DNA from: Rhodoferax koreense
GTDB taxonomy: Bacteria > Pseudomonadota > Gammaproteobacteria > Burkholderiales > Burkholderiaceae_C
Length of the DNA: 64,000 nt
Direction: 5' to 3'
NCBI RefSeq assembly: GCF_001955695.1
Contig: NZ_CP019236.1
Coordinates: forward strand, 1,922,001 to 1,986,000
The notes under the pieces were generated by a model. The model was not told where the DNA came from, did no database searches, and worked only from the letters and a program-made list of their open reading frames with translations. The position numbers and the translations under genes are program-made. Shown here piece after piece: positions 1 through 64,000 of this stretch (positions are counted from its first letter, which is position 1; every line of letters begins with the position of its first letter).

Positions 1-315
1 GCCCAGGCTGCGCCGGCACAACTCGCGCACGCCGGCCAGCGCCTCCGACAGGTGCGCGGTTTCGCCCCAGCCGCGACGCGCGCTGCGGCGCAGCTGGCCC
101 AGCAGTTCGGCCTCGCCGAGTTGCCGCATCGCGCCAGCGCGGCCCACGGCCTGCTGCACGCTCTGGCGCAGCGCCTGGTCGCGCCGATCCAGTGCTTCGA
201 ACTTCCGCCAGCAAGCGCGCGCCCACCGATCGAGCGCAGTTTCGCGCAGGTCGGCGCGCTCGGGATAAGCACTGCCGCTGCGGGCCAGGTCGAGGTTGGC
301 GTTCAGCGATGTCAT
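1..315 (-). CDS. SecA-like translocase ATPase, N-terminal part (cut by window edge)
   Basis: The frame opens with ATG at 315, one base after the stop of the upstream M50/HlyD gene, and stays open for 105 codons to the window edge. The residues near the edge (about 89-105: LSEALAGVRELCRRSLG) resemble the SecA DEAD-domain entry IPEAFAVVREASKRVFG at a similar distance from the N-terminus. The preceding stretch (GEAELLGQLRRSARRGWGE) resembles the SecA segment with 'EEL..' followed by a basic helix. SecA is the ATP-driven motor of Sec export; a second, operon-linked SecA would suggest a dedicated role for the giant protein encoded at the head of this operon. Only the N-terminal hundred residues are visible, so no Walker motif can be checked. 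The family call rests on this short similarity. Confidence 0.6.
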   Translation of the reverse strand, partial: MTSLNANLDLARSGSAYPERADLRETALDRWARACWRKFEALDRRDQALRQSVQQAVGRAGAMRQLGEAELLGQLRRSARRGWGETAHLSEALAGVRELCRRSLG

Positions 316-316
316 T

Positions 317-2464
317 TCAGATATTGAGGTGAGCGAGGAAAAGCCGTCGTGCATGCCGCCACCAGCGCCAGCCGATGGCCTCCGGCGACTGCTCGAGTGC
401 CACATAGGCACGGGTGCCGATGGCGCCCAGCGTGGGTGTGTCCGGGGTTTCGATGTCGAACTGGAACGCCGTCTCCATCGCCGTGGCGCCGGTCTCGTCG
501 CGCGGATCGACGGCGAACTTGCCGCCGCCCGTGGCACCGAGTGCCGCGCTCGGCAGGTTGTGGCTGGCCTGCGGCGTGCTGCGCGCGAGGCGGCCGGTGT
601 AGGTCTTTTCGACGGCGCCAGCCATGCGGACCTCGATGCCGCGCAGGTCGGCCAGGTCGAGTTCGGCCTCGGCCTGCGTGAGTGCCACCCGCACCAGCGG
701 CACCGAGGCGCCGATCACGTAACCCAGCATGTCGCCGCGTTTGACGTAGCGGCCCGGCAGGTCCTGCGCCTGCTCCAGCCGCACGGTGCCGGGCACGCCG
801 GCGCGCAATTGCAGATCGGCCACGTCGGCCTGGGCGCGGACCAGCGCGGCTTCCTCGGCATTCACTTCCTCCTGCATGCGCGCGGCCACGGCCGGCTGGC
901 TGACCCAGGCCGCGTCGAGTCGGGCCTGGGCCAGCGCCAGGCGGCCGGTCTGCTCGGCAACCTTGGCGACAAGATCCGCGTTGTGGGTGGCCACCACCAT
1001 GTCGCCGGGCTGCACGGCAGCGCCTTCGTGTGCGGCGATGGTCTGCACGAAGCCGTCGGCGCGCGCGCGCAGGATCGCCTCCTCGGGCAACCAGGCGATG
1101 CCCTGCACCCGCACGTGGCGCGGCAGCGGCAGGGCCAGCAGCAGGCCGAGCAGCAGGGCCACGCCACCTATCACCGCGCCCCAGGCGCGCCAGGGCCGGG
1201 CGGCGAACTGTGGCGACGACCACAGGCTGAACAAGCCCTTGCCAAGTGGCCAGACCACGCTGGTGGCGAGCGACCAAGCCGCGAGCAGCACACCGACGAA
1301 GAAGTATTGCTGCGCCACGAACCAGGCGATACCGAAGCTCACCGTGAGCCGGTACACCAGCGCCAGCGGCGCATAGGCGGCGAGCCAGCCGAGTTCGTAG
1401 CGGCTGGCCGGCGGCATCTTCGCGCCGCGCGCGCCGAGTACGAAGCGGCGCAGCAGGAACTGCCAGAACGCCGTCGCGCGTTGTGAGAGATTCGGCACGC
1501 CGATGGCATCGGCCAGCATGAAATAACCGTCGAAACGCAGCAAAGGATTGCCGTTGAACAGCACGGTGCTCACGCTGCCAAGCACCATCAGGTTGTACAG
1601 CACCGAGCGCCAGAAGCCGGGTTCGATGGCCATCCATAAGAAGAAGGCCAGCGCAGCGATCCACAACTCGACGACCATGCCGGCCGCCGCCACGCGCATG
1701 CGCGCCCAGCGGCTGGGAAACGCGTTCGAAGCCGAGGCATCGACGTAGGGCGAAGGGTAGAACATCAGCAGCATCACACCCATCTCGTGTACCTCGCCGC
1801 CGCGTCGGATGACGGCCGCGCCGTGCGCCAGTTCGTGGGCGAGCTTGAGCAGTGGATACACCAGCGCGGCGAGCAGCAGGTTGTTGGCAGCCAGCATCTG
1901 TTCGCCGAAGTTGCGGCTCAGGTCCGGCCAGTGCGCCGGTACCAGCGCCAGCGCCGTACCGACCACACCCAGCCAGGCCGCCCAGACCAGCGCCGCGGGT
2001 ATGGCGGGTGTGACGGCGAGCAGGCGGCGCAAAAAGCTGTCAGGGTCCCACAGCGGAATCTTGATCGACATCGGATTGCCGACCGACTGGCGCCGCTTCT
2101 GCCGTTGCTGGCGTTCGTGGCGCACCAGCAGTTCGGCCGCGTCGGGCGTGGCATCGACGACCAGAAGGTCCTGCGCATTGAGCTGGCCGACGAGTTGCAA
2201 CACGTCGTCCTGGCTCGGCGTGTCGTCGCTGATCTCGCGGCTGATGCGTTGCCAGATCTGATCGAGTGAATGCCGGCCGTCGAGCAGGCGCAACACGCGG
2301 TAGGCCTGCGCATTCAGCCGGTGCTGGCGCGCGCCGCCCACGTCTTCGAGCACGTGCCAGACCGCGCCATGGGTCACATGGCGGTGCACCCTGGCATGCG
2401 GAACCAAGCGTGGGCGCAGGCCGGCCACGCGGTGCCATTGTTCGGACAGCAGCGCAACGCTCAT
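317..2464 (-). CDS. PqqD-like / M50-type metalloprotease / HlyD-type adaptor fusion protein
   Basis: This 715-residue membrane protein has three parts. Residues ~25-105 look like a PqqD-type winged domain. A polytopic middle part (~150-450) carries the zinc motif HELAH at 210-214 and a later NPLLRFDGYF segment that would supply the Asp ligand of M50 (site-2) proteases. The C-terminal part (~450-680) is a lipoyl/barrel-sandwich HlyD-like adaptor with a V.PGD.V turn and coiled-coil-like Ala/Glu-rich segments. It sits 13 nt downstream of another HlyD-like gene and 1 nt before a SecA-like gene, so it is probably cotranslated with the giant LEPR-XLL protein. Substrate and activity are unknown. An export or maturation role for the neighbouring giant protein is inferred from the operon. 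Confidence 0.75.
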   Translation of the reverse strand: MSVALLSEQWHRVAGLRPRLVPHARVHRHVTHGAVWHVLEDVGGARQHRLNAQAYRVLRLLDGRHSLDQIWQRISREISDDTPSQDDVLQLVGQLNAQDLLVVDATPDAAELLVRHERQQRQKRRQSVGNPMSIKIPLWDPDSFLRRLLAVTPAIPAALVWAAWLGVVGTALALVPAHWPDLSRNFGEQMLAANNLLLAALVYPLLKLAHELAHGAAVIRRGGEVHEMGVMLLMFYPSPYVDASASNAFPSRWARMRVAAAGMVVELWIAALAFFLWMAIEPGFWRSVLYNLMVLGSVSTVLFNGNPLLRFDGYFMLADAIGVPNLSQRATAFWQFLLRRFVLGARGAKMPPASRYELGWLAAYAPLALVYRLTVSFGIAWFVAQQYFFVGVLLAAWSLATSVVWPLGKGLFSLWSSPQFAARPWRAWGAVIGGVALLLGLLLALPLPRHVRVQGIAWLPEEAILRARADGFVQTIAAHEGAAVQPGDMVVATHNADLVAKVAEQTGRLALAQARLDAAWVSQPAVAARMQEEVNAEEAALVRAQADVADLQLRAGVPGTVRLEQAQDLPGRYVKRGDMLGYVIGASVPLVRVALTQAEAELDLADLRGIEVRMAGAVEKTYTGRLARSTPQASHNLPSAALGATGGGKFAVDPRDETGATAMETAFQFDIETPDTPTLGAIGTRAYVALEQSPEAIGWRWWRHARRLFLAHLNI

Positions 2465-2477
2465 CGAAGCACCACGT

Positions 2478-4307
2478 TCATGGCAAGTACTCCCAGAGCG
2501 TCACGCGCAGCCACTGCCGGAAGTGCCGCGTCCACACCATCAGCGCCGAGCTTTCGCCGGCGTCCACCTTGGCCACACCTTCCAGGCCGGGGCGCAGGCG
2601 CGGGTCGGGCTGTGTCAGTTTGGCCTCGACGCGGAAGTAGTTGCGGCCGTCTTTCGCCGTGGCCACGGCGGTGATGCGGCGCACGCTGAAGTCGAAGGCC
2701 TGGCCCGGCAGCGTGGTCAACACGATGCGACCGGTCTGGCCGGTCTGTACCAGCGCCGTGTCGCGTTCGTCCACCTCCAGCACCACGCGCCAGTTGTCCA
2801 GCGGCGCGACTTCGAACAAGACCTTGCCCTGTTCCACAGGCGCGCCGATCTGCTGAGACAGGTCGCCCTTGATGATCACCCCCGCATACGGTGCGACGAT
2901 GCGTACACGTTCGAGTTTTTCCAGCACCAGGTCGAGCTGGGCGCGCGTGCTGCTGCTTTGCGCGGCGGCCAGGCGGGTTTCGACACGGTTGCCGGCGGCG
3001 ATGGCTTCGCGCTCCTTGCGCAGCGACACCTCGAGTTCGGACTCGAGCCGCAGCCGCTCGAGCCGCAGGTCCTTGTCGTCGAGCACCGCCAGCAACTGCC
3101 CGGCGCTGACCGCGTCGCCCGCGCGGGCCATGGCCTGGCGCACGTAACCGGCGAACGGCGCCACGGCCGCGCGCTGCACCTCGCCTTCGATCAGCGCATG
3201 CGCCATGACCCGTTGCGGCACGGGTACCAGGGCCGCAGCGGCGACGAGCAGCGCCAACGCCAGCAAGCCGAGCTTGAGCGCGGGATGTGAACTGTCGGTG
3301 CCGGCCCTGGCCGTGGCCCACATCCGCCCGAGCAGGCGTTGGGCCGGACCCTCGGCCGCCAGTTCGTGCAGCGCCAGGATCGGCGCCATGCCGAGTGCAG
3401 CCACTTCGAGCGCCTCGCATTCCATGAGCTCGAAGGGCGTGGCGCGTTCCAGCATCAACACACCGCTGACCTGGCCAAGATGCATCAGCGGCAGCAGCGC
3501 CAGCGCACCGGCCTTTTGCGCATGGGCGTAGTCGGCCAGCGCGGCACCGGGTGGCGCGGCTTCCTCGGCGGGTGGCCAGAGCAACAACGCGCGTTCGTCG
3601 ACGGCCTCGTTCATCGCGGCCTCGGCCAGGCCGGTGAGATGGGTGCGCGGGTCGAAGGAAGCGGTGTTGCTACGCGCGAAAAGTTGGGTCTCGAGCCGCC
3701 GCACCCGGCCGATCTGCACCAGGGTCGCATCGAAACGCAATGCGAGCATGTTGCACAACGCGAGCGCGGCCGCGTGTGGTGTGGTCTGGTCCAGCAGCAG
3801 GGTGTTGGTATCGATGACGAAACGGGCGCGTTCCAACCGGGCCCGCAGCAGCTGCGTGGACTGCTGGTCGCCCGCGCGCAGCAGCCAGGCCACGCCCCAG
3901 TGCAGTTGGCGCATCAGCCGCTGTGTGTCCAGCGACGGCACATCGGCCAGCGCCAGGCACACCAGCAAGCCGTCGCCTTCGGACAGCGGCACCGGGAAGT
4001 CGATGCGCGCCACGCCGGCATGGCGTGCAATCACCGGGCCACGGGCCTGGGCTGCCTGGCCCGGTGGCACGGCGGGCAGCGCCATCGGCTTCAATTGCGC
4101 CGCGTCGGCCAACGAAGGCAGGCCGGCCAGTGCCGCCGCCAGCGGCTGACCATCGAGGCCGAGCTGCCAGATCGCGGCGCGTTGCAGTTCCGGCGCCCAT
4201 TGCGGCAATTGCTTGAGCCAGGCGTCGGCCGTGCCGACGAGGTCGGTCGCCGGGTCGGTGCCGGCCGGTGCCGGCCGGGCGTCTGAGGCGTGGGCGGTCG
4301 TCAGCAT
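2478..4307 (-). CDS. GAF-like domain plus HlyD-family periplasmic adaptor
   Basis: This 609-residue protein has a cytosolic N-terminal half with a GAF-like region (~160-325), a single membrane segment at ~345-365 (LGLLALALLVAAAALVPVP), and then an HlyD-type periplasmic arm. The arm has a lipoyl half-motif (APFAGYVRQAMARAGDAVSAG), a coiled-coil hairpin and a second lipoyl half (APYAGVIIKGDLS), followed by a beta-barrel. HlyD adaptors bridge inner-membrane transporters to outer-membrane channels. The fused sensor-like half is unusual for such adaptors. The start ATG at 4307 lies 12 nt after the stop of the 7274-residue gene, and the next gene follows after 13 nt, which indicates one operon. No ABC ATPase is present beside it, so its partner pump may be the neighbouring M50/SecA-like proteins (inference). 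Confidence 0.75.
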   Translation of the reverse strand: MLTTAHASDARPAPAGTDPATDLVGTADAWLKQLPQWAPELQRAAIWQLGLDGQPLAAALAGLPSLADAAQLKPMALPAVPPGQAAQARGPVIARHAGVARIDFPVPLSEGDGLLVCLALADVPSLDTQRLMRQLHWGVAWLLRAGDQQSTQLLRARLERARFVIDTNTLLLDQTTPHAAALALCNMLALRFDATLVQIGRVRRLETQLFARSNTASFDPRTHLTGLAEAAMNEAVDERALLLWPPAEEAAPPGAALADYAHAQKAGALALLPLMHLGQVSGVLMLERATPFELMECEALEVAALGMAPILALHELAAEGPAQRLLGRMWATARAGTDSSHPALKLGLLALALLVAAAALVPVPQRVMAHALIEGEVQRAAVAPFAGYVRQAMARAGDAVSAGQLLAVLDDKDLRLERLRLESELEVSLRKEREAIAAGNRVETRLAAAQSSSTRAQLDLVLEKLERVRIVAPYAGVIIKGDLSQQIGAPVEQGKVLFEVAPLDNWRVVLEVDERDTALVQTGQTGRIVLTTLPGQAFDFSVRRITAVATAKDGRNYFRVEAKLTQPDPRLRPGLEGVAKVDAGESSALMVWTRHFRQWLRVTLWEYLP

Positions 4308-4319
4308 GGTGGCACCGGT

Positions 4320-7300
4320 TCAACTGAGCGTGACGAAGGACACCGTGCCCTGGGTGGACGACACGCGCAGCGAACCGTCGGCCGCAAAGGCCAGTCCCGA
4401 GATCTCGCCGTTGGTGATGCCCTGGCTGGCCAGGTCGATGCGGCGCTGCTCCACGCCTTGGCGGTTGACCAGCACGATGCTGGTGCCGCTGCCCGAGGAG
4501 CCGATCCACAGGTTGCCCGTGACCGGGTCGATGGCCATGCCGGTGTGGCCGGTCACCCCGACGGGCAGCGTGAAGCCCTGGATCAGCGCCCCGGTGGCGG
4601 CATTGAACTCGCTGAGCTTGTTGTCCTGGCCGGTGGCGAAGATGCGACCGGTGCTGGCATCGAACACGGCCGAGGTCATGTAGCTGCCGGTCAGGTTCAA
4701 CTGGGCGACGACGGCGCCGGTGGCCGGATTCAGCGCGGTCACATGGTTGCTACCGTAGCCGTTGAACAGCACCAGGCTGCCGGCCGGCACGTTGACGCCG
4801 CCCAGGCTGAAGGCGCTCGGCGCGATCTGCAGGCCGGCATAACCCTGGGCCGTGACATAGGTGCCCATGGCTGTGGTCAGCGTGATGCTCTGGGCGATGG
4901 TTCCGGTGGCCGGGTCGATGCGCAGCAGGTGGTCGGGGTTGGCGTTGTCCAGCACCCAGGTGGCGCCGGTGGTCTTGTCCACGGCGATGTCGGTGAGGTA
5001 GCCGGTGGCGGCCGTGTCGCTGCCCGGACGCACCACGTTGGTCGCAAGTGCGGCCGAGGTGCCGCCGGCGGTGGTGACCGTGACGCTGCCCTGGCCATAG
5101 TGCGGCGTGCTTGCCACGGGCAGGTTGATCAGGCCGTTTTCAGTGCTGACGTTGTAGGTGATGTCGGGGCCGGCGGCGATCTGGTTGTCCACCACCGTCG
5201 CCCCAGGCATGTTGATGGTGCTGGCGCCTTCGACGAAGCCGCTGCCGCTCAGGGTGAGATTGCTGTTCTCGGCGAAGCCGGTGAGTGTCGGCACGATCTG
5301 CAGCACGGGCTGGCTGGCCGAGCCGAAGACCTGCAGCGCGAACGCGCCGTTCACGTTGACCGGCAGCACCAGCGTGGCGCTTGTGCCGTCGGCGGCAGCG
5401 GTGGCAGGGCTGAGCCGCACCATGGCCAGGTTTCCCTGGTAGTCGGTATAGCGCATCAACACGTCGGTAGCCGTGCTGAGGCCGGTGCCGTTCAGCGTGA
5501 CCGTGGCGCCGGCGTTGGCCGAGGCCTTGGAGGCGTCCGCCGGTGTACCGCTGGCGGCCACGCTGGTGATGCTGGCCAGGCTGGTGGTGAAGCTGGCACT
5601 GGTGCCGCCAGCGGTCTTGATGTTGATCGCGCCGAAAACGCCGTTGCTCAAGGCGATGGTGAGCGTGACCTGGCCGTTGACGAAGTTCACGTTGATCGCG
5701 GGGTCGTAGCGGCCCTGCACGTCGGGGCCGGTGGTGGCGCCGGCATCGAGCACGGATTCGGTGCCGAAGCTGTACAGGCTGTTGCCGCCTTCCACAAAAC
5801 CGAGGCCGCTGATCACCACCACGGCCGACTGGCCGTCGCCCGAGACGGATTGCACCTGCACATCGGTCACCTTGGGCACGATCTGCAGCAGTACGCTGCT
5901 GCCGTTCAGGTCCCCCACCACGCGCACCTGTCCGGTGACGGCGTTGACCGGCACCACAATCTGCGCCAGCGTGCCGCCGGCGTTGACGCTGGTCGGATGC
6001 ACCACCAGGTCGTCGAGCACACCGTTGGCGTCGATGGTCTGGAACACCACGTCGGTGCTGGTATCGAGGCCCACGCCCACCAGAGAAATGGTCGCACCCG
6101 GCTGGGCTGCGGCCTGGCCGGCGATGGCCGGCGTGCCGCTATCCGCCGTTGCGGTGATGCTGGTCAGGCTCAGGCCGAAAGGTGCGCTGGTGCCGCCGAC
6201 GGTACTGATGCGGATCGGGCCGGTGGGCACGTTGTTGGGCACGGCCAGGACCAGGCCGCCGTTGGCGATGGACTGGTTGAGCACGGGGTCGTATCGCGTG
6301 TAGACGTTGATGCCGTCGTTGCGCGAGATATCGTCCACCCGCTGGTTCCCGAACAACACGGCGGTCGCGCCTTCGGCGAAGCCGGTGCCGCTCAGTGTGA
6401 GTTGGACCCCGGCGTAACTCTGATTGACCGTCATCGCCACGTCTTTGAGCGTCGGCACGATCTGCAGCACGATGCCGCCGCTGTCGCGCTCCAGTCGCAC
6501 GCGGCCGGTGGAGGCACCGTCCGGCACCAGTACGGTCAGCGTCTGCGCGACGAGATCGATCGAGGTCGGTGGGACGACGCCGTTGCCGCCGAAGTTACCG
6601 TTGTCGTCAAGTACGGTGAAGATCACGCGGTCGGCCGCGGTCAGGCCGTTGACCTTGAATGTGAGCAACTGGCCGGTGTTGGCCGAGGCCACTGCGCTGT
6701 TTGCCGGTGTGCCGCTGGTTGCCACGGCCGCGCTGCTGGCGGTCGCACCAAACACGCCGGTGATGCGGCTCGAACCTTCGCGCTGCGCGTCGAGTTTGAG
6801 TTGGTAACTTCCGGTGTACGAGGCGACACCGCTGCCGGCCACGGCCGGGTCGTAGCTGCGGTTGTCGTAACCACTCACGCCGATGGTGTAGGTGCCCGCG
6901 GTCGGCGCGACGAAGCTCAGCAAGCCGGCATCGTTCAGGGTGAAGTTGCTCGACGTGAGCTGTTTGCCGGTCGCATCCAGCACCCGCACGAAGCTGTACA
7001 GGCCGGCGCTGGCCAAGTTGATGCGCAGCGTGGTGTTGGCATCGAGATCGACCTTGTACAGATCGACATCCTTGGCGCCATTGGCACCGTCGCCGATCGT
7101 CGCGCTCACGGCCAGGCGCTGGTCGCGCAGCGCGCCCAGGCTGGCCGCTCCGGCCTGGGTGTCGCTGGGCTCGGAGGCCGGCGTCTGGGTTCCGAGATCG
7201 GTGATGGTCACGCCGCTGCGCAGCGTGCTGCTGCCGCCGCTGGTCGTGGCGACGATGGTGTTGCCCACCGCGCCCGCCGGCACCGTGAAGCTCAGGATCT

Positions 7301-10300
7301 GCTGCGTGTTGTTGCTGGTGGTGCCGGTGTTGTCGATCACGGTGCGGATCGTCACGCCGCTCACCGGGGCGCCGCCTACGGTGATCAACAGATCGGCAGC
7401 GGAAAGCCCCGAGCCGACCAGCATGATGGTGTTGCCGGGGCTGATGTTGCCGCCCACGGCGCGGATCGAAGGCACGACCTGCAGCGCGATGCCGGCGACG
7501 CTGTTGCCGCTGCCGAGCACTTTCACCGGGCCGCTCACGGCCAGCGCCGGCACGACGATGGTCAGTGTCTGGCCGGCGTCGCTCACGCTGCCGGTTTGGG
7601 TCAAGGTGCCGGTCATGCCGGTGTCGTCGCGACCGACGAACTGCACCAGGGTGCTGCTGCTGAAACCCTGGCCCTTGAGCACGATGGTCTGGCCGTTCAT
7701 CGCCGAAGCTTGGCCTGGATCGCTCGGCAGACCGCCGGTGGTAGTGGCCAACACGGTGTCGAACTGCACCACGGGCTGCGCCGGAATGGTCGGCGAGATC
7801 TGCGCATACCCGCCCTCGGTGGTGATGCGGATCGGCCCATCCAGGGTACGCGGCGCGACGGCGGTGAGGTTGCTGTTGCGCGTGCCGGTCACGTCGAACG
7901 GCGTGAGGTTGCTGGCGGTATCGGCGATGGCCACGCCGCCCACGGTGAGGGTGGAGGCCCCCTCCATGAAGCCCGAGCCGGTGAGCGTGAAGCCCGCGTC
8001 CTCGCCCGGGCGTCCCGTGATGGCGGTCAGCGTGGGCACGACCTGCAGCCGCACGGCCGCACTCGCGCCGAAGCTCTGCGTCGAATAACCGCCGCCGGTG
8101 TCGGAATTGGCGAAGGTGTCGCGCAGCAGGCTCTGGCCGTCCACACTCACATCGATCAGGTCCGGGTCGTTGGTACCGGTGGCAGCCCAACTGTCCAGGA
8201 TGTACAGGTCGAAGCTCAGCGTGTAGGTCTGCCCGGCGGTGAGACCGGAGAGGTTCAGCGTCTGGCTGTCGTTGCTGAAGCGACCGGCGTAGCGGCTGAG
8301 GTTGCCCAGCTCGGCCTGGTCGATGTCGGCCAGGCTCCACTGGTTCTTGTGGCCGCTCTCGAAGTCGTCGCTGAACACCGTGGTGGCGCCATTGGCCCCG
8401 GTCGCGACCTTGACGTTGTCGATGCCCCAGCTCTCGTCGGCCAGGCCCTGCAGCCCGCCGTCGGCGAAACGCACGGCGGCGGTGCTGCTGCCGGCGGTGA
8501 AGCTCAGCGTGATGTTGCGGTAGACGCTGTCGTTCCAGCTGGTGGAGCCGGCCAGATCGGAGGTGCCGCGGTTGACCACGCGCACATTGCCGGTGGTGGC
8601 CAGGTCGGGCACCAGCACCTGCAGGCTGGTGCCGGCGTCGTTGATCGCCAGCGGCTTGACCGACACCTGGCCGGTGGAGCCGTCGTTGTAACGCACATCG
8701 AACATCACCCGCGTGCCGGCACCGAAGTTCGTGCCCTGCAGCACGATCAGCTGGCCCACATTGGCCGAGGCCACGGCGCCCTGGGCGGGCACACCGTCGG
8801 TGGCCACCCCGGTGATGGCGGTGAGCGTGGCCGGCTTGACCGCGATGTCCGGTGCCAGCGTCACGCTGTGCAGGACGCCGGTGGTGGAGGAGACACGCAG
8901 CGAGCCGTCGGCGGCGAAGGCCAGGCCGGAGATGCTGCCGTTGACGATGCCCTGGCTGGCCAGGTCGACCCGGCGGATCTCCTGAGCGGTGCGGTCGAAC
9001 AGCACCACCTGGGTGCCGCTGCCCGAGGAGCCGATCCACAGGTTGCCCGTGGCCGGATCGATGGCCATGCCGGTGTGGCCGCTCACGCCGAAGGGCAGCG
9101 CGAAGCCCTGGACCAGCGCCCCGGTGGCGGCATTGAACTCGCTGAGCTTGTTGTCCTGGCCCGTGGCGAAGATGTGGCCGGTGGTGGCATCGAAGACACC
9201 CGCGGTCATGTAGCTGCCCGTCAGGTTCAGCTGGGCGACGACGGCACCGGTGGCCGGATTCAGCGCGGTCACGTGGTTGCTGCCGTAGCCGTTGAACAGC
9301 ACCAGGCTGCCCGCCGGCACGTTGACGCCACCCAGGCTGAACGCGGCCGTCGGGATCTGCAGGCCGGCATAACCCTGGGCCGTGACGTAGGTGCCCATGG
9401 CCGTGGTCAGCGTGATGCTCTGGGCGATGGTGCCGGTGGCCGGGTCGATGCGCAGCAGGTGGTCGGGGTTGTCGTTGTCCAGCACCCAGGTGGCGCCGGT
9501 GGTCTTGTCCACCGCGATGTCGGTGAGGTAGCCGGCGGCGGCCGTGTCGCTGCCCGGGCGCACCACGTTGGTCATGAATGCGGCCGAGGTGCCGCCGGCG
9601 GTCTGCACGGCGAAGCCGCCCTGGCCGTAGTGGGGCGTGGACGCCACGGCCAGGTTGAGCTGGCCGTTCTCGATGTTGCTGTAGGTGATGTCCGGGCCGG
9701 CGGCGATCTGGTTGTCGACGATGGTGGCGCCGGGCAGCCGGATGGTGCTGGCGCCTTCGACGAAGCCGCTGCCGGTGAGGCCCAGGCCGTTGTTCTCGGC
9801 CACGCGGGTGATGGTGGGCACGATCTGCAGCAGCGGCTGGCTGGCCGAGCCGAAGACCTGCAGCGCAAACGCGCCGTTCAGGTTGTCCGGCAACACCAGG
9901 GTGGCGCTGCTGCCGTCGCCTGCGGCGCTGACCGGATTCACACGCACCATGGCCAGGTTGCCCTGGTAGTCGGTGTAGCGCAGCAAGACGTCGGTGGCCA
10001 CCGACAGGCCGTTGCCGTTCAAGACGATGGCCTGGCCGGCGTTGGCCGAGGCCTTGGTGGCGTCCGCCGGGGTGCCGCTGGCGGCCACGCTGGTGATGCT
10101 GGCCACGTTCACGCTGAACGCCGCGCTGGTGCCACCGGCGGTCTTGACGTTGATCGCGCCGAATACCCCGTTGGACAGCGGCACGGTGAGGGTCACCTGG
10201 CCGTTGACGTAGTTCACGTTGATGGCCGGGTCGTAGCGGCCCTGTACGTCCGGGCCGGTGGTGGCGCCGGCATCGAGCACGGATTCGGTGCCGAAGCTGT

Positions 10301-13300
10301 ACAGGCTGTTGCCGCCTTCGACAAAGCCGAGGCCGCTGATCACGACCACGGCCGACAGGCCGTCGCCCGAGACCGATTGGACCTGCACATCGGTCACCTT
10401 GGGCACGATCTGCAGCAGTACGCTGCTGCCGTTCAGGTCCCCCACCACGCGCACCTGGCCGGTGACGGCGTTGACCGGCACCACAATCTGCGCCAGCGTG
10501 CCGGCGGCATTGACGACGCTCGGATGCACGATCAAGTCGTCCAGCACACCGTTGGCATCGATGGTCTGGAACACCACGTCGGTGCTCGCGTCCAGGCCCA
10601 CGCCGATCAGGGAGATGGTCGCGCCCGGCTGGGCCGAGGCCTGGCCGCCGTTGGCCGGCGTGCCGCTGTCCGCGCTGGCCGTGATGCTGGTCAGGCTCAA
10701 GCCGAAGGCTGCGCTGGTGCCACCCACCGTCGTGACCCGGATCGGGCCGGTGGGCACGTTGTTGGGCACGGCCAGCACCAGGCCACCGTTGCCGATGGAC
10801 CGGTTGAGCACGGGGTCGTACCGCGTGTAGACGTTGATGCCGTCGTTGCGCGAGATGTCGTCCACGCGCTGGTTGCCGAACAACACCGCACCGGCACCTT
10901 CGGCAAAGCCTGTGCCGCTGAGGGTCAATTGCGCCCCGGCATAACTCTGGTTGGCGGTCATCGCCACGTCGGTCAGCGTGGGCACGATCTGCAGCACGAT
11001 GCCGACGCGGTCGCGCTCCAGCCGTACACGGCCGGTGGTGGCGTTGTCGGGCACCGTCACGGTGATGGTCTGCGCGCTGAGGTCGATCGAGGTCGGCGTC
11101 ACCGTGAGGTTGCTGGCGTTGCCGCTGTCGTCGAGCACGACGAACACCACACGGTCGTTCGCCGCCAGGCCCGTGCCGCGCAGCACGATGGCCTGGCCGG
11201 TGTTGGCCGAGGGGACGCTGGCCTGGGCCGGCGTGCCGCTGGCCGCTGTGGCCTGGATGCCCGAGAGATGGCTGCTGCCGCTGCGCTGCAGGTCAACGCC
11301 CAGGCTGTAGGCACCGGTGTACGAGGCGATACCGCTGCCGGCCACGGTCGGGTTGTAGTTGCGGTTGTCGTAACCGCTCACGCCGATGGTGTAGAGACCG
11401 GTGCTCGGCACTTCGAGCTCCAGCACACTGGTGTCGTTCAGCGTGAAGTTGCGCGAAGTCACCTGGGTGCCGGTGGCATCGAACACCCGCACGTAGCTGT
11501 ACAGCGCCGGGCTCGTCAAGGTGAGGCGCAGCAGGTTGCCGCTGTCGACGCTGACCCGGTACAGGTCGACGTCCTTGTTGCCGTTCGCACCGTCGCCGAT
11601 GCTCGCATTGAGGGTCAGATGCTGATCGCGCAGGTTACCGAGGCCGGCCGCGCCGGTGATGGTGTCGCTCGGCTCGGTGGCCGGGGTCTGTGTGCCGAGG
11701 TCGGTGAAGGTCGCGCCGATGCGCATCGTTGAATTTCCGCCCGAGGTGGACACGTTGACGAGGTTGCCCGCGGCACCGACCGGCACCGTGACCGTGAGCA
11801 GTTGCATGTCGCGTGTTTCGCCATTGCCGTCGATCACGGTGCGCAGGCTGTAGGCGCCGGCCGGCCGGCCGCCGATGGTGATCACCAGGTCGGCCGCGCT
11901 GAGGCCGGTGGCTTCGATGACGATGGTGTTGCCGGGCGTCAACGCACCGCCCACGCCGCGCAGCGAAGGCGCGATCTGCAGCGCCAGGCTGGTGCTACTG
12001 CCGAGCACGGTCACGTCGCCGCTGGTGGCCAGCGCCGGCACGACGATGGTCAGGGTCTGGCCGTTGTTGCTCACGGTGCCGGTGCGCGTGAGGGTGCCGA
12101 TGGCGCCGCTGTCGTCGCGGCCCTGGAACTGCACCAGCGTGCTGCTGGTGAAGCCCTGGCCCTGCAACACGATGGACTGGCCCGTGGTGGCCGATGGCTT
12201 GGTCGGGTCGGCCGGCGCGCCGCCGTTGGCCTGCGCCACGATGGCCGTGAACTGCACGACCGGTTGCGCGGCGGGTTGCGGCGAGATCTGCGCATACCCG
12301 CCCTCGGTGGTGATGCGGATCGGCCCATCCAGGGTACGCGGCGCGACGGCGGTGAGGTTGCTGTTGCGCGTGCCGGTCACGTCGAACGGCGTGAGGTTGC
12401 TGGCGGTATCGGCGATGGCCACGCCGCCCACGGTGAGGGTGGAGGCGCCCTCCATGAAGCCCGAACCGGTGAGCGTGAAGCCTGCGTCCTCGCCCGGGCG
12501 GCCCGTGATGGCGGTCAGCGTGGGCACCACCTGCAGCCGCACGGCCGCACTCGCGCCGAAGCTCTGCGTCGAATAACCGCCGCCGGTGTCGGAATTGGCG
12601 AAGGTGTCGCGCAGCAGGCTCTGGCCGTCCACACTCACATCGATCAGGTCCGGGTCGTTGGTACCGGTGGCAGCCCAACTGTCCAGGATGTACAGGTCGA
12701 AGCTCAGCGTGTAGGTCTGCCCGGCGGTGAGACCGGAGAGGTTCAGCGTCTGGCTGTCGTTGCTGAAGCGACCGGCGTAGCGGCTGAGGTTGCCCAGCTC
12801 GGCCTGGTCGATGTCGGCCAGGCTCCACTGGTTCTTGTGGCCGCTCTCGAAGTCGTCGCTGAACACCGTGGTGGCGCCATTGGCCCCGGTCGCGACCTTG
12901 ACGTTGTCGATGCCCCAGCTCTCGTCGGCCAGGCCCTGCAGCCCGCCGTCGGCGAAACGCACGGCGGCGGTGCTGCTGCCGGCGGTGAAGCTCAGCGTGA
13001 TGTTGCGGTAGACGCTGTCGTTCCAGCTGGTGGAGCCGGCCAGATCGGAGGTGCCGCGGTTGACCACGCGCACATTGCCGGTGGTGGCCAGGTCGGGCAC
13101 CAGCACCTGCAGGCTGGTGCCGGCGTCGTTGATCGCCAGCGGCTTGACCGACACCTGGCCGGTGGAGCCGTCGTTGTAACGCACATCGAACATCACCCGC
13201 GTGCCGGCACCGAAGTTCGTGCCCTGCAGCACGATCAGCTGGCCCACATTGGCCGAGGCCACGGCGCCCTGGGCGGGCACACCGTCGGTGGCCACCCCGG

Positions 13301-16300
13301 TGATGGCGGTGAGCGTGGCCGGCTTGACCGCGATGTCCGGTGCCAGCGTCACGCTGTGCAGGACGCCGGTGGTGGAGGAGACACGCAGCGAGCCGTCGGC
13401 GGCGAAGGCCAGGCCGGAGATGCTGCCGTTGACGATGCCCTGGCTGGCCAGGTCGACCCGGCGGATCTCCTGAGCGGTGCGGTCGAACAGCACCACCTGG
13501 GTGCCGCTGCCCGAGGAGCCGATCCACAGGTTGCCCGTGGCCGGATCGATGGCCATGCCGGTGTGGCCGCTCACGCCGAAGGGCAGCGCGAAGCCCTGGA
13601 CCAGCGCCCCGGTGGCGGCATTGAACTCGCTGAGCTTGTTGTCCTGGCCCGTGGCGAAGATGTGGCCGGTGGTGGCATCGAAGACACCCGCGGTCATGTA
13701 GCTGCCCGTCAGGTTCAGCTGGGCGACGACGGCACCGGTGGCCGGATTCAGCGCGGTCACGTGGTTGCTGCCGTAGCCGTTGAACAGCACCAGGCTGCCC
13801 GCCGGCACGTTGACGCCACCCAGGCTGAACGCGGCCGTCGGGATCTGCAGGCCGGCATAACCCTGGGCCGTGACGTAGGTGCCCATGGCCGTGGTCAGCG
13901 TGATGCTCTGGGCGATGGTGCCGGTGGCCGGGTCGATGCGCAGCAGGTGGTCGGGGTTGTCGTTGTCCAGCACCCAGGTGGCGCCGGTGGTCTTGTCCAC
14001 CGCGATGTCGGTGAGGTAGCCGGCGGCGGCCGTGTCGCTGCCCGGGCGCACCACGTTGGTCATGAATGCGGCCGAGGTGCCGCCGGCGGTCTGCACGGCG
14101 AAGCCGCCCTGGCCGTAGTGGGGCGTGGACGCCACGGCCAGGTTGAGCTGGCCGTTCTCGATGTTGCTGTAGGTGATGTCCGGGCCGGCGGCGATCTGGT
14201 TGTCGACGATGGTGGCGCCGGGCAGCCGGATGGTGCTGGCGCCTTCGACGAAGCCGCTGCCGGTGAGGCCCAGGCCGTTGTTCTCGGCCACGCGGGTGAT
14301 GGTGGGCACGATCTGCAGCAGCGGCTGGCTGGCCGAGCCGAAGACCTGCAGCGCAAACGCGCCGTTCAGGTTGTCCGGCAACACCAGGGTGGCGCTGCTG
14401 CCGTCGCCTGCGGCGCTGACCGGATTCACACGCACCATGGCCAGGTTGCCCTGGTAGTCGGTGTAGCGCAGCAAGACGTCGGTGGCCACCGACAGGCCGT
14501 TGCCGTTCAAGACGATGGCCTGGCCGGCGTTGGCCGAGGCCTTGGTGGCGTCCGCCGGGGTGCCGCTGGCGGCCACGCTGGTGATGCTGGCCACGTTCAC
14601 GCTGAACGCCGCGCTGGTGCCACCGGCGGTCTTGACGTTGATCGCGCCGAATACCCCGTTGGACAGCGGCACGGTGAGGGTCACCTGGCCGTTGACGTAG
14701 TTCACGTTGATGGCCGGGTCGTAGCGGCCCTGTACGTCCGGGCCGGTGGTGCTCGAGACATCGGTAATGACTTCGCTGCCGATGTGATATTCGGAGCCGA
14801 GGCCTTCGGTGAAGCCCACGCCCGACAAGACGATGACGGCCGAGGTTCCGTCGCCCGAGATCGACTGTACCTGCACGTCGGTGACGATGGGCACGATCTG
14901 CAATGGCACGGTGCCATCGGCGAAATCGGTGCGCACGTTGCCGACCTGACCGTAGACTACGGCGTCGCCGGTGACCGCGTCGAATGGCACGGTGAAGTAG
15001 GCGATGCCCGCCGCGGTATCGAAGCGCCGGGCCGTGACCACGGTGGTGGATTTGGTGCCGGAGGCGTCGATGGTGCTGAACTGCGCCCGGCCGGTGCTCG
15101 GATCGAACGGCACGTTGATGCCGATTTCCTGGCCCGGGTTGGCCGATGGCGCCTGCAGGATGTCCGGCACGCCGCTGACGGCCTTGACATTGCTGGCCGG
15201 GCGCACCGTGAAGTTGCGCACGATGGCCGCGGCGAGTTCATTGCCCGAACGGTCGGCCACGATGCTCGGCGAGATCGTCAGCCGGTAGTCGCCGGCGGTG
15301 AGGAAGCTGTCCGGCAGCACCGACAGCGCCTGGCCGAAAGCCCGCGTGTTCAGATGCGTGGCGATCAACACGTCGTCAGCCGTGCCGAAGACGTTGTCGG
15401 CGCCGGCGCGCACCAGGCTCACGCCCGCGGCATCGAGCAGCGTGGTGTCCAGCGGCTCGTCGAACTGGATGTCCACCGAGCGCACGAAGAAACGCCGCTC
15501 ACCCTCGCCGATGCTGATGCCCTGCACCTGGGGCGCAAAGGTGTCGGGCACCACGTCGAGCACGGCCACGGTGGACAGCGTGCTGTTGCCGCCGGTGTCG
15601 GTGGCACGCACCTGCAGCGTGAGCGTGTTGCCGGCGGAGGCGATGGTCGGTGCCTGCGTGAACAGCTCGAACGGGAAGGCCGCGTCGTTGGAGACCACCA
15701 CGCCGTTGACCAGCAGCTCGACGTTGCGCACCTGCACGTCGTCGTTGACGGTCGGCCGGATCTGGATGGTGCGGCCTTCGAGCACCTGGACGCCGGCCTT
15801 GACCGGATCCACGTCCACGCCATCGACGGCGATGGACAGCGTGGGCGCCACACCGCCAGCGTCGAAGCCGACGTAACTCACGATCTGCAGACCGCCCGTG
15901 CCATCGGCTACGAAGGCCAGGCCATTGGCGAGTGCCACACCCTTGGGTGGGTTCGGCAGGTTGTAACGGGCCACGAAGGCGCCGGTGTTGGCCGGGTCGC
16001 GTACGTTGCTCACGTCGAGCACGTTCAGTGCCTGACCCTGCGGGCCGAGCAGCGCGCCGGTGGTGATCAACAGGCCCGAGCCGTTGGCCGCCAGAGCCTG
16101 GCCGGCCGTGCCGCCCTGGTCCACGCCGCTGAGCAATACCAGGTTGGCGGGGTCGGCCACGTTCACGGTGAGGAAACCCTGCGTGAAGGAGACGCCGGTG
16201 CCGACATACACCACGCCGCCGCCGGCGAAGATCTGTGTGCCGCCCTCGGTCAGCGTCAGCGAATCGAGTTGCGCCAGCTGGTTGCCAGCGATGGCGTAGC

Positions 16301-19300
16301 TGCGCAGCGTGCGCTGGTTGTCCATGGTGTAGACGTTGGCGCCATCGACGGCCAGCGAGGTGATCAGGCCGCCGCCGCTGTTGGCCAGGTTCAACGTCTG
16401 CAACACGTCACCGGTGTTCAGGTCGACCACCGCCAGGTTGGCGCCGGCCGAGACGAAGGCCAGCCCATCGCGCACACGCACGCTGCTCACCGCCGCGTCG
16501 AAGATCAGCGTCTGTTGCAGCACCGGTGCGGCCGGATTGCTGATGTCGACGATGTGCAGGCCGCCGTCGCCAGCCGCCACCAGGGCCAGGCCGCGCACGG
16601 CATCGACCGCGATGTCGACGTTGTTGCCCGACAGGTCCAGCTCGGCGCGCAGCGTGGGCCGGGTGGTCTGCGAGGCATCGACGATGGCCAGGCCGTAGCT
16701 GCCGGTGGCCACATAGGCGTAGAGCTTGGCGCCGCTGTCGCCGCCGGTGCCGATCACGGTCACGGCCTGGGCGCTGCCCTGCAGGGCGGCACTGGCGACC
16801 ACGCCGGTGGGGATCTGCAGGCCGCCGAGCGGATCGAGCTGCTGCTGCACTTCGGCCAGGTCGGAGATGCCGTCGGCATCCGTGTCCTTCTTGTCGGCAC
16901 GGGTGCCGATGATGAACTCGGCCAGGTCTTCCAGGCCGTCGCTGTCGCCGTCGGGCGTGAAGCGTCCGCCGAGCACGACTTCGGGCAGGTCGAAGTCGTT
17001 GCCGGACTTCGGCGTCACGTAGTCGCTGATGCCGATGGTGTTGGTCTCGACGTGGTAGACGTATTGCCGGTAACGCGTATTGGGCGCGAGCACGATGCCG
17101 TCCGGGCAGATCGCGCCGCCTTCGGAGACGACGGTGTTGTCGCGCATCAGCAGGCCGGTGTCCAGGTTCTGGATCGCGAAGTAATAGTGGCCGCTGGTGT
17201 AGCTGGCGTTCGAGGCCGGCGTGACGTAGTCGCTGATCTTGTGGATCTCGAGCGCGTTGATGGCCACCATGTCGCTCGTGCCGAACAGGCGCAGGTCGAG
17301 CACGCCGTCCTGCACTTCGACGCGGTGCGTCATGGTGATGTGTTCGCCGAGTTCGGTGGAGACGGCGCCGCGGCGCACGCCCTCGATCTCGTAGCTCATG
17401 CGGTCGCGCGCCGAGGCGTCATCGCCGAGCGTGACGCTGATTTCGTAGGTGCCGTTGGCCACGGCCACCGAGAAGGTGGCGTCGCGTGTCTGCGCCAGGT
17501 CACCTGTGAGCGGGTTGCTGCCGGTGGAGGCGCTGCTGGCGCTGTTAGCGGTCCTCCAGCCGTAGCCCGCGGGCGTGCTGTAGACCTGGGCCGCGCTTAC
17601 GGCCGTGAAGCCCGGCGCTGCGCCGCCGGCGCCGAAGTCGAAGGCGTAGCCGACGTGTGTGTCTTCGGTCGGGACGGCGGCAGCGGCGAGTGCAGCGCCG
17701 CTTCCAACCTGCAGCAGTTCGCCATCGGTGGTGTTGGCCGGCGCTAGCGTGCCGGGATGGAAGGGGAAGCCCGCGCCCGGCAGCGTGTAGGCCTGGGCCA
17801 TTGCCGGGTTCACCACATAGCCCATGTCGGTCAGCGCAGCAATGCTCAAGGCGCTCAGCGGCGTGGCGATGCCGGTGTCGAGCAGCGGCGTCATGAGTTC
17901 GTTGCCGAACACCGACTCGCGCCAATGGGTCGGCGTGGCACCGCTGCGGTTGTCCAGTGGCACGCCGGTCGGTGCGCCGCCCGCCAAGGCGGCGAACGCG
18001 GCCACGCCGGCGGCGCCCGTGTAACGCGGATTGGTCGGGCTGCTGGTATCGACCAGGCCCATGGCCGACCATAGCTGGCCGAAGCCGAGTGCGTGGCCGA
18101 TTTCATGCAGCATCGTGGCCAGCAGCTCGGCGGGTGTGGCGGCGGCCAGGTCGGCCGCATCCAGCGTGATTTCCGCCAAGGCAGGCAGCCCCATGGCGCC
18201 AGGGCGCTTTTCCAGGATGCTGGTGCTGGCCAGCGTGCCGCCGGCACCGTCGCCGGTCACCACCCGCACGTCGATGCGCAGGTCGTCGACCAGGCCATAG
18301 ACCGTCAGTGCCGACGGGATGTCGGTGGTGATGATGTTCTGCCATTGCGTGATGGCCGCGCCGATGACGGCTTTCTGGGCCGCGTTCAACGCCAGGCCGA
18401 CATCGACCGCGTCGATGTTGAAGCCGGTGAAGCGGTTGGGTATGCCGCCGATGGGCAGGATGATGCCCGGCGTGGGCGTGTTCGGCGGATTGATCGGGCT
18501 GATCGGCGGCACCGGCGTCCACGGCAGGATCGGCGGTATCGGCGGCGTGGTCGGCAGGTTGGGGTTGACAACCGGGCCGGGGCCAGGCCCGGGGCCGGGT
18601 CCAGGGCCCGGGCCGGGTCCGGGTCCCGGAGCAGGGCCGGGACCTTTCGGCTTGTCGCTGCGGCCCCAGGGGCCGGGTGGTGTGAGGCCGTGCCAGCCCG
18701 GCGCCATGATGCCCGAGCCTTCGTCGGAGACCACGGTCTTGCCGTCGGCCGAAACCGTGCCCGTGCCGTTGATGACCAGGCGGCCGGTGGTGTGGTCGAA
18801 GCTCAGGATGTTGAGCTTGGTGCCGGGCGCCGCATCGAACACGTTCGGAAAGGTGATGGTCAGCGGCTGGGCGAAGGTGTCCACGCCCGGCGCCTGGATG
18901 GTGATGTCGAAGGTGTGCTGCATCACGCCCGGGGGCAGCATGTCCTTCACCAGTTCCGGCGGCACGGTGTTGATGCCGATCTTCACGTCGGTCAACGGCT
19001 GGCCGTCGAAGCCGATGGCGGCCCCGGGTGTCACCGTCAACGTGAGCGCATCGCGCCATTCGTCGATGATGCCGGGCGCGGACTTCTCGTCCACCGTGAT
19101 CACGGTCGGTACGGTGTTGCTCACGTCCTTCAGGGCCGAAGTCTGGATGCGCGGCAGGTAGACCTCCTTGCGGTCGGCGTCTTCGCGACGCGACTCGTCG
19201 GTGCCCATGCTGCCCATGGAGGTGTTCACGACGCCCGGCTTGAGCTCCAGGTCCATCACCATTTCAGGGAAGAAGATGCCGGCCGGTGCGTTGGTGGCGG

Positions 19301-22300
19301 TGCGGCCGTCGATGGCCAGCTTCACGGTGCCCACGGGCACGCTGTCGAACGCGAAGTTGCCCAGCGCATCGGTGTAGACCGCCTGGTCTTCCTGGCCGAT
19401 GATCCAGACCTTGGCATGTGCGATCGGGTTCAGGAACACGTCGTCCGGCGTGTGGATCACGCCGTCCGGCCCGCGACGGATGTCGTCGAAGGTCATCGGC
19501 AGCAGATCGGGGCCCGGGTCGAGCACACGACCGACGAGTTTGGTGCCGATCACCGAGGTGGTGCTGACGGTGGTGAAGCTCCAGGCGAGGTCGCCCCCGG
19601 GCGTGCCGTTGCTGTCGGCATCGAGGAAGGCGCCGTCCTGCGCGGCGCGGATCGCCGAACCCTTGACGTGGATGGTGATCGTCGAGCCGCCGGGCATCGG
19701 TGTATCTGGCAGCAGCCAGGCGAAGCTGCCGTCCAGCGCCGGAGCTATGGTCATGGCCAGTTTGCTGCCGTCCGGGCCGGTGGCGTACAGGCTGTCGGCG
19801 GTCAGCGTGGCCGGATTCACGGCGCGGCTGAAGAACACCTGCGGCCGGTAGGTGCTGCCGATGTCGTTCTTGCCGTCGTCGGGCGTGAATTTGGTGACGC
19901 TGAAGGGTGCGAGTTCGGCCACGCTCACGCTGCGGCTGAAGGTCTGGCTGTTGCCGGCCAGATCCTTGGCGACGATGGCCAGCGTGTGGTCGCCCACCGA
20001 CAGGTTGCCCAGCGGCAGCGCCTGGTCGAAGGCGCCCGACGTGCTGTCGAAGCCGATGGTCTTGCTGGCGCCGCCGTCGATGCTGTAGCTGAGCTGGGCC
20101 AAGGTGGTGCCGGTGGCATCGGCCTTGCCGATCAGGCGGCTGGCGGCCGTCAACGCGCCGCCGTTGGCGATGCTGGTGAGGTCCAGCGTCGGCGCCTTGG
20201 TGTCCAGCGTGAAGCTGCGCGTGTAGGCCGCGCTCAGGTTGCCGGCTTCGTCGCGCGCCAGCAGCGTCACGGTGTGGGCACCGTCTTGCGAGCCATCCAG
20301 CGCGAAGGCGGTGGTGAAGCTGAACTTGCCGTCGGCGGCCAGTGTCATTGCCACCGGCGTGCCGTTGTCGATGCGGTAGGTGGCCGAGGCCACGCCCGAG
20401 AGGTTGTCCAGGATCTGGCCGGTGTAGGTCAGGTTGGCGTTGGTCGCGGTGGCGCTGTCGGCTACCACCAGGTTCGGCGCCTGCGTGTCCTCGGTGAGCG
20501 CAAAACGCGCCAGCACCGCATCGGCCACCTTGGCACCGATCACAGCGCCCTCGTTGTTGGCGAAGATGGTGTGGATGCCGGCGTAGATGCGGCTCATGCC
20601 GGCTTCCTGCGCGGCCTGCTCGAAGCTGGTGAAGCTGCGTGTCACGCCGGGCACGGTCACGCTGATGGTGCTGAAGCTCGTGTTGGCGCCGAAGGTGGCG
20701 CTGAGGATGCCGGCCGCGGCCGCGCTGAAGGTGGAGTGGCCCGACACATAGTCGGGGTGCGGCGGCGTGATCAGCAGCGGGCGCCAGTTGGCGTCCTGCG
20801 TGGTGCCGGGGTTGTTGTCCAGGTCGGCGTTCTGGATCGCGGTGACCGGCCGCCAGAAGTCGTAGGTGTACTTGGTGTCCCAGCAGGCGATGGCCGCGTC
20901 GGCCAGCGCCACGTTGAGCTGGGCCATCATGCGCGCGTTGGCGGAAAGGCTCGCACCCTTCTCTGTGGCCACCTGCGAGGCGATCAGGTTCCAGTGGCCC
21001 GGCGGCGTGTAGCTGCCGCCGCCGTCGGCCCAGAACTGCGCCATCTGCGTCTGGTCGGCCGTGCGCAGCGTGCTGGTGTCGCCCCCGTACAGGCGCACCT
21101 GTTCCTCGGCCGCGGCATATTCGGCCGAGTCGAGCGCGGGTGGTGGCGGGGCGCGGAATTCGTCGTTCGAGGTCAGCACGAACGGCGTCACCTTGCCCCA
21201 CTGCGGATGTTCGGCCGTGAGGAACAGCGGTCCGGTCGGCCGCCACTGGCCCAGGTCCAGGCCACCGTCGTCGGTGGTGAAGTCGAGGTAGCCGTCGTTG
21301 GCGCGGATGGTCAATGCGGCCATGGCGATGCGGTCGCCCAGCGCGATGCCCGCGGTCTTGGCCGCGCTGTCGGGGATCTTCGCCAGATCGGCATTCAGCA
21401 CCGCCGTCAGGCCGGCGCGCTGCGCCGGGTACAGCGTGTACAGCACACGGTAGGCGGCCTGGGTGACGGCAGCTTCGACCGAGACCGGGCCGGTCACCGT
21501 GTCCTGCACCAGGAAGGCCGGCGTGCCTTCGATGGCCGCCAGCGTGTCGTACACGGCCACGCTCTGGATCGCCAGCACACGCGTGGCTTCCTCGGGCGGC
21601 GTCACGTCGAGCTGGATGGCCTTCAAGGCCACCGTGTTCCATTCGAGCACCGGATCGACCGCCGTACTGGCTGCCACGCGGGTGATGGTCCTGGTGATGC
21701 TGGTGGTATTGCCCGCGGCATCGGCGACGCCGAGGGTGAGCAGGTTGTCGCCCAGGGCCAGGGCCACGCCCGGCATTTGGAACACCCCGGTACCCGAGGC
21801 CACCACGCTCAGGCCCTGTGCGCCGAGACTGACCGTGGCATTGGCCTCCACCGTGCCCGACAACAGGGCGATGGCCGAATCGGTCTGGCTGGTGTCGCCG
21901 TTCACCGAATCGGTGAGGCTGGTGCCGAAGCTGCCGCCGGTGGGGGCCGCCGTGTCCAGCGTGAAGGCCAGGTTCACCGCGGCCGAGCGGTTGCCCGCTG
22001 CGTCTTCCGCCACCACACGCAAGGTGTGCGCGCCGTCGGCCAGCGTGCCGCCGGCCAGCGTGGCCAACTGCGCGGCGCTGATGGCGAAGCTGCCATTGCC
22101 GGCCAGCGCCGCGCTGAGGTCGGTGAAGACCGGTGTGGCGCCTGGGTCCAGCGCGACCAGCAGCTTGACCGCGCCGACGTTGTCCGTGGTCGTGCCCTGC
22201 ACGCGCGCGTCGTTGGTGATGCCGTCGCTGGCCGAACGGCCGCTGTCGTTGACCAGGGCCAGTGTGGCCACCACGGGGGCCTGGGTGTCGTTGCCCGGCG

Positions 22301-25300
22301 CGGTGATGCGTTGCACCGCGAGGCTGGCCGTGCCCGTGTTGCCGGCGACATCGGTGAGGGTGAAGCTGAAGGTATTGTTGCCCAGCGCCAGCGCGACACC
22401 GGTGAAGCTGAAGTCGCCCTGCGCATCGGCCGTGGCCTGGTGGGCTCCGAACGTCACCAGGGTGCCGGCGGCAGCTTGGCCGACCAGGGTCACGCTGGTG
22501 TTGTCGGTGACCAGGTCGCCGACCGTGCCGCTGTCGGAAGCCGGGGCCAGGCCGAGGGCCGTTGCGGCGGGTGCTGTGGTGTCGAGTATGAAGACCAGGG
22601 CCTTGGCTTCCGAGCGATTGCCGACCGCGTCCACCGCAATCACGCTCAAGCTGTGTGCACCATCGGCCAGCGTGCCACCGGCGAGCGTGTCGAGCTGGGC
22701 TTTGCTCAGCGTGAAGCCGCCGTTCGACAGCGCGCTGCTGAAGTCGGTGTAGGTGGGCGTGCCCGTGGCGTCGAGCGCGACGAGCAACTGCGTCACGCCG
22801 ACGTTGTCGCTGACCGTGCCTTGTACACGCGCATCGCTGGTGATGCGGTCGGTGGCGGAACTGCCGGTGTCGCTGACGAGCGCCAGCGTGTCGACGACCG
22901 GCAGCGTGGTGTCGCCCGGGACGGCTGCGCGCTCCACCGTGAGGCTGGCCGTGCCGGTGTTGCCGGCGGCATCTGTCAGGGTGAAGCCGAAGATGTTGTT
23001 GCCCAGCGTGAGTGGCACATTGGCGAACGTGAACTTGCCGTCGTTGCCGGCCGTCACCGTGGTGTTGCCTAACTTGACCGCGGTGCCCGCGGATGTTGTG
23101 CCGTTCAGCGTGGCACTGGCCAGCGTTGTGCTGTTGTCGCCGGCCGTGCCTGTGTCGGAGGCCGGGTCCAAGGTGACCACGGCCGTCGGCGCCGTGGTGT
23201 CGAGGGTGAAGCCCAGCGTCTTGGCGGCAGACTGGTTGCCGGCCGCATCCACCGCGACGACGCTGAGCGTGTGCGCGCCTTGCGCCAGGGTGCCGCCGGC
23301 CAGGGTGGCCAGTTGGGCCGCGCTCAGCGTGAACTGGGTACCGTTGAGGGCGGCGCTGAGGTCGGTGTAGGTCGGTGTGCCCGTGGCGTCGAGCGCGACC
23401 AGCAACTGCGTCACGCCGACGTTGTCGCTGACCGTGCCCTGCACGGCCGGGTTGCTGGTGATGCCATCGGCGGCCGAGCTGCCGGTGTCGCTGACCAGGG
23501 CCAGCGTGTTCACGACCGGCAAGGTGGTATCGGCCGGCGCGGTGCGTTGCACCACCAGCGAAGCGCTGCCGGTATTGCCGGCGATGTCGGTCAGCGTGAA
23601 CGCAAAGCTGTTGCTGCCGAGGGCGAGGGCGACGTTGGCGAAGCTGAACGTGCCGTCGTTGCCGGCAGTCACCATGGTGTTGCCGAGCTTGACCGTGCTG
23701 CCTGCGCTGGTGGAGCCGTTCAGCGTCACGCTGGCCAGCGTCGTGCTGTTGTCGCCGGCCGTGCCGGTGTCGGAAGCCGGGTCCAAGGTGACCACGGCCG
23801 TCGGCGCTGTGGTGTCGAGTGTGAACGCCAGTGTCTTGGCCGTGGACTGGTTGCCGGCCGCATCCACGGCAACGACTTGCAGGCTGTGTGCGCCGTCGGC
23901 CAGCGTGCCGCCGGCGAGTGCGTCGAGCTGCGCCTTCGTCAGGCTGAAAGCGCCGCTGGCCAGGCTGGCTGTGAGGTCGGTGAAGACCGGCGTGCCCGTG
24001 GCGTCGAGCGCCACCAGCAACCGCGTGACGCCGATGTTGTCGCTGACCGTGCCCTGCACGCGGGCATCGCTGGTGATGTGATCGTTGGCCGCGCTTCCGG
24101 TGTCGCTGACCAGGGCCAGGGTATCGACGACCGGCAGCGTGGTGTCGCCGACCACGGCCGTGCGTTCCACGGCGAGGTTGGCGATGCCGGTGTTGCCGGC
24201 CAGATCGGTGAGCGTGAAGGCGAAGCTGTTGCTGCCGACCGCGAGTGCGACTCCGGTGAACGAGAACTTGCCCAGGTTGTCCGCGGTGGTGGACACGTTG
24301 CCCAGCTTCACCACGGTGCCCGCCGCGGTGGTGCCGGCGAGCGTCACGCTGGCCAAGGTGGTGCTGTTGTCGCCGGCCGTGCCGGTGTCGGAGGCCGGGT
24401 CGAGTGTGACGGTCGCGGTGGGTGCCGTGGTGTCGAGCACGAAGGCGACATTGGCCGTGGCCGAGCGGTTGCCGGCGGGGTCGAGGGCCCGCAGCGAGAT
24501 GCTGTAGGCGCCGTCGGCGAGGCTGCCGCCGGCCAGGGCCGCGAGCGCGGCGGCATTCACGGTGTAGCCGTTGGCACCGGCGGTTGCGGTAATCGCCTGG
24601 AAAGCGCCATTGCCGATTGCGGCTTCGAAGCCGGCGATGCCACTTGCGTCCGCAGCCTGCAGGCGCAGCGTCGGATCGCTGGTGACGCCGTCGCTGGCCG
24701 ATGCGCCGGTGTCGTTCTGCAATGTCGCACTCAAGGTCGGCGCCGTGCTGTCGCTGGCCGTGGTCTGCAATTGGGGCAGGCTGGTCGGGGCCACGGGCTG
24801 GCCGCCGACGCTCACGGTGGCCGGGAACACCGGTGCCACAAGCTTGGTGTTGCCGCTGAAGCCGCCGCCGACCACCAGTTCCTGCACGCGGTTGGCATTG
24901 GTGCCGAGCACGGCGCCGGTGGTCGGATCGACGCTGGCCATGACGGTGCTGTCGACCATGTCGCCGCCGATGCGCAGGCGGGCCAGGGTGCCGGGCTTGA
25001 AGCTGTCGGCATCCGCGCCACTGCCGCCCAGGGCCACGTCGGCACCGAGGTTGGCGCCGACCAGCACCGTCATGCCACGCATCGAGCCGCCGACCTGGAA
25101 CACCTGGATGGCGCTGGCGGCGACCAGGCCGGCCGCATCCCCCACGATGTAGAGCTGGGTCACCGCACCGCCGAAGTTGGCACGCCAGCTCGGGCTGGTG
25201 TTGCCGAGCTGCACGGCGCCGCTGCGGCCCGACACGCTCCACACGCCCGAGACCGTGCCTTCGATGTTCACGCCGGTCAACACCGTCGTGGTCGTCCCCG

Positions 25301-26144
25301 GTGCACCCAGGACCAGCCCGGCGTCGAAGGCGCCGTGCACAGAGAGTTGTGTGAGTGAGGCGGCCTTCAACTGACCGGCGCTGCCGGTCCAACTCTCGGC
25401 CTCGAGCTTCACCGAAGTGTGATCGGCGACCAGGCTGCTGTTGTTGACGCTGCCCAGGCGCAAGCTGGCCGGCACGCTACCGGCGCCGGTGAGCGTGAGG
25501 TTGGCCGCGTCGAGATTGCCGAGCGCCAGGCTGCCGACCTGGCCATCGAACCGCGCCGCGCCGGTCACGTCGGCCAGGCCGAAATCCAGGGCGCCGATGG
25601 CGCTGTCGGCGTGGATGCTGCTGAACTGCACATGGCCGCCGTTGCCGTCGGTCTGCAACTCGACACGCGAGGATGCGTCCGTGCCGGAGAGCGTCAGTCC
25701 GTAGCTGCCGTCGTCGGCCAGGCTCAGTTGCGCCGTGCCCGCACCGGTGACGACCACGTTGGCCAGCGCATGCGGCGCCGCGGCGATCTGGAACGTGGTG
25801 AAGCCTGTGTCCGGCCCCGACGCGGAACCGCTGCTGTCGTCGCTGCTGCTGCGTTGCGTGACTTGTGTCTCGGCGCCCGCGGGCGGCGGTGCGAGCAAGG
25901 TCGCCACCTCGGCCGACATCAACAGCCGCGGCTCCAGCGGCTCGAAACGGATGCGGTCGAGCACCGGTGTCAGTGCATCGATGGCCTCGCGGCGCCAGGT
26001 CGAGAACTTGTGCCTCAGGGCCTTCCACAGGTCGCGGCAGATGAAGGACGTGGCGCGAGCCACCAGGGCCAGCAGCAGCCGTGTCGGTTGGGCCTTGGCG
26101 CGTTTGGTCTGGGCGCGGCGGGACGATGCGGATGAAAAACGCAT
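4320..26144 (-). CDS. Giant LEPR-XLL multidomain exoprotein (7274 aa)
   Basis: A single frame of 7274 codons starts at ATG 26144, preceded by a GAGGAG ribosome-binding site 7 nt upstream. Residues 1-80 are basic and contain LEPRLLMSAE (70-79), the hallmark of LEPR-XLL giant proteins. The domain order is approximately: beta-rich region 90-460; Ig-like array 470-1490 (period ~205 aa); vanadium-haloperoxidase/PAP2-like domain 1495-1890 (KYTYDFWRPVTAI, SGHS, RIYAGIHT); Ig-like domains; Big_5-like 2080-2195; carboxypeptidase-regulatory-like 2200-2300; Pro-Gly hinge ~2500-2525; leishmanolysin-like protease ~2590-2800 (HEIGHALGF, later HWRESVFGNELMTP); malectin-like ~2835-2965; DxDxDG calcium repeats ~3060-3100; LVIVD/propeller-like repeats 3115-3420; Big_5-like ~3545-3660; and three ~1500-aa super-repeats of IPT/TIG-like, NHL-like propeller and pre-peptidase-C-like modules to the end. 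I saw no RTX nonapeptides. It is probably a surface or extracellular protein exported by products of its own operon. Its function is unknown; adhesion or matrix enzyme is a guess. Confidence 0.85.
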   Translation of the reverse strand: MRFSSASSRRAQTKRAKAQPTRLLLALVARATSFICRDLWKALRHKFSTWRREAIDALTPVLDRIRFEPLEPRLLMSAEVATLLAPPPAGAETQVTQRSSSDDSSGSASGPDTGFTTFQIAAAPHALANVVVTGAGTAQLSLADDGSYGLTLSGTDASSRVELQTDGNGGHVQFSSIHADSAIGALDFGLADVTGAARFDGQVGSLALGNLDAANLTLTGAGSVPASLRLGSVNNSSLVADHTSVKLEAESWTGSAGQLKAASLTQLSVHGAFDAGLVLGAPGTTTTVLTGVNIEGTVSGVWSVSGRSGAVQLGNTSPSWRANFGGAVTQLYIVGDAAGLVAASAIQVFQVGGSMRGMTVLVGANLGADVALGGSGADADSFKPGTLARLRIGGDMVDSTVMASVDPTTGAVLGTNANRVQELVVGGGFSGNTKLVAPVFPATVSVGGQPVAPTSLPQLQTTASDSTAPTLSATLQNDTGASASDGVTSDPTLRLQAADASGIAGFEAAIGNGAFQAITATAGANGYTVNAAALAALAGGSLADGAYSISLRALDPAGNRSATANVAFVLDTTAPTATVTLDPASDTGTAGDNSTTLASVTLAGTTAAGTVVKLGNVSTTADNLGKFSFTGVALAVGSNSFAFTLTDLAGNTGIANLAVERTAVVGDTTLPVVDTLALVSDTGSAANDHITSDARVQGTVSDNIGVTRLLVALDATGTPVFTDLTASLASGAFSLTKAQLDALAGGTLADGAHSLQVVAVDAAGNQSTAKTLAFTLDTTAPTAVVTLDPASDTGTAGDNSTTLASVTLNGSTSAGSTVKLGNTMVTAGNDGTFSFANVALALGSNSFAFTLTDIAGNTGSASLVVQRTAPADTTLPVVNTLALVSDTGSSAADGITSNPAVQGTVSDNVGVTQLLVALDATGTPTYTDLSAALNGTQFTLSAAQLATLAGGTLAQGAHTLSVVAVDAAGNQSAAKTLGFTLDTTAPTAVVTLDPASDTGTAGDNSTTLASATLNGTTSAGTAVKLGNTTVTAGNDGKFTFANVPLTLGNNIFGFTLTDAAGNTGTASLTVERAAVPGDTTLPVVDTLALVSDTGSSATDRITSDARVQGTVSDNVGVTQLLVALDATGTPTYTDFSSALSNGGFTLSKAQLDTLAGGTLADGAHSLSVIAVDAVGNRSEAKALVFILDTTAPAATALGLAPASDSGTVGDLVTDNTSVTLVGQAAAGTLVTFGAHQATADAQGDFSFTGVALALGNNTFSFTLTDVAGNTGTASLAVQRITAPGNDTQAPVVATLALVNDSGRSASDGITNDARVQGTTTDNVGAVKLLVALDPGATPVFTDLSAALAGNGSFAISAAQLATLAGGTLADGAHTLRVVAEDAAGNRSAAVNLAFTLDTAAPTGGSFGTSLTDSVNGDTSQTDSAIALLSGTVEANATVSLGAQGLSVVASGTGVFQMPGVALALGDNLLTLGVADAAGNTTSITRTITRVAASTAVDPVLEWNTVALKAIQLDVTPPEEATRVLAIQSVAVYDTLAAIEGTPAFLVQDTVTGPVSVEAAVTQAAYRVLYTLYPAQRAGLTAVLNADLAKIPDSAAKTAGIALGDRIAMAALTIRANDGYLDFTTDDGGLDLGQWRPTGPLFLTAEHPQWGKVTPFVLTSNDEFRAPPPPALDSAEYAAAEEQVRLYGGDTSTLRTADQTQMAQFWADGGGSYTPPGHWNLIASQVATEKGASLSANARMMAQLNVALADAAIACWDTKYTYDFWRPVTAIQNADLDNNPGTTQDANWRPLLITPPHPDYVSGHSTFSAAAAGILSATFGANTSFSTISVTVPGVTRSFTSFEQAAQEAGMSRIYAGIHTIFANNEGAVIGAKVADAVLARFALTEDTQAPNLVVADSATATNANLTYTGQILDNLSGVASATYRIDNGTPVAMTLAADGKFSFTTAFALDGSQDGAHTVTLLARDEAGNLSAAYTRSFTLDTKAPTLDLTSIANGGALTAASRLIGKADATGTTLAQLSYSIDGGASKTIGFDSTSGAFDQALPLGNLSVGDHTLAIVAKDLAGNSQTFSRSVSVAELAPFSVTKFTPDDGKNDIGSTYRPQVFFSRAVNPATLTADSLYATGPDGSKLAMTIAPALDGSFAWLLPDTPMPGGSTITIHVKGSAIRAAQDGAFLDADSNGTPGGDLAWSFTTVSTTSVIGTKLVGRVLDPGPDLLPMTFDDIRRGPDGVIHTPDDVFLNPIAHAKVWIIGQEDQAVYTDALGNFAFDSVPVGTVKLAIDGRTATNAPAGIFFPEMVMDLELKPGVVNTSMGSMGTDESRREDADRKEVYLPRIQTSALKDVSNTVPTVITVDEKSAPGIIDEWRDALTLTVTPGAAIGFDGQPLTDVKIGINTVPPELVKDMLPPGVMQHTFDITIQAPGVDTFAQPLTITFPNVFDAAPGTKLNILSFDHTTGRLVINGTGTVSADGKTVVSDEGSGIMAPGWHGLTPPGPWGRSDKPKGPGPAPGPGPGPGPGPGPGPGPGPVVNPNLPTTPPIPPILPWTPVPPISPINPPNTPTPGIILPIGGIPNRFTGFNIDAVDVGLALNAAQKAVIGAAITQWQNIITTDIPSALTVYGLVDDLRIDVRVVTGDGAGGTLASTSILEKRPGAMGLPALAEITLDAADLAAATPAELLATMLHEIGHALGFGQLWSAMGLVDTSSPTNPRYTGAAGVAAFAALAGGAPTGVPLDNRSGATPTHWRESVFGNELMTPLLDTGIATPLSALSIAALTDMGYVVNPAMAQAYTLPGAGFPFHPGTLAPANTTDGELLQVGSGAALAAAAVPTEDTHVGYAFDFGAGGAAPGFTAVSAAQVYSTPAGYGWRTANSASSASTGSNPLTGDLAQTRDATFSVAVANGTYEISVTLGDDASARDRMSYEIEGVRRGAVSTELGEHITMTHRVEVQDGVLDLRLFGTSDMVAINALEIHKISDYVTPASNASYTSGHYYFAIQNLDTGLLMRDNTVVSEGGAICPDGIVLAPNTRYRQYVYHVETNTIGISDYVTPKSGNDFDLPEVVLGGRFTPDGDSDGLEDLAEFIIGTRADKKDTDADGISDLAEVQQQLDPLGGLQIPTGVVASAALQGSAQAVTVIGTGGDSGAKLYAYVATGSYGLAIVDASQTTRPTLRAELDLSGNNVDIAVDAVRGLALVAAGDGGLHIVDISNPAAPVLQQTLIFDAAVSSVRVRDGLAFVSAGANLAVVDLNTGDVLQTLNLANSGGGLITSLAVDGANVYTMDNQRTLRSYAIAGNQLAQLDSLTLTEGGTQIFAGGGVVYVGTGVSFTQGFLTVNVADPANLVLLSGVDQGGTAGQALAANGSGLLITTGALLGPQGQALNVLDVSNVRDPANTGAFVARYNLPNPPKGVALANGLAFVADGTGGLQIVSYVGFDAGGVAPTLSIAVDGVDVDPVKAGVQVLEGRTIQIRPTVNDDVQVRNVELLVNGVVVSNDAAFPFELFTQAPTIASAGNTLTLQVRATDTGGNSTLSTVAVLDVVPDTFAPQVQGISIGEGERRFFVRSVDIQFDEPLDTTLLDAAGVSLVRAGADNVFGTADDVLIATHLNTRAFGQALSVLPDSFLTAGDYRLTISPSIVADRSGNELAAAIVRNFTVRPASNVKAVSGVPDILQAPSANPGQEIGINVPFDPSTGRAQFSTIDASGTKSTTVVTARRFDTAAGIAYFTVPFDAVTGDAVVYGQVGNVRTDFADGTVPLQIVPIVTDVQVQSISGDGTSAVIVLSGVGFTEGLGSEYHIGSEVITDVSSTTGPDVQGRYDPAINVNYVNGQVTLTVPLSNGVFGAINVKTAGGTSAAFSVNVASITSVAASGTPADATKASANAGQAIVLNGNGLSVATDVLLRYTDYQGNLAMVRVNPVSAAGDGSSATLVLPDNLNGAFALQVFGSASQPLLQIVPTITRVAENNGLGLTGSGFVEGASTIRLPGATIVDNQIAAGPDITYSNIENGQLNLAVASTPHYGQGGFAVQTAGGTSAAFMTNVVRPGSDTAAAGYLTDIAVDKTTGATWVLDNDNPDHLLRIDPATGTIAQSITLTTAMGTYVTAQGYAGLQIPTAAFSLGGVNVPAGSLVLFNGYGSNHVTALNPATGAVVAQLNLTGSYMTAGVFDATTGHIFATGQDNKLSEFNAATGALVQGFALPFGVSGHTGMAIDPATGNLWIGSSGSGTQVVLFDRTAQEIRRVDLASQGIVNGSISGLAFAADGSLRVSSTTGVLHSVTLAPDIAVKPATLTAITGVATDGVPAQGAVASANVGQLIVLQGTNFGAGTRVMFDVRYNDGSTGQVSVKPLAINDAGTSLQVLVPDLATTGNVRVVNRGTSDLAGSTSWNDSVYRNITLSFTAGSSTAAVRFADGGLQGLADESWGIDNVKVATGANGATTVFSDDFESGHKNQWSLADIDQAELGNLSRYAGRFSNDSQTLNLSGLTAGQTYTLSFDLYILDSWAATGTNDPDLIDVSVDGQSLLRDTFANSDTGGGYSTQSFGASAAVRLQVVPTLTAITGRPGEDAGFTLTGSGFMEGASTLTVGGVAIADTASNLTPFDVTGTRNSNLTAVAPRTLDGPIRITTEGGYAQISPQPAAQPVVQFTAIVAQANGGAPADPTKPSATTGQSIVLQGQGFTSSTLVQFQGRDDSGAIGTLTRTGTVSNNGQTLTIVVPALATSGDVTVLGSSTSLALQIAPSLRGVGGALTPGNTIVIEATGLSAADLVITIGGRPAGAYSLRTVIDGNGETRDMQLLTVTVPVGAAGNLVNVSTSGGNSTMRIGATFTDLGTQTPATEPSDTITGAAGLGNLRDQHLTLNASIGDGANGNKDVDLYRVSVDSGNLLRLTLTSPALYSYVRVFDATGTQVTSRNFTLNDTSVLELEVPSTGLYTIGVSGYDNRNYNPTVAGSGIASYTGAYSLGVDLQRSGSSHLSGIQATAASGTPAQASVPSANTGQAIVLRGTGLAANDRVVFVVLDDSGNASNLTVTPTSIDLSAQTITVTVPDNATTGRVRLERDRVGIVLQIVPTLTDVAMTANQSYAGAQLTLSGTGFAEGAGAVLFGNQRVDDISRNDGINVYTRYDPVLNRSIGNGGLVLAVPNNVPTGPIRVTTVGGTSAAFGLSLTSITASADSGTPANGGQASAQPGATISLIGVGLDASTDVVFQTIDANGVLDDLIVHPSVVNAAGTLAQIVVPVNAVTGQVRVVGDLNGSSVLLQIVPKVTDVQVQSVSGDGLSAVVVISGLGFVEGGNSLYSFGTESVLDAGATTGPDVQGRYDPAINVNYVNGQVTLTVPLSNGVFGAINVKTAGGTSAAFSVNVASITSVAASGTPADATKASANAGQAIVLNGNGLSVATDVLLRYTDYQGNLAMVRVNPVSAAGDGSSATLVLPDNLNGAFALQVFGSASQPLLQIVPTITRVAENNGLGLTGSGFVEGASTIRLPGATIVDNQIAAGPDITYSNIENGQLNLAVASTPHYGQGGFAVQTAGGTSAAFMTNVVRPGSDTAAAGYLTDIAVDKTTGATWVLDNDNPDHLLRIDPATGTIAQSITLTTAMGTYVTAQGYAGLQIPTAAFSLGGVNVPAGSLVLFNGYGSNHVTALNPATGAVVAQLNLTGSYMTAGVFDATTGHIFATGQDNKLSEFNAATGALVQGFALPFGVSGHTGMAIDPATGNLWIGSSGSGTQVVLFDRTAQEIRRVDLASQGIVNGSISGLAFAADGSLRVSSTTGVLHSVTLAPDIAVKPATLTAITGVATDGVPAQGAVASANVGQLIVLQGTNFGAGTRVMFDVRYNDGSTGQVSVKPLAINDAGTSLQVLVPDLATTGNVRVVNRGTSDLAGSTSWNDSVYRNITLSFTAGSSTAAVRFADGGLQGLADESWGIDNVKVATGANGATTVFSDDFESGHKNQWSLADIDQAELGNLSRYAGRFSNDSQTLNLSGLTAGQTYTLSFDLYILDSWAATGTNDPDLIDVSVDGQSLLRDTFANSDTGGGYSTQSFGASAAVRLQVVPTLTAITGRPGEDAGFTLTGSGFMEGASTLTVGGVAIADTASNLTPFDVTGTRNSNLTAVAPRTLDGPIRITTEGGYAQISPTIPAQPVVQFDTVLATTTGGLPSDPGQASAMNGQTIVLKGQGFSSSTLVQFVGRDDTGMTGTLTQTGSVSDAGQTLTIVVPALAVSGPVKVLGSGNSVAGIALQVVPSIRAVGGNISPGNTIMLVGSGLSAADLLITVGGAPVSGVTIRTVIDNTGTTSNNTQQILSFTVPAGAVGNTIVATTSGGSSTLRSGVTITDLGTQTPASEPSDTQAGAASLGALRDQRLAVSATIGDGANGAKDVDLYKVDLDANTTLRINLASAGLYSFVRVLDATGKQLTSSNFTLNDAGLLSFVAPTAGTYTIGVSGYDNRSYDPAVAGSGVASYTGSYQLKLDAQREGSSRITGVFGATASSAAVATSGTPANSAVASANTGQLLTFKVNGLTAADRVIFTVLDDNGNFGGNGVVPPTSIDLVAQTLTVLVPDGASTGRVRLERDSGGIVLQIVPTLKDVAMTVNQSYAGVQLTLSGTGFAEGATAVLFGNQRVDDISRNDGINVYTRYDPVLNQSIANGGLVLAVPNNVPTGPIRISTVGGTSAPFGLSLTSITATADSGTPAIAGQAAAQPGATISLVGVGLDTSTDVVFQTIDANGVLDDLVVHPTSVNAGGTLAQIVVPVNAVTGQVRVVGDLNGSSVLLQIVPKVTDVQVQSVSGDGQSAVVVISGLGFVEGGNSLYSFGTESVLDAGATTGPDVQGRYDPAINVNFVNGQVTLTIALSNGVFGAINIKTAGGTSASFTTSLASITSVAASGTPADASKASANAGATVTLNGTGLSTATDVLMRYTDYQGNLAMVRLSPATAAADGTSATLVLPVNVNGAFALQVFGSASQPVLQIVPTLTGFAENSNLTLSGSGFVEGASTINMPGATVVDNQIAAGPDITYNVSTENGLINLPVASTPHYGQGSVTVTTAGGTSAALATNVVRPGSDTAATGYLTDIAVDKTTGATWVLDNANPDHLLRIDPATGTIAQSITLTTAMGTYVTAQGYAGLQIAPSAFSLGGVNVPAGSLVLFNGYGSNHVTALNPATGAVVAQLNLTGSYMTSAVFDASTGRIFATGQDNKLSEFNAATGALIQGFTLPVGVTGHTGMAIDPVTGNLWIGSSGSGTSIVLVNRQGVEQRRIDLASQGITNGEISGLAFAADGSLRVSSTQGTVSFVTLS
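7792..10263 (-). repeat. Long direct repeat, copy 2 (2472 bp, inside giant gene)
   Basis: This segment matches 12280-14751 at a constant offset of 4488 bp (1496 codons). I found five base differences, all between about 7959 and 8040 and all synonymous; the lines I compared beyond that were identical. It encodes residues ~5295-6118: the NHL-like propeller, IPT/TIG-like and jelly-roll-like modules of the second super-repeat. Confidence 0.92.
12280..14751 (-). repeat. Long direct repeat, copy 1 (2472 bp, inside giant gene)
   Basis: This is the partner of 7792-10263, encoding residues ~3799-4622 with an identical 824-residue protein sequence. Homology ends sharply at both edges, where the flanking modules are only moderately similar. 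That points to a recent in-frame duplication or gene conversion, or to an assembly artefact in a repeat-rich gene. Confidence 0.92.
18572..18645 (-). repeat. Pro-Gly codon tract (hinge)
   Basis: A run of alternating Pro-Gly codons lies in the giant gene just before the protease-like domain, followed by a Pro-rich linker. It probably forms an extended hinge. The GGGCCC-type DNA is prone to slippage and sequencing error. Confidence 0.85.
21700..24740 (-). repeat. Tandem Ig-like repeats, unit ~615 bp
   Basis: Within the giant gene the segment encoding T.APTAVVTLDPASDTGTAGD recurs about every 615-618 bp (for example the same decamer near 23161, 23776 and 24394). Each unit is ~205 residues and holds two Ig-like domains with 'D.AGN.' turns, as in bacterial Ig-like adhesin stalks. 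The copies are diverged, unlike the nearly identical 2.5-kb repeats further downstream in the same gene. Confidence 0.85.
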
Positions 26145-26279
26145 GACAACTCCTCGGGGGCGGTGAAGTGCAGGCGCACCGCGGCGCTGGCCGCCTTTGT
26201 CATGGCGGCCGGGAAGACGGGATCGGGAAAGAGCTACGCCGCGGTACGCGACAGACGGCGCGGGGTCAGAAGCCGGAGT
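26145..26279 (-). promoter_or_regulatory. Leader of the giant-protein operon with a 7-bp hairpin
   Basis: This 135-nt gap lies between the stop of the PEP-CTERM gene and the ATG of the giant gene. It holds a perfect inverted repeat GGCCGCC / GGCGGCC (26189-26210, 8-nt loop) without a following T run, so it is more likely a leader stem-loop than an intrinsic terminator. I see no convincing -35/-10 pair, so the giant gene may be read through from upstream. Confidence 0.35.
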
Positions 26280-26855
26280 TCAATGCAGACGCGGTCGCGT
26301 GGACGAACTGGTCGCTCGGCGTGTCAGCAAGACCATGCCGAGGCCGAGCAGCATCCAGCTCGAAGGCTCGGGCACGTTGTTGGGTGGCGCGGCCACGGTG
26401 ATGGCCGCCTGGCCGGTCTGGAAGGTGTCGAAGCTGTCGTCCGACACCTCGAACAGTTGCGAGCCGAACGGGCCGCTGCCCAGCCGCGTGAAGAATAGGC
26501 TGTAGTCGAACGGCAGGGCGGTGTCGGAGAGTGCGGTGAGGATCAGCAGCCCATCCGAGCCGGCGATGCCGGGGGTGATGGTCGCATCGACGTTGGGTGG
26601 TGCGGCCGAGGCTGCGGCGAGATCGGCAAAACCCGCCGTCGGGAGGTGAAAGGTCACGGCGTAATCGGTGAGCAGGTTGCCTTCGACGTGGTAGGTGAAC
26701 TGCCATCGGTCCTTGCCAGCCGTGGTGTCGAACACGTCGGTGGCCACCACCGTCGGTGTTGTGCCCACGGCGGCCTGCACCTGCAGCGCCGCCAGACTGC
26801 CGAGCATGCCCAAGGCGAGCGCACAAAAACGTTTCAGCAAGACATCGCGCATCAT
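26280..26855 (-). CDS. PEP-CTERM sorting-domain exported protein (191 aa)
   Basis: The chosen start is the first of two adjacent ATGs (26855 and 26852), preceded by AAGAGGGATCAAC. The protein has a signal peptide ending near LQVQA, a ~130-residue beta-rich body, and a C-terminal VPEPSSWMLLGLGMVLLTRR. This is the PEP-CTERM signal (Pro-Glu-Pro, hydrophobic helix, basic tail) that exosortase processes in exopolysaccharide-forming Gram-negatives. No exosortase is visible in this window. It lies immediately upstream of, and codirectional with, the giant LEPR-XLL gene, so the two may share expression. The body has no family I recognise. Confidence 0.8.
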   Translation of the reverse strand: MMRDVLLKRFCALALGMLGSLAALQVQAAVGTTPTVVATDVFDTTAGKDRWQFTYHVEGNLLTDYAVTFHLPTAGFADLAAASAAPPNVDATITPGIAGSDGLLILTALSDTALPFDYSLFFTRLGSGPFGSQLFEVSDDSFDTFQTGQAAITVAAPPNNVPEPSSWMLLGLGMVLLTRRATSSSTRPRLH

Positions 26856-27398
26856 TGTTGATCCCTCTTGAATTTGTGATTTGCCGCCTTGCATGGCTCG
26901 CGATTGCGGGCCGGGGCAGCCGTGGTTTTTATTGCTTTTTTTACCAAAAGCGAGCAAATAGTCACCGCTATTCAAGGCTTCGTCAAATGGGAATAGTTAC
27001 TACGAAAATTAAGTTTGTTACTGGTTGTTCTTATATTTCAACCTCGACCGTAGTGCCGCGGCGGCCTTCACTGTCCACCCTGAAAGTGCGTCGGCGGGAG
27101 AGAAGATACCTCCCGGAGATACCCGTTTTCGAGACATTCGAATCGCGCCGAGGCGGTGGATATTCGAATGTCAAATACGAAATAGATGTGTATTTATGTA
27201 AATTTAGAAAATCTACGTTTGTAACATCAGATTCTTTCGGATTGCGATTCCCATTCATTGAACCAATGTCAATCCCGCAAACGCGTGACACACATGGCGC
27301 GCCGGGCCCGGCCGAACTGGACCGGAAACCGGGGCTTCATCGGCCGATCAAAGCGCAGGCCACATGCTGAAATCACGCGATTCCGTTTGGAATGGACC
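26856..27398. promoter_or_regulatory. AT-rich divergent intergenic region
   Basis: This 543-bp gap lies between the divergent PEP-CTERM gene and the type I secretion operon. Two blocks (about 26930-27050 and 27170-27260) are much richer in A/T than the rest of the window, which suggests promoter or silencer-binding DNA. The region contains the 27133-27172 inverted repeat (listed separately) and a direct repeat AGATACC at 27104 and 27117. An 86-codon minus frame here has no ribosome-binding site or recognisable content and is not called. Confidence 0.6.
27133..27172. promoter_or_regulatory. 11-bp perfect inverted repeat with ATTCGAAT cores
   Basis: Arms GACATTCGAAT (27133-27143) and ATTCGAATGTC (27162-27172) flank an 18-nt spacer. 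Each arm contains the palindrome ATTCGAAT, and these cores start 26 bp apart, about two and a half helical turns. No T run follows, so a terminator is unlikely. An operator for a dimeric regulator controlling the divergent genes is plausible but inferred. Confidence 0.55.
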
Positions 27399-29543
27399 AT
27401 GACAGAGCGCTTCCCTCATTCCACCATCCAGTGCCTCGCCGCGATTGCCCAACACCATGGTCTGCCGATCAATCCTGAACGTTTGATCGAGGACTATGCG
27501 CTGGCGGGGGAGGAGCCGCCACCGGCGACGGTGCTGCGCATCGCGTCCGACATCGGGCTCAAGGCCAAGGCCGACAAGCTCACCTGGGCCAGCCTGCAGG
27601 CCCAGGGCGGCGTGTTTCCGCTGATCGCGCGGCTGGCGGACAACACGGCGGTGATCGTGGTGAGCGCGCATTCCAACGGAACGAGCGAGGTGGCCATCCT
27701 CAATCCGCTGGCGGACCGGCCGACCGAGGTGCTCAGCGTCGGACAGGAGAAGTTCTGCCAGCTCTGGCACGGCGACGTGTTCCTGCTCAAACGCCAGAAC
27801 AACCTGCCCGAGCCCAGCCGCAAGTTCGGCTTTCGCTGGTTCATCCCGGAGATCATGAAACAGAAGGCGGCGCTGCGCGACATCGCCATCGCCGCCATCG
27901 CCATGCATTTCCTGGCCCTGGCCTCGCCGATCTTCTTCCAGCTGGTGATCGACAAGGTCCTCGTGCACCAGAGCATGTCCACGCTGTGGGTGCTGGGCGT
28001 GGGCATCGTGATGGCCCTGGTGTTCGACGCCCTGTTCGGCTTCCTGCGACAGATCCTCACGCTGTCGGCGAGCAACAAGATCGACATGCGGCTCACCCGC
28101 CGCACCTTCGCGCACCTGCTGTCGCTGCCGATCGACTACTTCGAGACGACGACGGCCGGCGTGATCACGCGCCACATGCAGCAGGTCGAGAAGATCCGCG
28201 CCTTCCTCACCGGCCGCATGTTCTTTTCGGTGCTGGACGCGACCTCGCTGATCATCTTCCTGCCGATCCTGTTCGCGTATTCGATGAAGCTGGCGCTGAT
28301 CACGCTGGCCTTCACCGCGATGATCTGCCTCGTCGTCGCAGCCATGGTGCCGAGTTTCAACCGAAGACTGCGCGACCTGTACAACGCCGAGGGTGAGCGC
28401 CAGTCGATGATGGTCGAGACCATCCACGGCATGCGCACGGTGAAGGCGCTGGCCATCGAGCCGGCGCAGCGCCGTCTGTGGGACCAGCGTTCGGCGCAGT
28501 CGATCAACATGCATTTCCGCGTCGGCAAGATCGCCATCACCGGTGGTGCCATCACCGACTTCCTGGGCAAGCTGCTGCCGGTGGTGATCATCGTGATCGG
28601 CGCGCAGGACGTGTTCGATCAGACGCTCACGGTGGGTGCGCTGATCGGCTTCCAGATGCTGTCGGGCCGCGTGGTGGCGCCGCTGATCGCCATCGTCGGC
28701 CTGGTCAACGAATACCAGGAGACGGCGCTGTCGGTGCGCATGCTCGGCGAGGTGATGAACCGGCCGTCCGAAGGCCGTGCCGGTGCCGGCGGGCTACGGC
28801 CGGAGCTGGCCGGCGAGATTTCCTTCGACGAGGTCACCTTCCGTTATCCGGGCTCCAGCAACGCCGCACTCGACCGCGCGAGCTTCACCATCCAGGCTGG
28901 CTCGGTGGTGGGCATCGTGGGCCGCAGCGGTTCGGGCAAGACCACGCTGACCAAATTGATCCAGGGGCTTTACGGCGTGCAGGAGGGCATCGTGCGGTTC
29001 GACCGGACCGATGCGCGCGAGATCGAACTCGCGCACCTGCGGCGGCAGATCGGCGTGGTGCTGCAGGAGAACTTCCTGTTCCGCGGCACGGTGCGCGAGA
29101 ACATCTCCGCGGCTAGGCCCGAAGCCACTTTCGAGGAGATCGTCGAGGCCGCCGAAGCGGCAGGCGCGGCCGAGTTCATCGAACGCCTGCCCCAGGGCTA
29201 CAACACCATGCTCGAGGAGAACGCGTCCAATCTTTCTGGCGGGCAGAAGCAGCGGCTGTCGATTTCGCGTTCCTTGCTGACCAAGCCGCGCATCCTGGTG
29301 CTCGACGAGGCCGCGAGCGCGCTCGACCCCGAGAGCGAGGCCATCTTCATCCGCAACCTGTCGAAGATCGCCGTGGGCCGCACCGTGGTGATGATCTCGC
29401 ACCGCCTGTCCACGCTGGTCAATGCCAACGCCATCCTGGTGATGCAGCAGGGGCGACTGGTCGATAGCGGCAAACACGCCGAGCTCCTGACGCGTTGCGA
29501 AACCTACCAACACCTATGGAACCAGCAAACAAGCCACCTGTGA
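27399..29543 (+). CDS. Type I secretion ABC transporter, HlyB-like with degenerate C39 domain
   Basis: This 714-residue inner-membrane exporter has an N-terminal C39-like domain (~1-130) in which the position of the catalytic Cys is Ser (HSTIQCLAAIAQHHG), as in HlyB-type transporters that do not cleave a leader. A six-helix membrane domain (~150-430) follows, then an ATPase domain with Walker A GRSGSGKTT (~507), signature LSGGQ (~612), Walker B ILVLDEAAS (~633) and the H-loop ISHRLS. The start at 27399 matches the usual beginning of this family; an upstream in-frame ATG at 27294 would add a basic tail without family support. The gene overlaps the HlyD gene by 28 nt. The likely substrate is the 2762-residue repeat protein encoded two genes downstream. 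Confidence 0.92.
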   Translation: MTERFPHSTIQCLAAIAQHHGLPINPERLIEDYALAGEEPPPATVLRIASDIGLKAKADKLTWASLQAQGGVFPLIARLADNTAVIVVSAHSNGTSEVAILNPLADRPTEVLSVGQEKFCQLWHGDVFLLKRQNNLPEPSRKFGFRWFIPEIMKQKAALRDIAIAAIAMHFLALASPIFFQLVIDKVLVHQSMSTLWVLGVGIVMALVFDALFGFLRQILTLSASNKIDMRLTRRTFAHLLSLPIDYFETTTAGVITRHMQQVEKIRAFLTGRMFFSVLDATSLIIFLPILFAYSMKLALITLAFTAMICLVVAAMVPSFNRRLRDLYNAEGERQSMMVETIHGMRTVKALAIEPAQRRLWDQRSAQSINMHFRVGKIAITGGAITDFLGKLLPVVIIVIGAQDVFDQTLTVGALIGFQMLSGRVVAPLIAIVGLVNEYQETALSVRMLGEVMNRPSEGRAGAGGLRPELAGEISFDEVTFRYPGSSNAALDRASFTIQAGSVVGIVGRSGSGKTTLTKLIQGLYGVQEGIVRFDRTDAREIELAHLRRQIGVVLQENFLFRGTVRENISAARPEATFEEIVEAAEAAGAAEFIERLPQGYNTMLEENASNLSGGQKQRLSISRSLLTKPRILVLDEAASALDPESEAIFIRNLSKIAVGRTVVMISHRLSTLVNANAILVMQQGRLVDSGKHAELLTRCETYQHLWNQQTSHL

Positions 29544-30907
29544 AGAAGAAGGCCTGGTGGCCCTGGCGCGGGAAGGACGGCGCCCCAGGGCGGACCATCG
29601 TCGAATACCTGCCGGACGCCGACGAGATCGAGCGCAGCCCGGTGCCGCGCTTCGCCCAGGTCACGCTGCACGTGATGGTGCTCGGCTTCGTCGCCTTCAT
29701 CGTCTGGGCCAGCGTGTCTAAGGTCGACCAGGTCATCATCGCCCAAGGGCGCCTGGTGAATCCGCTGCCCAATGTGGTGGTGCAGCCGCTGGAGACGTCC
29801 GTGATCCAGAGCGTGGACGTGCGCATCGGCCAGATCGTGAAGAAGGGCGAGCGCCTGGCCTCGCTCGACGCCACCTTCGTGCAGGCCGACGAGACCCAGT
29901 TGCGCCAGCGGCTCAACAGCCTGGAGACGCAGATCGGCGGCCTGGAGCAGGAGCTCGCCGGCGGCGCGGACACCCGCAAGGCCGCGGCGGACGGCGACAG
30001 CGACGGCCGGCTGCAGGCCAGCATCGTCAACGAGCGCAAGGCCAACTACCGCGCGCAACAGTTGAAGCTCAGCGAAAACGTCGCCCGTTTGCGTGCGGCG
30101 TTGGCGACCAACCGGCAGGACCAGCAGTTCGTCGCTTCCCGGCTCAAGTCGCTCAAGGACATCGAGGCCATGCAGGAGAGGATGGTGGCGCAGAAGTTCG
30201 GCGCGCCGCTGCAGTTGCTCGAGGCGCAGCAGCGCACCAAGGAGGTCCAGCGCGACCTCGAGCTCGTCGTCAGCCGCGAGCAGGAATTGCGCCGCGAGCT
30301 CGGCGCCTACGAGGCCGAGAAGAGCGCTTTCGAAAAAGGCTGGCGGCAGAAAACCATGGAAGACCTGCTGTCGATCTCGCGAGAGCGGGATTCCATCAAG
30401 GAACAGCTGCAGAAGGCGGACCGGCGACAGAAGCTCGTGACGCTGGCGGCACCCGTGGATGCGGTGGTGCTCGACATCGCCAAGCTGTCGCCAGGCTCCG
30501 TGGTGCGCGAGGCCGAGACCTTCTTTACGCTGGTGCCGCTGAACGTGGTGCTCGAGGCCGAGGTGCAGATCGAATCGGCGGACGTGGGCTACATCAAGAC
30601 CGGCGACCCGGTGCATGTGAAGCTGGACGCCTATCCCTTCCAGCGCCATGGCACGCTGGACGCGCAGGTGCGCACCATCAGCCAGGATGCGTTCCGGCGC
30701 GAGACGGCCGCCAAGTCCGGTGCCGATGCCTTCTACGTGAGCCGCATCGCCCTGCAGCCCACGCCGCTGAAGAACATGAAGGAGGGCGCGCGGCTGCTGC
30801 CGGGCATGACGTTGGCCGCGGAGATCGTCGTCGGTCAACGCTCGGTGATGTCCTACCTGGCCTGGCCGCTGACCAAGGGCATGAACGAAGCGATCCGGGA
30901 GCCATGA
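29516..30907 (+). CDS. HlyD-family type I secretion periplasmic adaptor
   Basis: This 463-residue adaptor has a basic cytosolic N-terminus, one membrane helix (~residues 48-66), a lipoyl half-motif around VVVQPLETSVIQSVDVRIGQ, long coiled-coil helices and a C-terminal beta-barrel with the typical YHIRIxL-like strand (FYVSRIALQ). It would link the preceding ABC transporter to an outer-membrane TolC-like channel. No TolC is in this operon; the NodT-like protein at 46167-47591 on the opposite strand is the nearest candidate. The start ATG at 29516 lies inside the end of the ABC gene, which suggests translational coupling. An alternative ATG at 29495 adds seven residues. Confidence 0.9.
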   Translation: MEPANKPPVKKKAWWPWRGKDGAPGRTIVEYLPDADEIERSPVPRFAQVTLHVMVLGFVAFIVWASVSKVDQVIIAQGRLVNPLPNVVVQPLETSVIQSVDVRIGQIVKKGERLASLDATFVQADETQLRQRLNSLETQIGGLEQELAGGADTRKAAADGDSDGRLQASIVNERKANYRAQQLKLSENVARLRAALATNRQDQQFVASRLKSLKDIEAMQERMVAQKFGAPLQLLEAQQRTKEVQRDLELVVSREQELRRELGAYEAEKSAFEKGWRQKTMEDLLSISRERDSIKEQLQKADRRQKLVTLAAPVDAVVLDIAKLSPGSVVREAETFFTLVPLNVVLEAEVQIESADVGYIKTGDPVHVKLDAYPFQRHGTLDAQVRTISQDAFRRETAAKSGADAFYVSRIALQPTPLKNMKEGARLLPGMTLAAEIVVGQRSVMSYLAWPLTKGMNEAIREP

Positions 30908-30923
30908 CCTTGCGAGCCTTGAA

Positions 30924-32825
30924 ATGAGCCCGCCCAGCAGCGCGCGCGACAAGCGCGTCTTCGCCGAGACCCTGAAGTCCGCCCGGATCGGTGTGCCCGA
31001 GGCGCAGTACGAACTCAGCCTGATGTACGCCAACGGCGTGGGCACTGCGCAGGATTTCGAACAGGCCCTGGCCTGGGTGCGCAAGGCCGCCGAGCGCGGC
31101 ATGCCTGCCGCGCAATACCTGCTCGGCACACGCTACGCGAGCGGCTCGGCCGTCGAAATGGACGAAACCCAGGCCTTCGCGTGGTTCTCCAAGGCGGCCG
31201 AACAGGGTCATTCGCGCGCGCTGTGGCGGCTCGGCCGCCTGCATGCGGCGCAGAACAAGACATTGGCCGCTGGCTGTTATGCGAAGGCTGCCGAGCTTGG
31301 CGTGGCCCAGGCGCAGCTGTCGCTCGCCGAGGCCTACGCCGCTGGCGACGGCGTGCCGCAGGATCCGGACCGGGCGTTGCACTGGTACGGACTCGCCGCG
31401 GAACAGGGATTGGCCGCCGCGCAATACGCGCTCGGCGTGATGCATGCCAAAGGCCAGGGGGTGCCGGAAGATGCGGACGAGGCCGCTTTCTGGTACCGCC
31501 GTGCGGCCGACCAGGACCATGCGCCCGCGCATGTGGCGCTGGAACTGATGGATGCCGGCGGCGAGGGACGCGCCAGGAAACGTGGCCGCGGCCGGCGCGC
31601 CGCGGGTGCGGTCGAACGGCGGCGCGGTGCCGAGCGCTGGGCCGAGGTGGCCGATCCGGGCGACGCCGATGGCCGCTACCACCTGGGCCTGATGCACGAG
31701 CTCGGCCTCGGTGTGGCGCCCGACCCGGCCCGTGCCGAAAGCTGGTACCGGTTGGCGGCGCGGCAGGACCACGCGCGCGCCCAGTCGGCATTGGGCAGGC
31801 TGCTGGAAGGCGACGGCCAGGGCACGGCCGTGGACTGGTACCGCAAGGCGGCGGAGCAGGGCGATGCGGCGGGGCAGTTCGCGCTCGGCCGGCTCTATTC
31901 GTCGGCGCAACTCGGCGAGGAGGACCACTTCCTCGGTGTGGCCTGGTACGTGCGCGCCGCGGCGCAGAACGACCCGCGTGCGCTGCTCACGCTGGGCCAC
32001 CTGTTCAGCCACGGGCTTGAGGCGATGTCCGTCGAATGTTTCAAGCGCGCGGCCGAGCAGGGCGTGGCCGAGGGCCAGTACATGCTCGGCCAGCAGCATG
32101 CGCTCGGCAAGGGGGTGCCGCGCGACCTGGCCAAGGCCTTCGACTGGTACCGGCGCGCCGCGGACCAGGGTTATGCCGCGGCCCAATCGGCCCTGGGCGC
32201 GGCCTGCCTGAGCGGTGTCGGCCTGGCCAAGGATTTCCAGCAGGCCCTGGCTTGGTTCCTCAAGGCGGCGGAGCAGGGCGATGCCAAGGCGATGTGGAAC
32301 CTGGGCGCCATGTATGCCAGCGGCGGCGATGGGCTGAAGCAGGATCTGCGACAGGCCTTCGTCTGGTGCCAGAAGGCCGCCGACCTGGGCTTCGTGCCGG
32401 CGCAGGCCACGCTCGGCGTTCTGTACGCGCGGACACAGAACCCCGAGCGCGCGCTGCAGTGCTGGACCCAGGCCGCGCAGGAGGGCGACCCCGAAGCGCA
32501 ATACAACCTCGCCGTGGCGCACGCCAGCGGGCAGGGCACCGCGCGTGACCTGGAAGCCGCCTTCGGCTGGTTCCTGCAGGCCGCGGCCCAGGGCATACCC
32601 GCTGCCCAGGCCCGGCTGGGGCTGATGTACGCCACCGGAGAAGGCGTGGCCCAGGACGCGATCGAGGCGCATCGGTGGTTCGTCCTGGCCAGTGCGGCCG
32701 GCGACAGCGCGGCGCGTGCCAACCGCAACCGGTCGGCCGCGATGCTCGATCCGGCCCAGTTGAAGGAGGCCGAGCGCCGCGCCGCGGACTGGCGCCCGGC
32801 GCGAAACACGTCGTCGCAGTTGTAA
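30924..32825 (+). CDS. Sel1-repeat protein of the type I secretion operon
   Basis: This 633-residue protein consists almost entirely of ~36-residue Sel1 (SLR/TPR-like) repeats with the usual A..LG.MY..G.G...D...A..W..KAA..G pattern. It has no signal peptide, so it is predicted to be cytosolic. An Arg-rich insertion (~residues 208-235, RKRGRGRR...) interrupts the array. Sel1 proteins scaffold complexes. It lies 16 nt after the HlyD gene and upstream of the giant repeat protein, so a chaperone or assembly role for that substrate, or for its modification, is a reasonable inference. No catalytic motif was seen. Confidence 0.85.
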   Translation: MSPPSSARDKRVFAETLKSARIGVPEAQYELSLMYANGVGTAQDFEQALAWVRKAAERGMPAAQYLLGTRYASGSAVEMDETQAFAWFSKAAEQGHSRALWRLGRLHAAQNKTLAAGCYAKAAELGVAQAQLSLAEAYAAGDGVPQDPDRALHWYGLAAEQGLAAAQYALGVMHAKGQGVPEDADEAAFWYRRAADQDHAPAHVALELMDAGGEGRARKRGRGRRAAGAVERRRGAERWAEVADPGDADGRYHLGLMHELGLGVAPDPARAESWYRLAARQDHARAQSALGRLLEGDGQGTAVDWYRKAAEQGDAAGQFALGRLYSSAQLGEEDHFLGVAWYVRAAAQNDPRALLTLGHLFSHGLEAMSVECFKRAAEQGVAEGQYMLGQQHALGKGVPRDLAKAFDWYRRAADQGYAAAQSALGAACLSGVGLAKDFQQALAWFLKAAEQGDAKAMWNLGAMYASGGDGLKQDLRQAFVWCQKAADLGFVPAQATLGVLYARTQNPERALQCWTQAAQEGDPEAQYNLAVAHASGQGTARDLEAAFGWFLQAAAQGIPAAQARLGLMYATGEGVAQDAIEAHRWFVLASAAGDSAARANRNRSAAMLDPAQLKEAERRAADWRPARNTSSQL

Positions 32826-33271
32826 CAACGCCCCACGACGCGCTGTCGCCGGCGGACAAAAACGGGCCCGCTGTTTCGGCTCGACATCAAAACCGACGCC
32901 ATTTCGACACCTGAACGAAACCTGGAGGTTTCGAGTTCCGGGCGAATCCTTCCTTCGATACATCGAAATTGTTGTTTTCGGGCGATTTTTTGCTGGAATC
33001 GTTACAAATGCGTCGGCGCCACAGGGCTGTCAGCGCTATTTGTTAACTTTTTGAAAGATTTCGCTCAAGTTCTCAACCGCCGTGTCGTCAATGTGGAAGG
33101 GCGTAATCCGATTCGGCACGCCATGACTTTAGGTTCATTCCATGGCAAACGGTATTTCCGCGCTGGCGGTTAGTGCGATGTTCGATGCGAGACAGCGTGG
33201 TCCTGCATCTTGTCTGTTACATTGCAAAGCGTTTACAGTTGTTACATTTGCATCGGCTCTAGGGGATATTC
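32826..33271 (+). promoter_or_regulatory. Intergenic leader of the giant repeat-protein gene
   Basis: This 446-bp gene-free stretch is AT-richer than its flanks. It has a perfect stem CGAAACC-TGGA-GGTTTCG (32916-32933) ~90 nt after the Sel1 stop, without a T run. It also has three related boxes: GTTACAAATGCGTCGG (33001), GTTACATTGCA (33216) and GTTACATTTGCATCGG (33241); the last two start 25 bp apart just upstream of the ribosome-binding site AGGGG (33260s). A separate promoter for the repeat gene is likely; the exact -35/-10 is not clear. Confidence 0.5.
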
Positions 33272-36200
33272 ATGAGTAACGTTAGCGGCTTTACGACCAG
33301 TGCCATCGCGGCGCTGACGACGACTCAGATCCAGGCCCTCACGACCGATGACATCGCGTCGCTGACCACGGCGCAGGTCCAGGCGCTGACCACCAGCCAG
33401 ATTCCGGCGTTCAAGACCAACCAGGTCTCGGCCTTCACCACCGCGGGCATTGCCGCGCTGACGACCACCCAGGTCGCGGCCTTCGAAACCACCGACATCG
33501 CGGTGCTGAAGACCTCGCAGACCGCCGTGCTCAACACCGCGCAGATCGGCGCGCTGACCACGGCGCAGATCGGCGCACTCACCACGGCCGGCATCGCCGC
33601 GCTGACCACGGCGCAGGCGCAGGCCCTGACCACCAGCCAGATCGTTGCGCTCAAGACGAACCAGATCCAGGCGCTGACCACGGCTGGCGTCGCCGCGCTG
33701 ACGACGACCCAGGTGGCCGCCATCGAGACCTCCGACGTGGCCGCGCTCACCACCGGCCAGGTCGCGGTGTTGACCACCGCGCAGGTGCAGGCCCTAACCA
33801 CGGCGCAGATCGTCGGCCTGACCACGGCCGGTATTTCCTCGCTCACCACGGCCGGTGTGGCGGCGCTGACCACCACGCAGGTCGCGGCGATCGAGACCGT
33901 AGACATTGCCGCGCTCAAGACCACCCAGGTGGCGGCGCTCAGCACCGCCGATGTGGCCGTACTGAGCACCGCCCAGGTCGGTGCGCTGACCACCGCGGGC
34001 GTGGCCACGCTGAACACCGCCCAGGCCCAGGCGCTGAGCACCGCGCAGGTCGTGGCGCTCAACACCAACCAGATCCAGGCGCTGACCACCGCCGCCGTGG
34101 CCGCATTGACGACCACGCAGGTGGCCGCCATCGAAACCGTCGACGTCGCCGCGCTCAAGACCAGCCAGGTCGCTGCGCTCAACACCGCGAACGTGGCCGC
34201 GCTCACCACCGCCCAGGTCGGCGCGCTCACCACGGCTGGCGTCGCCGCGCTCACGACGAGCCAGGCGCAGGCGTTGACCACCGCCCAGATCGTCGCACTC
34301 CAGACCAACCAGATCCAGGCCATCACCACCGCCGGCGTGGCCGCGCTGACGACGAGCCAGGTCGCTGCCATCGAGACCCGCGACATTGCCGTGTTGACCA
34401 CCGCCCAGGTCGGCGTGCTCAACACCGCCCAGGTCCAGTCGCTCACCACGGCGCAGGTGCAGGCGCTGACCACGGCCGGCATCGCTGCCGTGAGCACGGC
34501 CGGCATTGCGGCGCTGACCACCACGCAGGTCGCCGCCATCGAGACGGCCGACATCGCCGCGCTCAAGACCACCCAGGTCGCCGTGCTCAACACCGCCGAC
34601 GTGGCCGTGCTCAGTACCGCGCAGGTGCAGGCGCTGACCACCGGTAGCGTGGCCGTGCTGAGCACCGCGCAGGTGCAGGCCTTGACCACCGCGCAGGTCG
34701 TCGCGCTGAAGACCGACCAGGTGCAGGCCATCACCACCGCCGGTGTGGCGGCGCTGACCACCACGCAGGTGGCCGCGATCGAAACCACCGACATCGCCGC
34801 GTTGAAGACCACGCAGGTCGCGGCGCTGAACACCGCCAGCATTGCCGCGCTGACGACCGCCCAGGTGCAGGCCATCACCACGGCCGGCGTCGGCGTGCTC
34901 AACACCGCCCAGGCCCAGGCCCTGACGACCGCGCAGGTCGTGGCGCTCAAGACCAATCAGGTCGGGGTGTTGTCGACCGCTGCCGTCGGCGCCTTGACCA
35001 CGGCCCAGGTCGCGGCCATCGAAACGGTGGATGTCGCATCGCTCCAGACCAACCAGGCTGCGGTGCTGACCACGGCCCAGATCCAGGCCCTGACGACCGC
35101 GCAGATCGCCGGGTTGACCACGGCCGGCATCGCCGCGCTGACCACGGCCGGCATTGCCGCGCTGACCACCTCGCAGGCCCAGGCCATCGAGACCGTCGAC
35201 ATCGCCGCGCTGCGCACCACGCAGGTCGCCGCGCTGAACACCGCCGACCTGGCCGTGCTGAGCACCGCCCAGGTGGCGGCGATCACCACCGCCGGCGTGG
35301 CTGTGCTGACCACGGCACAGGTCCAGGCGCTGACCACGGCGCAGATCGCCGGCCTCACCACCAACCAGGTGCAGGCGCTGACCACCGCCGGCGTGGCCGC
35401 GCTCACCACCGCCCAGGTGGCGGCCATCGAGACCGTCGATGTGGCCGCATTGCGCACAGCACAGGTGGTGGCGCTGAACACGGCCAACGTGGCCGCGCTG
35501 ACGACGGCCCAGGTCGGCGCGCTGACCACGGCCGGCGTCGCCGCGCTGACGACCACGCAGACCCAAGCGTTGACCACGGCCCAGATCGTCGCCTTGAAGA
35601 CCAACCAGATCCAGGCGCTGACGAATGCCGACGTGGCCGCGCTGACCACCGCCCAGGTGGCCGCCATCGAGACCACCGACATCGCCGCGCTCACCACGGG
35701 GCAGATCGCCGCGCTGACCACGGCCCAGGTGCAGGCGTTGACCACGGCCCAGTTGGTTGCGTTCACCACCGCCGGCATCTCGGCGCTGACCACGGCGGGC
35801 ATCGCTGCGCTGACGACGACGCAGGTGGCCGCCATCGAGACGGCCGACATCGCCGCGCTGAAGACCACGCAGGTGGCGGCCTTGACGACGGCCGAAGTCG
35901 GCGTGCTCACGACGGCGCAGATTGCCGCGTTGACCACCGGCGGCATCGCCGCGCTGAACACCGCGCAGGTGCAGGCCCTGACGACCGCGCAGATCGTGGC
36001 CTTGAAGACCAGCCAGATCGATTCGCTCACCACCGCGGCTATCGCCGCGTTGACGACGGCCCAGGTCGCGGCCATCGAAACCGCCGACATCGCCGTGCTC
36101 GACACCGCCCAGGTGCGCGCGCTCAATACCGCCGACATCGCCGTGCTCAGCACCGCCCAGGTCGGCGCGCTGACCACCGGCGGCGTCGCCGCGCTGACCA

Positions 36201-39200
36201 CCGCGCAGGTGCAGGCGCTGACGACAGCCCAGATCGTCGCCCTCAAGACGAACCAGGTGCAGGCGCTGACGACCACGGAAATCGGCGCATTGACCACGGC
36301 CCAGGTGGCCGCCATCGAGACCACCGACGTCGCGGCGCTGACCACGGGGCAGGTCGCGGCACTGACCACCACCCAGGTGCAGGCGCTGACGACCGCGCAG
36401 GTCGTGGCGCTGACCACGGCCGGCATCTCGGCGCTGACCACGGCCGGCGTGGCTGCGTTGACCACCACCCAGGTCGCGGCCATCGAAACCGCGGACATCG
36501 CCGCGCTCAAGACCACGCAGGTCGCGGTGCTGACCACGGCCGACGTGGCCGTGTTGACCACGGCGCAGATCCAGGCGCTGACCACGGCCGGCGTCGCCGC
36601 GTTGACCACCACGCAGGCCCAGGCGCTGACCACGGCGCAGATCGTGGCGCTGAAGACCAGCCAGATCGAAGCCCTCACGGCGACCGCCATCGGTGCGCTG
36701 ACGACCGCCCAGGTCGCCGCCATCGAGACCGTCGACATCGCTGCGCTCGAGACCAGCCAGGTCGTGGCCCTGAACACGGCCGACATCGGCGTGTTGTCCA
36801 CGGCCCAGGTGCAGGCGCTGACCACTGCCGGCGTCGGCGTGTTGAGCACGGCGCAGGCGCAGGCGCTGACCACCGCGCAGATCGTGGCGCTGAAGACGGA
36901 CCAGGTGCAGGCGCTGTCGACCGCTGCCATCGCCGCGCTGTCAACCGCGCAGGCCGCAGCCATCGAAACCGCCGACATCGCCGCGCTGAAGACCACGCAG
37001 GTCGCGGTGCTGAACACGGCCGACGTGGCCGCGTTGACCACGGCCCAGATCCAGGCACTGACCACCGCCGGCGTCGCTGCCCTGACGACGACGCAGGTGC
37101 GCGCGCTCGGCACCGACCAGATCGTCGCGCTCAAGACGAGCCAGATCCAGGCCCTCACCACCGCCGAAGTGGCCGCATTGACCACGGCGCAGGTCGCGGC
37201 GGTCGAAACCGTCGACGTGGCCGCGTTCACCACCGCCCAGGTCGGCGTGCTGAACACGGCCCAGGTACAGGCCTTGACGACCGCGCAGGTCGTGGCGCTG
37301 ACCACCGCCGGCATCGCCGCGCTGACCACCGCCGGTGTGGCCGCGTTGACGACGACGCAGGTGGCGGCGATCGAGACAGCCGACATTGCCGCGTTGAAGA
37401 CGACACAGGTCACCGCGCTGACCACGGCCGACGTAGCAGTGCTGAGCACGGCCCAAGTAGGTGCGCTCACCACGGCTGGCGTTGCATCGCTGACCACGGC
37501 GCAGGTGCAGGCGCTGACCACGGCGCAGATCGTGGCCCTCAAGACCGGCCAGATCGAGGCGTTGACCACCGCCCAGGTGGCCGCGCTCACGACGGCGCAG
37601 GTCGCCGCGGTCGAGACCGTCGACATCGCCGCGCTGGAAACCGGCCAGGTGGCCGCGCTCAACACGGCGCAGGTGCAGGCGCTGACCACGGCCCAGGTGG
37701 TGGCGCTGACCACGGCCGGCATCGCCGCCCTCACCACAGCCGGTGTGGCCGCGTTGACGACGGCCCAGGTGGTCGCCATCGAAACCGCCGACATCGCGGC
37801 GCTGAAGACGACGCAGGTGGCCGCACTCAACACCGCCGACGTGGCCGTGCTGACCACGGCGCAGATCGCCGCGCTGACCACCGGCGGCATCGCCGCGTTG
37901 AACACGGCGCAGGTGCAGGCGCTGACCACGGCACAGATCGTCGCGCTGAAGACCAGCCAGGTCGACGCGCTGACCACCAACGCCATCGCCGCGCTGACCA
38001 CGACCCAGGTGGTGGCGATCGAGACCGCCGACATCGCCGTGCTCGACACCGCCCAGGTGCGTGCGCTGAACACGGCCGACATCGCCGTGCTCACCACGGC
38101 GCAGGTCGGTGCGCTCAGCACCGGCGGCATTGCCGCGCTGACCACGGCCCAGGCGCAGGCCTTGACCACAGCCCAGATCGTGGCGCTCAAGACCAGCCAG
38201 ATCCAGGCCCTGACCACGGCCGACGTGGCCGCGCTGACCACGGCCCAGGTCGCGGCCATCGAGACCGTGGACATCGCCGCATTGACCACCGGCCAGGTCG
38301 GCTCGCTGACGACCGCACAGGTGCAGGCGCTCACCACGGCCCAGGTCGTGGCGCTGACGACGGCCGGCATCGCCGCCCTCACCACGGCCGGTGTGGCCGC
38401 CTTGACGACGGCCCAGGTGGTCGCCATCGAAACCGCCGACATCGCCGCGCTGAAGACCACGCAGGTCGCAGCCCTGAACACGGCCGACGTGGCGGCTTTG
38501 ACCACCGCACAGATCGCCGCGCTGACCACCGGCGGCGTGGCCGTGCTGAACACCGCGCAGGTGCAGGCGCTGACCACGGCGCAGATCGTGGCGCTGAAGA
38601 CCAGCCAGATCGACGCATTGACCACCAACGCCATCGCCGCCTTGACGACGGCACAGGTCGCCGCGTTCGAGACCGCCGACATCGCGGTGTTCGACACCGC
38701 CCAGGTGCGCGCACTCAACACCGCCGACGTGGCCGCGCTGACTACCGCGCAGGTCGGTGCGCTGAGCACGGCGGGTGTGGCTGCGCTCACCACAGCGCAG
38801 GTGCAGGCGCTCACGACCGCGCAGATCGTGGCCCTCAAGACGAGCCAGGTGCAGGCCTTGACCACGGTAGAAGTGGGTGCGCTGACCACCACGCAGATCG
38901 CGGCCATCGAGACCGCCGACATCGCGGCACTGTCCACCAACCAGGTCGGTGCGTTGACCACCGCGCAGGTGCAGGCCCTGACGACGGCCCAGGTCGTCGC
39001 GCTGACCACCGCCGGCATCGCCGCACTGACCACGGCCGGCGTGGCCGCGTTGACCACGACGCAGGTCGCCGCCATCGAGACCGCCGACATCGCCGCCTTG
39101 CGCACCGCGCAGCTGGTCGCCCTGACGACGGCCGATGTGGCGGTGCTCACCACAGCCCAGGTCGCAGCGCTCACCACCGGCAGCGTGGCCGCCCTGACCA

Positions 39201-41560
39201 CCACCCAGGTGCAGGCGCTGACCACCGCCCAGGTCGTGGCGCTGAAGACCGACCAGGTGCAGGCGCTGAGCACGGCCGCGGTAGCCGCACTCACCACCAC
39301 TCAGGTGGCGGCAATCGAGACCAACGATATCGCGGCGCTCAAGACCACGCAGGTGCAGGCGCTGACCACGGCCGACGTCGCCGTGCTGACCACGGCCCAG
39401 GTGCAGGCGCTGAGCACGGGCGGTGTGGCTTCGCTCACCACGGCCCAGGCCCAGGCGCTGACCACCGCCCAGGTCGTCGCGCTGAAGACCAGCCAGATCG
39501 AGGTGCTGACCACGGCCGCGGTGGCCGCGCTCACCACGGCCCAGGTTGCCGCGATCGAGGCGGTGGACATCGCCGCACTGCGCACCACGCAGATCGGCGC
39601 GCTGACCACGGCTCAGGTGCAGGCGCTCACGACCGCGCAGATCGTGGCCCTGACCACGGCGGGCATCGCCTCGTTGACGACGGCCGGCGTGGTGGCGCTG
39701 ACCACGGCGCAGGTCGCCGCGATCGAGACCGCCGACGTGGCCGCCCTCAAGACCACGCAGGTGCAGGCGCTGGAGACCACCGATCTGGCCGTGCTGAGCA
39801 CAGCCCAGGTGCAGGCGCTGACCACCGGCGGCGTGGCCTCGCTCACCACCGCGCAGGTGCAGGCGCTGACCACGGCCCAGATCGTCGCGCTCAAGACCAG
39901 CCAGGTCGAGGTGTTGACCACCGCCGCGGTGGCCGCGCTGACGACGACGCAGGTCGCCGCCATCGAATCCGCCGACATCGCGGCGCTCAAGACGACGCAG
40001 GTGTTGGCGCTGACCACGGCCGACGTGGCCGTGCTCAACACGGCCCAGGTGCAGGCGCTCACCACTTCCGGCGTCGCCACCTTCACCACGGCCCAGGTGC
40101 AGGCGCTCACCACCAGCCAGGTCGTCGCCCTCAAGACCAGCCAGGTGCAGGCCTTGACCACGGCGCAGGTGGCGGCGTTGACGACGAGCCAGGCCGCGGC
40201 CATCGAAACCGCTGACGTGGCGGTGCTCAAGACCACGCAGGTCGCGGCGCTGACCACCGCCAGCGTCGCCGCGTTCACCACCGCCCAGGTGGCGGCGCTG
40301 ACCACGGCGTCCGTCGCGGCCCTGACGACCGGGCAAGTGCAGGCCCTGACGACGAGCCAGATCGTGGCGCTGGGTACCACGCAGATGCAGGCGCTGACCA
40401 CTTCGGAACTCGCGGCGCTGACCACCTCGCAGGTGGCGGCGATCGAGACCGTCGACGTGGCCGCGTTGCGCACGAGCCAGGTGCGCGCGCTCACCACCAG
40501 CGCGATCGTGGCCCTGACCACCTCGCAGGTGGCAGCACTGACGACCTCCCAGGTGGAGGCGCTGACCACGACGCAGATCCAGGCCTTCACCACCACCCAG
40601 GTGCAGCAGCTCAAGCTCGGCACGCCGATCATCCTCGACCTGGACGGCAACGGCGTGAACACGCAGAGCATCCAGAATGGCGTGAAGTTCGACCTGTTCG
40701 CCGATGGCCAGTCCGTCAACACCGGCTGGGTCAGCGGCGGCGACGGCCTGCTGGTGCTCGACCGCAACCATGATGGCCAGATCAACGACGGCTCGGAACT
40801 GTTCGGTTCATCGACCACGCTGGCATCGGGCGCGAAGGCGACCGACGGTTATGCGGCGCTGCGCGAACTGGACGTGAACGGCAGCGGCACCATCGACGCC
40901 AACGACGCAGCCTTCGCCGACCTGCGCGTCTGGGTCGACAGCAATTCGGATGGCGTGAGCCAGACCGAGGAACTGAAGACGCTCGCCCAACTGAACATCG
41001 CCAGCCTGAGCCTGCAGACTTCGGCCGACCTGAGCAAGGACAATGGCAACCTCGTGGGGCTGACCTCGTCGTACCAGACCACGGACGGCGCCACGCACGC
41101 GGCGGCTGACGTCTGGTTCGTCGCCGACAAGTCGCAGAACGTCGCCGAGACCACCGAGGCCGCGAAAACCGCCTTCGCGATGCCGGACACCATCGAGGCG
41201 CCAGCCCTTGCGGCCAGCCCGGCGACAGCGGCATCGGCTGCGGCACCGGTACGCGACGACCTGCGCAGCCGCGTCAACAGCCTGGCGCAGGCCATCGGCA
41301 GCTTCGGTGGCACCACCGCGGGCGAGGGCACGGGCGGCACGACGAACAACGGCATCGATCCGGCACGCATCGCCAACGCGGTGCAGAGCCCGGCGTCGCT
41401 GGCGATCGGCGGCATGGTGGACGCGATGAAGCAGTTCGACGCGAACGGCCAGGCGGTGAGCCACACCACGACCGCGGCGGCCACGCTGGGCAAGTCGCTC
41501 ACGCTGCCCGGCCAGGAACCGCTGCACCAGGGCGTGCTGGCGATCGGGCCGAAGGCCTGA
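33272..41560 (+). CDS. Giant threonine-rich octapeptide-repeat protein, type I secretion substrate (2762 aa)
   Basis: ATG 33272 follows AGGGGATATTC. Residues 5-2444 are about 305 contiguous octapeptides of consensus x-A-L-T-T-x-Q-V/I. A marker octad A-A-I-E-T-x-D-I recurs every 10 or 7 octads, mostly in the order 10-10-7 (216 aa). Residues ~2449-2590 form the domain found at the C-terminus of many type I secreted proteins (PIILDLDGNGV, DGLLVLDRNHDGQINDGSE, ELDVNGSGTIDAND, WVDSNSDGVSQTEEL), with three EF-hand-like calcium loops. An Ala/Gly-rich tail follows. There is no signal peptide and there are no RTX nonapeptides. The gene lies downstream of a type I ABC-HlyD pair, which is its likely exporter. 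The octads carry about two Thr each, so roughly 600 potential O-glycosylation sites face the convergent SPINDLY-type transferase operon. Adhesin or surface layer is inferred. Confidence 0.88.
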   Translation: MSNVSGFTTSAIAALTTTQIQALTTDDIASLTTAQVQALTTSQIPAFKTNQVSAFTTAGIAALTTTQVAAFETTDIAVLKTSQTAVLNTAQIGALTTAQIGALTTAGIAALTTAQAQALTTSQIVALKTNQIQALTTAGVAALTTTQVAAIETSDVAALTTGQVAVLTTAQVQALTTAQIVGLTTAGISSLTTAGVAALTTTQVAAIETVDIAALKTTQVAALSTADVAVLSTAQVGALTTAGVATLNTAQAQALSTAQVVALNTNQIQALTTAAVAALTTTQVAAIETVDVAALKTSQVAALNTANVAALTTAQVGALTTAGVAALTTSQAQALTTAQIVALQTNQIQAITTAGVAALTTSQVAAIETRDIAVLTTAQVGVLNTAQVQSLTTAQVQALTTAGIAAVSTAGIAALTTTQVAAIETADIAALKTTQVAVLNTADVAVLSTAQVQALTTGSVAVLSTAQVQALTTAQVVALKTDQVQAITTAGVAALTTTQVAAIETTDIAALKTTQVAALNTASIAALTTAQVQAITTAGVGVLNTAQAQALTTAQVVALKTNQVGVLSTAAVGALTTAQVAAIETVDVASLQTNQAAVLTTAQIQALTTAQIAGLTTAGIAALTTAGIAALTTSQAQAIETVDIAALRTTQVAALNTADLAVLSTAQVAAITTAGVAVLTTAQVQALTTAQIAGLTTNQVQALTTAGVAALTTAQVAAIETVDVAALRTAQVVALNTANVAALTTAQVGALTTAGVAALTTTQTQALTTAQIVALKTNQIQALTNADVAALTTAQVAAIETTDIAALTTGQIAALTTAQVQALTTAQLVAFTTAGISALTTAGIAALTTTQVAAIETADIAALKTTQVAALTTAEVGVLTTAQIAALTTGGIAALNTAQVQALTTAQIVALKTSQIDSLTTAAIAALTTAQVAAIETADIAVLDTAQVRALNTADIAVLSTAQVGALTTGGVAALTTAQVQALTTAQIVALKTNQVQALTTTEIGALTTAQVAAIETTDVAALTTGQVAALTTTQVQALTTAQVVALTTAGISALTTAGVAALTTTQVAAIETADIAALKTTQVAVLTTADVAVLTTAQIQALTTAGVAALTTTQAQALTTAQIVALKTSQIEALTATAIGALTTAQVAAIETVDIAALETSQVVALNTADIGVLSTAQVQALTTAGVGVLSTAQAQALTTAQIVALKTDQVQALSTAAIAALSTAQAAAIETADIAALKTTQVAVLNTADVAALTTAQIQALTTAGVAALTTTQVRALGTDQIVALKTSQIQALTTAEVAALTTAQVAAVETVDVAAFTTAQVGVLNTAQVQALTTAQVVALTTAGIAALTTAGVAALTTTQVAAIETADIAALKTTQVTALTTADVAVLSTAQVGALTTAGVASLTTAQVQALTTAQIVALKTGQIEALTTAQVAALTTAQVAAVETVDIAALETGQVAALNTAQVQALTTAQVVALTTAGIAALTTAGVAALTTAQVVAIETADIAALKTTQVAALNTADVAVLTTAQIAALTTGGIAALNTAQVQALTTAQIVALKTSQVDALTTNAIAALTTTQVVAIETADIAVLDTAQVRALNTADIAVLTTAQVGALSTGGIAALTTAQAQALTTAQIVALKTSQIQALTTADVAALTTAQVAAIETVDIAALTTGQVGSLTTAQVQALTTAQVVALTTAGIAALTTAGVAALTTAQVVAIETADIAALKTTQVAALNTADVAALTTAQIAALTTGGVAVLNTAQVQALTTAQIVALKTSQIDALTTNAIAALTTAQVAAFETADIAVFDTAQVRALNTADVAALTTAQVGALSTAGVAALTTAQVQALTTAQIVALKTSQVQALTTVEVGALTTTQIAAIETADIAALSTNQVGALTTAQVQALTTAQVVALTTAGIAALTTAGVAALTTTQVAAIETADIAALRTAQLVALTTADVAVLTTAQVAALTTGSVAALTTTQVQALTTAQVVALKTDQVQALSTAAVAALTTTQVAAIETNDIAALKTTQVQALTTADVAVLTTAQVQALSTGGVASLTTAQAQALTTAQVVALKTSQIEVLTTAAVAALTTAQVAAIEAVDIAALRTTQIGALTTAQVQALTTAQIVALTTAGIASLTTAGVVALTTAQVAAIETADVAALKTTQVQALETTDLAVLSTAQVQALTTGGVASLTTAQVQALTTAQIVALKTSQVEVLTTAAVAALTTTQVAAIESADIAALKTTQVLALTTADVAVLNTAQVQALTTSGVATFTTAQVQALTTSQVVALKTSQVQALTTAQVAALTTSQAAAIETADVAVLKTTQVAALTTASVAAFTTAQVAALTTASVAALTTGQVQALTTSQIVALGTTQMQALTTSELAALTTSQVAAIETVDVAALRTSQVRALTTSAIVALTTSQVAALTTSQVEALTTTQIQAFTTTQVQQLKLGTPIILDLDGNGVNTQSIQNGVKFDLFADGQSVNTGWVSGGDGLLVLDRNHDGQINDGSELFGSSTTLASGAKATDGYAALRELDVNGSGTIDANDAAFADLRVWVDSNSDGVSQTEELKTLAQLNIASLSLQTSADLSKDNGNLVGLTSSYQTTDGATHAAADVWFVADKSQNVAETTEAAKTAFAMPDTIEAPALAASPATAASAAAPVRDDLRSRVNSLAQAIGSFGGTTAGEGTGGTTNNGIDPARIANAVQSPASLAIGGMVDAMKQFDANGQAVSHTTTAAATLGKSLTLPGQEPLHQGVLAIGPKA
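33284..40603 (+). repeat. 305 x 24-bp tandem coding repeats with 10+10+7 higher-order period
   Basis: Manual parsing gives 305 in-frame octads (7320 bp) with no break in register. Spacings between marker octads along the array are 10,7,10,10,7,10,10,7,10,10,7,10,10,7,10,10,10,7,10,7,10,10,7,10,10,7,10,10,7,10,10,10, with partial blocks at both ends. Synonymous codon variation between units is high (ACC ACG / ACG ACG / ACC ACC for Thr-Thr), so the array is old at DNA level though regular in protein. Confidence 0.9.
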
Positions 41561-41604
41561 CGGCCAGGGGAGGCCGCAAGGTCTCTCCCGGCTCGGCCGC
41601 CGCC

Positions 41605-41637
41605 ACCCGCGGGTCTTCCAGGCCTGCGGGTTTTTTT
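41605..41637 (+). terminator. Rho-independent terminator of the repeat-protein gene
   Basis: A GC-rich hairpin (arms CCCGCGGG.. and ..CCTGCGGG) is followed by seven T residues, 45 nt after the stop of the giant repeat gene. It abuts the TAA of the convergent glycosyltransferase gene and has a T run only on the plus strand. Confidence 0.8.
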
Positions 41638-42931
41638 ATGCGCCGATGGCGGAGTACGGCGCGCAGATCACCGTGAAGGCCTGCGACGGCTCGGCCAGCG
41701 CGGCCCGGGCCTCGGCCGTGTCGTAATCCACCACCACCCGCAAGCCTTGCACGCTGAGCCGTGCGGGGTGCCGCGTCAGGCGCAACTGCGCAAACCATTC
41801 GACGAGCACCAGCTGGCGCGCGGCGCCTGGCGCATCCCCGGCTGCGCGTTCGGCGCAGGCCAGGTAGTCGTCGTCCGCTGGCGCGTGAGCCGGCTCGTAC
41901 GGCACACATCGCAGCGCGGGCATGTGTTGCCGGACCTCGGCAAGCACCGCTTCCAATGGCGGCGAAGCGATGACGTGCAGCGTCGCGGCCTGGGTGTCGC
42001 GCACCACGGCGCCAAGGCGCTGCACCAGGAAGTCGTGCATGAAGTGGTGTTCGCACTTCAGCAGCAGGCTGTCGTCGGGCTGGCCCAGTGCCGTCCAGCG
42101 CCGCAGGAACATCCACAGCAGGTACGGCGACTTCTGGCCTACTGCCATGCGCGCGGCCTGGAAGTACAGGGTGTGCAGCAGCTTCTGCCGCGCGCCGGGC
42201 AGCGCCTCGGGCGGCAGCAGATCGAGGCAGCTGGCCACCGCCAGTTCGATGTCGGCGTTGGCCATGTCGAGGAACCAGGCCTCGCCCATGCGGCTGGTCA
42301 GGCTGTTGCCGTTGGTCAGGTGCTGGAAAAAAGGCTTGTCGACCACGCACAGGTCGCCCTGCGCGAGCAGCGTGAAGTACAGCGGGATCAGCGTGCCGGT
42401 GCGGTCCAGGTAGGCGCAGTGGCGTTCGAACACCTCGCGGCGCAGGATGGGGTGGCCGTCGCAGATCGACAGGTTCTGCAGCAGCGCGGCCTGCGCCCCG
42501 CGCGGCACGAGCGTGGCCACCGCGCCGCTGTAGTCGATGCGCAGGGCGGCATCGAGCTGGCGCAGGCTCAGGTACTGCCCGATCACCGCCACGACGGACG
42601 GCGTGCCGTCCATGATGCTGGCGGCCAGGCCGAGCGCCTGCTCGAACACCATGTCGTCGTCGTTGAGGATGTAGATGAACCGCCGCGTGGCGCGGCGCAG
42701 CAGCGCATCCATGTTGCGGGCGAAGCCGATGTTCTCGGCGTGCCGCAGGTAGACGAGGTGCGCGAACTGTGGCTGCATCTCGGCCACCACATCCGGCGTG
42801 TCGTCGGTGGAGGCGTTGTCGCCCACCAGCACCTCGAAGCGCGGGTCCTCGAACGCAGCGAGGTGCGCGAGGCAACGCCGCAGCAACGGCGCGCGGTTGA
42901 AGCTCGGGATGCAGATGCTGAAATCGATCAT
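41636..42931 (-). CDS. Family 2 (GT-A) glycosyltransferase
   Basis: This 431-residue protein has an N-terminal GT2 fold: the start FSICIPSFNRAPLL, the nucleotide-binding GDNASTDDTPDV (~37-49) and a DxD-type metal motif ILNDDD (~91-96). Such enzymes transfer a sugar from a nucleotide-sugar. The C-terminal ~200 residues match nothing I recognise. It is the last gene of the five-gene operon; its ATG overlaps the stop of the methyltransferase gene in ATGA, so translation is coupled. The acceptor could be a glycan built on the giant threonine-rich protein encoded convergently; this is inferred from context only. Confidence 0.85.
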   Translation of the reverse strand: MIDFSICIPSFNRAPLLRRCLAHLAAFEDPRFEVLVGDNASTDDTPDVVAEMQPQFAHLVYLRHAENIGFARNMDALLRRATRRFIYILNDDDMVFEQALGLAASIMDGTPSVVAVIGQYLSLRQLDAALRIDYSGAVATLVPRGAQAALLQNLSICDGHPILRREVFERHCAYLDRTGTLIPLYFTLLAQGDLCVVDKPFFQHLTNGNSLTSRMGEAWFLDMANADIELAVASCLDLLPPEALPGARQKLLHTLYFQAARMAVGQKSPYLLWMFLRRWTALGQPDDSLLLKCEHHFMHDFLVQRLGAVVRDTQAATLHVIASPPLEAVLAEVRQHMPALRCVPYEPAHAPADDDYLACAERAAGDAPGAARQLVLVEWFAQLRLTRHPARLSVQGLRVVVDYDTAEARAALAEPSQAFTVICAPYSAIGA

Positions 42932-43509
42932 GCCGCGCCGGCCGTGGCTGGTTTGCGCACCGTCCAGGTGATGTGGTATTCGGCGATCACGTTGTTCAGC
43001 TCACGCGCGCGTTCGTTGAGCTGGTCCATGCTGAGCTCTCCGCTGGCGTACTTCTGGTAGTACACCGGGTCGAGCACGGTGGTGAGCTGCGAGATCCAGA
43101 AATCGACGCCGATGTAGTGCGCCAGCGGCGTGGCCGAGGAGATGCCGCCCGCGGCCCATTCGTCGTTCTTCTGCCGGTCGAACAGCGTGAGCGACTGCGG
43201 CGTGATCGGCCGCACATGGGTCGGGTCGCCGAGGTAGTTGTCGTGGCGCGGGTGCGGCACGTGGATGGCGATCACCGCGCCGTTACGGCACACGCGGTAG
43301 AGCTCGCGGATGATGTTGAGGTAGGTCTCGGTGTCGCGGCCCATGTGTTCGAGCGAATGGATGAACTTCACCTCGTCCACGGAATCGTTTTCCCACGGCC
43401 ACGGCGTGGCTTCGAGGTCGACCACGAGGTCGGTGGTGGCGGTGGGGTATTTGTCGACATTGAGGAAACCGTCGATGGTTTTGGCGCCGCTGCCGAGGTT
43501 GAGTTTCAT
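42928..43509 (-). CDS. SAM-dependent methyltransferase (class I-like)
   Basis: This 193-residue protein starts MKLNLGSGAKTIDGFLNVD, the glycine-rich SAM-binding loop of small methyltransferases found in glycan gene clusters. It also has an acidic second-strand motif (VVDLEATPWPW) and the typical HSLEH segment followed by ELYRVCRNGAVIAIHVPHPRHD. The start ATG at 43509 places this loop at the N-terminus, as usual for the family; upstream in-frame codons show no such support. It lies 22 nt after the GT9-like gene and overlaps the GT2 gene by four bases. It may methylate a sugar, possibly as a cap (inference). Confidence 0.85.
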   Translation of the reverse strand: MKLNLGSGAKTIDGFLNVDKYPTATTDLVVDLEATPWPWENDSVDEVKFIHSLEHMGRDTETYLNIIRELYRVCRNGAVIAIHVPHPRHDNYLGDPTHVRPITPQSLTLFDRQKNDEWAAGGISSATPLAHYIGVDFWISQLTTVLDPVYYQKYASGELSMDQLNERARELNNVIAEYHITWTVRKPATAGAA

Positions 43510-43531
43510 GGCCTGCTTTCGGTGTCGGTGA

Positions 43532-44245
43532 TTATCTGAATTGCCAGTTGTTCCTGAACACCGGCGTGAAGCCGATGTCCGAGCGCAGGAAGAGGAACTT
43601 CCGGGCGCAGAGGTCGAGTTGTTCGGCCAGGTTGGCGAAGCAGCTGTCCACGCAGGCGAACAGCGAGGCACGCTCGATCACGCCGAGCCAGTCGAACGGG
43701 TTGCTCGAGAGTTCGCTGATGCGCACGACCTGGTGCGACGCGGTGATGTCGGGTGGCAGCTCGATCTGCAGCCGGAAGTTGGAGCCGAATTCGTGCAGCA
43801 GGGCGTAAGGGCCTCGGATGTCGAGCCACTCGAACAGCGCCTGTTCACGCGCTGCATCGCGGCTCACGCGCAGCTGCCACTTGCGCGCGAACGGCACGCC
43901 GGCGACGGCGTATTTGTATTCGTCGAACTTCAGCGACTTCGCGAGTCTGGCGTTCACCACGTCCAGGCCCGAGAGGTAGGAGTAGAGGCAGAAAACCTGT
44001 TCGCAGCCAGCGGCCTGCAGCAGTGCCGCCGGCGTGTCGTAGAAGTAGGCGCGCGTGGCATCGCCGGTTTCGCCGGTGTCCACCGCGAGGAACCGGATCT
44101 CTGGAAACGCCGCCTGCACGAAAGGCTGGAAGCGCCTATCGACCGGCCACAGCACTTCGTGGCCCTGATCCACGAAGTGCTGGGCGATGGGCGCGGCGAT
44201 GACGATGTCGCCGATGCCACGGGTCTGGATCAGTCCGATGCGCAA
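43532..44245 (-). CDS. GT9-like glycosyltransferase (heptosyltransferase-related)
   Basis: This 237-residue protein begins MRIGLIQTRGIGDIVIAAPIA, the N-terminal signature of the GT9/heptosyltransferase GT-B family. It has a C-terminal acceptor-side segment with ISELSSNPFDWLGVIERASLFACVDSCFANLAEQL, similar to the GT9 nucleotide-sugar region. It is shorter than typical GT9 enzymes (~320-350 aa), so part of the C-terminal domain is reduced. Its start overlaps the end of the SPINDLY-type gene by 16 nt. Sugar donor and acceptor cannot be read from sequence. Confidence 0.75.
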   Translation of the reverse strand: MRIGLIQTRGIGDIVIAAPIAQHFVDQGHEVLWPVDRRFQPFVQAAFPEIRFLAVDTGETGDATRAYFYDTPAALLQAAGCEQVFCLYSYLSGLDVVNARLAKSLKFDEYKYAVAGVPFARKWQLRVSRDAAREQALFEWLDIRGPYALLHEFGSNFRLQIELPPDITASHQVVRISELSSNPFDWLGVIERASLFACVDSCFANLAEQLDLCARKFLFLRSDIGFTPVFRNNWQFR

Positions 44246-46131
44246 GTTCGACTCCGTGGCAGGCCGATTTCATCGGTCACGTCGCCGAGTTCCTGGGCGC
44301 GCCACATGGCGATGAAGACGGCTTCGAGGTTGCTGCAGAAGCGGCCGGTGTCGAACAGCGCGTGTGTCTGCGCATGCGCCGCCACCTTGGCTTTCACCGC
44401 GGCCAGGGCCGCCGGCTCGCGCGCCAGCGAAAGCGCCAGCGCCTCGTAGCCGGCCAGGCTGTGCGCCACGAGCTCGGGCACGCCGAGCGCATGCAGCAGG
44501 CTGCCGGCCACGCGTGCGGGGAAGGCGCCGCCCATGTAAGTCACCACCGGCAGACCGGCCATCAGCGCGTCCGCCGCGGTGGTGTGGGCGTTGTAGGGAT
44601 GCGTGTCGAGGAACAGGTCGGCCTGGCGGTAGCGCGCGAGGTGGTCTTCCACCAGCGGCACGCGGCCCGCGAAGATGAGCCGCGCCGCGTCGATCCCGCG
44701 CGCCTCGGCCTCGCGGCGCAGGTTGCGCTGCGCCACCTCGCCGCGCGAAACCAGCCACAACACGCTGCCGGGCACCTGCGCCAGCAGGCGCATCCATACG
44801 TCGAACACCGGCGGCGAGATCTTGTAGTCGTGGCTGAACGAGCAGAACACGAAGCCGTGTTCGGGCAGGCCGCATTCGGCGCGGCTCGGCGTGTGTTCCG
44901 AGATGCGCACGCTGTTGTCGGTCGGCAGGTAGGTGTCGGGCAGGTAGGCGACGCGCTCGGTGTAGAACGCCTGGTGTTCGGGCGGGATGGTGTGGCGGTC
45001 GGCCACGATGTAGTCATGGTAGGGCGTGCCCATGCTGCCGGGGTAGCCGAGGTAGTTGACCTGCACCGGCGCCGGGCGGTGCGCGAAGATGTCGGTGCGC
45101 GTGTCCGAGGTGTAGCCGCCCAGGTCGACGGCGATATCGACCTCCATCTCGCGCATCAGGGCGGCGATCTCCACCGAGCCCATGGCGCGCGCGTCGACGA
45201 AGCGGTCGAAGGCCTGCGTCATGCGCGCGCGCAACCGGCTCTGGTCGTCAACGCCCAGCGAGATGGCGATGGTCTCGAAACGCGCCTTGTCGTGCCGCTC
45301 GAAAACCCCCGCCATCAGGTGGCCCACCGGGTGCTCGCGGAAGTCGGGCGACACATAGGCCAGGCGGATTTTGCGATGACGGTCGCGTTCACCGTTCCAC
45401 AACACCACGGGCTTGGGTGGGCAGTAGTGGCTGGCGAATATCTTGGCGGCCTGCAGGTGGTCGGCGGCGTTGTCCGAGGCCGACATGAAGGCCAGCGACT
45501 TGCAACTGCGCCGGCCCGCGCGCACGCCGTCGGTCAGGCGCTGGGTGAGGCCGTCGAAGTCGCGCCAGTCGCAGAGGTGCATGCGTTCGTAGAACAGCAG
45601 GCCGGGTGCGTAGTCGTAGCCGGGCGCGAGTTCGAGCAGGCGCTCGAAGGCCTTGATCGCCTGTTCGCTCTGCTTGAACTCGGTGAGCAGGATGCCGAAG
45701 TTGCCGAGCGCGGTGACGTGGTTCGGATCGAGCGTCACGACGCGGTTGAAACGCTCCAGCGCCTCCTGATGGCGGAACATGTTGCGCAGCAGCACACCGC
45801 TGTTGAGCAGGGCCTCCACGTGGTCGGGTTGCAGCGCCAGCGCGGCGTCGAAGCTTTGCAGCGCTTCTACCTTGCGGTCCAGCGCCTGCAGCACGGCACC
45901 GTGCACATAGTGCAGCGGCGCGAACTGCGGGTTGTGCAGAAGGCCGCGTTCGCACAGCGCCAGCGCCGCCTGGACGTTGCCGCCCTGCATCGCGATCACG
46001 GTGAGCGAGTAGAGCGCGGCGGCGTTGTGGCTGTCGGCGGCCAGCACCTCGTGGAACAGCGCTGCGGCGGCCTCGGGCTGGGCCTGGTTCTGCAGGCCGA
46101 TGGCGCGGATCAGGGTTTCAGTGACGGACAT
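44230..46131 (-). CDS. TPR / SPINDLY-type O-GlcNAc transferase-like protein (GT41)
   Basis: The N-terminal ~200 residues are tetratricopeptide repeats. The C-terminal ~400 are the GT41 catalytic region, with KIRLAYVSPDFREHPVGHL, DLGGYTSDTRTDIFAHRPAP, NYLGYPGSMG, FCSFSHDYKISP, the sugar-nucleotide site region around FAGRVPLVEDHLARYRQAD, and FLDTHPYNAHTTAADAL. Eukaryotic OGT and bacterial relatives glycosylate Ser/Thr (or Asn in HMW1C) of proteins, using TPRs to hold substrate. ATG 46131 is chosen; a GTG at 46170 overlapping the upstream stop (GTGA) would add 13 residues. Its place between an outer-membrane channel gene and two further glycosyltransferases, facing a ~600-Thr repeat protein, makes it the best candidate for modifying that protein. 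Confidence 0.88.
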   Translation of the reverse strand: MSVTETLIRAIGLQNQAQPEAAAALFHEVLAADSHNAAALYSLTVIAMQGGNVQAALALCERGLLHNPQFAPLHYVHGAVLQALDRKVEALQSFDAALALQPDHVEALLNSGVLLRNMFRHQEALERFNRVVTLDPNHVTALGNFGILLTEFKQSEQAIKAFERLLELAPGYDYAPGLLFYERMHLCDWRDFDGLTQRLTDGVRAGRRSCKSLAFMSASDNAADHLQAAKIFASHYCPPKPVVLWNGERDRHRKIRLAYVSPDFREHPVGHLMAGVFERHDKARFETIAISLGVDDQSRLRARMTQAFDRFVDARAMGSVEIAALMREMEVDIAVDLGGYTSDTRTDIFAHRPAPVQVNYLGYPGSMGTPYHDYIVADRHTIPPEHQAFYTERVAYLPDTYLPTDNSVRISEHTPSRAECGLPEHGFVFCSFSHDYKISPPVFDVWMRLLAQVPGSVLWLVSRGEVAQRNLRREAEARGIDAARLIFAGRVPLVEDHLARYRQADLFLDTHPYNAHTTAADALMAGLPVVTYMGGAFPARVAGSLLHALGVPELVAHSLAGYEALALSLAREPAALAAVKAKVAAHAQTHALFDTGRFCSNLEAVFIAMWRAQELGDVTDEIGLPRSRTCASD

Positions 46132-46166
46132 GGGTATGGATTCTGCACGCACGGGCGAGGTGGCTG

Positions 46167-47591
46167 TCACCGCGCCGAAAGCGTGACTTCGTTGCCCTGC
46201 GTGCCGCCGCCGAGCGCCTTGTACAGCGAGGCGGCGGCCTCGAGTTGCGCGCGGCGGATCTGGGTGTTGATCTGCAAAGCGCCCATCACTTCGCGTTCGC
46301 TCTCCAGCACGTCGAGGTAGCCGGTCATGCCGCCGTCGAAGCGCGCGCGCGCGATCTCCAGTCGGCGGCGCTGGGCGCGCAGGTTGGCCTCGGAGGCCCG
46401 CATCTGCACCGCCAGCGAAGCGCGTGCCGAAAGCTGGTCGGACACTTCGCGGAACGCGAGCTGGATGGTTTTTTCGTAATCGGCCACGGCCACGACCTCG
46501 CGCGCCTTGGCCACGTCGAGACTGGCCTCGCCGCGGCCGCCGTCGAAGATCGGCAGCGAGATCACCGGCTGGAAGGCCCAGGCACCGGCGTTGAACAGGC
46601 TGGCGAGGCCGGAGCTGGCCGCGCCGATGCCGGCGGTGAGCAGGATCTTGGGCAGAAAGGCGGCACGCGCCGCGTCGATATTGGCATGCGCCGCCACGAG
46701 GCGTTGTTCGGCGGCCATGACGTCGGGCCGCATCAGCAGCACCTCGCCCGGCATGCCGGCGGTGAGTTCGCTGTCGAGCCCCTGCTGGTCGAGTCTCTTG
46801 CCCGGTGGCATGGCTGCGGGTTCGCCGCCGACGAGGTAGTTGAGCCAGTTCATCGCCACCGTGCGCTGGTGGTCGAGCGCGGCGAGGTTGGCGCGCGAGG
46901 CTTCCAGCAGGCCCTCGGCCTGTTCGAGTTCGAAATCGTAGGCGGCGCCGATCTTGCGGCCCTCGTTGACCAGCGCCAGCGAGTTCTCGCGCGAGGTCAC
47001 GGTGGCGCGGGCGAGCGCCGTGAGCTCGTTCATCTGCAGCAACGTGTAGTAGGCGGTGGCCACGTCAGCGACCAGCGAGAGGTGCACGGCGCGGCGCGCT
47101 TCCTGCGAGGCCAGGAAACTGCGTCGGGCGGCGTCCGACAGGCCGGCCAGCCGGCCCCAGAAATCCACCTCGTACGACACGGCGGACAAGGTGAGGTCGA
47201 AACGCCGGTTGCTGGCACTGGTGTCCAGGTCGGACTGCGTGTGCGTGACGCTGGCCTGGCCGATGAGGTTGACGGTGGGGGTGCGGTCGGCGCGCACGAT
47301 GCCCCATTGCGCGCGTGCTTCCTCGACCCGCGCCGCCGCCACGCGCAGGTCGCGGTTCTGCTCGAGCGCCTGGGTGATCAGCGCCTGCAGCCGTGGGTCG
47401 GTGAAGAAATGACGCCAGTGCGTCTTGACGGCTTCGCGCTGGCCCGTGGTCGCGCCGCCCACGACAGAAGCCGGCCACTGGGCTGGCACCGGCAGCGGTG
47501 GACGCTGGAGTTCGGGCGAGCCGGCGCAACCGGCCAGGATGGCCGCCAGCGCGGCAGGCGCGCGGCGCAGCAGGGACGAGACGAAGGCCAT
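46167..47591 (-). CDS. NodT-family outer-membrane channel lipoprotein (TolC-like)
   Basis: This 474-residue protein has a lipoprotein signal peptide ending LAGC (lipobox Cys ~residue 22). Two halves follow, each with long coiled helices and beta strands typical of outer-membrane efflux proteins (PxxVxxxxxxxxxxVxxA...ARAQWG near residue 95; EVDFWGRL near 145). NodT proteins form trimeric outer-membrane channels, normally for RND pumps. Here it heads a glycosyltransferase operon and lies near a type I ABC-HlyD pair that lacks its own TolC, so it may serve that exporter (inference). Confidence 0.88.
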   Translation of the reverse strand: MAFVSSLLRRAPAALAAILAGCAGSPELQRPPLPVPAQWPASVVGGATTGQREAVKTHWRHFFTDPRLQALITQALEQNRDLRVAAARVEEARAQWGIVRADRTPTVNLIGQASVTHTQSDLDTSASNRRFDLTLSAVSYEVDFWGRLAGLSDAARRSFLASQEARRAVHLSLVADVATAYYTLLQMNELTALARATVTSRENSLALVNEGRKIGAAYDFELEQAEGLLEASRANLAALDHQRTVAMNWLNYLVGGEPAAMPPGKRLDQQGLDSELTAGMPGEVLLMRPDVMAAEQRLVAAHANIDAARAAFLPKILLTAGIGAASSGLASLFNAGAWAFQPVISLPIFDGGRGEASLDVAKAREVVAVADYEKTIQLAFREVSDQLSARASLAVQMRASEANLRAQRRRLEIARARFDGGMTGYLDVLESEREVMGALQINTQIRRAQLEAAASLYKALGGGTQGNEVTLSAR

Positions 47592-47670
47592 CGCCGCATT
47601 TTCAGGCCGCGCGGTCCGTGCTTAAACCGGAAATTGGCCGGCAGACCGGCCCTTCATCCGCCTGTTGGCG

Positions 47671-48969
47671 CTATGCGTTGGCCGCGGCGAGTTGCCGCAG
47701 CGCCGCGGCGACCTCGCCCGCCTGCACGCCGTCGACATGTTCCAGCTGCGGCTGCAGCGCTTGCAGCGCCGATTCGCCATCGCGCTGCAACTGCGCAATC
47801 GCCTGGCCCGCGTCCTTGGGGGAAGCGAATGCCGTGCTCTGCAGCAGCAGCCGGCCGTGCGCGTCGACGAACTTGAAGCGGAACAGGCCATCGGCCTCGC
47901 GGTATTGCTTGAACGAAGGCAGCGCGGCCTTGCCGGCCTTGGCGGCTTTGCCCTTGGCTTGTGTGGTCAGATTGCGCAGGCCCACCGCGCGGCGCAGGTC
48001 GGCGGTGAACGGCGTCGCGAGTTTGCGCGCCTTCGCGGCGCCGGCCAGCAGGATGTCTTCGAGCTTGCCCGGGTTGTCGATGAAAGACTGGTAAGTGGCG
48101 CGCATCGGTGCGACTTCCTGGTCGATGCGTTCGAACAGCATCTGCTTGGCGTCGCCCCAGGCGATGCCGTCGGCATAGGCTTTGCGCAAGGTCTCGGTTT
48201 CCTCGGGCGTGGCGAAGGCCTGGTAGATCTGGAACAGGGCCGAGCCCTCGGTGTCCTTGGGCTCGCCGGGCGCGCGCGAATCGGTGACGATGCCGGCGAT
48301 CAGCTTGCGCAGCTGTTCGCGCGGCGTGAACAGCGGGATCGTGTTGTCGTAGCTCTTGCTCATCTTGCGGCCGTCCAGGCCCGGCAGCGTGGCCACGGAC
48401 TCCTCGATCGCCGCCTCCGGCAGCACGAAATGTTCGCCGTACAGGTGGTTGAAGCGCTGGGCGATGTCGCGCGCCATTTCGATGTGCTGGATCTGGTCGC
48501 GGCCCACCGGCACCTTGTGCGCGTTGAACATCAGGATGTCGGCGGCCATCAGCACCGGGTACATGAACAGGCCGGCGTTGATGTCGGCGTCCGGGTCTTC
48601 ACCGGCTGCGTTGTTCTTGTCGACCGAGGCCTTGTAGGCATGGGCGCGGTTCAGGATGCCCTTGGCCGTGACGCAGGTGAGCAGCCAGGTGAGTTCCGGG
48701 ATCTCGGGGATGTCGGACTGGCGGTAGAAGGTCACGCGGGCCGGGTCAAGCCCCGCGGCGAGCCAGGTCGCGGCGATCTCGAGCGTGGACTGCTGGATGC
48801 GCGCCGGCTCGTCGATCTTGATCAGGGCGTGATAGTCGGCCAGGAAGTAGAAGCTTTCGCTGCCCGACACCAGGCTGGCGCGGACGGCGGGGCGGATCGC
48901 GCCGACGTAGTTGCCGAGGTGGGGTGTGCCCGAGGTGGTGATGCCGGTGAGGACGCGCAGGGAAGTCAT
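47671..48969 (-). CDS. trpS: Tryptophan--tRNA ligase
   Basis: This cytosolic class I aminoacyl-tRNA synthetase charges tRNA-Trp. The 432-residue protein has the HIGH-like [15 protein letters not shown] near residue 12 and [10 protein letters not shown] near residue 199. It has a ~90-residue C-terminal extension beyond the core, a length usual in Burkholderiales. It follows the site-2 protease gene by 7 nt, which is ordinary operon packing. Confidence 0.96.
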
Positions 48970-48976
48970 AGGAAAA

Positions 48977-49642
48977 TTATCGGAGCAGCAGGGTCGCGGG
49001 GAAGAGAAGGATGTCCAGCAGGTCGAAGGTCAGGCCCATGACCGGACGCATCCACAGGGTACTGACGACGCCGGCGATCACCAGTGCCATCACGATGAAG
49101 AAACCCCAGGGCTCGATGCGCGACACCGCCGCCGCCTGGCGGTAGGGCAGCAGGCCGACGAGGATGCGGCCGCCGTCGAGCGGCGGCAGGGGGAACAGGT
49201 TGAACGCGAACATCACCACGTTGACCAGCATGCCGCCCTGGCACATCTTCAGGAAAAAAGGCTCGGTGACGCCTGCGGCCACCAGGACGTGCAGCAGCAG
49301 GCCCCAGAGGAAGGCCTGGACCAGGTTGGCGCCCGGTCCGGCCAGTGCGACCCAGATCATGTCGCGCTTCGGATTGCGCAGATGGCCGAAGTTCACCGGT
49401 ACGGGTTTGGCATAGCCGAACAAGAAGGCACCCGACGTGGCGAAGTACAGCATCAGCGGCATGAGGATGGTGCCGACCGGGTCGATGTGCTTGATCGGGT
49501 TGAGCGTCATGCGCCCGAGCATGTAGGCGGTGTTGTCGCCGAAGTGTCGCGCGGCATAGCCGTGCGCAGCCTCGTGCACCGTGATGGCGAACAACACGGG
49601 CAGGGCGTAGATCAGGATGGTTTGAATGAGTTGGATATCCAC
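48977..49642 (-). CDS. Site-2 protease (M50) family membrane protein
   Basis: This 221-residue polytopic membrane protein has the zinc motif HEAAHG near residue 23 and [13 protein letters not shown] (~147-159), which provides the third ligand. Such short M50 proteins are widespread in Comamonadaceae beside trpS; substrate unknown. It differs from the M50/HlyD fusion at 317-2464. Confidence 0.9.
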
Positions 49643-49671
49643 AGGCGAATTGTCTCAGACAGTGAAAGCGC

Positions 49672-49701
49672 AAAAAAAGCAGGGCGCCCGCGTGGACGCC
49701 C
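49672..49701 (-). terminator. Rho-independent terminator after yciO
   Basis: On the minus strand the stem GGGCGTCC-ACGC-GGGCGCCC (8 bp with one GU pair) is followed by TGCTTTTTTT, 27 nt after the yciO stop. It should limit read-through into the site-2 protease and trpS genes. Confidence 0.7.
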
Positions 49702-49728
49702 GAGAAAGGATGGCCTGGGCGGTGATGG

Positions 49729-50364
49729 CTACAAGCCGATGGCGCCCAGCGCACCGCGGCCCTGGCGCACCAGCACGGCATCGCCGCCCGTGCCCATCTC
49801 GGTGAGGTCGATCACCGTGGTGGGCTCCAGCGGGCAAGCGCCGGCATCGATCACGGCGGCGAGCTGGTGTTCGAAGCGGTCGCGGATCTCGTTGGCGTCG
49901 TTCATCGGCTCGGTCTCGCCGGGTGGGATCAGCGTGGTGGCGAGCAGGGGCGCACCGAGCAAGGCGAGCAGGTCCTGCAGGGTCTTGTGCTCGGGTACGC
50001 GCAGGCCGATGGTCTTGCGGGAGGGGTGGCTCACGCGACGCGGCACTTCCTTGCTGGCCTCGAGGATGAAGGTGTAGGGGCCGGGTGTGGCGGCTTTGAG
50101 CAGTCGGTACTGCTTGTTGTCGACGCGGGCGTAGTTGGCCAGCTCGCTGAGGTCGCGGCACAGCAGTGTGAGGTGGTGCTTGTCGTCCACGCCGCGGATG
50201 CGCCGCAGGTGATCGGCGGCCGCTTTGTCATCGAGGTGGCAGACCAGTGCGTAACTGGAGTCAGTCGGCACGGCGACGATGCCGCCGTTCGACAGCAGGG
50301 CCACGGCCTGCTTGAGCAGGCGCGGCTGCGGGTTTTCGGGGTGGACTTCGAAATACTGTGCCAT
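49729..50364 (-). CDS. yciO: YciO-type Sua5/YrdC-family protein
   Basis: This 211-residue protein matches YciO along its length (MAQYFEVHPENPQPRLLKQA, VPTDSSYAL, TPGPYTFILEASKEVPRR, KTIGLRVPEH, PTTVIDLT). The family shares the fold of threonylcarbamoyl-AMP synthase, the first enzyme of tRNA t6A formation. YciO paralogues are of uncertain or weaker activity, so the enzymatic role here is not settled. It is 12 nt downstream of the DMT transporter gene. Confidence 0.92.
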   Translation of the reverse strand: MAQYFEVHPENPQPRLLKQAVALLSNGGIVAVPTDSSYALVCHLDDKAAADHLRRIRGVDDKHHLTLLCRDLSELANYARVDNKQYRLLKAATPGPYTFILEASKEVPRRVSHPSRKTIGLRVPEHKTLQDLLALLGAPLLATTLIPPGETEPMNDANEIRDRFEHQLAAVIDAGACPLEPTTVIDLTEMGTGGDAVLVRQGRGALGAIGL

Positions 50365-50376
50365 GGGGTCTTCTGT

Positions 50377-51279
50377 TTAGCCCTCGCCGGGCGGGACCGG
50401 TTGCACCGCTACGCGGCCTTCGCGCACGGTGAGCCAGGCGCCGATGCCGCCGCAGACCGTGACCAGCGCGATGCCGGCAAGCGACCAGCGGTCCGGGATA
50501 TGGGAGAAAGCCAGCCAGCCCGCGAGCATCGCGAAGCCGATCTGGCCGTAGAGGAAAGGCGTGAGCGTGGCCGCGGGCGTGCGCGCATAGGCCAGGATCA
50601 GCATGAAATGCCCCACCGTGCCAAGCATGCCCATCATCACCAGGCCCAGCCACAGCTGCCAGGCGCCCAGTGACGCCCAGACAAAGGGCAGGGCCAGCGA
50701 GGCGACCAGGGTACCGACCCAGCCCGTGTAGAAATGCATGGTGACCGGGTCTTCGGTCTTGGCCAGCTTGCTGGTGAGGATCTGGAACCAGGCGTTGGCC
50801 GCGATGAGCCCGAGGGGCAGCAGCATGGCCCAGGTGAAGGATTCGCCGCCCGGCCGGATGATGACCAGTGTCCCGGCGAAGCCCCCGGCCACCAGCAGCC
50901 AGCGCAGCGGCGAGACGCGTTCCTTCAGGGCCGTGGCGGCGAGCAGGGTGATGACCAGTGGCGTGATCATCACGATCGCCGTGAATTCGGCCACCGGCAT
51001 GTATTTGAGGCTGAAGAAGGCCAGCGCGCTGCTGGTCAGCAGCAGCAGGCCGCGCAGGCACTGGAACTTCGGATGCCGGGTGCGCAGCAGCGACAGACCG
51101 CGCCTCGGCAATATCGCGGCGGTGGTGGCCAATGCCTGGAACACGTAGCGAAACCACAGCGCCATCAGCAGCGGCACGCTGGTGCTGACAAACTTGGTGA
51201 TGGTGTCGAGGGTGGCGAAGAAGGCCATCGCCGTGGTGACGAGGGCGATACCGGTCAGCGCCGAACCGGGGCGGTTCAC
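50377..51279 (-). CDS. DMT-superfamily (EamA) transporter
   Basis: This ~300-residue protein has ten predicted hydrophobic segments in two EamA repeats, typical of small-molecule exporters of the drug/metabolite family. A GTG at 51279 overlaps the PHP stop (GTGA), the usual coupled start; another in-frame GTG at 51306 would add nine residues. Substrate cannot be inferred. Confidence 0.88.
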   Translation of the reverse strand: MNRPGSALTGIALVTTAMAFFATLDTITKFVSTSVPLLMALWFRYVFQALATTAAILPRRGLSLLRTRHPKFQCLRGLLLLTSSALAFFSLKYMPVAEFTAIVMITPLVITLLAATALKERVSPLRWLLVAGGFAGTLVIIRPGGESFTWAMLLPLGLIAANAWFQILTSKLAKTEDPVTMHFYTGWVGTLVASLALPFVWASLGAWQLWLGLVMMGMLGTVGHFMLILAYARTPAATLTPFLYGQIGFAMLAGWLAFSHIPDRWSLAGIALVTVCGGIGAWLTVREGRVAVQPVPPGEG

Positions 51280-52130
51280 TGGATGCGGTCCGCCAGCAGT
51301 TCCCACACCGGCGTCAGATCACCCGGCAGATAGGGCAGGGTGCCGAGATCGGTATGGCTCTCGTCCGGGCTGTGGAAGTCGCTGCCGCGCGAGGCGGCCA
51401 GGCCGAATTCCTTGGCCACGGCCGCGTATTCCACGTATTCGGCCGGCGTGTGGCTGCCTGTCACCACCTCGACGGCACGGCCGCCATGCGCCTTGAATTC
51501 GCTGAAGAGCGCGTACTCCTCGTTGGCGGTGAACTTGTAGCGGCCGGGGTGTGCGATCACGGCGATGCCGCCGGTCTGGGTGATCCAGGTCACCGCGTCC
51601 TTGAGCGAGGCCCAGCGGTGCGGCACGTAGCCGGGCTTGCCCTCGGTGAGGTATTTGCGGAACACCTCGTAGGTGTCGGTGCAAACGCCGGATTCCACGA
51701 GGAAACGGGCGAAATGCGTGCGCGAGATCAGCTCGGGATTGCCAGCGAAGGTGAGCGCGCCTTCGTACGCGCCCTTGATGCCGACCTTGGCCAGCCCGTC
51801 GGACATTTCGTGCGCGCGCTTGTCGCGGCCGCCACGGGTATCGATCAGGCCCTGCACCATGCGCGGGTCCTCGGCGTCGAAGCCCAGGCCGACGATGTGC
51901 ACGGTTTCACCGGCGAAGGTCACCGAAATTTCGGCGCCGGTGAGGTATTTCAGGCCGTTGGCCCGGGCTGCGGCCGCCGCGCGCGCCTGGCCGCCGATTT
52001 CGTCGTGGTCCGTCAGCGCCCACAGCTCGACACCGTTGGCCTTGGCGCGCTCGGCGAGTTGCTCGGGCGTCAGGGTGCCGTCGGAGACGACCGAATGGCA
52101 GTGGAGGTCGGCATTGAGAATGGAAGTCAC
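51276..52130 (-). CDS. PHP-domain phosphoesterase (3',5'-nucleoside bisphosphate phosphatase / RNase AM-like)
   Basis: This 284-residue protein contains the metal-binding PHP motifs: ADLHCHSVVSDG (8-19), ALTDHDE, the glutamate in TGAEIS, the histidine in IAHPGRY, and GSDFHSPDE near the end. Members hydrolyse 3',5'-bisphosphate nucleotides and trim RNA 5' ends. It heads the PHP-DMT-yciO-M50-trpS cluster seen in Comamonadaceae. Confidence 0.9.
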   Translation of the reverse strand: MTSILNADLHCHSVVSDGTLTPEQLAERAKANGVELWALTDHDEIGGQARAAAAARANGLKYLTGAEISVTFAGETVHIVGLGFDAEDPRMVQGLIDTRGGRDKRAHEMSDGLAKVGIKGAYEGALTFAGNPELISRTHFARFLVESGVCTDTYEVFRKYLTEGKPGYVPHRWASLKDAVTWITQTGGIAVIAHPGRYKFTANEEYALFSEFKAHGGRAVEVVTGSHTPAEYVEYAAVAKEFGLAASRGSDFHSPDESHTDLGTLPYLPGDLTPVWELLADRIQ

Positions 52131-52204
52131 TGCCCCATTTTAGGCGCGATGCTCCTTTCGTGCCGGGCGCCTCATGGCGCATCGCAGGCTGCAAGCATCG
52201 CGCA

Positions 52205-52236
52205 ACAAAAAACCCGCTGGGACGCAGCGGGTTTTT
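52205..52236 (-). terminator. Terminator of the rpmB-rpmG operon
   Basis: The stem AACCCGCTG / CAGCGGGTT is flanked by A and T runs on both sides and lies 32 nt after the rpmG stop. T runs occur on both strands, so it can act in both directions. Confidence 0.8.
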
Positions 52237-52267
52237 CGTGGGATGGCACTCCGTGGAGTGCGCCGAA

Positions 52268-52438
52268 TCACTTCAGCTTGATTTCCTTGTAGTCCACATG
52301 CTTGCGGGCCTTGGGGTCGAATTTGCTGATGAGCATCTTCTCGGGCATGGTCTTCTTGTTCTTCGTCGTGGTGTAGAAGTGACCGGTGCCGGCAGTGGAT
52401 TCCAGCTTGATTTTTTCGCGTCCGCCTTTGGTTGCCAT
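52268..52438 (-). CDS. rpmG: 50S ribosomal protein L33
   Basis: This 56-residue basic protein begins [19 protein letters not shown] and ends [11 protein letters not shown], matching bacterial L33 of the Cys-less type (no zinc ribbon). It has a good ribosome-binding site (AAGGAG) and follows rpmB by 11 nt. Confidence 0.97.
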
Positions 52439-52449
52439 GGTGCTGCTCC

Positions 52450-52683
52450 TTATGCTTGGCCACGTGCGCGCAGATCGGCGAGCACAGAATCGATACCGTT
52501 CTTGTCGATCAAACGCAGACCGGCGTTGGAGATGCGCAGGCGCACCCAGCGGTTTTCGGTCTCGACCCAGAAACGGCGGTATTGCAGGTTCGGCAGGAAC
52601 CGACGCTTGGTCTTGTTGTTGGCGTGGGAAACGTTGTTCCCCGTCATCGGGCCTTTGCCCGTTACTTCGCATACACGTGCCAT
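52450..52683 (-). CDS. rpmB: 50S ribosomal protein L28
   Basis: This 77-residue protein begins [21 protein letters not shown] and contains [12 protein letters not shown], diagnostic for L28. GGAG precedes the ATG at 52683. It forms the usual rpmB-rpmG pair, with a consensus -10 box about 180 nt upstream. Confidence 0.97.
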
Positions 52684-52863
52684 GAGGACACTCCAATCGA
52701 AACGGTGCAGCTTGATGTGCGCTGCCCCGTGATTAACGGCGTTTGCCGCACCTCGCCACGCTCGGCTTGCTGGGTGCAAAGGACCGGTGTTCGTGGCGGT
52801 AAGGAATCTACCGAACCGGCGCGGCATCGAGGGCCGATGCGCGCATATTCAGTAAAGCCTTGG

Positions 52864-52869
52864 ATTATA
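52864..52869 (-). promoter_or_regulatory. Probable -10 box of the rpmB-rpmG promoter
   Basis: GCGCTATAAT on the minus strand contains a consensus -10 (TATAAT), ~180 nt before rpmB. The same decamer precedes the tRNA-Thr gene. The -35 is not consensus. Confidence 0.55.
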
Positions 52870-52935
52870 GCGCGATCTGGGGACGAGTGCGAGGCCGGGG
52901 TCGGCCACAAGTCGGCGTATCGCATCGCCCTGAAC

Positions 52936-52969
52936 GAAAAAAGCGGACCGGCTGGCGCCGATCCGCTTT
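52936..52969 (-). terminator. Terminator of the small basic-protein gene
   Basis: On the minus strand the 12-bp stem AAGCGGATCGGC / GCCGGTCCGCTT (one GU pair, 4-nt loop) runs into six T residues, 24 nt after the stop of the 112-residue gene. Confidence 0.85.
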
Positions 52970-52992
52970 CGTGGGGACAGTCGAGCGGGAGC

Positions 52993-53331
52993 TCAGCTGT
53001 TGTTCTTGATCTTTTCAGTGTTGTTCTTCACGGGGCGGGGATCGGGGCCGAGCTTCTTGCCGATGGCGTCACCCGTGTTGGTGACGGCTGCGCCGACCTT
53101 CTTCGCGCCGCGCTTGGTAGCGGCGCCGGCCTTCTTGACACCGCGCTTGGTGGCACGGCCGGCTTTCTTCACGCCTTCTTCGGCGCGGGCAACGGGGCCG
53201 GGTGCTGCCGGGGCCGGTTGGGCCATCGGCGCCGCGGGGGCGGGTGCAGGCGCTGCGGTCTGGGCCATGGCGACGCTGCCGAGTGCGGTCAGGCCAGCAA
53301 GGGAAAGGGCCAGGAAGGTTTTTTGAAACAT
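52993..53331 (-). CDS. Small exported Ala/Pro/Lys-rich protein
   Basis: This 112-residue protein has a signal peptide ending AMAQ, an Ala-Pro-rich linker (~24-47) and a basic repeat region with K-K-A-G-R/A-A-T-K-R-G units (~52-82) reminiscent of histone-H1-like tails, then a short polar end. It is likely periplasmic. The start ATG at 53331 is preceded by GGAGAC, and the gene has its own terminator, so it is monocistronic. I recognise no family or function. Confidence 0.75.
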   Translation of the reverse strand: MFQKTFLALSLAGLTALGSVAMAQTAAPAPAPAAPMAQPAPAAPGPVARAEEGVKKAGRATKRGVKKAGAATKRGAKKVGAAVTNTGDAIGKKLGPDPRPVKNNTEKIKNNS

Positions 53332-53463
53332 GGATCCGTCTCCGGAAGTTGGTGAGAGAGTGCTTCAACGCCGCCCGACCTCAAGGCGTTGACGCGATGC
53401 GCAAATACTTGGTGCGATGGTTTTGCGGGGGCTGTTCTTCGGGTAATCACTAACTATAACAAC

Positions 53464-53493
53464 TTGATTTAATTAGTCGAGGCCGCCTATAGT
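53464..53493 (+). promoter_or_regulatory. Probable sigma-70 promoter of the frcBCA operon
   Basis: TTGATT (53464-53469) and TATAGT (53488-53493) are separated by 18 bp, ~70 nt before frcB. The AT-rich sequence around the -35 could be the operator of the ROK regulator encoded at the operon end (inference). Confidence 0.6.
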
Positions 53494-53564
53494 TGCCATG
53501 CCCGCTGCCCACCTCGCGTCACTCACGGGATCCGGCAGTTTCACCCACACACTGGAGACAACCC

Positions 53565-54590
53565 ATGCTCAGCAAGCGATCCACCCTGGCCGCGGCCGCC
53601 CTTTCCTTCGCCGCCGCCCTGGCCGCGTCCCATGCCATCGCCGCCGACGAACCGGTCATCGGCCTCATCACCAAGACGGAAACCAATCCCTTCTTCGTGA
53701 AGATGAAGGAGGGCGCGACGGCCGAAGCCAAGGCCCGGGGTGCGAAACTGCTGAGCGCCGCGGGTAAGGCGGACGGCGATAACGCCGGCCAGATCGCGGC
53801 CATGGAGAACATGATTGCCGCTGGCGCTAAGACCATCATGATCACGCCGAGCGACTCCAAGGCCATCATTCCCGCCATCAAGAAGGCGCAGGCCAAGGGC
53901 GTGATGGTGATCGCGCTCGACAGCCCGACCGACCCGCAGGAAAGCACGGACGCGCTGTTCGCCACCGACAACTACAAGGCGGGCGTGCTGATCGGCGAAT
54001 ACGCCAAGGCCGCGCTGGCCGCGAGCGCACCGGGCAAACCGGTGAAGATCGCCACGCTCGACCTGCTGCCCGGCCACCCGGTCGGCGCACAGCGTCACAA
54101 CGGGTTCCTCAAGGGCTTCGGCCTGGCCAGCTTCGATGCGAAGAACAACGAACTTGCCAAACCGGCCGAGGTGGTGTGCATGGCCGACAGCTTCGGCGAC
54201 CGGGCCAAGGGCCAGACGGCGATGGAAAACTGCCTGCAGAAGAATCCCGACATCAACCTGGTCTACACCATCAACGAACCCGCCGCCGCCGGTGCCTTCA
54301 ATGCCTTGCAGAAAGCCGGCAAGGAAAAGGGCGTGATGATCGTCTCGGTCGATGGCGGCTGCGACGGCATCAAGGACGTGGCCGGCGGCAAGATCGCGGC
54401 CACCTCGCAACAGTACCCGCTGAAGATGGCCGCCATGGGCGTGGCCGCCGGCATCGAATACGCGAAGACCGGGAAGAAGGTGAGCGGTTACACCGACACC
54501 GGCGTGACCCTGATCGCCGCGAAACCTGTGGCCGGCATCGACAGCAAGGACACCAAGGTCGGCACAGAACTCTGCTGGGGAAAGAAGTAA
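53565..54590 (+). CDS. frcB: Fructose-type sugar ABC transporter, periplasmic binding protein
   Basis: This 341-residue protein has a signal peptide (~1-26, cleavage near AIAADE). The body follows FrcB closely: GLITKTETNPFFVKMKEG, the hinge and ligand segments INEPAAAGAFNAL and SVDGGCDGIKDV, and the C-terminal ELCWGKK. FrcB delivers fructose (and, in Sinorhizobium, also ribose/mannose) to a permease. The start at 53565 follows GGAGAC. It is the first gene of the frcB-frcC-frcA-ROK operon. Confidence 0.92.
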   Translation: MLSKRSTLAAAALSFAAALAASHAIAADEPVIGLITKTETNPFFVKMKEGATAEAKARGAKLLSAAGKADGDNAGQIAAMENMIAAGAKTIMITPSDSKAIIPAIKKAQAKGVMVIALDSPTDPQESTDALFATDNYKAGVLIGEYAKAALAASAPGKPVKIATLDLLPGHPVGAQRHNGFLKGFGLASFDAKNNELAKPAEVVCMADSFGDRAKGQTAMENCLQKNPDINLVYTINEPAAAGAFNALQKAGKEKGVMIVSVDGGCDGIKDVAGGKIAATSQQYPLKMAAMGVAAGIEYAKTGKKVSGYTDTGVTLIAAKPVAGIDSKDTKVGTELCWGKK

Positions 54591-54614
54591 GCGGCAACGC
54601 CACAGGGAACACAC

Positions 54615-55574
54615 GTGGATAACCTGAAGCACAAACTCCCTCCGCTCGGGCAGCTCGGCCCGTTCATCGCGCTCGTGATCGCCTGCACGGTGTTCGGGAT
54701 GACGACCGAGCGCTTCTTCAGCGCCGACAACTTCTCGCTGATCCTGCAGCAGGTGATGGTGGTGGGCGTGATCGCCATCGGCCAGACGCTGATCATCCTG
54801 ACCGCCGGCATCGACCTGTCGTGCGGCATGATCATGGCGCTGGGCAGCATCGTGATGACCAAGCTGGCGGCCGATTCCGGCGTGCCGGCACCGCTGGCTA
54901 TCCTGGCCGGCATCGCGGTCACGGCGCTGTTCGGCCTGGTCAACGGCCTGCTCGTCACCCGCATCAAGCTGCCGCCGTTCATCGTGACGCTGGGCACCTT
55001 CAACATCGCCTTCGCCATCACCCAGCTTTACTCCGGTGCGCAGACCGTCACCGAGGTGTCGCCGGTGATGACCTGGCTGGGCAGCACCTTCGCCATCGGC
55101 GGCGCCAACGTGGCCTATGGCACGGTGCTGATGGTGCTGCTCTACCTCGGCGTGTGGTTCTGGCTGCGCGAGACCGCGCCGGGCCGGCACGTCTACGCGG
55201 TGGGCAACAACCCCGAGGCCACGCGGCTGGTGGGCATTCCGCCGGAACGCATCCTGCTGGGCGTGTATGTGCTGGCCGGCGTGTTCTACGGCATCGCCTC
55301 GCTGCTGTCCGTGGCGCGCACCGGTGTCGGCGACCCGAACGCGGGCCAGACCGAAAACCTCGATGCCATCACCGCCGTGGTGCTGGGCGGCACCAGCCTC
55401 TTCGGTGGCCGTGGCGTGGTGTTGGGCTCGCTGATCGGTGCCGTCGTGGTCGGCGTGCTGAGGAACGGCCTGACCCTCATGGGCGTGTCGTCGGTCTATC
55501 AGGTGCTGATCACTGGCATCCTGGTGATCCTGGCGGTCACGGTGGATCAACTCTCGCGCAAAGGAGGCCGCTGA
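54615..55574 (+). CDS. frcC: Fructose-type sugar ABC transporter, permease
   Basis: This 319-residue inner-membrane permease of the BPD_transp_2 (carbohydrate uptake 2) family has about ten hydrophobic segments and the conserved ALGSIVMTKLAADSG and GGTSLFGGRGVVLGSLIGA regions. It starts with GTG (54615) after AGGGA. Its stop shares one base with the ATPase start (TGATG). Confidence 0.9.
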   Translation: MDNLKHKLPPLGQLGPFIALVIACTVFGMTTERFFSADNFSLILQQVMVVGVIAIGQTLIILTAGIDLSCGMIMALGSIVMTKLAADSGVPAPLAILAGIAVTALFGLVNGLLVTRIKLPPFIVTLGTFNIAFAITQLYSGAQTVTEVSPVMTWLGSTFAIGGANVAYGTVLMVLLYLGVWFWLRETAPGRHVYAVGNNPEATRLVGIPPERILLGVYVLAGVFYGIASLLSVARTGVGDPNAGQTENLDAITAVVLGGTSLFGGRGVVLGSLIGAVVVGVLRNGLTLMGVSSVYQVLITGILVILAVTVDQLSRKGGR

Positions 55575-56362
55575 TGGCCGAACATCGAATCGTCCTGCAG
55601 GCCCGCGGGCTGGTGAAGCGCTATGGCCAGGTCACGGCGCTCGACGGCGCCGACTTCGAATTGCGCGCGGGTGAGATCCTGGCGGTGATCGGCGACAACG
55701 GCGCCGGCAAGTCCTCGCTGATCAAATGCCTTTCAGGCGCGACGGTGCCCGACGAGGGCGAACTGCTGCTCGACGGCAAGCCAATCCGCTTCAAGGGCCC
55801 GATCGACGCGCGCCGCGAAGGCATCGAGACCGTCTACCAGGACCTGGCCGTGGCGCCGGCCATGACCATCGCCGAAAACCTGTTCCTCGGCCGCGAGATC
55901 CGGCGCGAAGGCTTCGCCGGCAACGTGTTGCGCATGCTCGACAAGAAGAAGATGCTCGAGATCAGCATCGCGCGCATGAACGACCTCAAGGTCGGCATCC
56001 GCTCCATGCTGCAGGCGGTGGAAACCCTGTCCGGCGGGCAGCGCCAGTGCGTGGCCGTGGCCCGCGCCGCGGCCTTCGCCGAACACGTGGTGATCCTCGA
56101 CGAGCCCACCGCCGCTCTCGGCGTGAAGGAGGGCAACATGGTCCTCGAACTGATCCGGCGCGTGCGCGACAAGGGCCTGCCGGTGGTGCTGATCAGCCAC
56201 AACATGCCGCACGTGTTCGAGATCGCCGATCGCATCCACGTGGCCCGCCTGGGCAAGCGCGCCGCCGTGCTGAACCCGCGCAACATCAGCATGAGCGACA
56301 CCGTGGCGGTGATGACCGGGGCGATGTCGGCGAGCGAACTGCCCGCCGAGGCCCTGGCCTAG
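55574..56362 (+). CDS. frcA: Fructose-type sugar ABC transporter, ATPase
   Basis: This 262-residue protein is a single ABC domain, as in FrcA and unlike the two-domain RbsA. It has Walker A GDNGAGKSS (~38), signature LSGGQRQ (~154), Walker B VVILDEPTAALG (~173) and H-loop LISHNM. A near-perfect ribosome-binding site (AAGGAGG) lies at the end of the permease gene, and the ATG overlaps its stop. Confidence 0.92.
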   Translation: MAEHRIVLQARGLVKRYGQVTALDGADFELRAGEILAVIGDNGAGKSSLIKCLSGATVPDEGELLLDGKPIRFKGPIDARREGIETVYQDLAVAPAMTIAENLFLGREIRREGFAGNVLRMLDKKKMLEISIARMNDLKVGIRSMLQAVETLSGGQRQCVAVARAAAFAEHVVILDEPTAALGVKEGNMVLELIRRVRDKGLPVVLISHNMPHVFEIADRIHVARLGKRAAVLNPRNISMSDTVAVMTGAMSASELPAEALA

Positions 56363-56385
56363 CCGGGCGAAGGGTGGTGCCGAAC

Positions 56386-57597
56386 ATGTCTGAGGCTGCA
56401 ACGCCGCCCGACCTGCTGCGCCCGCGCGGCTCGAACCAGGTCGGCATGCGCCAGTTCAACGAGCGCGTGGTGCTGCAAGCGCTGCGCATGCACCGCAGCC
56501 TGCCCAAGGCCGATCTGGCGCGGCTCACCGGTCTCAGCGCGCAGACCATCGGCCTGATCACCGCGCGGCTCGAAGAAGACCAGCTCATCGTCAAGCAAAG
56601 CCGTGTGCGCGGCCGCATCGGCCAGCCGTCGGTGCCGCTGGCGCTGAACCCCGACGGTGCCTTCGCCATCGGCATCAAGGTCGGCCGGCGCGGCTGCGAA
56701 TGGCTGCTGATCGACTTCGCCGCGCGGGTGCGCGAGCAGCATGTGATGACCTATGCGTTTCCCGATGCCAAGAAGCTGCTGCCCGCCGTGGCGCGCCACA
56801 TCCAGCGGCTGCGCGATGGGCTCGGGCCACTCGCCGGCCGCACCGTGGGCGTGGGTCTGGCCGCGCCGTTCCAGCTCGGTGGCTGGCACCGCACGCTTGG
56901 CCTGTCCCAGCCGCAGTCCGACGTCTGGAACCAGATGAACCTTGGCGCCGAGGTGCAGTCGCGCACCGACCTGCCCGTGAGTTTCGCACGCGACACGGCC
57001 GCCGCCTGCGTGGCCGAACTGGTCAGCGGCCGTGGACACGACCTGAAAAGCTTCCTGTACATCTTCGTCGACACCTTCGTGGGGGGCGGGCTGGTCATCA
57101 ATTCGCACCTGCACGCCGGCGTCCATGGCAATGCCGGCGCGCTGGCCTCATTGCCGATGCAGCCGGCGCGCGGCGACGAGGCCGGCGGCCAGCTCATCGA
57201 CGAAGCTTCGTTGTGGGAGTTGGAACAGCGCTACGACCAGGCCGGCCTGGACGCCACCGCCGCCTACGATGCACGTGCGCTGCAGGCACCTTTCGCCGAA
57301 ATCACGCAGGCTTGGCTGGTGCGGGCGGCGCGGGCATTGGCCCACGCCATCGCCAGCGGTACCGCCGTGCTCGACCTCGGGCACGTGGTGATGGACGGGT
57401 CGATGTCGCGCGAACTGCTCGACGCGCTGCTGGCGCAGACGCGTGCGGCGCTCGCGCTGTGCAACTGGGAAGGCATGTGGCCGCCGCAACTGCACGGCGG
57501 CAGGGCCGGCGCCCAGGCCTGCGCCCTGGGAGGCGCGATGCTGCCGCTGCACGCCAACTTCGCACCCGACCACGACGTGTTCCTCAAGGCGAACTGA
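56386..57597 (+). CDS. ROK-family transcriptional regulator of the frc operon
   Basis: This 403-residue protein has an N-terminal winged helix (~25-75: LPKADLARLTGLSAQTIGLITARLEEDQLI) and a ROK sugar-binding domain. Such regulators (NagC/Mlc/XylR type, FrcR in rhizobia) bind a sugar and control the adjoining importer. The usual ROK GxAGExGH and zinc-binding CxCGxxGCxE motifs are not present; the corresponding stretch reads GNAGALASLP, so zinc binding and kinase activity are probably lost. The ATG at 56386 comes 23 nt after frcA. Confidence 0.85.
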   Translation: MSEAATPPDLLRPRGSNQVGMRQFNERVVLQALRMHRSLPKADLARLTGLSAQTIGLITARLEEDQLIVKQSRVRGRIGQPSVPLALNPDGAFAIGIKVGRRGCEWLLIDFAARVREQHVMTYAFPDAKKLLPAVARHIQRLRDGLGPLAGRTVGVGLAAPFQLGGWHRTLGLSQPQSDVWNQMNLGAEVQSRTDLPVSFARDTAAACVAELVSGRGHDLKSFLYIFVDTFVGGGLVINSHLHAGVHGNAGALASLPMQPARGDEAGGQLIDEASLWELEQRYDQAGLDATAAYDARALQAPFAEITQAWLVRAARALAHAIASGTAVLDLGHVVMDGSMSRELLDALLAQTRAALALCNWEGMWPPQLHGGRAGAQACALGGAMLPLHANFAPDHDVFLKAN

Positions 57598-57608
57598 AAG
57601 CCGGAAAG

Positions 57609-57851
57609 TCAGTCCGGCGAGGGCTGCATCGTGATCGCGCCGAAAGGGCAACGCACCGCACACTTGGTGCAACCCGTGCAGGCGTCGGCGTTGCTCAGCA
57701 CGGAAAACTTTTCCCAGCCTTGGCGTTCCAGCGACAGCAGGTGCAGATGGCAGGTCGGCACACACCAGCCGCAGCCCGTACAGCGTGCGGTATCGATGAC
57801 TGGATTGGGTACCTGGCGTGAGGTTTTCATCTGCGATCGAGTCCAAATCAT
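57609..57851 (-). CDS. Small 2x[4Fe-4S] ferredoxin-like protein
   Basis: This ~80-residue protein contains two cluster motifs, CTGCGWCVPTCHLHLL and CTGCTKCAVRCPFGAI, so it is a bacterial-type ferredoxin. The first site ends CHLHL instead of the usual CP. Starts at 57851 and 57830 are both possible; neither has a strong ribosome-binding site. It is convergent with the ROK gene, 11 nt between stops, and stands alone. Redox partner unknown. Confidence 0.8.
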   Translation of the reverse strand: MIWTRSQMKTSRQVPNPVIDTARCTGCGWCVPTCHLHLLSLERQGWEKFSVLSNADACTGCTKCAVRCPFGAITMQPSPD

Positions 57852-57951
57852 GTTGCTCAACAGTATGCGATTGTCGATTTGACTTACATGGTGGGCGAAT
57901 GGTGCCGGTTTTTCGGATCAATTGTTTTGTTTTCAAAAGAGTTTTCCTAAA

Positions 57952-57967
57952 CGGCATGCTTTATGCC
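57952..57967 (+). promoter_or_regulatory. Sigma-54-like promoter of a PEP-CTERM gene
   Basis: CGGCATGCTTTATGCC has GG (57953-57954) and GC (57965-57966) separated by 10 bp, the -24/-12 spacing, and agrees with TGGCAyG-N4-TTGC at most positions. It lies 38 nt before the ATG. RpoN/PrsR-type control is known for some PEP-CTERM genes. Confidence 0.5.
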
Positions 57968-58003
57968 TGCTGTGCAGATACCTCATAACCGGAGACATAT
58001 AAG

Positions 58004-58939
58004 ATGAAAACCTCCCGAACGACACTCGGTGCAGTCGTGCTATGTGCTGGAATCGCCTTCTTGAACCCAGCCCACGCCGTTGCCGTTGTCACCCTGCCCA
58101 ATCCGGGGTCTTCTGCGGATGGGGTGCCGACGAATCAGACCTACGACCAGGGACTGGTGTATTCCGCGGGGCTGCTGAGCCAGCTGCAAGCCGGTGGTTA
58201 TGTGCCGAGCAGTTACGGCAACTACCTGTTCAGCACCGGAACCGGCAACATTCCCGTGCTGGTCTACACGGGTGCCGGAGGCGCCACCAACACCACACCC
58301 TTCGAAAATCCACTATCAGCTTGCGGCGGCGGCAATTGCACTCAGTTCGATGGCACCTGGGGTCTCAATTCAGATGCCGGCACGGTGGGCGCCATGCGTA
58401 CGGCCCTCGGCGGTGCGCAGATGATGCTGTACTTCGATCACAACGAAAGTGAAGGCGCCAACGCCACGCCCAATTTGCGGGCCTCGGGGCGGGTCGCTGT
58501 CTACAACGGCGCCACCCAGGTGGTCTCTTACGCATTCGATACCAATGCCAACGGCATCTACGACCAGACTTCGTACGTCACGTCCTGCAGTTCATTTGTC
58601 GTCGGCCCGGGCAGTGGAACGAACGCACCGCCGTGTGATTTCAGCGGTACGACCACCACGTCGGGCACCACGTATTCGGTCAACGCCAATTCGGGTTCAG
58701 GCAAGCCGGACTATTTCGTCGTGATGCCTCAGTTCAACCTGTACGACGCCCTTTATGACCCGAGCTACAAGATCGTCATCGAAATGCACCTGCGCGATCT
58801 TGATCCAGGTTTCGATGAACTGGGTGTGGCCGGATACCGCTTCGCATCGACCACGCAGGTGCCCGAACCCAATTCCCTCGCGCTGCTTGGCCTCGGTTTG
58901 GCGGGTCTTGCGTTGATACGCAGGTTCAAGGTGCGCTGA
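58004..58939 (+). CDS. PEP-CTERM sorting-domain exported protein (311 aa)
   Basis: The protein has a signal peptide ending NPAHA, a Gly/Thr/Ser-rich body with few charged residues, and a C-terminal VPEPNSLALLGLGLAGLAL followed by IRRFKVR: the PEP-CTERM signal for exosortase sorting. GGAG precedes the ATG by 9 nt. There are two to three Cys pairs in the body (CGGGNC, SC...C). It has its own promoter and terminator and no functional neighbour. The function of the body is unknown. Confidence 0.85.
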   Translation: MKTSRTTLGAVVLCAGIAFLNPAHAVAVVTLPNPGSSADGVPTNQTYDQGLVYSAGLLSQLQAGGYVPSSYGNYLFSTGTGNIPVLVYTGAGGATNTTPFENPLSACGGGNCTQFDGTWGLNSDAGTVGAMRTALGGAQMMLYFDHNESEGANATPNLRASGRVAVYNGATQVVSYAFDTNANGIYDQTSYVTSCSSFVVGPGSGTNAPPCDFSGTTTTSGTTYSVNANSGSGKPDYFVVMPQFNLYDALYDPSYKIVIEMHLRDLDPGFDELGVAGYRFASTTQVPEPNSLALLGLGLAGLALIRRFKVR

Positions 58940-58969
58940 TCACCTGCTTGATGTCATGCGATTGGCATC

Positions 58970-59005
58970 AAAAAAGCCCCGCTACCGAAAGATAGCGGGG
59001 CTTTT
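58970..59005. terminator. Bidirectional terminator between PEP-CTERM gene and tRNA-Thr
   Basis: The 9-bp stem GCCCCGCTA / TAGCGGGGC is flanked by A6 on one side and T4 on the other. It serves the plus-strand PEP-CTERM gene and the convergent minus-strand tRNA. Confidence 0.85.
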
Positions 59006-59014
59006 GATCAACTG

Positions 59015-59090
59015 TGGTGCCGGAGAGATGAATCGAACACCCGACCTTCTCATTACGAATGAGCTGCTCTACCGACTGAGCTACACCGGC
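59015..59090 (-). tRNA. tRNA-Thr (anticodon CGU, codon ACG)
   Basis: This 76-nt gene folds with acceptor arms GCCGGTG / CTCCGGC (one U-U mismatch), D-arm GCTCAGTCGGTAGAGC, anticodon loop TTCGTAA and T-loop TTCGATT, with an encoded CCA end. It closely resembles other bacterial tRNA-Thr(CGU). Confidence 0.95.
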
Positions 59091-59100
59091 ACAGCCTCGA

Positions 59101-59106
59101 ATTATA
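59101..59106 (-). promoter_or_regulatory. Probable -10 box of tRNA-Thr inside the fbp stop codon
   Basis: The minus-strand TATAAT contains the fbp TAA stop. The tRNA 5' end is 11 nt further on, a typical -10 to start distance. It shares the decamer GCGCTATAAT with the rpmB promoter. Confidence 0.5.
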
Positions 59107-60124
59107 GCGCGGAGTGATACCCCGTGGCGCGCTCGACCTCATTTTTTGAGCCCAATATCACGCTGACGCGTTGATGCAGCTTGGTCGGTGGGATGTCGAG
59201 GATGCGTTCCTTGCCGTTCGTGGCGGCGCCGCCGGCCTGTTCGACGAGCCAGCTCATGGGGTTGGCCTCGTACATCAGGCGCAGCTTGCCTGGCTTTTCA
59301 GGCTCGCGTTTGTCCCACGGGTAGAGAAACACGCCGCCGCGGGTGAGGATGCGGTGCACGTCGGCGACCATGCTGGCGATCCAGCGCATGTTGAAGTCCT
59401 TGCCGCGCGGGCCGTCCTTGCCTTCCAGGCATTCGTCGATGTAGCGTTTCACCGGCGTGTCCCAGTGGCGCATGTTGCTCATGTTGATCGCGAATTCCTT
59501 GGTGTCTTCGGGAATGCGCACGTTCTCCTGCGTGAGCACGAAGGAACCCTGCTCGCGGTCCAGGGTGAACATGGCCACACCGTTGCCCACCGTCAGCACC
59601 AGCGTGGTCTGCGGACCGTAGACGCAGTAACCCGCGGCCACCTGCTGGCTGCCGGCCTGCAGGAAGTCCTGTTCGCTCACGTCCTGCTGCGGCTCGCCCG
59701 TGGCCGGCTCCGGCTTCTTCAGCACGCTGAAGATGGTGCCGATGCTGACGTTCACGTCGATGTTGCTCGAGCCGTCGAGCGGATCGAACAGCAGCAGGTA
59801 TTCGCCTTGCGGATAGCGGTTGGGCACCACGTAGATGCTGTCCATCTCTTCCGAGGCCATGGCCGCCAGATGGCCGCCCCATTCGTTGGCTTCGATCAGC
59901 ACTTCGTTGGCGATGATGTCCAGCTTCTTCTGGATTTCGCCCTGTACGTTTTCGCTTTCGGCTGCACCGAGCACGCCGCCGAGCGCGCCTTTGTTGACGG
60001 CCTGGCTGATGCTCTTGCAGGCGCGCGCCACCACTTCGAGCAGCAGGCGCAACTGCGACGGGATCAGTCCGTCGGCACGCTGCTGCTCAACCAGGTAGCG
60101 TGTGAGAGAGATTTTTTGAGACAT
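59102..60124 (-). CDS. fbp: Fructose-1,6-bisphosphatase class I
   Basis: This cytosolic gluconeogenic enzyme hydrolyses fructose 1,6-bisphosphate. The 340-residue protein contains the metal/substrate motifs [28 protein letters not shown] and [15 protein letters not shown] typical of class I FBPases, at the family's usual length. It follows pepN by 23 nt. Confidence 0.97.
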
Positions 60125-60147
60125 GTGGGTCCGTTCCAAAGTTGAAA

Positions 60148-62841
60148 TCAATCGGCCAGGGCGCGCGTCACGACTTCGCGCACGTCGTTGCTCAGGTCGG
60201 CCTTGGCGGCGACGCGCACCAGGGCCTCGCGCGCCGCGCTGCGGTAGGGTTCGGTGAGCTTCTTCCAGCGGTCCAGCGCGCGGGCCAGGCGGGCGGCGAC
60301 CTGCGGGTTGATGCCGTCGAGCTCGATCACGCGGTCGCTCCAGAACACATAACCCGCGGCATCGGGCCGGTGGAAGGCGCCGGGGTTGGCGCTGCAGTAG
60401 CTGAAGATCACGCTGCGCGCGCGGTTGGGATTGCGCAGGTTGAAGTCCGGGTGTTTCATCAACTGGCGCACGGCCGGCAGGATGTTGCCCGCGCGGTCGG
60501 GCGCGCCGGCCTGCAGCGCGAACCATTTGTCGAGCACCAGGGCCTCGTCCTTGAACATGGCGTGGAAGCGGGGCAGGGCCTGGGCGGCGAGCGCGTGGTC
60601 GCTGGCCACCAGGGCGGCCAGCGCGTTGAAGCGGTCCGTCATGTTGCCCGCGTCCTTGAAACGCTGGTAGGCCTTGCCGGGCCAGACCACATCGCCCGTG
60701 GTGCGAGCGGCCAGGCACAGGTGCGTGAGCGCCATGCCGGCCAGGGCGCGGCGGCCGCTCGAGAGCGGGTCGGGCTGGTAGGCGCCGTTGTCGGCATGGG
60801 CGTCGAAGGCCCAGGCCCAGTCGTCGGTCAGCGCCACCGCGAGCTGGCCGCGCATGGCCTCGCGTACGGCGTGGATGCGCTGCGGATCGACCACGTCGAG
60901 CTGTTCGGCGATGTAGGTCTCCGACGGCAGCGTCAGCACCAGTTCCTTGAAGGCCGCGTCGAGTGTCGGGTGCCGCAACACGCTGCGCATCGCGTCGATG
61001 TAGGCCGTGTTCAGTGGCTGCAGCGGGGCCGGGTCGGCCACGGCGGCAATCGCCTTGAGCGCCGAACGCACGGCCAGCCGCTGGCCGGCTTCCCAACGGT
61101 TGAATGGGTCGATGTCATTGGCCAGCAGCGTCAGCAGCTGTTCGTCGGAGTAGTCGAACTCGAGCACCACCGGCGCGCTGAAGCCGCGCAGGATCGACGG
61201 CACGGGCTCGGCATCGATGTCCACGAAGGTCAGGGTTTCGCTGGCCTGGGTCATCACGAAGGTGTAGGGCGAGGGCACGGTGTTGCCATCCATGGTGCGC
61301 AGCGCGAGTTCGCGGCCATCGGCCCCCACCAGGCCGAGGCTGACCGGGATCACGAACGGCTCCTTCACGGCCTGGCCCGGCGTGGGCGCGCAGCTCTGGC
61401 CCAGTGTCAGCGTGTAGGTGCGCGCGGCGGCATCGAAGCTGCCGCTGGCATGGACACGTGGCGTGCCGGCCTGGCTGTACCAGCGCTTGAACTGCGGCAA
61501 GAGGCGCGCCAGATCGGAATCGGGGTTCGCGTCGGCGATGGCCTGCGCGAAGTCGTCGCAGGTCACGGCCTGGCCGTCGAAACGCTCGAAATACAGCGTC
61601 ATGCCCTTGGCGAAGCCTTCGCGTCCCACCAGCGTCTGCATCATGCGAACGACTTCGGCGCCTTTTTCGTAGATGGTGACGGTGTAGAAGTTGTTGATCT
61701 CGATGTAGCTGTCGGGCCGCACCGGATGCGCCATCGGGCCGGCGTCCTCGGGGAACTGCGCGGTGCGCAGCACACGCACGTCCTCGATGCGCTTGACCGC
61801 GCGGGCCGACGGCTCGCGGCACAGGTCCTGGCTGAATTCCTGATCGCGGAACACCGTCAGGCCTTCCTTCAGGCTCAGCTGGAACCAGTCGCGGCAGGTC
61901 ACGCGGTTGCCGGTCCAGTTGTGGAAATATTCGTGGCCCACCACCGACTCGATGTTGCTGTAGTCGGTGTCGGTGGCGGTGGCCTGGTTCGCCAACACGT
62001 ATTTGGTGTTGAAGATGTTCAGGCCCTTGTTCTCCATCGCGCCCATGTTGAAGTCGCTGGTGGCGACGATCATGAAGCGCTCCAGGTCCAGCGGCAGGCC
62101 GAAGCGGGCTTCGTCCCAGGCGACCGAGGCCATCAGCGAATTCATCGCGTGTTCGGTCTTGTCCAGGTCGCCGGGGCGCACGAAGACCTGCAATAGATGC
62201 TCGCGGCCGTTGCGTGCCGTGATGCGCTGCTCGCGGCCCACGAGTTGGCCCGCCACCAGCGCGAACAGGTAGCTCGGCTTTTTGAACGGGTCAACCCACT
62301 TGGCGAAGTGGCGGCCGTCGTCGAGCGTGCCTTGCTCGACCAGGTTGCCGTTGGACAGCAGCACCGGGTACTTGGCCTTGTCGGCGCGCAGCGTCACGGT
62401 GTAGCTGGCCATCACGTCGGGCCGGTCCAGGAAATAGGTGATGCGGCGGAAGCCCTCGGCCTCGCACTGCGTGAAGAACGAGTCGTTGCTCACGTACAGG
62501 CCCATGAGCTTGGTGTTCTTCGCCGGGCAGCAGGTGGTGAAGATTTCCAGGTCGAAGGCGCCGTCTTCCGCGGCGGGCAGGTTTTCCAGCACGAGCTGGT
62601 TGCCGTCCATCTTGAACGACGCGCCCTGGCCGTTGACCAGCACGCGGGCCAGGTTCAGTTCCTCGCCATCCAGGCGCAGCGGCTGGGCCGGCACGTCGGC
62701 GTTGCGGCGCAGGCGCATCTTGTTGAGCACGCGGGTCTTGGCCGGGTCGAGGTCGAAACAGAGTTCGACAGTGTCGATCCAGAAAGCCGGGGCGGTGTAG
62801 TCCGCCCGGTGGATGGCCGAATGTTGTCCTTCACGCGTCAT
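60148..62841 (-). CDS. pepN: Aminopeptidase N
   Basis: This 897-residue M1 metallo-aminopeptidase has the substrate exopeptidase motif GAMEN near residue 265 and the zinc motif HEYFH near residue 302, followed by [18 protein letters not shown] (third ligand Glu). It releases N-terminal residues from peptides in the cytosol. Its ATG overlaps the end of the HAD gene by 11 nt. Confidence 0.97.
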
Positions 62842-63523
62842 TGAGGTGCTCCAGAAAATTCGTTTGGATGAGTTCGTTGTAGTCGCGCACGCAGGTGATC
62901 ACGTGGGTGCCGGCCAGGGCTGAAGCGGTGTTGGTCGTGCAGATGCCGACCGCGCGCATGCCGGCGCGGCGCGCCGCTTCGATGCCGAACGGCGCGTCCT
63001 CGAACACGATGCAGCGTTCGGGCGCCACGCCCATGCGCTCGGCCACGGCCAGGAAGATGGCCGGCGTGGGCTTGCCCGACAGGCCTTCGTCGCCGCGCGC
63101 GATGGCGTCGGGCGCCGGGTTCATGCGCAGATGGCCCATGGCGAATTCGACATTGTGGATGTCGCCCGCCGTGCCGACGCCGACCTTCAGCCCGCGTGCG
63201 CGGGTGGCGGCATAAAACGCACTGAAGCCGGCCACCTCCTGGAAGATCGGGCCGAAGATGTCGCGGTACAGCTGTTCCTTCTCGTGCACCAGCGCCCAGG
63301 CGGTGGCCTCGTCCATGTCGGGCTGGTCGAGGATCAGCCGCACGCATTCGAGGCCGGTGCGGCCCGTGGTGCGGCGCATCAGCTCGGCGATGTCCATGGC
63401 CACCTCATGCTTGCGCGCGAAGTCGAGCCAGGTGGAGCTGTGGTGCGGCATCGAGTCGATCATGGTGCCGTCCATGTCGAAAATGATAGCGTCCACCGCC
63501 CGTATTTCCTGCGCCGGAGCCAT
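62831..63523 (-). CDS. HAD-superfamily phosphatase (beta-phosphoglucomutase-like)
   Basis: This 230-residue HAD-IA protein has motif I FDMDGTMIDS, motif II VGTAG, motif III Lys in GKPTPAIF and motif IV EDAPFGIEAA. It probably dephosphorylates a small phosphosugar or similar metabolite; substrate not readable. Its start overlaps the prfB stop (TAATG). Confidence 0.92.
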   Translation of the reverse strand: MAPAQEIRAVDAIIFDMDGTMIDSMPHHSSTWLDFARKHEVAMDIAELMRRTTGRTGLECVRLILDQPDMDEATAWALVHEKEQLYRDIFGPIFQEVAGFSAFYAATRARGLKVGVGTAGDIHNVEFAMGHLRMNPAPDAIARGDEGLSGKPTPAIFLAVAERMGVAPERCIVFEDAPFGIEAARRAGMRAVGICTTNTASALAGTHVITCVRDYNELIQTNFLEHLNDA

Positions 63524-64000
63524 TAAACGCCCTGCTTCAAAGAGGCTTCGATGAAGATGTCCAGGTCACCATCGAGCACCTTCTGCGTGGCCGAGACTTC
63601 GACGTTGGTGCGCAGGTCCTTGATGCGGCTGTTGTCCAGCACGTAGCTGCGGATCTGGTGGCCCCAGCCCACGTCGGTCTTGGTGTCTTCGAGCTTCTGC
63701 TGCGCTTCCTGCTGCTTGCGCAGTTCGAAGTCGTACAGCCGGCTGCGCAGGCGTTTCCAGGCCACGTCGCGGTTGCTGTGCTGGCTGCGGCCGTCCTGGC
63801 ACTGCACCACGATGCCGGTCGGAATGTGCGTCAGGCGCACGGCCGAATCGGTCTTGTTGATGTGCTGGCCGCCGGCGCCGCTGGCGCGGAAGGTGTCGGT
63901 GCGCACGTCGGCGGGGTTGATCTCAATCTCGATCGAGTCGTCGATTTCCGGGTACACGAACACACTCGCGAAGCTGGTGTGGCGGCCGCCCGAGCTGTCG
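63523..64000 (-). CDS. prfB: Peptide chain release factor 2, C-terminal part (cut by window edge)
   Basis: The visible 158 codons include [20 protein letters not shown] and the GGQ loop ([18 protein letters not shown]), which triggers peptidyl-tRNA hydrolysis at UGA/UAA. The N-terminal part and the programmed frameshift region lie beyond the window edge and cannot be checked. Confidence 0.97.

What the first reader, a model, noticed from the sequence alone, without database searches (positions are those of the whole stretch)
27399..47591. Candidate glycosylated giant exoprotein system: type I exporter, ~600-Thr octad protein and a SPINDLY/GT9/GT2/methyltransferase/NodT operon
A type I ABC-HlyD pair and a Sel1 protein precede a 2762-residue protein made of Thr-rich octads with a type-I-secretion C-terminal domain. 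Convergent with it is an overlapping operon encoding an outer-membrane channel, a GT41 (O-GlcNAc-transferase-like) enzyme, two more glycosyltransferases and a methyltransferase. GT41 enzymes modify proteins, and HMW1C shows an analogous enzyme-adhesin pair. The simplest reading is cytosolic O-glycosylation of the repeat Thr residues, extension and methyl-capping of the glycan, then export through ABC-HlyD-NodT. I know of no described system with this combination, but I could not search for one.
Basis: partly seen in the sequence, partly recalled or inferred. Interest (0 to 1): 0.85.

Follow-up and report, generated by a model that had tools for sequence, protein, structure and literature searches.

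The report
Sugar-coated giant repeat protein export system
This stretch encodes a giant protein of about 300 near-identical eight-residue units with a threonine at almost every turn, together with its own exporter and a protein-glycosylating enzyme; the same partners recur together in many other bacteria, which suggests that the protein is decorated with sugars before it is sent to the cell surface.

Summary
The 2762-residue protein has about 305 octads in one register (531 Thr); the repeat is Pfam ALTTAQ_rpt (PF20080), which no paper in the searched library names. Its C-terminal domain has the FrpC self-processing fold but lacks the scissile Asp. Beside it lie a type I ABC-HlyD pair, a Sel1 protein and a NodT-GT41-orphan-methyltransferase-GT2 operon; 'GT9' is unconfirmed.

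The main new evidence is comparative. In 200 family genomes, all 39 octad genomes (strict cut-off) hold a GT41; in 19 of 29 the best octad match lies within 40 kb of one (about 1 expected). GT41s of octad loci form two clades, apart from flagellin-adjacent GT41s. One clade, mostly in a GT41-ABC-HlyD-(TolC) cassette, occurred only in octad genomes (36 of 36). The window's clade recurs beside octads in other genera. In a Janthinobacterium MAG octad, ABC, HlyD, GT41, methyltransferase and amino-sugar genes follow one another on one strand.

Best reading: a dedicated system that O-glycosylates octad Thr/Ser in the cytosol, then exports the protein by type I secretion. Glycan, sites and role are inferred, not shown.

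The parts
27399..29543 (+). type I secretion ABC transporter (HlyB-like, C39-like N-terminal domain); start uncertain
   Evidence: PF00664/PF00005/PF03412; best NCBIfam TIGR01846 643 bits, below its 725.55 cut-off; 86% identical gene beside octads in same-genus G162
29540..30907 (+). HlyD-type membrane fusion protein
   Evidence: TIGR01843 288.7 bits against 208.65; overlaps the ABC gene by 4 bp
30924..32825 (+). Sel1-repeat protein
   Evidence: PF08238, 10 stretches; 55% identical gene between NodT and octads in G162
33272..41560 (+). giant octad (ALTTAQ) protein, 2762 aa
   Evidence: PF20080 1973 bits; register statistics
33272..40612 (+). octad array, about 305 units, predicted helical solenoid (one short helix per octad)
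   Evidence: AlphaFold model that covers the last 208 array residues, block pLDDT mostly 93-98
40625..41140 (+). FrpC self-processing-module-like Ca2+ domain with Thr in place of the scissile Asp
   Evidence: 6sjw match; residue before the Pro is T 32, S 16, D 1 in 49 junctions, window (T) included
41636..42931 (-). GT2 glycosyltransferase
   Evidence: PF00535 80.2 bits
42928..43509 (-). class I methyltransferase-like protein
   Evidence: LNLGSG motif (sequence; family meaning recalled); PF08241 E=0.0037, below cut-off; in Rhodoferax MAG L218 the gene after GT41 is a PF08241 methyltransferase
   Evidence: no family hit; homologue in only 1 other of 200 family genomes, G043, 59%
44230..46131 (-). 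TPR + GT41 (OGT/SPINDLY-like) glycosyltransferase, clade B
   Evidence: PF13844 280.9 bits; XcOGT 2jlb E 1.1e-96, human OGT and SPINDLY; His, Lys, HTT and Asp motif residues kept (their roles recalled)
46167..47591 (-). NodT/TolC-family outer-membrane channel
   Evidence: TIGR01845 343 bits against 210; NodT directly upstream of GT41 also in G012, L218, L223, L224, L241

Best explanation
A self-contained glycoprotein export system. The TPR-GT41 enzyme binds the unfolded octad polypeptide in the cytosol and transfers a sugar to the hydroxyls that recur at the turn of every octad (two Thr/Ser positions per unit; about 300 to 500 candidate sites). Neighbouring genes (here the GT2, the orphan and a methyltransferase; elsewhere FdtA/DegT/acyltransferase amino-sugar genes) supply or extend the glycan and differ between species. 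The ABC-HlyD pair with a NodT/TolC channel then exports the chain, C-terminus first as is usual for type I substrates (recalled). Outside, Ca2+ folds the FrpC-like C-terminal domain and the octads stack into a long helical solenoid with a hydroxyl, presumably glycan-bearing, ridge: a secreted or surface mucin-like rod. Shown: genes, repeat regularity, fold similarity, co-occurrence, linkage, clade specificity, kept motif residues. Inferred: glycosylation, its sites, the sugar, the order of steps, NodT as channel, surface role.
For: All 39 octad genomes (E<=1e-12) of 200 in the family have GT41, against 75 of the other 161 (Fisher 1.1e-11). Best octad match within 40 kb of a GT41 in 19 of 29 located genomes, 0.99 expected; in one of the 19 (G005) that GT41 is flagellin-type. 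Clade A GT41 in 36 of 200; all 36 have octads, 4 of them only at E<=0.001; 18 of 19 control genomes with other GT41s have none at that cut-off. 25 of 29 clade A tree rows lie in a GT41-ABC-HlyD-(TolC) cassette, also in octad genomes whose octads are elsewhere. Octad GT41s fall in two supported clades (29 rows, 6 rows, both 99), flagellin-adjacent ones elsewhere. Window-type GT41 (>=55% identity): octads in the fetched flank in 13 of 28 loci, against 0 of 16 more distant loci, no flagellin hit in any of the 44; the 13 include Thiobaca trueperi, Azospira and a Geobacter MAG. L220: octad-ABC-HlyD-GT41-methyltransferases-FdtA-acyltransferase-DegT on one strand. Outside the family, G563 has GT41 just downstream of octads. 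Acceptor suited to O- not N-linkage: 560 Thr, 2 N-X-S/T. One octad position is T or S in 89% of 11,424 octads of relatives.
Against: No direct evidence of glycosylation. The recurrent Thr could be purely structural: it opens each short helix in the model, where Thr/Ser cap helices anyway (recalled). Much of the clade A linkage sits at one shared chromosomal site, so the genomes are not independent. Flagellin genes also occur in four of the 30 fetched octad or octad-candidate stretches (G012, G005, G056, G184). In G012, which has a window-type GT41, they lie directly upstream of NodT-GT41, so that enzyme might act on flagellin too. 8 of 28 window-type loci show neither octads nor an ABC of >=55% identity in the fetched flank. 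G302 has octads and GT41 only on different contigs. The extension genes of the window have no counterpart by tblastn in most related loci.
Confidence: 0.72

Rival explanations
1. GT41 is linked to the octad/exporter locus but modifies something else, for example flagellin (as FlmG does) or the exporter itself; octad Thr are only helix-capping residues.
For: Flagellin-adjacent GT41s are common in the same family: 10 of 20 loci fetched from octad-negative genomes and 10 of 20 further GT41 loci fetched from octad genomes. G012 has flagellin genes upstream of NodT-GT41. Thr sits at the helix start.
Against: Octad-type and flagellin-adjacent GT41s form different clades, and many octad genomes carry both kinds. 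The two GT41s near octads that fall in the flagellin part (G005, G056) have flagellin genes beside them. There is no flagellin hit in the 64-kb window or in any of the 44 loci. Clade A occurred only with octads (36 of 36).
Confidence: 0.13
2. Shared islands for surface-polysaccharide synthesis: GT41, GT2, methyltransferase and amino-sugar genes build a capsule or lipopolysaccharide glycan, and the octad adhesin is a passenger in a variable locus.
For: Sugar-nucleotide and GT genes vary between species, as in polysaccharide loci.
Against: No polymerase or flippase was met among the island proteins that I annotated (a sample, not a search for them). Characterised GT41 enzymes act on proteins (OGT, SPINDLY, HMW1C; partly recalled, HMW1C PMC3012730 abstract in listing). 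The link is to the exporter and octads, at several unlike sites and gene orders.
Confidence: 0.1
3. GT41 is present but degenerate or regulatory, and the octad protein is exported unmodified.
For: Nothing specific; I know of no biochemistry for this clade (recalled).
Against: The His, Lys, HTT and Asp motif residues are intact in the window and in all 6 clade B rows.
Confidence: 0.05

Closest known systems
FlmG TPR glycosyltransferase with flagellins (Caulobacter, PMC7591256, passages read)
   Same: TPR + GT-B cytosolic enzyme that binds an exported protein through its TPR part and modifies Thr before export
   Different: Substrate here is a giant repeat protein with a type I exporter; the GT41 clade is separate from flagellin-adjacent GT41s. 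The passages do not call FlmG GT41; Caulobacter vibrioides does ring for PF13844, gene not identified
HMW1C-HMW1 (Haemophilus; PMC3012730, abstract start seen in listing)
   Same: Cytosolic glycosyltransferase paired with a large secreted adhesin (GT41 class recalled)
   Different: N-linked, two-partner secretion; here 2 N-X-S/T against 560 Thr, NGT profile 18.9 bits against 1000, and a type I exporter
Serine-rich repeat adhesins with GtfA/GtfB and accessory Sec (Gram-positives; recalled)
   Same: Hydroxyl-rich giant repeat protein, cytosolic first-sugar transferase, variable extension enzymes, dedicated exporter
   Different: Unrelated enzymes, exporter, repeat and fold
FrpC/ApxIVA self-processing module (PMC7078468, passages read)
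   Same: Fold and EF-hand-like Ca2+ motifs of the C-terminal domain
   Different: Scissile Asp replaced by Thr/Ser at 48 of 49 junctions read (one of G139's two keeps Asp); module is C-terminal, after octads, without RTX repeats in the window protein
Pfam PF20080 ALTTAQ_rpt
   Same: The repeat itself
   Different: The entry names only the repeat as far as the tool shows; partners and export are not part of it

Membership tests
PF20080 ALTTAQ_rpt | Profile score above the gathering cut-off | tested here: met
   1973 bits against 26.4, 83 stretches
GT41 (OGT/SPINDLY/XcOGT) | PF13844 above cut-off, with TPR repeats | tested here: met
   280.9 bits against 25; TPR families
GT41 (OGT/SPINDLY/XcOGT) | Active-site His and UDP-site Lys, HTT (roles recalled from OGT work) | tested here: met
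   Present in the window and all 6 clade B rows
GT41 (OGT/SPINDLY/XcOGT) | Transfer of sugar to protein Ser/Thr | not testable with these tools
   Needs biochemistry
HMW1C/NGT | NGT equivalog profile; N-X-S/T-rich acceptor | tested here: not met
   NF049992 18.9 bits against 1000; 2 N-X-S/T
FlmG-type flagellin glycosyltransferase | Clusters with flagellin-adjacent GT41s; flagellin gene beside it | tested here: not met
   Window GT41 in a 6-row octad clade (99); no flagellin hit in the 64-kb window; but clade B member G012 has flagellins upstream
Type I secretion system | ABC of HlyB type + HlyD + TolC-family channel in one locus | tested here: met
   HlyD TIGR01843 and NodT TIGR01845 above cut-off; ABC best TIGR01846 but below that subfamily's cut-off
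Type I secretion system | The octad protein is secreted by these three proteins | not testable with these tools
   Needs a secretion assay
RTX protein | GGxGxDxUx nonapeptide repeats | tested here: not met
   0 GGxGxD
FrpC self-processing module | SPM fold | tested here: met
FrpC self-processing module | Asp-Pro scissile bond | tested here: not met
   Thr-Pro in the window; T 32, S 16, D 1 of 49 junctions
GT9 (orphan 43532-44245) | Pfam/NCBIfam profile or fold match | tested here: inconclusive
   No hit; model pLDDT 44

The most novel reading that the evidence does not exclude
A bacterial counterpart of mucins: a widespread family of giant type-I-secreted proteins whose helical octad solenoid carries hundreds of O-linked glycans put on in the cytosol by dedicated GT41 clades, with species-specific extension and amino sugars, and with a mostly disarmed FrpC module as the Ca2+-triggered folding and export end. 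Two GT41 clades and two exporter types serve it, and its scattered occurrence (Burkholderiales, Thiobaca, a Geobacter MAG) suggests that enzyme, exporter and substrate travel together.
Probability: 0.55. Interest if true: 0.85.

Novelty: new variant of a known kind. Interest (0 to 1): 0.72.

Why it matters
GT41 enzymes (OGT, SPINDLY) are intensively studied, but few bacterial substrates are known and I recall no described type I secretion system with a dedicated O-glycosylation enzyme. A natural acceptor with hundreds of near-identical sites, genetically tied to its enzyme, would be a simple model for how GT41 picks acceptors and whether a type I channel passes glycosylated chains. It would also give a likely function to an undescribed repeat family and to a set of bacterial 'TPR/GT41 protein' annotations.
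Full report
WHAT IS THERE. The plus strand carries ABC (27399-29543), HlyD (29540-30907), Sel1 (30924-32825) and, 446 bp later, the octad gene (33272-41560). The minus strand carries NodT (46167-47591), GT41 (44230-46131), an orphan (43532-44245), a methyltransferase-like protein (42928-43509) and GT2 (41636-42931), at distances of +35, -16, +22 and -4 bp; the two units end 75 bp apart. The ABC matches the HlyB subfamily best but stays below its curated cut-off; HlyD and NodT exceed theirs.

THE OCTAD PROTEIN. The array is about 305 octads of consensus T-[AST]-[QDG]-[VI]-x-A-L-[T/E/K/N] in one register; position 0 is Thr in 98% and position 7 in 59%; there is a superperiod of 27 octads; the protein has no Cys and only 2 N-X-S/T. 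Thr is 20.3% of the whole protein against 2.1-8.3% in the nine other proteins measured. AlphaFold predicts each octad as a 5-6-residue helix followed by a 2-3-residue turn; block pLDDT over the 208 modelled array residues is mostly 93-98, with 84 at the start and 74-84 next to the C-terminal domain. The conserved Thr opens the helix. Foldseek and VIA-align found no convincing structural relative for this solenoid. After the array comes a domain 47-48% identical to the FrpC self-processing module. FrpC cuts its own Asp414-Pro415 bond (PMC7078468, passages read). At 49 octad-protein junctions the residue before the Pro is Thr 32, Ser 16 and Asp 1 (one of two in G139); the window has Thr. So here the domain probably keeps only Ca2+ folding. 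Many relatives end in a DDE...PLI-like tail; the window's protein does not.

CO-OCCURRENCE. In 200 genomes sampled from the window's family, octads (E<=1e-12) occur in 39 and GT41 (E<=1e-20) in 114; all 39 octad genomes are among the 114, against 75 of the other 161 (Fisher 1.1e-11, which ignores relatedness). In 398 genomes of a phylum sample octads occur in 3, the own genome included. The other two also hold GT41: G563 just downstream of its octads, G302 on other contigs.

LINKAGE. One search gave the best octad match of 29 of the 38 other octad genomes. In 19 of 29 a GT41 lies on the same contig within 40 kb; 0.99 expected if GT41 genes were placed at random, P about 4e-22 without correction for relatedness. 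In one of the 19, G005, that GT41 is of the flagellin type. In G160 and G182 another octad match, not the best one, is near a GT41, and in G162 a second octad contig has one about 4 kb away. G149's is 70 kb away. By my count from the handles the 19 cover 16 of 22 genera. Six genomes with unlinked octads (G133, G154, G028, G127, G143, G195) hold a GT41-ABC-HlyD cassette elsewhere.

TWO OCTAD CLADES OF GT41. A tree of 85 GT41 catalytic domains (SH-aLRT support, midpoint root) has clade A (29 rows, 99) and clade B (6 rows, 99: window, G012, G159, G139, G046, G184), both made only of rows from octad loci or octad-genome cassettes. The 22 flagellin-adjacent enzymes lie in another part (a 32-row branch, 96, with 8 of unknown context and 2 near octads). 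Those two, G005_1 and G056_1, have flagellin genes beside them as well, and both genomes hold a clade A enzyme too. Whether A and B are sisters is unresolved. In 25 of 29 clade A rows the GT41 is followed by ABC and HlyD, and mostly by a TolC-type protein. A clade A query finds 36 of 200 genomes; 32 are among the 39 octad genomes, and the other four (G011, G116, G144, G167) show octads at E<=0.001. Of 19 GT41-positive controls without clade A, 18 show none and G058 shows 7 weak matches. Of 20 GT41 loci fetched from octad-negative genomes, 10 have flagellin hits and none has the cassette or octads; of 20 further GT41 loci fetched from octad genomes (19 from relatives, 1 from the own genome), 10 have flagellin hits and 7 are the cassette.

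THE WINDOW'S OWN TYPE ELSEWHERE. A scan of genome contigs with the window GT41 gave 44 loci. Of 28 with >=55% identity, 13 show octads or the octad C-terminal domain in the fetched flank and 7 more an ABC of >=55% identity; of 16 with lower identity none shows either (Fisher for octads 0.0013). None of the 44 has a flagellin hit. The 13 include Pseudorhodoferax Leaf265 and Leaf274 (NodT-GT41 then convergent octads, as here), Thiobaca trueperi DSM 13587, Azospira sp. I13 and a Geobacter MAG. In L220 (Janthinobacterium MAG; octad gene open at the contig end) the order on one strand is octad, 344 bp, ABC (73% to the window's), HlyD, GT41 (69-70%), two methyltransferases, an unassigned protein, FdtA, a hexapeptide acyltransferase, a DegT aminotransferase and DUF5672, with overlaps or gaps of at most about 55 bp from ABC on. 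In the same-genus G162 NodT, Sel1 and octads lie on one strand at a contig end, and octads, ABC and HlyD on one strand at the end of another contig.

VARIABLE SUGAR GENES. Between cassette and octads lie genes that differ by species; by annotated representatives they are FdtA/WxcM-type proteins (cluster c9, 13 stretches), DegT aminotransferases (c6, 15 stretches), GT2, hexapeptide acyltransferases and epimerases. FdtA/FdtB/FdtC make dTDP-3-acetamido-3,6-dideoxyhexose in S-layer glycan pathways (recalled). The window has GT2, the orphan and a methyltransferase in that place; a Rhodoferax MAG (L218, GT41 83%) has NodT-GT41-methyltransferase. This suggests one conserved first transfer and variable decoration.

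ENZYME. Nearest solved relatives are XcOGT, human OGT and SPINDLY. The His of the HP motif, the Lys and the HTT...D motif are intact in the window and in clade B; clade A reads GTT...D in the motifs printed. The donor sugar cannot be told from this.

MECHANISM. See Best explanation. FlmG is the closest precedent for the first step: its TPR part binds flagellins and it glycosylates them in the cytoplasm (PMC7591256, passages and abstract start read). Export through a type I channel after glycosylation is inferred from gene order.

LIMITS. The genomes are related, and many clade A islands share one chromosomal site (2-hydroxyacid dehydrogenase/chromate transporter/UPRTase side in 13-14 stretches, GntR/methylmalonyl-CoA mutase side in 9). 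Independence rests on clade B, on the different gene orders and on the hits outside the family; several of those are MAG contigs. There is no biochemical evidence. Novelty statements rest on the searches in an open-access library only.

Noticed in passing
window 4320-26144 (-): A 7274-aa giant protein with an N-terminal LEPR-XLL domain (NF012209), divergent from the type I ABC gene; 2223 bp starting at 8041 are repeated exactly starting at 12529. It could be a second substrate of the same exporter.
   Followed up: partly
own genome G000:C1:1038032-1045726 (L208): One 2565-aa open frame holds four tandem GT41 domains with Arg in place of the conserved Lys and a GTT...E motif; G302 has a 3781-aa frame with four.
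   Followed up: partly
L169-L207: Flagellin-adjacent GT41 genes are common in this family (10 of 20 loci from octad-negative genomes); likely FlmG-type flagellin glycosyltransferases.
   Followed up: partly
gene calls of G174, G007 and G062: Some octad genomes carry a second, shorter octad protein with an N-terminus like MLGWLSKRLLTLF and the same C-terminal module.
   Followed up: no
L128 6936-10139 (G012): Two flagellin genes and a third 501-aa ORF lie upstream of NodT-GT41-GT1/methyltransferase-GDP-mannose dehydratase, convergent with octads. The enzyme may have two acceptors there.
   Followed up: partly
G139 (L130/L131): One of two octad C-terminal modules keeps Asp before the Pro, as in FrpC, so clip-and-link may survive in one lineage.
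   Followed up: no
L112 and other clade A islands: The octad island occupies the same chromosomal site in many genomes, with very different contents: a variable surface-structure hotspot.
   Followed up: partly
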